From the NCBI GenBank assembly GCA_018902385.1, contig JABSSW010000096.1:1-31564 (forward strand): a stretch of 31,564 bases of DNA. Reading direction: 5' to 3'. This document shows, in pieces, positions 1 to 31,564 of the stretch. Source of the stretch: Physcia stellaris. Taxonomy: Eukaryota > Ascomycota > Lecanoromycetes > Caliciales > Physciaceae. The position numbers were made by a program, and so were the translations under genes. The first letter of the stretch is position 1. Every line of letters starts with the position of its first letter. Below the pieces are notes generated by a model. The model was not told the origin of the DNA and ran no database searches. It worked only from the letters and a program-made list of their open reading frames with translations.

Positions 1-1002
1 GTTAAAATTACGAATTATTTTTAATTATATGCAATTTGCATATATTGCGACATTATATCGAAATAACAATCGATAAATTTTTTGATACGTGAATACATTT
101 CAAAATTTTTGTTTAACAAAATGAACACAAACGCATTTAAAAACGAATTTGAAATTGATTTTCAACAATTCGAAACAAAATATGAATCGTTGCATCGAAA
201 TTTGAATTTTCAATTATCGTTATTTCAATTATCGTTCATCATCGAACAATTGATTTCAATTGAATGTCAAAACTTTGTTTTTCAAATTTTTCATTTTTTT
301 CGTTTTGATTTTCATTGAAACTTTTACAATCAAAAATATCATAAATTTTCGAATTCGTTTTTTCAATTATCGCATTTTAAAATCAACAAATGAAAATGTA
401 ATATTGTCGAAATTGTTTTTATATCGATAAAAACAATCGCGTTTTTTCAATTCATTCGCGCAAATATTCAACATTATCAATTTTAATCGCAAATGATAAA
501 ACGATAAAAAAATATACATTTGCAAAATCATTTTTTCGTAAAAAATTATCAAAATAAACAAACAAACAAAAAATCATATCGAAAATCGATGTTGATCATT
601 TCGACAATATCGAATCAATAATTAACGATACAAATTTTGACAATTTTATCAAAAAAAAAATTAAAAAATTTGTCGAAAATTCGATTATCAAAATCATAAT
701 TTATGAAAATATAATCGATATCAAAATTGAAAAATCGTTAAAAATTGATTACAATTCAAAAAACAAAAATTCAACAATCGAAAACGAATTATATCATTTT
801 TTCAAATTATCGTGCGCATATGCGTTTGTTAAATAATTCAACGACAACAAATGCATTAAAAAAACGATAAATCAATTTTGTATCGACGAGAAATTGAAAT
901 TTATATAAAAACACGCACATATTAAAAATAATATCAATTAATGAAATATGTTGAACATATTGAACAAAAATATTCACAACGATAAATGAATGAAAAAAAA
1001 TT
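1..1002 (+). pseudogene. Plavaka-like DNA transposase, upstream half (split by an LTR element)
   Basis: Degenerate coding sequence, clearest from about 585 to 1000, where a reading resembling the region ahead of the transposase core of fungal Plavaka elements can be followed. Visible pieces are ENELYHFFK (about 780), a segment around AYAFVK-stop-FNDN (about 815) where the stop is TGA in place of Trp, then CIKKTINQFC (about 850) and the HNDK-stop-MKKN piece that runs up to the LTR. The same protein resumes at 8465 beyond the chromovirus, so this is one gene cut in two. Nothing can be assigned securely in 1-560. Almost every C here is followed by A or G, the saturated form of the mutation pattern. 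The Plavaka name rests on recognised family motifs, which are stronger in the right half. Confidence 0.6.
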
Positions 1003-1174
1003 TGTTGTTAAATCGTTTGATAATTAGAAAATTTTGTTTGTTTGTCAGAATTTTTTGTTAATTAATCAAATGTCGATTAATCAAAAAATTAGATTTTTGA
1101 CAATGAATATATTTCGAAAATTTTGTATTTAAAGTTTTTCAATTTTTTTATTTTCATCGTATTGTTTTTTAGCA
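1003..1174 (+). repeat. 5' LTR of chromovirus 1
   Basis: About 172 bp starting TGTTGTTAAATCG and ending TTTTTTAGCA. It aligns along its length with 8290-8464; the shared core includes GAATATATTTCGA, TTTTGTATTTA and a terminal ATTGTTT(T/C)TAGCA. It is much more heavily mutated than its partner, having lost most CpT/ApG sites. The start is fixed by similarity to the two other LTR copies in the window and may be off by a few bases. Confidence 0.7.
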
Positions 1175-2143
1175 ATATGATAACATCATTTATCAATCAT
1201 CAAATCAACATTTTTGTTAGTCATTCAGCTAGCATCAATCAGAAAAAAAATTGTTTGATTGTAAATGTTATTTCATCAAATCAAGTTTTTTCGATGTCGT
1301 TTAAATTGTCGTCATAATTTACGTCATTGTTCGATTCGTCATTCGACGCATTTGTCAATTAGAATAAATTTTCAAATCTTATTGAATTTTTTTGATTTTG
1401 TTCGATTTTTTTCATTTCATTTTTTTTCTGAATTACGTTCGTTATTTTGTTGAAATCATTTTTTGTTTTCAAATGATTTTTCATCTTGTTATTCAGCTAT
1501 TGTTAATTTTACAGTCTTTTCACAAATTTCAAATTGACGAATTTTAATTTTGATCGATTTCATTTGATTTTTGTCGTCGTTCGTATCGTTTTCGATTTTC
1601 GTCGTTTTTTGAAATTTCATCATCGATGAATTCGTGAAATTAACGAAATACGATTCAGTTGATTATTGCTATAATTATTTTCAATCAATTTTCTTTTTGT
1701 TTGTCATTGATGTTAGAACTATTATTAGAATCGATTTTGAATTTTTGAGTTATTCATCAAAATAAGCTATCAATATCACTCGTTTTCGTGAAAATATTCA
1801 AATTTTTCGAGACGTCATTTTTGATTATCGAACATTCGAAACTTTTCGCAATTTTCTGCAATTTAAACATTTCAATTCAACTAACAGTAATAATTTCTCG
1901 TCAAACGTCTCATCGTCAAAATCTTCACGTAAATTTGAAATTTCACGAAATTCTCGTTTTCGTAACGTTTTTGAGAATCGAAATCAACAATTTTTAGTTT
2001 TCGTATCTGACATCTCACATTTTTCGAAAAAATCAACATTTGTTTTATTCGTCGATTCTGTCAACAATTTAAATACGAAAAAGATTTCTGCGAAGAAAAT
2101 CATATATTCATTATTTATAAAATTTAATCTATTAGTTGTTTCA
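1175..2143 (+). other. Chromovirus 1 leader between 5' LTR and gag
   Basis: A T-rich stretch on this strand with no recognisable protein and no long reading. It probably represents the untranslated leader and the decayed start of the internal region. Short open readings at 1123-1453 and 1788-1997 are F/I/S-rich products of base composition and are not called as genes. Confidence 0.5.
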
Positions 2144-3460
2144 ATGAATTCAAATTTTCAAACAATTATCATTGTTGTCGTCAATGTTGTTGTTACGCAG
2201 ATTACAAACGACATCAGAACAAAAATACGACAGAAATTACAGCAAACTCAACAAAACAATGATCAATTTGATCAGTCAGAATTTTTTGAATTTTTCGATT
2301 CTTCAAATTCGCTCGACGAAAATCTCAATATCGACGAAAATTTCTCATGACGTTCAAAAAATTTAGATTTTCTTGATTTCAAGTTGTTTGTATTTTATGA
2401 TTCAAATTCTATGATTCGAGACGACAAGAATGTTTACTATCGTAACGTTCATCTTTTTTGTGAAAAAATTCGAAATTTAATTGCTATCAAAAATGAAAAG
2501 TTGATTCGAATCAATTTGAATATCTGTTTTTTTGATTACGCATTCATTTAATATATTTCGAAGTTGAAAGTTTTGAGTCGAACTGATTTGCGTAATTTTT
2601 CGCTTGAAAATGACTGAATCAAAAAATTTAAATTACGTTTTAAATTTAATCATTTCGTTGTCATCGACGCTTTCATTTTCGAACGATATATTTTAATCGA
2701 TGTTCGAAATGATCGCGAGTCGTTCAACTATGTGCAACAAATTGTTAATTATGTCATGAACGTCAATTTTCAAAACACGCAACAACAGCTAATTTGAACA
2801 TGAAAAAATTTGAATTTTGATTTAAAACGTGATATTTCGACGTCGAATGAAATTATTTCGCTCACGAATTTTCTGCACATGATTGAGAACAAAAAAAAAA
2901 TTTGACAAAAATTGTACATTCGTGATGAAAATCGAGACGATCGCAATAATCGAAATCGACGTTTTAATCGTCAAATCAATAAATTCAATCGACAAAATAA
3001 CAATCGTGACGATTATTTATCGTTCGACGACGTTTATGCTTTTTATTTTTATTATTCATTTTTTAACTATTATTTTGCGAATTCAATTTACAATAATCAG
3101 AAATATCAGTATCGCAATTACGATCGACAATCAAACGACGTCAGAAATCAACAATAACAATTTGTTTTTATTTCAACATCTCAATTGTTTGTTGCACGTC
3201 AGTCTTTACGTCTAATCAACGAAAACGCGTTCGATTTCAAAAATCAAAATTCACGATCAAACGTCGAAAAATCTAGTCAACAACGAGAAGAAAAAATTAA
3301 AATCTACGTAATTGACGAAAAAAATGAAACACAATCGAAAAATACTTTGTCGAATGAGCATGATTATCATGTTGAAAATGAAAATTTTGAGTATTACGAT
3401 CAAAATAATATTCAAAGAAAAACGAAATGTTTGTCAATTTCATTTTTTCAATTGTAATTA
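2144..3460 (+). pseudogene. gag: gag pseudogene of chromovirus 1
   Basis: One frame runs from ATG 2144 through the segments 2144-2350, 2912-3157 and 3185-3457. Their common frame shows that they are parts of one Gag reading broken by stops, mostly TGA. The N-terminus begins MNSNFQ and soon becomes Gln/Asn-rich (KLQQTQQNNDQ). The middle holds charged segments such as RDDKNVYYRNVHLF (about 2425) and an Arg/Asn/Asp-rich stretch RDENRDDRNNRNRRFNRQ (about 2920). The end is polar and Glu/Asn-rich. No CCHC knuckle is visible in this frame; a C2-type finger follows in another frame at 3478. Gag forms the retrotransposon particle. The call rests on position and composition more than on conserved residues. 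Confidence 0.65.
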
Positions 3461-3477
3461 GAATTTCAAAATCTCAA

Positions 3478-3543
3478 TGTCGTCGATGCAAAAAGATTTT
3501 CTTATTCAACAATGAATTACATCATCATTTTCGTGTTGATTGC
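3478..3543 (+). other. Zinc-finger-like module (CxxC...H...H...C) between gag and protease
   Basis: In the frame opening at ATG 3427 the segment reads CRRCKKIFLFNN followed by ELHHHFRVDC. The Cys codons are at 3478-3480 and 3487-3489, three His codons at 3520-3528 and a final Cys at 3541-3543. The spacing fits a C2H2/C2HC finger. The same module stands at the same place in the - strand chromovirus (31252-31316), so it is a conserved part of the element family and not chance. It overlaps the end of the Gag frame in a second frame, as expected if the pol frame begins here. Its role is unknown; nucleic acid binding by the Gag-Pol junction is the simple guess. Confidence 0.6.
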
Positions 3544-4560
3544 AATTTCAGAATTGCAATTTCAATTTTTTCAAAAAAGATCGAAAATTTTCAACGACAT
3601 TGAAACATATTTTGTCACAAACGTCATTCTTTTTACAATCGATGTTACAAAGAAAATTAACAATTTTAGTCAATTTGACACAATTACGTTTGACGAATTT
3701 ACGAATTCATTTATCGTTAGTTTTATTTCGTCGAAATTCATTATTATTCGCTTTAGCGTCGACTCGTCACTGAAATAAAAATCGAATATGAATTTAAAAA
3801 TTGAAATTATATCAAAGCACAAATTTCATTGTCAATTAAAATTACAATTAAAAATGTTTGTATGAACATTGACGTCGACGTCATATTCGTCGATCGCGTT
3901 TTTTTCAAACAACAAATTTCGAAAAAAATTATACGTATCATGATTACGTCGTTGAAAATGCGTGATTTAAATACGAATAGACACGAAAGTTGAAAATATG
4001 TCATTTGCGACATACATTTTAAAAGAGTGAAAAATGACAAATCAATTGTCTCGATATTACGTCGCGAGATTCATTTGATAAATAATTTCAAAATTAACAT
4101 GTTCATTGACAATGATGTTCTCGATTCGAAAGATGTTGTAATAAATTCAATTAAAAGACAAACTTTCATCATCAACACAAAAACTATTATATTTGTGAAT
4201 ATACGTTCGTCTAAAACGTCAATTCAACGATCAATTCATATTCGCAAAATTACTGTTATCTCGTCGCAATCTGAAGTAGCTATTTTCATTCATCACGTTT
4301 TTTCGATTAGCAAAAATTTTCTATTCGAATCAATTGACGATATCAATTTTATTTTGTACGTTCATTTAGTGAATGCTTTTATTTCAGTTATTTTGATTCG
4401 AAATGAACGAAATCAAACTATTCAAATTTTTCGCAATTTTCGACTAAATCGCATCACAAAGTTAAATTTTTTCAATGTTTTTCAAATCAACACTGAGAAT
4501 GTCGATAGCGTGAAACATTTGACAATCAAAAAATTTAAATTTACTCACAAAAATGATTGA
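3544..4560 (+). pseudogene. pol: Aspartic protease region of chromovirus 1 (pol N-terminus)
   Basis: Retrotransposon aspartic proteases cut the Gag-Pol polyprotein. In frame 1 the sequence reads INVxxNIDVDV then IFVDR near 3865-3897. This fits the Asp-Thr/Ser-Gly active site followed by the conserved V-D-R element. The Asp (3871-3873) survives, but the Gly position now reads Asp, as expected from GG to GA. The reading continues through KNDKSIVSILRREIHLI (about 4030) and a MFIDNDVLDSKD segment that fits the conserved I-G-N-D-I-L motif, with Gly again read as Asp. The last part (4260-4560) is the linker toward RT. A matching reading exists on the - strand at 30268-30797. Stops in the first half are mostly TGA. 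Confidence 0.7.
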
Positions 4561-5640
4561 TTCAAAAAGTTGTTCGTCGCATGCGTTATTGCGTATATTG
4601 TTGTTGTTGCAATTAATTTTGATTTCGTCGTCAATCTAATTAAAATCAATGTGATCAATTTAGTCATGTCAAAATCGATGTTATCGATTTTTAGTTTCTC
4701 GTCTGAGTTCATGTCGCAAACTTCAAAGATTTTCGAGTTCACAATGTTTAACGAAGTTACTATACATCAATTTGATGAAATTGACTCGTTTGCTAAAATA
4801 GTTGAGAATTATTCGAAACTATTCAAAGACATTGATTTCGTCAATGTTTTCGAGAAGAATTGAATGCGCATTTCGCTCAAATTCGATTGAGAAAATCGAG
4901 TTTCGAGCAAAACTAAAATATATTTTTTTGATGTTAAAGATAAAGTTTTGATTGACGAAACATTTGATAATTTGCATGTCGTTGACAAAATATGCTGAAC
5001 TAATGAATTTACGTTTTTTTTTTATTCAATGTTTTGTGTCTGAAAATTAGACGTTGATGATCAGCGCAAAAATCGCATCGTCATTGATATTCGAAATTTT
5101 AATGTTATAATTCAATCAAATGTCTATTTTTTATTTTTTCAGAATGAAATTATCATGATTGTTCGAGATTGTAATTACATATTTGTCATCGACTGTTTTG
5201 TTTTTTTTTTATCAATGACGAATGCATTTCGAATCGACATAAATTTATTGTCGTTAATCATCGAGATCAAGAAAATTTCAACGTAGTTGTCATGAGATTT
5301 AAAAATTCGTCAATTTACGTTCAGCGTCAAATTGATCGACTTTTGCGACAACATAGAAATTATGTTCGCGTTTACGTGAATGACATCGTAATTTTTTTTC
5401 GTATCAAAAAGAAACACGAAAAACATTTACGTGTCGTGTTTTCAATGCTCAAAAAGAACAACATTTCGATAAAACTCATCAAGACATTCATTGATTATTT
5501 TTCAGTTTCGTTACTAAATCAAAAAATTGATTCGCTAAATCTAGTTATTGCAACTGAGAAACTCAAAACTATCGTCAAATTGCGCTTTTCTATCAATTTA
5601 CGTCAATTAGAATCGTATTTGAATTTCATCGATTGAATGC
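4561..5640 (+). pseudogene. pol: Reverse transcriptase region of chromovirus 1
   Basis: 4561-4863 is the linker. The RT domain starts near 4864 with segments fitting the RT N-terminus (KTKIYFFDVKDK, VVDIRN-like at 5085), then VIDC with the first catalytic Asp at 5191-5193. Next come FxYQ-stop-RMHF (TGA for Trp) and FKNSSIYVQRQIDRL (about 5300). The polymerase box YVDD reads YVND (TAC-GTG-AAT-GAC, 5373-5384), which removes a metal-binding Asp. A frameshift near 5236 moves the frame before the 5292-5636 segment. The region ends at ESYLNFID followed by TGA, where the family has Trp. The RT is dead by both stops and catalytic loss. Confidence 0.85.
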
Positions 5641-6436
5641 GAAATTACATTTTCTTTTACGTCGACATTAATAAATTTTTTCAAAAGCGCAAAATCGCTT
5701 TATTTAAACATGATTTTGTAATTGACAATGTTAAACGCGCATATGTTTTCAAAACGCGTTTAAACAAATTTTTCGAATTAAAACGTGTTGTTTTCAATAT
5801 TTTGCAAAACATATTTTCGAAATTATTTTATTTGATTCACTCAAATAACAAACGACGATTGTTCATTGATTTAAACGTTAACAAAAAATTTGATTTTGAA
5901 ATTATGTTTTATTACGTCAAGAAAGTTTATTTGAAAAAATTATCATTTGATCAATTTTCATTTCGATATGTTATCGAGTCGATTTTTTTCTTAGTCGTTT
6001 GTTTATTTCAGTCGAAACACGTTATTGATCAATCGAGTTTGAAATAGCTGATATCGTATAAATTTTCAAAAAGATCAGACATATTATCGAAATTGTCGAC
6101 ATTTCGACGACTGACAAGATCGTAATTTATACGAATCACGATGCAACGTTGAACATAATTAATCAAACATCGTTTATTACGTCATTCATTGACAAGTTCA
6201 ATTTTCGATTTGTTAAAGTTTCAAATTACATACAATGTTTCGATCTCGATATTCGACACAAGTTTGACAAGCAACACATCGTTTCGAATGCTTTATTCAA
6301 ATTGATTAGCGACAACGTCAATGCATTTAATCATGATGACGACGAATTCGACGCGCTGTTTATTATTTCATTTGTCGAGATGAAATCGAAATTTAAACAA
6401 CGTATATTGAATGATTATAAAATTGATTTTAATTGA
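5641..6436 (+). pseudogene. pol: RNase H region of chromovirus 1
   Basis: RNase H removes the RNA strand after first-strand synthesis. The segment begins RNYIFFYVDINKFFQKRK, the conserved connection after RT, and contains LFIDLNVNKKFDF (about 5860), the usual FxDxDAS-type motif with the second Asp read as Asn and Gly read as Asp. After a gap comes IVIYTNHDATL (about 6120), again with Asp to Asn, and then DLDIRHKFDKQHIVSNAL (about 6245), the conserved D-I-x-H-x-x-G-K-x-x-x-x-x-D-A-L stretch. The frame changes twice (5637-6047 and 6149-6436). The matching - strand copy is at 28412-29074. Confidence 0.8.
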
Positions 6437-7638
6437 AAACGCATTTCGAAGCAATTAAACGTTGAAATTAACAACGAAATCGCTGCAAATTTGTTTTTCT
6501 GTAAAAAAAAAACGATTTTATTTTTCGCTCGAATGATTTTATTATTGACGATCATGTTTACGAATCACGCAAATTATGTATATTTCATTCAATTGTGCAA
6601 AATATTCTCGAATTAATTCATGATGATGAACATTTTGATTACGTCAAATGTTTCGAGCAAATAGTTTTCTTTTGATACATTCGCGAATTTTTTCGCTATT
6701 TGAAAAATTATTTTAAACATTGTTCGAATTGTTAAATCTATCAAATCAAAAAACATGTTTCATACGAATCGTTGCAATTCATTTTAATTTCAACAATATC
6801 GTTTCATATTATTATTATAGATTTCATTTTGACGTTGTCAACTTTCATAGATGATTATGACACAATTATGTCGATATTTTGTAAATTCATCAAAAGAATC
6901 ACTTTTGTGCTAAACAAATTCACTTGATTTGTTGTTCAATGAAAAGAAGCATTGTTGAATAAATTAAATACAACGAATTGAAAATTGCTCAAAGCTATAA
7001 TATTTGATCGAAATCGTAAATTTTTGAGTGAAATGTGAACAATCATTTTTCGAAAACTAAAAATAAAATTACTTTATTTCATTGTTTATCATTCGCAAAC
7101 AGATGATCAATTCGAACGTACGAATCAAACGATCGAAATAGCTTTGCGATTTCATCTAATTATCATGAACAATTCAAGAAAATGATCAATCGTATTATCA
7201 AGAATTCAACGACATATCAACAATGTTGTTTCGATTACAATTGACAAAAACTCGAATGAAATTGTTTACGAATTCACATTTTTGCAAATCAATGATTTTT
7301 GAAAAATGCTCGAGATCGTCATCACTGTTGATGTTGATAGTCAGATATTTATTGACACGTTCGTTGACATCAATTTCAATTTCGCAGCTCGAGTTCGTGT
7401 GAAAATCGTTGATTCAATAATTTTTGTTCAAATGAAAATCAAACGCAATTACGACGACAAACACAAATCAATTTACATGCGTGAAGAAAATTACGTTTTA
7501 ATCAAATTACATCACGAATACGACATATTTTCTATTGTTGTGTTTGAATCAAAATTTAGTCAACAATTCGTTGAATCTTTTCGCGTGTTGAAACGTGTCG
7601 AACGTCTCGTTTACAAATTGAATTTTTCAATTCATTGA
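6437..7638 (+). pseudogene. pol: Integrase region of chromovirus 1
   Basis: Integrase inserts the cDNA. The HHCC zinc-binding part is visible as HDDEHFD (about 6623), a stop-YIREFFRYLKNYFKHCSNC segment to about 6735 and KKHVSYESLQ (about 6745). The DDE core shows IIDFILTL with Asp at about 6830-6832, FDRNRKF with the second Asp at 7006-7008, and HSQTDDQFERTNQ with Glu at 7114-7116, so all three catalytic residues are still readable. The 7306-7638 segment is the C-terminal part and ends VYKLNFSIH before a TGA, where the family has Trp. Stops inside the core are mostly TGA. Confidence 0.85.
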
Positions 7639-8205
7639 CGTATACATTCGATATTGTTCATAACTCAATTAGAGTCAATTTTTGCGTTCTCGAACGATTT
7701 TTTCAGTCGTTCACGTTCAGATCATTCGAATTTTGTTTTCGTTGAAAGCGATATTGAGCGTGTCAAATTTTACGAAATCGACAAACTAATTGACAAAAGA
7801 CAAACAAAGCGTCGAGATAGCGAGTATTTTGTGCGATGAAAAAATTACGATTTTCAATTCGATGAGTGACGTAATCTGCTCGAGCTCGATGATGTCATGA
7901 AATTGATTCGAAATTACGAGAACGTTCAAAATTTCATCGTTCATTTATTTGATCGTTTGCAATTATTTAACTCATCGTCAATTGTCGTGAAACTTTTGAT
8001 TATCAAAGTCAAAATCAAACGTAATCGATTTTCTAAACTAGTTACGACGAATATCACTACATTTATTTTTACAACTAGCAATTCGATCATTTTTAACATT
8101 ATCGTCTCGCAAATGCTCTTCGTTATGTCGAAATTTCTCGTTTTATCGACATTTTCAGTCGACGCGCTGTTTCGAAAATCATTTCGTCTATTGATGAACA
8201 AATGA
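7639..8205 (+). pseudogene. pol: C-terminal chromodomain and tail of chromovirus 1 pol
   Basis: After IH-stop-RIHS and ITQLES comes a spacer, then YEIDKLIDKRQTKRRDSEYFVR, a TGA, KNYDFQFDE, a TGA and RNLLELDDVMKLIRNYENV (about 7768-7925). This is the chromodomain pattern Y-x-V-E-x-L-x-D-x-R...EYLV-x-W-x-G...DEW, with both Trp codons now TGA. In chromoviruses this domain reads histone marks and steers integration to heterochromatin. The tail up to the TGA at 8203-8205 has no recognised domain. The - strand element has an equivalent at 26466-26990. Confidence 0.85.
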
Positions 8206-8289
8206 TGAGAAAAGAATAACAATAGAACTATGATTAATTAAAAAAAATGATATGAATGATGAACAGTTGAAACAACGTTTTTTTCTTTT
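8206..8289 (+). other. Chromovirus 1 segment between pol and 3' LTR
   Basis: A short untranslated segment. A purine-rich run GATGAGAAAAGAATAACAA at about 8203-8221 could be a polypurine tract, but it is not adjacent to the LTR start at 8290. The bases directly before the LTR are pyrimidine-rich. The equivalent position in the second chromovirus has a related sequence. Confidence 0.3.
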
Positions 8290-8464
8290 TGTTGTGAACA
8301 AATTGTTAGATGTTGACTTTGTCTGTTTGTTGACATCTGTCTGTTAACTAGTCAAATGTCTGTTAATTAACTAGCTAGATTTGACTTGACAGATGAATAT
8401 ATTTCGATTATTTTGTATTTAGCATTTTTCAATCTTTTGCATTGTCATCGCATTGTTTCTAGCA
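8290..8464 (+). repeat. 3' LTR of chromovirus 1
   Basis: About 175 bp starting TGTTGTGAAC and ending GTTTCTAGCA. It retains many CpT/ApG sites (TGTCTGTTT, CTAGCTAGAT) that are lost in the 5' copy at 1003-1174. The end matches the LTR end of the - strand element after alignment. The Plavaka reading resumes directly after it. Confidence 0.75.
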
Positions 8465-10150
8465 ATTGAAAATGTTTTCGTTAATCGTTATTCGTTGTAT
8501 TATCGCGATTGTATCAAAATATTGAAATTTTTCATAAAACACGAATTTTTTGCGAACAATTTAATATATGCGTTTATTCGTAAATACGAAATTACGACGT
8601 CGAACGAAACACACGTGACAAACGACGATGTTCGAATATAAACAAAAATGCACACAACAAATTGATAATGACGCGTGCAAAAAAATTGTTTGTTAAAACG
8701 ACAATAATATCGATTAAATTAATGAATGATCAATTTAAATTGAACGTTATAAATGACGTGTCACAATTATAATCGATATATATAATTATAACGAATTTAA
8801 ACAATACGATTATAAAATAGCGTTTTCGATTAAACGTTATTTTATTGAATTTAATTTCGATATCGATTGACGAAAACAATATAAAAACGAAATTTTATCA
8901 TAAATTTATAAAAATTATGTTATGTCGTAAATTAACAATTTTTTGCGAAAAAATTGATAAATTAATTTTTGTTATTGTATCAACATTGAAACAATATGCG
9001 ATTTTTGAAATTTCGATACGATACGCAAACGACAAATTTAAAAAATATTATTCGATTTTAATGAATATATCGATCGATTATTCGAAACAAACATTGATTA
9101 CGAATGTTAAAAACAAATTTCATTGTTCGATTTATATGACGTCAAATAAAAAATTTGAAAATTTATATTCACACGAACATTGATTTATGCGTAATCATCA
9201 AATTAACAAAAATCAAATCAAAAAACAACGAAAAAAAAATGAAAAAAAAACGATCAAAATCGACATGAATACATTAAATCGATCAATAATTTTGTTTAAA
9301 AACATTATTTGTTCAATATGCATCAAAAATGTTTTCAAATTTTTTACATCAAATGATAAAAAAATGATCGATTTGTATGTAAAAAATTAAATATTTTAAA
9401 TTTCAAACGTTATGACGAAAATTTTCAAAAAAAAACAACGCAAACGAAAAAAAAATTGATTTAAATTCAAATCGAAACAACGAAACAATTGAATTAAACA
9501 TAAACGCGTGTTTCATCATACAAAAATTTTATTATTTGAAAAACGTATAATGATACAAAAAAATAACAAAAAAAATTTAAAAACAATATGCGTCAAATTG
9601 TTTTTATCATGATTTTTTTTTAAAAAAAAAACACAATTCGAAATGTTGTTTTGCATTAAAATAATAATCAATATAACGATGATAATTCAATATCATTCGC
9701 ATATCGAAACAATCATGAATTACATACAACATTATTTGCATGTTTTTAATATTGTCAAAAAAACATTGCGTTTTTTTTTTCAAAAAAACGATTTTTTAAT
9801 ATTTTTAAAATGCACAATTTGATTCATTATTCACATTTCATTCGAAAATACGATGTTTTGACAAATTTTAACATCGAAATTGAAAAAACGATTCATTCGA
9901 ATCATTTGAAAATTTTGTAAAAATTGATCAACAAACGAAAAAATTATAAAAAACAAATGTTACAAAACAATACGCGTCGAACAAACGTTTTGATTGTCGA
10001 TGATTACGATTTATGAAAACAAAATCGTGCAAACGATCATGTTGAAATTCAAAATATCGATTTGACGAATAATTCGAAAAATAAACAACAAACAAAAATC
10101 ACGAAATGCAAAAACATGAAACAATTAAAATGAATAATTGATAAAAACGA
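8465..10150 (+). pseudogene. Plavaka-like DNA transposase, downstream half
   Basis: Recognised by a chain of family motifs in order: YYRDCIKILKFFIKHEFF (8498-8550); TKMHTTN followed by TGA-TAA-TGA (8663-8671), which stands where the family has a conserved run of three Trp; TTIISIKLMNDQFKLNVIND (about 8698-8757), the usual A-T-I-x-P-I...D-Q-T-x-L-N block; IYIIITNLNNTI (about 8767); KYYSILMNISIDYSKQTLI (about 9045) with the following HCSIY; IQYHSHIETIMNYIQHYLHVF (about 9688-9750); and FNIFKMHNLIHYSHFIRKY (about 9798-9855) followed by NFNIE, matching the F-N-I-P-K-x-H-S-L-x-H-Y...N-x-E region. Two or more frameshifts and many stops are present. The protein match fades after about 10000. I found no terminal inverted repeat. 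Plavaka is a superfamily of cut-and-paste transposons found mainly in fungi. Confidence 0.75.
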
Positions 10151-10952
10151 ACAACAAATTATTCGACGATTGAAATATAATTCACGAAATTGATGTTATG
10201 CGTTTACAACAACAATTCAAATTCAAATTTCATATTTATTAGAAAATTTAATTTTGTTTATTTTTAAAAAGAAAAAAAAAACAAAATTGTTTCGAATCGT
10301 GTCAAAAAATCAATTACAACAAAAAAAATGTTTCGTGAATAAAGCATTATTCAGTTCAAATGCATGAAAATTTGACAACATGATTTAAATTAAATATTAT
10401 CGATTATGACATGAATCGTTTAACAATTCATACATGTCGAACGATTTTCAATTGACAAAAACACGAAAAACGTCGATGTGATTACGTGTGAATTCAAAAA
10501 TGAAAATTCGAAACAATCGAAAAAAACAATCGACGTTTTTAAAAAAAAAAATTGATCAATTACAATTCATATTAATCGTGAAAAATTTGATCGATATAAT
10601 GCGAAACGATTCGTCAAAAAATACATTGAAATGTTGATTGATTTATTACGTATACGAAACAAAAATGTCATTGATGATATATACGATATGATGAAAATAG
10701 AAAAACGTTTTGTGTTCGACATATTCAAAAATCGAATTTAAATTTTCATCGTTTTTACAATATTTCGAACATTGTGCGTATTATTTTTATTGTATCAAAC
10801 ATTAAAAAAATGTCAAACGTGAAATACATTAATTCTTTTTTTGAATGAAAAAATTATCAAAAATTTCACGATTCAAATTTTTTTCAAAACGATATTCGAA
10901 CAATCAAACGAATACGATCGAAAATCGTCAAATAATGATATCGATTATTTTT

Positions 10953-11042
10953 GTTGTTATTACGAACATGTTTTGAAAAAAATTCGATAAAATTTTTGCT
11001 GTTGTTACGAACATGTTTTGAAAAAAATTTCAATAAAATTTT
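10953..11042. repeat. Short tandem duplication, about 45 bp x 2
   Basis: Two adjacent copies share the core TTACGAACATGTTTTGAAAA and a following ATAAAATTTT. They differ by a few bases and small indels. It is non-coding by all signs and lies in the saturated background. Confidence 0.75.
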
Positions 11043-11573
11043 ATTTTATCAACGAAAATCGTCATAAAAATTAACGCGATTTAGAATTTGACGTTTACAA
11101 TTTATTTTTGATATTCGATTTTTATATACATATTTGTTTTTTAAATCAAATATTTTCGTTATGTTATTTATAAATCACACGTTTTTTATTCATTTAAAAA
11201 TTCACGATGATTTTGTTTTACATTTAAACATTTATAAATTCAAACAATAACGATTTTTGACAAAAATATTTGCATTTTATTTTCGATAATTTAATTATAT
11301 TTTGACGCAATAACATTTTTTTTTGAAAACAAAACGATACAAACAAAATTTTTAAAACACGAAAATGCAAAATACGATCGATATTTTCAAACATTCGATA
11401 TTTTCAAACAAACGAAAATTTTTATTCACAAAATCAAATACAAAATCGTCAATATGATTATTCAAACAATTACGATCAAATAAATTCACTTTGAATACGT
11501 TATGTTTTATTTATAATTAACGAATTTTTGTTTTCAAAATGTCAAAAAATGATTGAAAAATTACATATATTCG

Positions 11574-11677
11574 TTATTACAACAAATTGTTCGCACGAAT
11601 TTTTTGATATACAAAACGATAATAATTATTACAACAAATTGTTCGCACGAATTTGTTGATATACAAAACGATAATAA
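11574..11677. repeat. Tandem duplication, 52 bp x 2
   Basis: Copies at 11574-11625 and 11626-11677 begin TTATTACAACAAATTG and are nearly identical. The clear internal difference is GAATTTTTTG in the first against GAATTTGTTG in the second. Their similarity inside a heavily decayed region suggests the duplication is later than most of the mutation. Confidence 0.85.
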
Positions 11678-12520
11678 CATTACGTTTGAATCGTAATCAT
11701 CGTTTAATATTGTATTCATTGAATATGCGTTTCGCACAATTCAATAATGCAATTAAATTTCGAAATTTGAATCGAAATTCGTTATTGTTGTTCGATGAAA
11801 TCATTTTGAATTGTTGTTCGATAACGATAATTTTCACGAAAAAAACGAAAACAATATTTTTTTTTATTAACAAAAATTTATTAAAATTTCATTGATTGAT
11901 GCAATCGATTGAAAACTCAAAAAATGTTAAAAAAAATCGTATTAATTTTTTTAATTTTCAACATTTCATTAGCGAAAATATAAAAAAATACGAAACAACG
12001 TGAATTTTTTGTTTTGCAAAAACAAATTTTATTCGATTTTTTTTGTTCATTATCGCATGTGAAACAAAAAATTTTACGAATATCGAATTAATAACAATTT
12101 ATTCGATGTTGATAATCGTAAATGACAAAAACGAATTCGAAATTTCGAATTGTGTTAATGTTACAAAAATCGATGTTTCACATGTTGTTTTTGATTTTTT
12201 GACATCATTTTTCGCAACAATGATTATGTCGTTCGACATTTATTGTTTTTTTACAAAAACGATATAAATGTTATCACTATATATATTTCAATTTTTGATA
12301 TAACAATTAATATTATTTAATAAAATGCACGTTTTTTTAACGTCGAAACAAAAATTATTGTCGACATCAACGTTGTTATCGTTCAATTCAATGACGAAAA
12401 ATGACAAAAAATGATGAAATTGATGAAAAAAAACGACACGATTCAAAAATATTTCACGATTTTTTTGCAAAAAAAATTCGAAAAATTCGTTGTTAACGAT
12501 ATAATTGTCGATATTATCGT

Positions 12521-12770
12521 TTTCATTTTCGCATTTGATTTTGTCGACGATTTTATTATCGACATTACATTTTCATTTTCGTATTTGATTTTGTCGACGA
12601 TTTTATTATCGACGTCATATTTTCATTTTCGCATTTGATTTTGTCGACGATTTTATTATCGACGTCATATTTTCATTTTCGCATTTGATTTTGTCGACGA
12701 TTTTATTATTTACATCACATTTTCATTTTCGCATTTGATTTTGTCGATGATTTTATTATCGACGTCACAT
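12521..12770. repeat. Minisatellite, five 50-bp units
   Basis: Five head-to-tail units of exactly 50 bp start at 12521, 12571, 12621, 12671 and 12721. Each begins TTTCATTTTCGCATTTGATT (one unit has GTATTT) and ends in a GACGTCACAT-like block. Unit differences are nearly all C/T or G/A changes at CpG or CpA, with one transversion. The 50-bp period is not a multiple of three, so it is not a protein repeat. Confidence 0.95.
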
Positions 12771-14311
12771 TCAAATTAATGAACAACGAATAAAACTTAT
12801 TGTTTTACATATTATTGTCGACATGATGTCATCATGATTTAATTATTGATTTCAAAATATTGAATAAAAAAATTTGTTTCAACACGTGATTTACATTCGC
12901 GACGATGTTTCGATCGCGCAATATGTGAATATGTTTGTTTTCGAAATTGTTTTTTTCAAAAATTTGTTTCATCAATTTTCGAAACATAATTTTAATTACA
13001 AAATAAACGTTCAAAATTTTATTATCGAAACAAATTTGATTTGATGCAAATGAATTTCATTGTAATTATCGTTGAAAAACGTTATTACAATGAATTTTTT
13101 TCGCATAATCGCATCGAATAAAAATGTCGCAATTGTTTATTTATTTCAAATTTTTTGTTTTTTGTCGTTGATATTGACATTATCAAATTGCGTTCACAAA
13201 AAAATGTTGTAATTATTATTTTATTCAAATTAAATTCGCGATTCAATGATTTACAATTGTATATGATTGATTCAAATATTTAATGTTCAACAATCAAAAA
13301 AAAAATTTTTTAATCACATTTATTTTTTCATAACAATTGTATTCATGACAATAACATTCGAATCGATCGAAATGTTGTCACGAATTGTGATTTCGAAAAA
13401 AATGTAATTCGAATTTGTTTGAACAACGATCGCTCGTTGACGTCATTTTCGAATTTGTTTACGTTTTTTTTTTTCAATTTTTGTTTCAATTTGTTGATAT
13501 GAATTTCAATCGTTCACAAATTGTCGCGACATTTGATTTTTATTTTTTTTATAATATTCACGATTTGAATTGAATAAAAATATCGAAATACAAATTTTTT
13601 TTTCGTTGTCATTGACATTTGACTCATGAATAATATTGAAAAAAAATAAAATCGTTTGATATTTGTATCGATCAATCAAAATTTGCATTCGAATTCGCAA
13701 TTCGATCGATTTCGACGAAACGTTTACACAAAAATTGAAAAAAAAAATGATTGAAACAAAAATCATTAACGACGAATCAATCATTTCGAATTGACATTGA
13801 ATATCGTTCAATAATCGACAAATTCGAAATGTTGATATAAACGTTAATAATTGATATGTTTATAAATTTCATGTCAAATTTCGAATGAATTTTGTTGAAT
13901 GACATCAAAAAATTTCATTGTCAAAAATTTTAACGAAAACATTGTGATGAATCAAAAAAACTTTCACAATTCGAAAATTGAAAATAAAAAATGTTAATGA
14001 ATATATAAATTGAATTTGTGAATGAAATTTGTGATTTGATTGATATTTTTTAAAAATCAAAACATTTGAAACATGTGATTGTTTTTATAACAAAATAACG
14101 AATTCGCGAATCATCACGATACGTCAAAACACGTTAATGATGCAAATGTTTCAAAAAAACAACAAATCGTTTTTAACGTTAAACGATACAAACGTTAAAC
14201 GAAATGAATTCAATCGCATAAAACACGTCAACGATCAAAATAATTTTTTTTCATTTTAACACGATTTAACGATCGAATTAAAAATTGAAACAATTTAATT
14301 AAAATTAATTC

Positions 14312-14316
14312 AATCG
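14312..14316. repeat. Target site duplication, left copy (AATCG)
   Basis: The five bases AATCG directly before the left LTR are repeated exactly at 20692-20696 directly after the right LTR. Five bases is the usual duplication for Ty3/gypsy and Ty1/copia integrases. Confidence 0.9.
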
Positions 14317-14532
14317 TGTGAGATGCTATGCAGAAATATAATATTACTACATAATTACACGAGAATATCGAAGTGAAAAAACAAGTACAAAAAATCTGAC
14401 AAAACATATGTAGAAAATTTGATCATAAACGAAACTCGATTCTGTCATTCGATGTGATAAGATAAAAATGTTAATTTTAATGATTGATCAGATGTTGATT
14501 TCAAATGTTGAAATCGATGCACGCTCGTCACA
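14317..14532 (-). repeat. LTR, left copy (3' LTR in element orientation)
   Basis: 216 bp, TGTGAGATGC to CTCGTCACA. It aligns without gaps to 20476-20691 with 17 differences (7.9%), all transitions. Of these, 14 are at CpT/ApG, 3 at CpA/TpG and none at CpG. At 11 of the 17 positions this copy keeps the G or C. Confidence 0.97.
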
Positions 14533-14553
14533 TTACTTTTCGTTTTTTTTCAA
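14533..14553 (-). promoter_or_regulatory. Putative polypurine tract of the finger element
   Basis: The + strand run TTACTTTTCGTTTTTTTTCAA lies directly inside the left LTR. Its complement is almost all purine, which fits the site that primes second-strand synthesis next to the 3' LTR of a - strand element. Confidence 0.5.
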
Positions 14554-16030
14554 TTTCGTCTCGAAACGACTAATTCATTGTTTTTTTCTCTTTCATCGAT
14601 CGACAGAGTACGTGATTTTGATGACTTGTTTCTAAACGTGTACAGTTCATAATGATTGCGACAATCATGAAGACGTACAAAAATCTGAAATGTAATCGAC
14701 GAAAACGACGAAAACGACGAAAACGACGAAAATGATTTCTGCAAACGATGCGATTTTGAAAATTCACTTTTAATTCGTAACGAAAGAATTATTAAAACAT
14801 CGAATGTGCAGAGATATCGCGTCATTTCGTATGATGAAAAAACGTTTTTTTCGACAAATTCTTGAGCATGCATGCGAAATTCATTAATGATTAATACAAA
14901 TACAAAATAAAAAAGTTTTTGAATTTCAATTCGAAATCTGATTGCAAAATATGAATCATGATATCTGCGAGTAAATGATATGATAAATCATTTGAAAATA
15001 TCTGAAACTCGAAAATCTTGAAACAAATTGATCGAGATGAGAAAATTGCTCAACGCTTTGAGTTTCTGATCAAGATGACGATTCGCTTCTATCAAACTTT
15101 CGATGTGAATAGAAATATCTGTGCTTTGATGACGAATGCAAATCTATGTGAAATATTTGAAATCGAAATCATTGCAATTGATAAAGAAACTGATCTGCAA
15201 TCAATTCGCGAAAATTGATGAAATAAACAAACGATCGAGAATTTGCTTTTTCAGAATCTAATACGTAATCTAAAGTGTAAAAAATCGAAAACTCGAACTT
15301 TTGAATGTAATGAACGTTGAATTCTTGCAACATCAAATCGATTATACGATGAAACGAGCAGTTTCGTCATATTAGTAAAATCGACGTCACAACGATTAAA
15401 ACGTCGATATTTCGACGTATGCGATAATTGATGTGTACGTTGCATCTATTAGAACGTGTATTTAATAAATTTTCTGAAAAATAAATAGTTCGTACGAGTT
15501 TAATAAATAACTCTGTCGATTGCGAAATGATTTCGTTAAAAATTCGATCGAAACATCAAATCGATTATATCATGAAACAAACAGTTTCGTCATATCAATA
15601 GAATCAATTCAACAACGATTAAGACGTTGATATTTACGCACATGCAATATTTGATGTGTACGTTGTATTCAGCAAAACGTGTATGCAATAAATCTTTTTG
15701 AAAATGTTTTGTGATTGAATATTCGAGCAATCTATTTCTCGTTTCTTTTCAACTTCGTTTCGAAGCGACAAATTCATTACTCTCATTGAATGACACGATC
15801 AATGATCGAAACGACTTGTTGATAAACGTTAATACAATCAATTTTTGCAGTTGAAATGATCGAAACGAATGCGAAAACGAAAAAAAAAATCAAAAAAAGA
15901 CGAAAAAGTATGAAAATGAAAAAAGAAATCTCGTCGAAAACATCGAACATTTTGTATGATAATTTGATTCATTTTTCAAACAAGTTTTCGTTAAAGACAG
16001 TGCGAATTGATTTCGCAAACATGTGTTGAG
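14533..16030. repeat. Non-coding part of the finger element with internal duplications
   Basis: Two kinds of duplication are visible. A block of about 160 bp at 15326-15482 (CAACATCAAATCGATTATA...GATGTGTACGTTG...) recurs at 15549-15708. A larger block starting near 14539 (TCGTTT...TTCAA(T/C)TTCGT...GAC(A/T)AATTCATT) recurs near 15736. A 9-bp tandem (CGACGAAAA x 4) sits at 14697-14732 and makes Ser/Phe or Arg/Phe repeats in shadow readings. No protein is recognised; the + strand 66-codon reading at 15018-15218 has no support as a gene. Confidence 0.65.
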
Positions 16031-16800
16031 TCAAATTTTTCGATTTTGAGCTTTTTGAATTTTGACTAATCGAAAATTCTGATTGATTGTAAATTTGAAA
16101 TAGAATTTGATTTGCATTTGATTTAAAACTGTTTGAAAAAATACGTTGTTTTGATTCTGAAATAGACTTTTTTTTCTGAATTGTTCATCGAACATTTCGA
16201 ACAGATTTTCGATAATGAGATGAGATTTGATCGAACGAAATTGACGAATATCGAAACTCTGTTGAAAAAAACGACGATTATAATGTCGTCGCAAATCAAA
16301 TGATTCAAACTTTTCATGAAACATGCGAATCAAATCATCGACAACGAGATAAAATTTCTGATGTTTTGATACAGATGTTGAAAAAGATGAAATCGAAAGT
16401 GTAAATAAATTGATTGATAATTTCTTCATCGATTTCGATATGATATTGAATGTCGCAATAGAAAAATTCGAACACTTTGATGATATTGTTTCAAATATCG
16501 ATGTAGATGTTGCAAAAGAGATAAACGAAACAAACGAAACAGACGAACAAATGATTGTTAACATTTTTTTGATTTTGCACGTAAATTCTGATGTCGAAAC
16601 TCGAAAATCAAAACTTCTGACAAATTTTCGAGCATGATGTTTTCGAATATAATCGTGAAATTTGTTATTGAAATTGAAATTTTGTTTGCAACGTTTGCAA
16701 ATCGTTGAAACGCAAACGATTCGTTGAATTGATGCACTTTTCGTTGATTTCGATGCGAAATTGCACGCAATTGAAAACTCGAACATTTTAACGAAACAAA
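16031..16800 (-). pseudogene. C-terminal part of the finger array (fifth C2H2 finger, damaged)
   Basis: A reading in a different frame from the upstream part, so a frameshift lies near 16800. It holds CKRCKQNFNFNNKFHDYIRKHH: the Cys pair is intact, but the first zinc-binding His of the other fingers is Tyr here. Further on, a repeated short motif pair is visible: VVDDLIRMFHEK and IIENLFEMFDEQ. The protein ends after a KIQKAQNRKI tail. The two DDL/ENLF-MF segments look like copies of one module. The function is unknown. Confidence 0.6.
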
Positions 16801-17529
16801 CTGCAAAAATGTTTTTGTATTTGATGTCAAATTTCTTGATGTTGCGAAAATCAATGATTCGTGCAAAAAAAACGAATAAATGTCAATTGATTTGTTTTCG
16901 AATTCGCATGTCGCTTTGAATATATTGATGCGTTTCAGAGTTTCATGCTCGCTGATGTGCTCGAAAAGTTTCTTGTTGAAATTGAAACTTTGTTTGCAAA
17001 ATTTGCACATTGCTCGAACGCATGCGACTTCTTGATTTGATACATTTTTCACAATTTCTGATACAGTTACGAAAGTATTTAACGAGAAATTCAAACGAGA
17101 AGCTTTCAATCTAGCAGACAAATAAACAATTCGAAATCGTCATTCGATTTTCTGTTTTGAAATAATCTCGAAAACTTTTGCAATTGAAATGATTGCTGAT
17201 TTCTCTGCAACTTTGCACGTCGAATTGATCGTAAAAACTGAAAAAAACGAGCTGATTATTGAAAACTTTTGAACATCGATTTTTTGAAATTTCTGAACAA
17301 ATGTTTGCAATTTTTGCGAAACAAACAGAATCGTCACATTTTTGACTGTTGATTTCTTTTCTGTTTTGCATACTGATTTAAATGCATGAAATCGAAAAAA
17401 CGAATTAATGACAAATTTTTTTGCATGCTGCTCGCGTTTGTGTTTGCGAAAAAGTTTTTTGAATTTAAACGTCTGTTTGCAATGTCGACACGTTGATAAT
17501 TTCTTCGTTAATTCTGACTCAATTTTCAA
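16801..17529 (-). pseudogene. Finger array, third and fourth C2H2 fingers
   Basis: Two readings in one frame (starting 17529 and 17121, joined across a TGA). They contain CRHCKQTFKFKKLFRKHKREQH (C-x2-C-x12-H-x4-H) and CKFCKQSFNFNKKLFEHISEHE (C-x2-C-x12-H-x3-H), both complete. The spacing between fingers is long (over 100 residues), unlike tandem transcription-factor fingers, so each finger belongs to a larger repeated module. This frame is shared with the 17755-18939 readings, which supports one long ancestral coding sequence. Confidence 0.65.
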
Positions 17530-18939
17530 TGCAGAAAGTGAAAAATTTCAGCGTTTCAATGAAATATTTGATTTGAATGTTGTTGTAAACTCGAATGTCG
17601 AATTCTGCGATTTCGCAAATGAATCAGAAATTACGTACGTAAAAATAAATGTAGAAAACGTTTTCGTTAAAGCTATATCGAAATCGTGCAAAAAAATGAA
17701 AATCGATTGATTTTTGAATCAAATGTCGACAAAATCATAAAGAATTACTTCTATCTATTCGAGCAATTTTGATTCACAATATAGATGTTGACATTGCTGA
17801 AAATGTTGCACAAAAATGACGATTTGATTGAATCGTGTCTTTTCTAAATTCTGATGAAATCGAGCTGAATTAAAAATATCAAAATTCGCGAATAAAGACT
17901 CAGACATTTGTTTCGATTGTATTGCAAACGAAACAAAAAACGATAAATTGATTGTTGATATTTTTATCGATTCGCATGTTGATTTGATTGCGTCGATCAA
18001 AAAATGTGAATTGACGACAAATTTTTTCGCATGTTGTTCGCGTTTGTGTTGACGAAACATTTCTTTGAAATTGAATGTCTGTTTGCAATGTCGACACGTT
18101 GATAATTTCTTCGTCGATTTTGATGTAATTTCGAATGCAAAAAATTGAAAAATCGAACGTTTCAATAAAATGACTGCTTCGAATGCGACTGCAAACTCGT
18201 TTATCGATTTTTGAATTGCAAATGAAGCAAATGATTTATGCGAAACGAATGACGTTTTCTTGATTTCGCATACTAAATTAATCGCATTGATCGAGAAACA
18301 AAAATTCTTGACGAATTTCAAAATTTCATGATTGCGAATATGCTCGTATAATTTCTCGTTGAAATTGAAGTTCTGTTTGCAAAATTTGCAAATTATTCGA
18401 ACGTTTGTAATTTCAAAATCTGATGAAATCTTCATCGATTCTGATATAACATCGAGTGTACTTAATTGAAGATTCGAATTTTTTGATGAAACACGTCGTA
18501 CAGACGTTTCTGAAAACGCTTTCGTTAAAATTCTATTGAAACGTTTCAACGAAATGAATTCAAATTGAATTTTGAATCATTCAAATGCAAAATCACATAA
18601 ACATCTCGACAACAAATTCAACAAGTTTGATTTACGATATCGATGTTGACATTGCTGTAAATGTTGCAAAAAGTTCGCGACTTTGTTGTACAATTCGAAT
18701 TCTGATTCGTCACATGTTGTTGAATCGAAAATATCGATATTTTGAAACGTTGATGTTTGTTTTGTTGTTTTTATGATTTTCAACTCAATTCGTTTTGCGA
18801 TTTTTCGAACTTTACGTTTTGCTCGTTTTTGAACTATTGATTTCAACTTTCGTTGTTCTTGCGAAGAAAATGTTTTCGTTAAAATCATATCAAAACGAAA
18901 CAAAAAATTGAAATGCGTTTGTTTTTGTATCATTTTCAA
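17530..18939 (-). pseudogene. Finger array, Gag-like modules with first and second C2H2 fingers
   Basis: One frame runs from 18939 to below 17755, broken by TGA where Trp is expected. The first part ends in a Gag-like motif QQCQHRYRKSNLLNLLSRCL, then CDFAFE, TGA, FKIQFEFISLKRFNRILTKAF, so the TGA sits inside a conserved stretch and the protein continues through it. Finger one is CKFCKQNFNFNEKLYEHIRNHE (Cys 54 and 57, His 70 and 74 of the 264-residue reading from 18549). Finger two is CRHCKQTFNFKEMFRQHKREQH (Cys 152 and 155, His 168 and 173). A second Gag-like motif QQCQHLYCESKLLE follows and meets a TAG at 17755. From memory, this pairing of a QQC-x-x-x-Y-R-x-S-x-L-L motif with C2H2 fingers is widespread in repetitive ascomycete proteins of unknown role. 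Confidence 0.7.
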
Positions 18940-19756
18940 GCAAAATCATTGAAAATTCAAAACATGTATTCGAGCAATTTTGTTTTTCGATATCGATACA
19001 ATTTTTGACAATGTTCAAGATTTCGTAGAAAACTCGTGACATCATTGAATTGTCTGATTTTCGAATCAAAACATGACAAACTCGAATTGAAAAATCGATA
19101 TCTTGATTTGAATTGAAAGAATCGAAATTCGAAAACAACGAAGATATCGAAAAGCATCGCAAAAGTTTGAGAAAATCGTTGATTGACTAGACAATTGAAT
19201 GTGATTTTGTCGAATTTTCAAATAAAATGAATAGATTCAATATCAAATGCTGTTAGAAATTTCTTGTCGTTTCTAATAGAACGATATTGAATTCAATTTT
19301 GAGCGAAAAAAACGTGATTCTTTGCAAATGAAATCGATGTGATTTCGTGATGTTTTCGAAAAAGAGAAATGATTTCAATACTGAATTCTTGTCGAAATAG
19401 TGAACGAAAATATGAATGATTTGAAAACAAATTTGAAATCTGAATTCGAAATGTTATTAATGTGAAATGCTATTGACTTTATTTCAATTTTTCGAAAGTC
19501 AAGACGAATTTGCTGAGTCGACAAATGCAATTCTTAAAAAACTCTCGAACAAAATGAATAATTCGAATATCGATAAATGATGAACGATTCTGAAGATTCT
19601 GTTGAAATGCTGAACGATTTTTCGAATTCGACTATTGAAATTATCTCTGAAACAAGAAAGAAAAATCGATTTGTTATGATCAATAAATATGTTTTCGACT
19701 CGATTCTCGAGCAAATAAAATGATTGCAATGTTGATGTAATGAGAAGAAATTTCAT
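18940..19756 (-). pseudogene. Finger element, N-terminal Gag-like remnant
   Basis: The reading 18957-19157 contains a third copy of the Gag-like motif (LEHCQKLYRYRKTKLLEYMF), showing that this module is repeated along the protein. 19499-19756 is another broken reading, rich in Phe, Ile and Arg, with no motif I recognise. Frames differ between pieces, so small indels are present. Confidence 0.5.
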
Positions 19757-19780
19757 TGATAAAATGATTCAAAATCTGAC

Positions 19781-20173
19781 TTATAAAAAGATATCGAACT
19801 CATCGAGTGAATAGAAAAAAACGATCGATTTGTTAATAAAATAGATAGAATTTCGAAAGATTTTCGAAGCAGATAGATGATGATTCGATCGACGACTTTT
19901 GATTCGATCACTGTTTCGAGAAATTGATATTGAATTCATCGAGATTATTGAAAAGTGAAATGAATTGATAAAAATCAATAGATATATGTTCGAGTTGATT
20001 CTCGAGCGAGAAAAATGTTTCGAGTATTGATGATCGAAGATCTGATTTTTGATCGAATAACGAAATTCTTGTTCGATCTCTGATCGAGTATATCTTGTAT
20101 GATGTTTTTTTGATGATTTAGATTTGATTTGACGATTTAATCGAATCATCGTAAAAACAAATGCTTTTGTCAA
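19781..20173 (-). pseudogene. Probable start of the finger-element coding sequence
   Basis: The first 130-residue reading downstream of the 5' LTR in element orientation, starting about 300 bp from it. It is basic and Ser/Arg-rich (SKSSKKHHTRYTRSEIEQEF near the N-terminus). Repeated S-R-S and N-S-I-S pieces are visible. No known domain is seen. Its position after the LTR fits the beginning of a Gag-type protein. Confidence 0.45.
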
Positions 20174-20475
20174 TTGAAATGAAACGAATCTGAATCAACG
20201 TTCATGAAAGAAAAAATTTGTTTGTGAATCGAGATTATCGCGTAAATTCGTCTGTTTTGAATGTCAATTGACGCAAACGAACGAATCTATTATATTTCGT
20301 TTTTGTTTACATTCACAACGAATTCACTGTTGTTTGTTTCGATGTTCTTTTCGAATGATCGAGCGATACGAGTCTATTATGTTTCACTATCACAAAATTT
20401 TATTGAAACGAGATGTTTTGTTTATTTAATGCTCGCGTATTTTAAACGAGCATGACGTGAATGATTTCGATATAA
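20174..20475. other. Finger element leader next to the 5' LTR
   Basis: About 300 bp without a convincing reading. In element orientation this is the leader and should contain the primer binding site right beside the LTR at 20475. The complement of those bases (TTATATCGAAATCATTC) matches no tRNA end that I can recognise. Confidence 0.4.
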
Positions 20476-20691
20476 TGTAAAATGTTATGCAAAGATATAG
20501 TATTACTACATAATTACACGAGAATATCGAAGTGAAAAAACAAATACAGAGAATCTAACAAAACATATGTAGAAAATTTGATCATAAACGAAGTTCGATT
20601 TTGTCACTCGATGTGATAAAATAAAAATGTTAATTTTAATGATTGATCAAATGTTGATTTCAAATGTTAAAATCGATGCACGCTCGTCACA
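20476..20691 (-). repeat. LTR, right copy (5' LTR in element orientation)
   Basis: 216 bp, TGTAAAATGTTATGC to CTCGTCACA, the partner of 14317-14532. It keeps the G or C at 6 of the 17 differing sites, so both copies have lost sites independently. Confidence 0.97.
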
Positions 20692-20696
20692 AATCG
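20692..20696. repeat. Target site duplication, right copy (AATCG)
   Basis: An exact match to 14312-14316, directly after the right LTR. Confidence 0.9.
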
Positions 20697-20714
20697 AACG
20701 CGATTAATCGCGTT
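20697..20714. repeat. Perfect 18-bp palindrome at the insertion site
   Basis: AACGCGATTAATCGCGTT equals its own reverse complement. It begins directly after the right target duplication, so it was beside the insertion point before the element arrived. Confidence 0.85.
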
Positions 20715-21883
20715 TAATCGATTTTATTTAATTTTTTTTAACGATTGCATGAACATCGTTGCATTTTATTTTTATATTCGTTGATTTTCATTTAATCGTT
20801 ATACGAATATATCAACATTTCGAATTCGAAAAAAAATTTATTGCATTGTTACACAACGTGCAATTCGACGATCAAATTTGACATTATTCGCAAATTCATA
20901 CATCAATTGTTTGTTTAATTGTTTGTTTAACACGTTCGTGCAAATGCGAATTACATGTCGAAAATATCGATTATAATGATTATTTTCAATGTTTCTCGTG
21001 AAAAAATTTGAAAAAAATTGAACGTAAATTATTGAACAAATGATCGCATTCGTATTGATTTAAAAATAAACGAAAAAACGTACAAAATAATATACGTTTT
21101 TTTGAAAAAAAAAATGATTAAAAATGAAATGTTGAATAACAAATTTAATTATATTAATATCAAAAGAAAATTGCAATCGATTTTTATCACAATTAAAAAA
21201 AAATATTTTACAATATTCGAAAACGTCGATTTCGCATGAAAAAAAACATGTTTGTTTCATTGAATTCAAAAAATCAACAACAATTGCAAAAAAAAACGTA
21301 CAAATTTAATATCATTAAAAAATTATGCAATAATAATTTTATTATAAAATTTTATTTATTCAATGTCGTTTTCGATGCAATCACATTTCTTTTTCGAAAA
21401 AAAAAAATGTTATAACGAAATGTGTCGATCAAAAAACATGATTTTTTCAAATATTTTCTTTGAAAAAATCACGATGAAACATTTAAAATTTGATAAATTT
21501 GTACAAATATTGAAAAAAAATGTGAAAATAAATTTCGAATTGAAATTCATACATTGCGAATTATATGAATTAAAAAATATCAAAAATCAACGATGCGATT
21601 TTTTTCGTTTTTGAAAAATCGCGATTTTCGAAATATATTTTTATGAATTTCATCATTTGTTATTTTTTATTAAATTAAATTAAAATAAATCATCAATGCA
21701 AATCAAAAAAAACATTTTGATTTAACGATTTATATTAAAAATTAACGTAACGAATTATAAAAACGATCGACGCACAATTTTTCAAAAAATCGACATTTTG
21801 TGATTAATTCGATTCAAAATATCGATCAAATCAACGTCAACATCGTTGTGCAAATTGTTACAACAACGACGATTTTTTTTTGT

Positions 21884-22080
21884 TCAATTTTTTTCGTTTT
21901 CAATTCATTTTTTTTTAATTCGTTTTTCATTTTTTTTTCATTATTCGTTTTCAATTCATTTTTCGTCAACAATTCATTTTTCATTTTCAATTCATTTTTT
22001 GTATGCAAATCATTTTTCAATTTTTTTTTGTTTTTTTTTTCATTGTTTATTTTTTTTTCACGACTTGTTTCGTTTTTTTC
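21884..22080. repeat. Low-complexity T-rich irregular repeat
   Basis: Many irregular copies of TTCAATTCATTTTT and TTTTTCATTTTC. On the - strand they read as a Lys/Asn/Glu repeat (KNELK, KMKNEL). The period is not constant. The pattern is probably replication slippage, or the remains of a Lys/Glu-rich coding repeat. Confidence 0.7.
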
Positions 22081-25000
22081 GATTCATAAAAATCGAAAAC
22101 GAAAATTGTAACAAAAAATATATTTAAATAAAATCAAAAAAATTGACAAAAATTGAAAATGTAATTGAAAACAAATTGAATTTAATGCAAATTTAATTCG
22201 ATATTAAACAATATATGATTTTTGCAATTACGTCAATTGTGAAAATTTCGAAAATCGTATTCGAATATTGAAAATTTTCGCGATCGCACGATTTATAAAT
22301 CGTATTCAAACATTGTCGATATTCATTTTTGACATTATTCAATTGTTGTTGAAATCATTGAACACGATCGAAAACAATTTATCAATATTTAAATCGATTC
22401 AAATGCGATCGAAATACGACGTTGATTGATTTAATTTTATTTCGAATATTTTGTCATATTTCGAATTTCAATTTAACATCAAAAACAATCGTGTTGCGAA
22501 AATATTGAATTGTCGCGATTAAATGTTTGTGACGATTTGTCAATTTTCGCAATTGTGTTTTTAATTTTGAATATTTCGAAAAATATCGCAAAATACAAAT
22601 CATAAAAAATAACGATTGCGATAAATATCATTGACGTCGTTTCATTCATCGTTCATCGAAATTTTTGAATTCGAAATTTGAAAAAAAAAATTATGTTAAA
22701 AAATTAAATATCAATATAACGAAAAACGATATTTCATTTTTTTTGTCGATGTTGATCGTCATAATCGAACATTTCGATCGCAAAAAAAATCATATTTGAT
22801 ATAAATAATAATTTAACACATTTGAAATTGTTTTAACAATTTATTTGATTTCAATCGCACAATTTTGCAAAATACAAACAATCAAACGAGAAATAAACGA
22901 CACGTTCGTATATTTGATAAAACACGTTAAAAATTAAATAAATTTAAATTTTCGCGAAACACGTTAAACAACAAAATAATTTGACGATCAAAACAAACAA
23001 TAATTGTTTTAATCAACGACAAAAATTTTGTTCAATCAATTTCGTCAATCACAATTAAAAACGTTTCGCGTTAAATTGCATTGTTTTTTTTTTGTTTTTT
23101 TATTTTTGATATATATTTGATGTCGCGTTGATTGTAACACATTTGTTTTTCAATTTTTGTGTTTTTATATTAAAATTCAACATAATGTTTTCGATTCACG
23201 ATTAATTCGATTGATTAATTCAATGATTTCAAACAAATTAAATCGAATCAAAAACGTCAAAATCGACAATGCGAAATTTCACGTACAACATTCACAATCG
23301 ATATTCGAAATTGTTTTTTTTGCGATAATCAATGTTGCAATTAATTGTTCATGAATTAAATTGCTCAATCAAATGATGTTGTTGATTTAAAAACAAATTC
23401 ATTATTTGCACGCACATAACAAAATACATTTAAATACAATCGCAAAAAAAAAACGTACAAAAATCATTCAAAAAACGCAAAATTATTTCGAATAATTTCA
23501 AAAATATATCGAACGACGAAATCGATACAAAAAACGACAACAACAATAAAAATTCGAAAAAAAAAACATGAATATCACATTAAAACGACGTTTGACAATT
23601 GTTGTAAATCAAATCATTCATGAATGATTCAATAACGTATTGAATTATTTACAATTTAAAATTTCGATATCAATCGATGTTTTCAATCTTTTTACATCAA
23701 TTGTGAAAAAACAATCGACATTAAATCGAAACAAATCAAACGATTTCATTTTTTTATCAAAAACGAACAATCGAAAATATCGACGTGATATAAATCGACA
23801 TTTTTTTGAACAAAATTTTTTGTTACATAAACGTTCGAAAAAAATATCGATTACACGATAATATTGAAAAATCATTAAACGACAAAAAAACAAAAAGATT
23901 TTTTTTAATGATAAACATGCATCTTTGATGAAACGAGTTTTTTTTTATTTTCAAACATTAATATTCAATGAATGTATCAAAATCAAATTAAACATTTGAA
24001 TAAAACATAATTTCGATACGATCAACGATTTTATTTTGAAAATGTAAAAAGAATGCAAACGAATGTTTGAACGCAACATAAAACGACATTCGAAAATTAT
24101 AAATGTATCGCAAAATTTCGAAACGCGAATCGTAAAATTATTTACATAAAAAATATGCAAATACATTAACGTCAACACAAATGTACGATTCAATCGACAT
24201 TTTTCGATTTAATGCAATTTACAAAATCAAAAACATAATGATTTCGTATTATAAATTCGAAATCATTGTCAATTTTTATCAATTGATTGCGAAATTGTTA
24301 CACAATCATGTTTTCATTCGTTTTGATTACAAAAATTTTGAATCGAAAATAAATAAATGCGTGTCAATTATCACAATAAAAATTAACAAATATTGTGTAA
24401 TTTATTTCATTTATTGTCGACATTATAATTATCGCGATTTACGACATATTTTTCAAAAATTTTAAAAATCATTTCGATTTTCAAATGTACATCAAAAACA
24501 TATTCAATAAATTTCGTTTTGTTATAATATTTTTTGTAATCACAATTATACATCATGCGATTAAAAAATATTTCGCGAATAATAAAAAAACAAACATGAC
24601 ATTCGAAAATTTAACGATAAAAAATATGTTACGTGTTATTTCGATTTTTTACATTATTAATATGCAACAAACAATTACGAATTTTACATGTTAATTTGAA
24701 AAAATTTAAATTTTCGTGTTCAAAATGAAATTTGCAAATATTTTCAAAACAAAATTAAAAATCGAATCACAATCAACGCAAAAAACAATGAAATTTTAAA
24801 AATTATTTCATTGAAATGTGATTATTTCATCGAAACGATCAAAATTTTGCGAAACAACAAAAAAATTGTTTCACGCGTTTTTATATCGAACAATTTTCAA
24901 ATTGATATCAATAATTCGAATATGATCGATGAATTCGTTAATCGAAAAATTAATGTCAATTATAACAATATCATATTATATTTTTTGAAAAAAAAAATTG

Positions 25001-26191
25001 ACACGATTTCAAATTTTCGTTCAATTTTCAAATTTTTTACAAACAATGATCGTTTGACATCAATTGTCGAAAATTCGAATGTCGATTCATTAAAAACAAA
25101 AAAAAAAAAAAAAAACAAATTCAATACGAAAACGAAACAATTGAAAAACGTGTCGAAAAATTGATAAATCGAATTCATATATGCGATGTCAATGTGTTTA
25201 TTGTTCAATCATAAATAACAAAATATAAAAAACGCAAATTTTGAAATCGAATCGTCGAAAAAAATAAAATTTATTATTTTATTGAACAACAAAACGATCA
25301 AAAATGAACGTTCACGTACGATTTAAATTGACAAACATGATGTAAAAAAATAAATATACAAAACGAAAAAATATTTGAATATATTTTGCATCGAAAATTT
25401 TGATTTATCAAAACGAATGAAAATTACAATTCAATGAAAAAAAAATTGCAAATGAATTATAAAAAACGTTTCGAAAAATCAATAACGATGCAAAAAAATG
25501 TAATTACGAAAACGATTTAATATATATTGAATACAAATTGTACATTTCGTGTTTGATAAAAACAATCAATTAAAATTTAATTGATAATTTAACACGAATC
25601 GATAAATTCAATGATAAAAATGACGTTAATAATCATTTTAAAACAAAAATTTCAAAACAAACGCGAAATAAAAAAAATAAAAAATATTTGATACGACAAA
25701 AACGAAACAAATTGTCAATAATTTTGATGTGTAAAAAACGATTTGAATGTTCAAAACAAAAAAACGAAATAAATGAAAAAATCATTAAAAAATAAAATGA
25801 TTTTTTGAATGCATGATGCGCACGAACAACAATCAACAAAACAAAAAAATTATTAATCAAAAAATATACGAAAAAGAATGAATTTATTTGATACGTTTTG
25901 AAATATTTTGAAACAATTCAATGTTTCAAATGTAAATTTTGAATCAACAATGAACGATTTAAAGCAAATTTCAATTGTTTGAAATTTGTTTTTGACGAAA
26001 CGTTATTGATTTGAAACAATGAAAAACAATAATTTTGATTATTTGATTAAACGACTCGAAACAAATCTCAAACGTCAAAATCAATCGAATATTTTTTTCG
26101 ACGTTGAGTCGAGATTTTGATTGATTACAACTTCAAAATTCAATATCAATTCGACGTTAAAAACGTTAAAATTGATGTTTTGATTCAAATG

Positions 26192-26395
26192 TGTCAAAAA
26201 CAATGTGTGAAAGAATGTAAAAAGCTTGATTGTTAATTCTACGAAGAAGTTTCGAAATATATACTGTAAAACTATGATGACAAATAATTTATTTCTCAAC
26301 GACAAACACGTTTAGTTTTCAGATTTTGTCATTGACAATCGTCAGACAGATTTTCGTCTCATAGTCGACAGATTTTTAACAATCTGTTTCAATCA
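26192..26395 (-). repeat. 3' LTR of chromovirus 2
   Basis: On the - strand it starts TGATTGAAACAGATTG and ends ATTGTTTTTGACA. Both ends align with the chromovirus 1 LTR (start TGTTGTGAACAAATTG, end ATTGTTTCTAGCA), and the middle shares ATATATTTCGA and C-T-T-T-T-x-CATT. It is about 204 bp. The partner 5' LTR should lie beyond the right edge of the window. Confidence 0.65.
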
Positions 26396-26465
26396 AAATA
26401 GACGACATCGTTTCGATGTCAACAATGCTTTCTAATCATACAAAACATTATTCGTGTTGATATTT

Positions 26466-26990
26466 CTAATTTTTTTTTAATTTCTGAAATCGATGAGAGC
26501 GTCGCATCAAAATATCAATTGCGATAATCGACGACGTGATTGAAATCAGCGAAATGATAAAAGATGTGATCAATTCGACGATGATTGACTTTCGAATCAA
26601 AACAAATGTTTCGAATTTAAAAGTTAACGAAAATGTCGTGTTCGATTTACGTGAAATAACGATCGCGAATCGTTGATTTGTTGAAAAGTGATTGACAAAC
26701 GTCGACGTCGAAAAAATAATTGTGAAAAACTTTTTAATCAATGAGATGACTGCGAAAAACTGTCTAAAATCGAAAAATTTGAACGAAATGATAGTTTTGA
26801 TCGATAAAATGAAAAACTTATGCAAACGATTTGACAGAAACATCGTTGAACGCAACGCGTTTTCGTAATTTTGTACAAAATTTTGAACGTCATCGAATTT
26901 TGATAAATTTCGTCATTCATCGTATTGTGATTTTCAATTTTTTCATTTGACAAGATATTCATCGTCACGACGCTTGATTTGACGTTTGTT
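26466..26990 (-). pseudogene. pol: Chromodomain and tail of chromovirus 2 pol
   Basis: Reading leftward from about 26990: IEKFINKRQIKRRDDEYLV, then K, TGA, KN, TGA, KSQYDE, TGA and RNLSKFDDVQNFVQNYENA, then on into the open tail to 26466. The three TGA stand where the chromodomain and its surroundings have Trp (EYLV-x-W-K...DEW). The longer open reading at 26738-27049 lies in another frame and is a shadow. Confidence 0.8.
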
Positions 26991-28328
26991 GATAAATTTT
27001 TCAATTTTTTATGATTTGATTCGATTCGTGTCTTTTTCAACGAAAACAAAATCTGATTGATTTGAGCGTGAACGATTGAAAAAATCGTTCATTGATGAAA
27101 AAACAAATTTCAATTGAGTTATGAATAAAACGAAATATATACGTCAATGATTCGAAAATTTCAATCGATATGTCAGATTGTCAATTTTTTCAAAAATTTT
27201 GAAAAAATCGATATATTGTTGATTCAACTTTTTATCGAGAATTTCAATTGTCGATATGTTGTAGTCATGATGCAATTTAATCAATGCATAATCGTCAATT
27301 TTCATGAACAAAAATTGATGTTTGCGATCATAATAATATTTGTTGATCATTTGAACGAATGCAATGACGTCAATCATTTCAAAACGAGCACGAGTAATTG
27401 CATTGAAAGAAGTTTTTGCGAATGATTTTCGATTGTCAATTGCGAAAAACTTTTTCAAATCGTCGATGAAATCAGATGTAACGAATTGACGAAACATGTT
27501 CAAAAATTGCAACGAAATGAATTCGTAAAACGTTTCATTGAATGTTTTGTGAATAATGACAAAGTGAAAATTGTTGAAATGACGTTGCAATTTGAGCAAT
27601 ATTTCAAGTCATTCAACTGAATTTTTCATTGTAATCAGATAAAATCGAAAAACAATTTCAATCATCTGATTAATTCGCTCGAATTGATCGTCAGTCTAAA
27701 AATGATATGCAGTTGAATAAAGCAAACGAATTTCGAATTGTTTGAAAATTGTTGTTTACATATCAAACAGAAACTTGCGATCTCGATTCGAGATTATGAT
27801 TTTCGATATATTTCAATCAGCAACATCTAATTTGTCGATTAACGCGATTTTTCATTCAGCGACAAATCAAATTTTTTTGTCGACAATGAGTGTGAATCGT
27901 TTCGTGAACTTGCAAATGACAAACATCGTGATATTCAATTCGTCACGAAAAACAAATAAAACTAAAATGAAATCAATGATGATTGTATGAAATGAAATCG
28001 ACGAAATTAATATGAATTGTAATGAGTCATACGATGCGTGTTTTCTGATTTGATACATTTGACATTTCGAACAATACTTCAAATAATCACGCAAATAACG
28101 AGACAAATCGCGAATATAATATGAAACGAACATTTTTTCGAAACATTTGACGTAATCGACATGTTCATCGTCATGAATCAATCGCAAAATGTCTGATACA
28201 ACGAAATGAAAAATGCAAAGACGACGCGATTCGTAAACATGATCATCGATGATAAAATTATTTGAACGAAAAATCAAATCATTTTTTTTTATAGAAAGAC
28301 AGTTTTGCGACGTTTTCGTCGTCAACAT
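26991..28328 (-). pseudogene. pol: Integrase region of chromovirus 2
   Basis: The 27867-28328 reading holds the zinc-binding part (IHDDEHVDYVKCF...YCSKCQMYQIRKH) and the first catalytic Asp in IIDFILVLF. At about 27780 the second Asp region reads SNRDRKF, so Asp has become Asn. Near 27690 a stop-TDDQFERINQ segment keeps the catalytic Glu; the stop is TAG for Gln. The 27144-27599 reading is the C-terminal part and ends YRLKFSNH before TGA (Trp), then RIYFVLFITQLK. Confidence 0.8.
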
Positions 28329-29134
28329 TCAGTATTTGATTGATCTTTTGTCAATTTAGATTTGTTTTGTAGCTTTCGAGTATTCGATTGCGAAAGTTTT
28401 TTTCATTTCGATTAGTGAAATTGTGAACAGAAAGCATCAAATTCATTTTCATTAAAATTTCTGATCATTGACGCGTTGATATTATCGTTGATTAAACGTG
28501 ACAAAACATCAGAAACAATGTGTTGCTTGTTTGATTTATGTCGAATATCGAGATTGAAACGCTGAATATAATTTGAAACACGAACAAGACGTAAATTGAA
28601 CTTGTCGATCGAGATTGTTGTCATCGTGATTTGATTAGCAATGTCGAATGCAAAGTCATGATCAATATAAACGATTGTTTTGTTTGACGAAATTTCAACA
28701 ATATGTTTTGTTTTTTTGAACATTCATACAATGTTTGTTATTTCGAATTTAATAAATCAATATTTTGTCTCGACATCGATGAGTAGTCGATTAAAAAAAA
28801 ATATCGACTTTATAACGTGACGAAGAAAATATTTGTTTAACTCGAAAAAAAATTTTTTGACATAATACAGCATGACATCGAAATCGAACTTTTTGTTAAC
28901 ATTCAAATCGATGAATAATTGACGTTTGAAATTCGAATATATTAAATAAAAAAATTTTGTCAAAACGATTTGCAAAGCATCGAATGAAATCAATTTTTTT
29001 GTCGTAAAATGTTGCACGCGTGTTTTCGAAAAATAAACGCGTTTAACATTTTTTGCAATAAATTCGTTACGCAAAAGTTCTGTTTTTTTGTTTTGTAACG
29101 ATTTGAAAATATCAACATAATGAGCGATATAATC
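28329..29134 (-). pseudogene. pol: RNase H region of chromovirus 2
   Basis: Reading leftward: LRDYIAHYVDIFKSLQNKK after the TGA that closes the RT segment, then LFIDLNVNKKFDF, IVYIDHDFAFDI and DIRHKSNKQHIVSDVLSRL. The DLNVNKKFDF block carries the same altered residues as chromovirus 1. Here IDHD keeps the Asp that is Asn in chromovirus 1. Confidence 0.8.
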
Positions 29135-29945
29135 ACGTAATCAGTCAATCAAGTCAAAATACGTTTCGAATTGTCGAAAAATACGAGAAAATCGAAATTT
29201 GACAATTGTTTTGAGTTTTTTTTCGAACGTGATTAAATCGAATGAATCAATTTTCTGATCGAGAAATGAAATTGATGAATAATTCAAAAAAATTTTGATG
29301 AACTTGATCGAAATGTTGTTTTTGTTTAATATTGAAAATATTTTGCGCAAATGAGTTTCGTGTTCGATTTTTGTACGAGAAAATATCACTATATCGTTCA
29401 CATAAATTTTAACAAAGTGACGATATTCGCGAAACAATCGATCAATTTGACGCTGCACGTACGTCGATGAGTTTTTGTAATTCATGACGATCACGTTGAA
29501 ATTTTTTTGATTTCTATGATTGACGACAATAAATTTGTGTCGATCATTTGAATGAACTCGTCATTGATAAAAGAAAATTGAACAATCAATGATTGATATG
29601 TAATCGCAATTTCGCATTGCGATTATAATATTTGTTTGCAATGATAACGAATATGCGTCAAATGTGTTATGACATTGAGATTTTTAATGTTTATAATTAC
29701 ACGATTTTTTTCTCGTCGTCAACGTTTTTTCAAACGCAAAAGCAAAAATAGAAAATGACGTTGATTGATTAATTCAGAACATTCGATCAGCGATTGCAAA
29801 TCGTCGAAAATTTTGTCAATCAATTTTCTGTTTTTTGCATTCAAAAAATACATTTTTGTTTTCTTTGATACACGCTTTTTTCAATCATTTTTCAATGATA
29901 TCTTCATTCAATTTTTTTCGACATTTTAGCAAAGTCGATATTCTG
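29135..29945 (-). pseudogene. pol: Reverse transcriptase region of chromovirus 2
   Basis: The 29141-29494 reading starts MNYKNSSTYVQRQIDRLF and has the box YVND (TAT-GTG-AAC-GAT, complement of 29393-29404) in place of YVDD, the same loss as in chromovirus 1. It ends FDLID before a TGA at the conserved Trp. 29495-29945 holds the N-terminal RT part, broken by stops in all frames. Confidence 0.8.
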
Positions 29946-31251
29946 TCAGAACGTCGAAAATTTCTCAACAATCTTGACGAATGAGTCTAGCTCGTCGAAA
30001 TTGTAAACGATAACGTCGTTAAACAAAACGATTTCGATCAGCGAAATAAAAACGTCTGTAAAAGATTTTTCGAAATTGAAAACTTTTCGCAACTCAGCAA
30101 CTGACATCGAAACTTGTGACAGAATGACTACAAACGATATCGATGTTTGTGACAGAACGATTAGCGACGATGAAATAGCAAACGTAATCGAAAAATTATT
30201 ATCGACTGTAACAACGACGACGTAAATCACGACGCAAACGAAAATGAATTTTTTGAATCAATCATTTTTATGAGTGAATTTTGATTTTTGACGACGAAAT
30301 ATCTGACATTTTCGTCGTCGATATCGATATGAAAATCATTGAAAAATCAATTTCAAATATTCTGTCTAATCGAAAATTTCTAAAAATCATAATTGGAAAT
30401 TCTTTATCGTTGCGTACAATAATAGACTTAATAAACGCGTCAACGAAATGCAAGATACAAAATAAAATTGAAATTGTCATTCGACTCAAACAAAAATTTT
30501 TGTAATCGACAATTCAACATGATGAACGACGACGATCATTTCGACATGTGACGAAATGACTGTAATTTTCTTGAAATGTACAAATCGTTGAATCGTCAAT
30601 TTGAAAAAGCGTATTTTCAACGATATGATTATGTCGATATTATCAATTATTGCATGTCTTTTGATCATGTCAATAGCGAAATTTTCGAATTCAATGATGT
30701 CATTGTCTAAAAGCATATTGACTTTCAAATTGTCAACGAAATGAATTTCACGCTTGAACAACGACGTGATTTTCTGATCATTTTTTGTGTCAAACATATA
30801 AATATCACATATGACATATTTTCAACTCTCATGCCGATTAATGTCTAGATCACGAATTTGAAATGACGAAATCATGATACGAATGAGAATATTGAATGTC
30901 TGTGCTTTGAAAAATTTCGATTCATAAATGAAACGTTAATATCGATGTTCAAACACACGTTTTTTGACACGACGATTACGACAAGTGAAATTTTGATTTT
31001 GACGTAATTTCAATCACGAAATTCGTATTCGATGTCAATATCTGCTGACGAATCGACGTTAAAACGAATAATGATGAATTCAAACGAAATAAACGAACTC
31101 GTAAATTCAACAAACGTGATTGTGTTCGATTGATTAAACTTCGCTGATTTCTTTTGTAGCATCGATTGTAAAAAACGAATTGAAATTGAAATTTTTGATC
31201 GAATATGTTTCGACGTCGCTAGAAAATTTCGACTTTTTGAAAAATCAAACT
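29946..31251 (-). pseudogene. pol: Protease and linker region of chromovirus 2
   Basis: Readings at 30486-30797 (FKREIHFVDNLKVNMLLDND, then IIEFENFAIDMIKR), 30268-30489 (RNFRLDRIFEIDFSM) and 29946-30230 (VIVYNFDELDSFVKIVEKF) match chromovirus 1 at 4027-4863 piece by piece. The LLDND segment fits the conserved L-x-G-N-D-I motif with Gly read as Asp. The protease active site lies upstream, near 31000, in a stop-rich stretch where NIDINVSF can be read. Short + strand readings at 30281-30505 and 31333-31515 are shadows. Confidence 0.7.
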
Positions 31252-31316
31252 ACAATCATCACGAAAATGACGATGTAACTCGTTGTTAAATGTGAAAACT
31301 TTTTACATCGACGACA
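31252..31316 (-). other. Zinc-finger-like module of chromovirus 2
   Basis: On the - strand: TGT-CGT-CGA-TGT (Cys-Arg-Arg-Cys, complement of 31305-31316), Lys-Lys, then after a one-base deletion N-N-E-L-H-R-H-F-R-D-D-C. The His codons are the complement of 31267-31275, and the final Cys is the complement of 31252-31254. It matches the module at 3478-3543 residue for residue at the zinc-binding positions. Confidence 0.6.
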
Positions 31317-31564
31317 ATGAGATAGCGACGACTTGATCATTACTATTGACGCAATGAAATTAACGAGAATTTCATTTTTTTTGATTCGAATTGTAGTAAT
31401 TCAAATTGTCGTTCTCAATATAATAATTTTTATGCTTTTGATTGAGAAAGTCTTTCGCAAAATGAATTGTGAAAATTTTTCACAAACTTTTTTTTTTTGT
31501 TATTTTCGTCGATAACAAAAATTCTAGTTTTGTTATCATGATTGTCAAATTCGTTTCGATTATC
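31317..31564 (-). pseudogene. gag: Partial gag region of chromovirus 2, cut by the window edge
   Basis: By position relative to the zinc finger module this should be the C-terminal part of Gag. No conserved residue can be pointed to in this short piece. Confidence 0.4.

Follow-up and report, generated by a model that had tools for sequence, protein, structure and literature searches.

In its accessible text, a 2025 kingdom-wide k-mer screen concludes that a CpA preference is common to RIP-like defences (PMC12543289). An excerpt of a Trichoderma paper quotes the Neurospora order as CpA>CpT>CpG>CpC, and the paper's own order likewise has CpC last (PMC5496416). According to sections of PMC4352252, CpT accompanies CpA in the RIP of Botrytis, Sclerotinia and Magnaporthe, where a RID/Masc1 gene is present, and repeat mutation in Microbotryum and Basidiomycota is directed at TpCpG or CpG. 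Among lichen fungi of the Lecanoromycetes, RIP was inferred from GC content in Cladonia rangiformis, with RID and DIM-2 homologs reported, in a text whose available part lacks the terms CpA, CpC, CpG and dinucleotide (PMC12542154); Gyalolechia flavorubescens and Cladonia metacorallifera are RIP-positive by CpA/TpA indices in the part of PMC7882544 available.

We analysed one contig of Physcia stellaris over its whole length of 31,564 nt (the window) and conclude that it very probably consists of nested, long-dead retrotransposons, in which a RIP-like mutator directed at repeats has changed C to T. The initial annotation had called C before a pyrimidine an undescribed RIP context. This needs narrowing: in the portions of the sources available, CpT is already described as accompanying CpA-type RIP, one survey names it as the dominant signature in alignments, and the RIPCAL work noted that CpC and GpG were depleted in the repeats of a fungus with CpA-type RIP. 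A system that favours CpC over all other contexts and leaves CpA alone was not found in the open-access texts searched, a scope outside which the 2011 Clutterbuck survey lies.

Composition and architecture of the window

From base composition, ~563 GG and ~554 CC are expected in 31,564 bases; the window holds one GG (30395-30396) and one CC (30834-30835), together 2 versus ~1117. Observed/expected ratios are 0.00 for CC and GG, 0.32 for CT and 0.29 for AG (CpT/ApG pooled 0.31), 0.45 for TA, 1.25 for CA, 1.35 for TG and 3.08 for CG. The loss of CpT is blockwise, with 2.3-3.1 CT+AG per kb in 1-1000, 8461-14320 and 20684-25875 and 40-56 per kb in 1001-8460, 14321-20683 and 25876-31564; CC+GG is 0 in five of these blocks and 2 in the last. 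The initial annotation, made by eye, had placed the single GG and CC exactly to the base and had expected several hundred of each, as the computed values confirm. Its description of scarce CpT/ApG in large parts with CpG and CpA kept agrees with the block counts and ratios, and a recount of its sample at 9421-9540 again gave 16 C, followed by A (10/16) or G (6/16).

The CpA-based RIP indices are negative on all three counts (product 0.45, substrate 1.39, composite -0.93; thresholds of >1.15, <=0.75 and >0 as given in the literature passages available), and the window shows neither a CpA preference nor raised TpA/ApT nor lowered (CpA+TpG)/(ApC+GpT). The features of the window are as follows.

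1..31564, no strand: whole contig (C96), AT-rich mutated repeat DNA, nearly free of CpC/GpG
1..1000, no strand: CpY-exhausted block, CpT lost too (3.0 CT+AG per kb, GC 0.216)
1001..8460, plus strand: degraded repeat family, CpC-free, CpT-retaining block (dinucleotide counts)
8461..14316, no strand: CpY-exhausted older block that hosts the nested insertion (dinucleotide counts)
14312..14316, no strand: left target-site duplication, 5-bp AATCG (flank sequence)
14317..14532, no strand: LTR copy 1, 216 bp, TG start, CA end (repeat comparison)
14533..20475, no strand: interior of the nested LTR retroelement (between the LTR copies)
20476..20691, no strand: LTR copy 2, 92% identity to copy 1 (LTR pair alignment)
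20692..20696, no strand: right target-site duplication, 5-bp AATCG (flank sequence)
20697..25875, no strand: CpY-exhausted older block (dinucleotide counts)
25876..31564, minus strand: degraded Ty3-like retroelement, CpC-depleted, CpT-retaining block (family match and integrase domain)
27867..28328, minus strand: open 153-aa fragment, integrase zinc-binding domain PF17921 (E 7.4e-8, over cut-off)
30395..30396, plus strand: sole GG (count)
30834..30835, plus strand: sole CC (count)

The stretch 4001-7000 has matches at 58 genomic places, among them places inside the window, and 27964-30025 on the minus strand matches this family at 69%. Long copies of bases 9001-12000 exist elsewhere at 88-96% identity. 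The nested retroelement carries open fragments at 16031-18939 on the minus strand, some with C2H2-like fingers (zf-C2H2_4 at 1.6e-5, bits below the curated cut-off). For blocks 1001-8460 and 25876-31564, searches found no LTRs of at least 60 nt and, with shorter seeds, none of at least 120 nt.

Spectrum and distribution of the mutations

We pooled 19 mutated copies of one retroelement against a GC-normal copy as reference, with the near-intact copy L047 removed. C-to-T changes affect 4210/4500 CpC (94%) and 3956/5147 CpT sites (77%), compared with 287/4542 CpA (6%) and 213/4842 CpG (4%). C:G to T:A transitions dominate between copies, accounting for 473/482 differences in L051 and 336/352 in L048, where anything else makes up 16/352; by context, L048 is changed at CpC 199/242 (82%), CpT 127/275, CpA 6/247 and CpG 4/264. 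Across -1 bases the pooled rates vary little (CpC 0.88-0.91, CpT 0.68-0.78). The order is CpC > CpT >> CpA ~ CpG and is set by the base 3′ of C, with a far smaller 5′ influence. In L048/L049, the youngest mutated pair and one with a single history, the CpT rate is 0.37 after G, 0.62 after C and 0.71 when A follows, and the rule is therefore not purely CpY.

The window itself differs from a 91% copy by 238 transitions among 255 substitutions; where the 3′ base is equal (218 changes), 158 lie before T, 35 before A and 25 before G. The LTR pair (14317..14532 and 20476..20691) differs at 17 sites by transitions alone; 14 of these lie in CpT contexts and 3 in CpA. In the copy L012, with 73% identity to the window family, the 777 differences are spread more widely, C/T exchanges standing before T in 127 cases, before A in 108 and before G in 79: in old copies CpY is almost exhausted in both sequences, and the signal of context is lost gradually. 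L011 and L013 were left out of the context counts, their alignments spanning just 268 and 35 columns.

GC-normal DNA of the same genome retains CC/GG, with observed/expected ratios of 0.90-1.03 in 6/6 4-kb loci at round coordinates, 0.93-1.00 at the loci of three methyltransferase genes (L005-L008) and 0.73-1.05 in 17/20 random 1-kb pieces, all GC-normal. The other 3/20 pieces have zero CC/GG and are the sole AT-rich ones, the pieces being sorted by GC and not by copy number. L001-L004 were excluded because the pattern used to fetch them itself contains GG and CC. The C-to-T changes are missing from the GC-normal DNA sampled; the repeat loci carry them, and the GC-normal loci and the three methyltransferase genes are spared.

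The initial annotation's proposal of a RIP-like process at C before a pyrimidine is thus supported by the copy alignments, the 91% copy and the LTR pair. Neither outcome that it had set against itself was seen: GC-normal DNA and the three methyltransferase genes keep GG/CC, and the repeat alignments are changed at CpC and CpT, with CpA and CpG nearly untouched. Composition and copy alignments also uphold its dismissal of the described alternatives. Canonical CpA RIP is ruled out by the CpA ratio of 1.25, the 6% of CpA changed and the negative indices; CpG decay and the TpCpG- or CpG-type mutation of basidiomycetes are ruled out by the CpG ratio of 3.08 and the 4% of CpG changed in copies.

Mutations fall largely independently in each copy: among 12 copies, sharing of CpT changes gives phi of -0.00 to 0.31 in 64/66 pairs, while in the remaining two, L048/L049 (0.81) and L051/L055 (0.91), the changes seem to have been inherited together. 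GC-normal copies of the same retroelement exist elsewhere in the genome, and two near-intact copies at 96% identity on contigs C12 and C5 escaped mutation, so that either the process misses some copies or these insertions are new. The C12 and C5 copies differ both ways, and the C5 copy has a mild one-strand CpC excess (15/138 vs 2/108, p = 0.005) that reflects either light mutation or chance among several looks.

In L048, a tract of ~315 bp is changed at 0/13 CpC and 0/31 CpT on the plus strand and at 23/25 CpC and 9/18 CpT on the minus strand; its bounds were chosen after the tract was seen, the shuffled-run test (0/1000) being the fairer figure. When each strand of the 19 mutated copies was searched for such tracts (38 tests, reporting limit <=20/1000 shuffles), just this plus strand passed. 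The two strands can therefore be mutated separately. Neighbour concordance at CpT sites in 6 copies is mixed and a basis for no conclusion (in L062, p is 0.0185 within a strand and 0.048 between strands; in L048, 0.0395 between strands; 9/12 values are >0.1).

Alternative sources of the signature

Slow decay would require DIM-2-like maintenance methylation at CpC/CpT and spontaneous deamination over time, with no dedicated mutator. The genome does have a DIM-2-like gene, methylation could just as well have the observed order of preference, and CpT loss differs among blocks of different apparent age. However, conversion of 82% of CpC in L048 beside 16/352 other differences appears to be more than slow decay should allow before other substitutions accumulate, one tract is converted on a single strand, and CpG is kept; we consider this explanation unlikely. 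With regard to 5mC decay and MIP, mutation is present in the copies and transversions are rare.

An assembly artefact, in which nanopore base-calling in methylated repeats reports modified CpC/CpT as TpC/TpT and the short reads leave this uncorrected, is very improbable. The assembly is indeed a Nanopore and Illumina hybrid at ~30x each, and repeats are hard to polish, but the changes are weakly correlated between copies, one tract is changed on a single strand, and in-frame stops, mostly TGA, interrupt most reverse-transcriptase matches. Moreover, 19 integrase relatives on ENA contigs of unstated sequencing method (36-89% identity) have 5 Gly and 2 Pro among their 3473 residues, compared with 4.4% Gly and 5.4% Pro in the intact element's frame; because the query was free of Gly and Pro and hits must share words with it, this search demonstrates the presence of the signature in other contigs and not how frequent it is. 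Two scans of viral_contigs found no DNA-level relatives. Trp, at 39 residues, is not near zero in the ENA relatives, possibly, at a guess, where gene callers take TGA as Trp.

The neighbour that RID-class methyltransferases read is the one 3′ of C; for AID/APOBEC deaminases it is the one on the 5′ side. If repeat DNA were the substrate of a stand-alone deaminase, of the AID/APOBEC type or another, this could account for the one-strand tract, and the cytidine-deaminase domain PF00383 has 8 matches; nevertheless, specificity in Physcia depends chiefly on the 3′ base and far more weakly on the 5′ base, the opposite of AID/APOBEC, and we give this source an equally slight chance. The search for APOBEC_N (PF08210) gave no match in Physcia, but none in any control genome either, which leaves it with little weight. 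The least likely source is a process that does not target repeats as such, be it compositional drift, selection or weak mismatch repair acting in AT-rich heterochromatin: the affected DNA is AT-rich and the three AT-rich random pieces were classed by GC and not copy number, but CC/GG is zero over long stretches beside CpG at ~2 to 4 times expectation, L037 has a sharp edge (final CC/GG at base 1411, none across the remaining 3.3 kb), and the same element has GC-normal copies elsewhere.

Candidate agent and relation to known systems

For the repeat-aimed mutator, the genome offers one DIM-2-like (L006, by best match) and two RID-like methyltransferases; the latter (L005, L007) match PF00145 and cluster with RID-like proteins of other Pezizomycotina, so that genes of the RID/Masc1 class are present. 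L005 has the motif PPCQ..SPAQ, whose last place is histidine in all 23 other tree rows with a readable motif. Because this class reads the 3′ neighbour, unlike AID/APOBEC, we infer that the agent setting CpY specificity would be a cytosine methyltransferase of the RID class that has moved from reading CpA to reading CpY. By analogy with RIP it would probably act in the sexual phase, and the process may be RIP in the strict sense (premeiotic and RID-dependent). Once CpY sites are gone, the leftover C in CpA and CpG seem to resist further change; this would account for an end state rich in CpG and poor in TpA. It is possible, though we suggest it tentatively, that the second, highly divergent RID-class enzyme (L005 type) of Physcia and its relative Heterodermia became the CpY-specific repeat mutator. 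If so, target choice in the RID family is evolvable, CpA is no fixed property of RIP, and repeats without any CpY site would be immune and freely copied again.

RIP is commonly detected by CpA to TpA indices, and a 31.5-kb stretch with two CC/GG left is RIP-negative by them; entire clades may therefore have been overlooked or wrongly scored in RIP surveys. The Physcia pattern suggests a system for disabling transposons that would go undetected by standard tools. Its divergent RID-class enzymes within a single genome, together with a nearly reversed preference, offer a natural experiment on what sets the sequence preference of RIP, and whether it is RID itself.

Comparison with known systems, where it draws on papers, refers to their accessible text. 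MIP (methylation induced premeiotically; PMC4352252) shares a Masc1/RID-class enzyme, but Physcia DNA is mutated and not merely marked. Microbotryum and Basidiomycota share repeat-biased C-to-T mutation in an unusual context; CpG is their target and the best-preserved context in Physcia. Degraded low-GC repeats are common to Physcia, Cladonia rangiformis, Gyalolechia flavorubescens and Cladonia metacorallifera, whereas the Physcia window fails the CpA/TpA indices that the latter two pass. Botrytis, Sclerotinia and Magnaporthe share mutated CpT and a RID/Masc1 gene; in contrast, Physcia spares CpA and has CpC first, a term absent from the available text of PMC4352252. With the CpA RIP of Neurospora crassa and Pezizomycotina, Physcia shares C:G to T:A transitions in repeats, spared gene-like DNA, per-copy mutations and RID-like and DIM-2-like genes, but its order is CpC>CpT>>CpA~CpG with TpA depleted rather than enriched, a dinucleotide preference that almost inverts the rule by which fungal repeats are usually mutated.

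Loss of CC and GG in the window and its distribution in the genome

A direct count of the window, contig C96 of the analysed genome (43.97 Mb, 147 contigs; C96 holds 31,564 bases), returned a single GG and a single CC, both exactly where the initial annotation had placed them, against about 563 GG and 554 CC expected from base composition. Observed/expected ratios (O/E) are 0.00 for CC and GG, 0.32 for CT, 0.29 for AG, 1.25 for CA, 1.35 for TG, 3.08 for CG and 0.45 for TA, and a recount of 9421–9540 likewise reproduced the reported composition, with C only before A or G. CT plus AG is unevenly distributed, at 2.3–3.1 per kb in three blocks and 40–56 per kb in three, and CC plus GG amounts to 0 in five of the six blocks and 2 in the last. 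The standard indices of repeat-induced point mutation (RIP; product 0.45, substrate 1.39, composite −0.93) all lie on the negative side of the thresholds in the accessible text of PMC7882544. The published P. stellaris assembly, as described in the accessible part of PMC7513301, measures 46.57 Mb in 184 scaffolds (Nanopore and Illumina; 43.3% G+C; scaffold N50 594.86 kb, contig N50 586.07 kb), so that the assembly analysed here is somewhat smaller; in that part, "repeat-induced" is absent and "rip" matches RiPP peptides only.

The annotation had proposed a RIP-like process; the loss is absent from the GC-normal DNA sampled: CC/GG O/E is 0.90–1.03 in six 4-kb loci at round coordinates (GC 0.47–0.52), 0.93–1.00 in three methyltransferase gene loci, and 0.73–1.05 in 17 of 20 random 1-kb pieces (GC 0.45–0.56; 20 of 40 places drawn over 28 contigs of known length). 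The other three pieces have a GC of 0.23–0.29 and CC/GG of zero. The repeat family at 4001–7000 has 58 genome matches, some inside the window, and the 30 loci around them (two of them in the window itself) show CC/GG O/E of 0.00–0.06 except L032 and L037. L037 (0.73) consists to about 30% of GC-normal flank, with its last CC/GG at base 1411 and none over the remaining 3.3 kb. L032 (C63:54720–59692) is a part-way copy, with GC 0.354, CC/GG O/E 0.24 and CT/AG 0.74.

Sequence context and strand of the changes

Among 150 scored of 527 candidates from a reverse-transcriptase search, 10 lack an internal stop and TGA occurs at least once in 138 (table reading), as expected from TGG-to-TGA changes. 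As reference we used a 2-kb piece of L045, an open-framed, GC-normal retroelement copy on contig C12, which occurs in at least 40 genome places, itself included (40 scored of 192 candidates). Twenty of the other 39 copies were aligned; 19 are mutated, and L047 on C5, near-intact at 96% identity, was taken out of the pool. L045 and L047 are two GC-normal copies that escaped mutation, and the 947-aa open frame of L045 extends beyond the locus end.

The alignments bear out the predicted aim at C before a pyrimidine (CpY): pooled over the 19 mutated copies, C-to-T changes affect 4210 of 4500 CpC and 3956 of 5147 CpT sites, and CpA (287/4542) and CpG (213/4842) are little changed. In L048, the least mutated copy, where C>T/G>A makes up 336 of 352 differences, the fractions are 0.82, 0.46, 0.02 and 0.02 for CpC, CpT, CpA and CpG. 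CpC is lost earlier than CpT across copies, in line with the window's division into blocks rich and poor in CpT; treating sites as randomly hit, the CpT rate relative to CpC is 0.34–0.36 in L048 and L049 and 0.51–0.53 in L050 and L051. The 5′ base has a small effect in the pool. In L048/L049, which count as one shared history, the mutated CpT fraction is 0.37 where G precedes and 0.62 where C precedes, and it reaches 0.71 when A stands two places further along.

Sharing of CpT mutations among 12 copies gave phi values of −0.00 to 0.31, mostly slightly positive, in 64 of 66 pairs; in the outliers, L048/L049 (0.81) and L051/L055 (0.91), sharing looks to be by descent. Between reference positions 1300 and 1615, a tract whose bounds were set after it was seen, L048 has 0 of 44 plus-strand CpY sites mutated, compared with 142 of 211 outside, and none of 1000 shuffles gave an unmutated plus-strand run as long as these 44 sites. 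The minus strand of the tract is mutated as elsewhere (CpC 23/25, CpT 9/18; 32/43 in all). Over the same tract L049 is mutated on both strands, and it does not match L048 at several sites of the minus strand; conversion from another copy may therefore have supplied part of the tract. Conversion or not, a piece of DNA hit on a single strand only exists.

A nested retroelement and the CpY-exhausted state

14317–14532 and 20476–20691: direct-repeat pair, 216 bp, beginning TG and ending CA

The pair is flanked on both sides by the 5-bp duplication AATCG (span with both duplication copies 14312–20696) and coincides with the CpT-richer block 14321–20683; it marks an LTR retroelement, 14317–20691, nested in an older CpY-exhausted block. 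The two LTRs of an element are identical at the moment of insertion. Between the two copies here there are 17 differences, every one a transition: CpT accounts for 14, CpA for 3 and CpG for none, and no CpC remains. The interior contains repeated C2H2-like finger fragments on the minus strand.

The CpY-exhausted stretch 9001–12000 has 12 copies elsewhere (1.6–3.2 kb, 88–96% identity), some of them lying at the end of a contig or close to it (C18, C36, C10). Provided that these copies share the exhaustion of the window block, their likeness suggests either that the leftover C is refractory or that copying went on after exhaustion. Having no targets left, such repeats may escape any further mutation; alternatively, they may be subtelomeric.

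Block 25876–31564 carries a Ty3-like integrase zinc-binding domain. The window's integrase fragment retrieved 19 proteins from ENA contigs at 36–89% identity; their 3473 residues include Gly 5 times and Pro twice, and 14 of the 19 have neither. In the frame of the intact element, Gly makes up 4.4% and Pro 5.4%. Since GGN and CCN are the sole Gly and Pro codons, the GG/CC loss reaches beyond the P. stellaris assembly, although the search favours Gly/Pro-poor sequences and so attests existence rather than range.

Candidate agents and comparison with known systems

We are confident that a CpY repeat mutator exists, whatever its enzyme. Methyltransferase-class enzymes recognise the bases 3′ of their target and APOBEC-type enzymes those 5′ of it, so that the 3′-base rule fits a methyltransferase-class agent, and a RID-class enzyme with shifted preference is its probable identity. 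A cytidine-deaminase-domain match at C64:178666–179121 contains four in-frame TGA (intron or damaged copy).

Four PF00145 matches in the genome fall to three genes, one of which holds two of them. L006 is closest by far (E 2e-181) to PDB entries 9bap/9baq, named DNA (cytosine-5-)-methyltransferase and presumably fungal DIM-2; its domain listing contains no BAH domain. The RID-like genes are L005 and L007. In a tree of 26 chosen, mostly named proteins, L007 clusters among lichen RIDs together with Xylona; L005 joins Heterodermia on a long branch (2.75) whose neighbours are Aspergillus, Penicillium and Cyphellophora (support 92/89), a placement to be read with the tree's several long branches and its warning of false joins. 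L005 (C6:790057–794028) is highly divergent; it and Heterodermia P0147 carry SPAQ instead of the usual SPAH-type motif, the final H being present in all 23 other readable rows. Further L005 relatives (60–94% identity) lie mostly in ENA and lgn contigs.

That L005 itself is a RID-class, CpY-specific repeat mutator is doubtful. Heterodermia has both RID-like types. A pair of RID-like proteins is not peculiar to the Physcia/Heterodermia group, since Haloplaca too has two, P0104 and P0190, the latter joining Lecanora on a separate, third lichen branch and yielding no PPCQ motif to a simple pattern; this makes the L005 reading less likely.

In the open-access literature as available in part, the 2011 Clutterbuck survey aside, we found no description of repeat mutation led by CpC and sparing CpA; this covers the accessible text of a Cladonia rangiformis paper (PMC12542154), a Teloschistales paper, a methyltransferase review and a 2025 kingdom survey (PMC12543289). 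"CpC" in the Entomophthora paper, as far as its accessible text goes, is an author's initials. As far as the accessible portions of the following sources show, Amselem 2015 (PMC4352252) uses the classes CpA, CpT and CpG, and van Wyk 2021 (PMC7882544) uses CpA/TpA indices and finds CpT-to-TpT dominant in alignments from RIP-capable fungi. A Trichoderma paper (PMC5496416) gives two context orders with CpC at the end of each, Monilinia shows CpA together with CpC-to-TpT double changes, and in the RIPCAL study of Stagonospora CpA is foremost and CpT is mutated in some families, and depletion there extends to the dinucleotides CpC and GpG.
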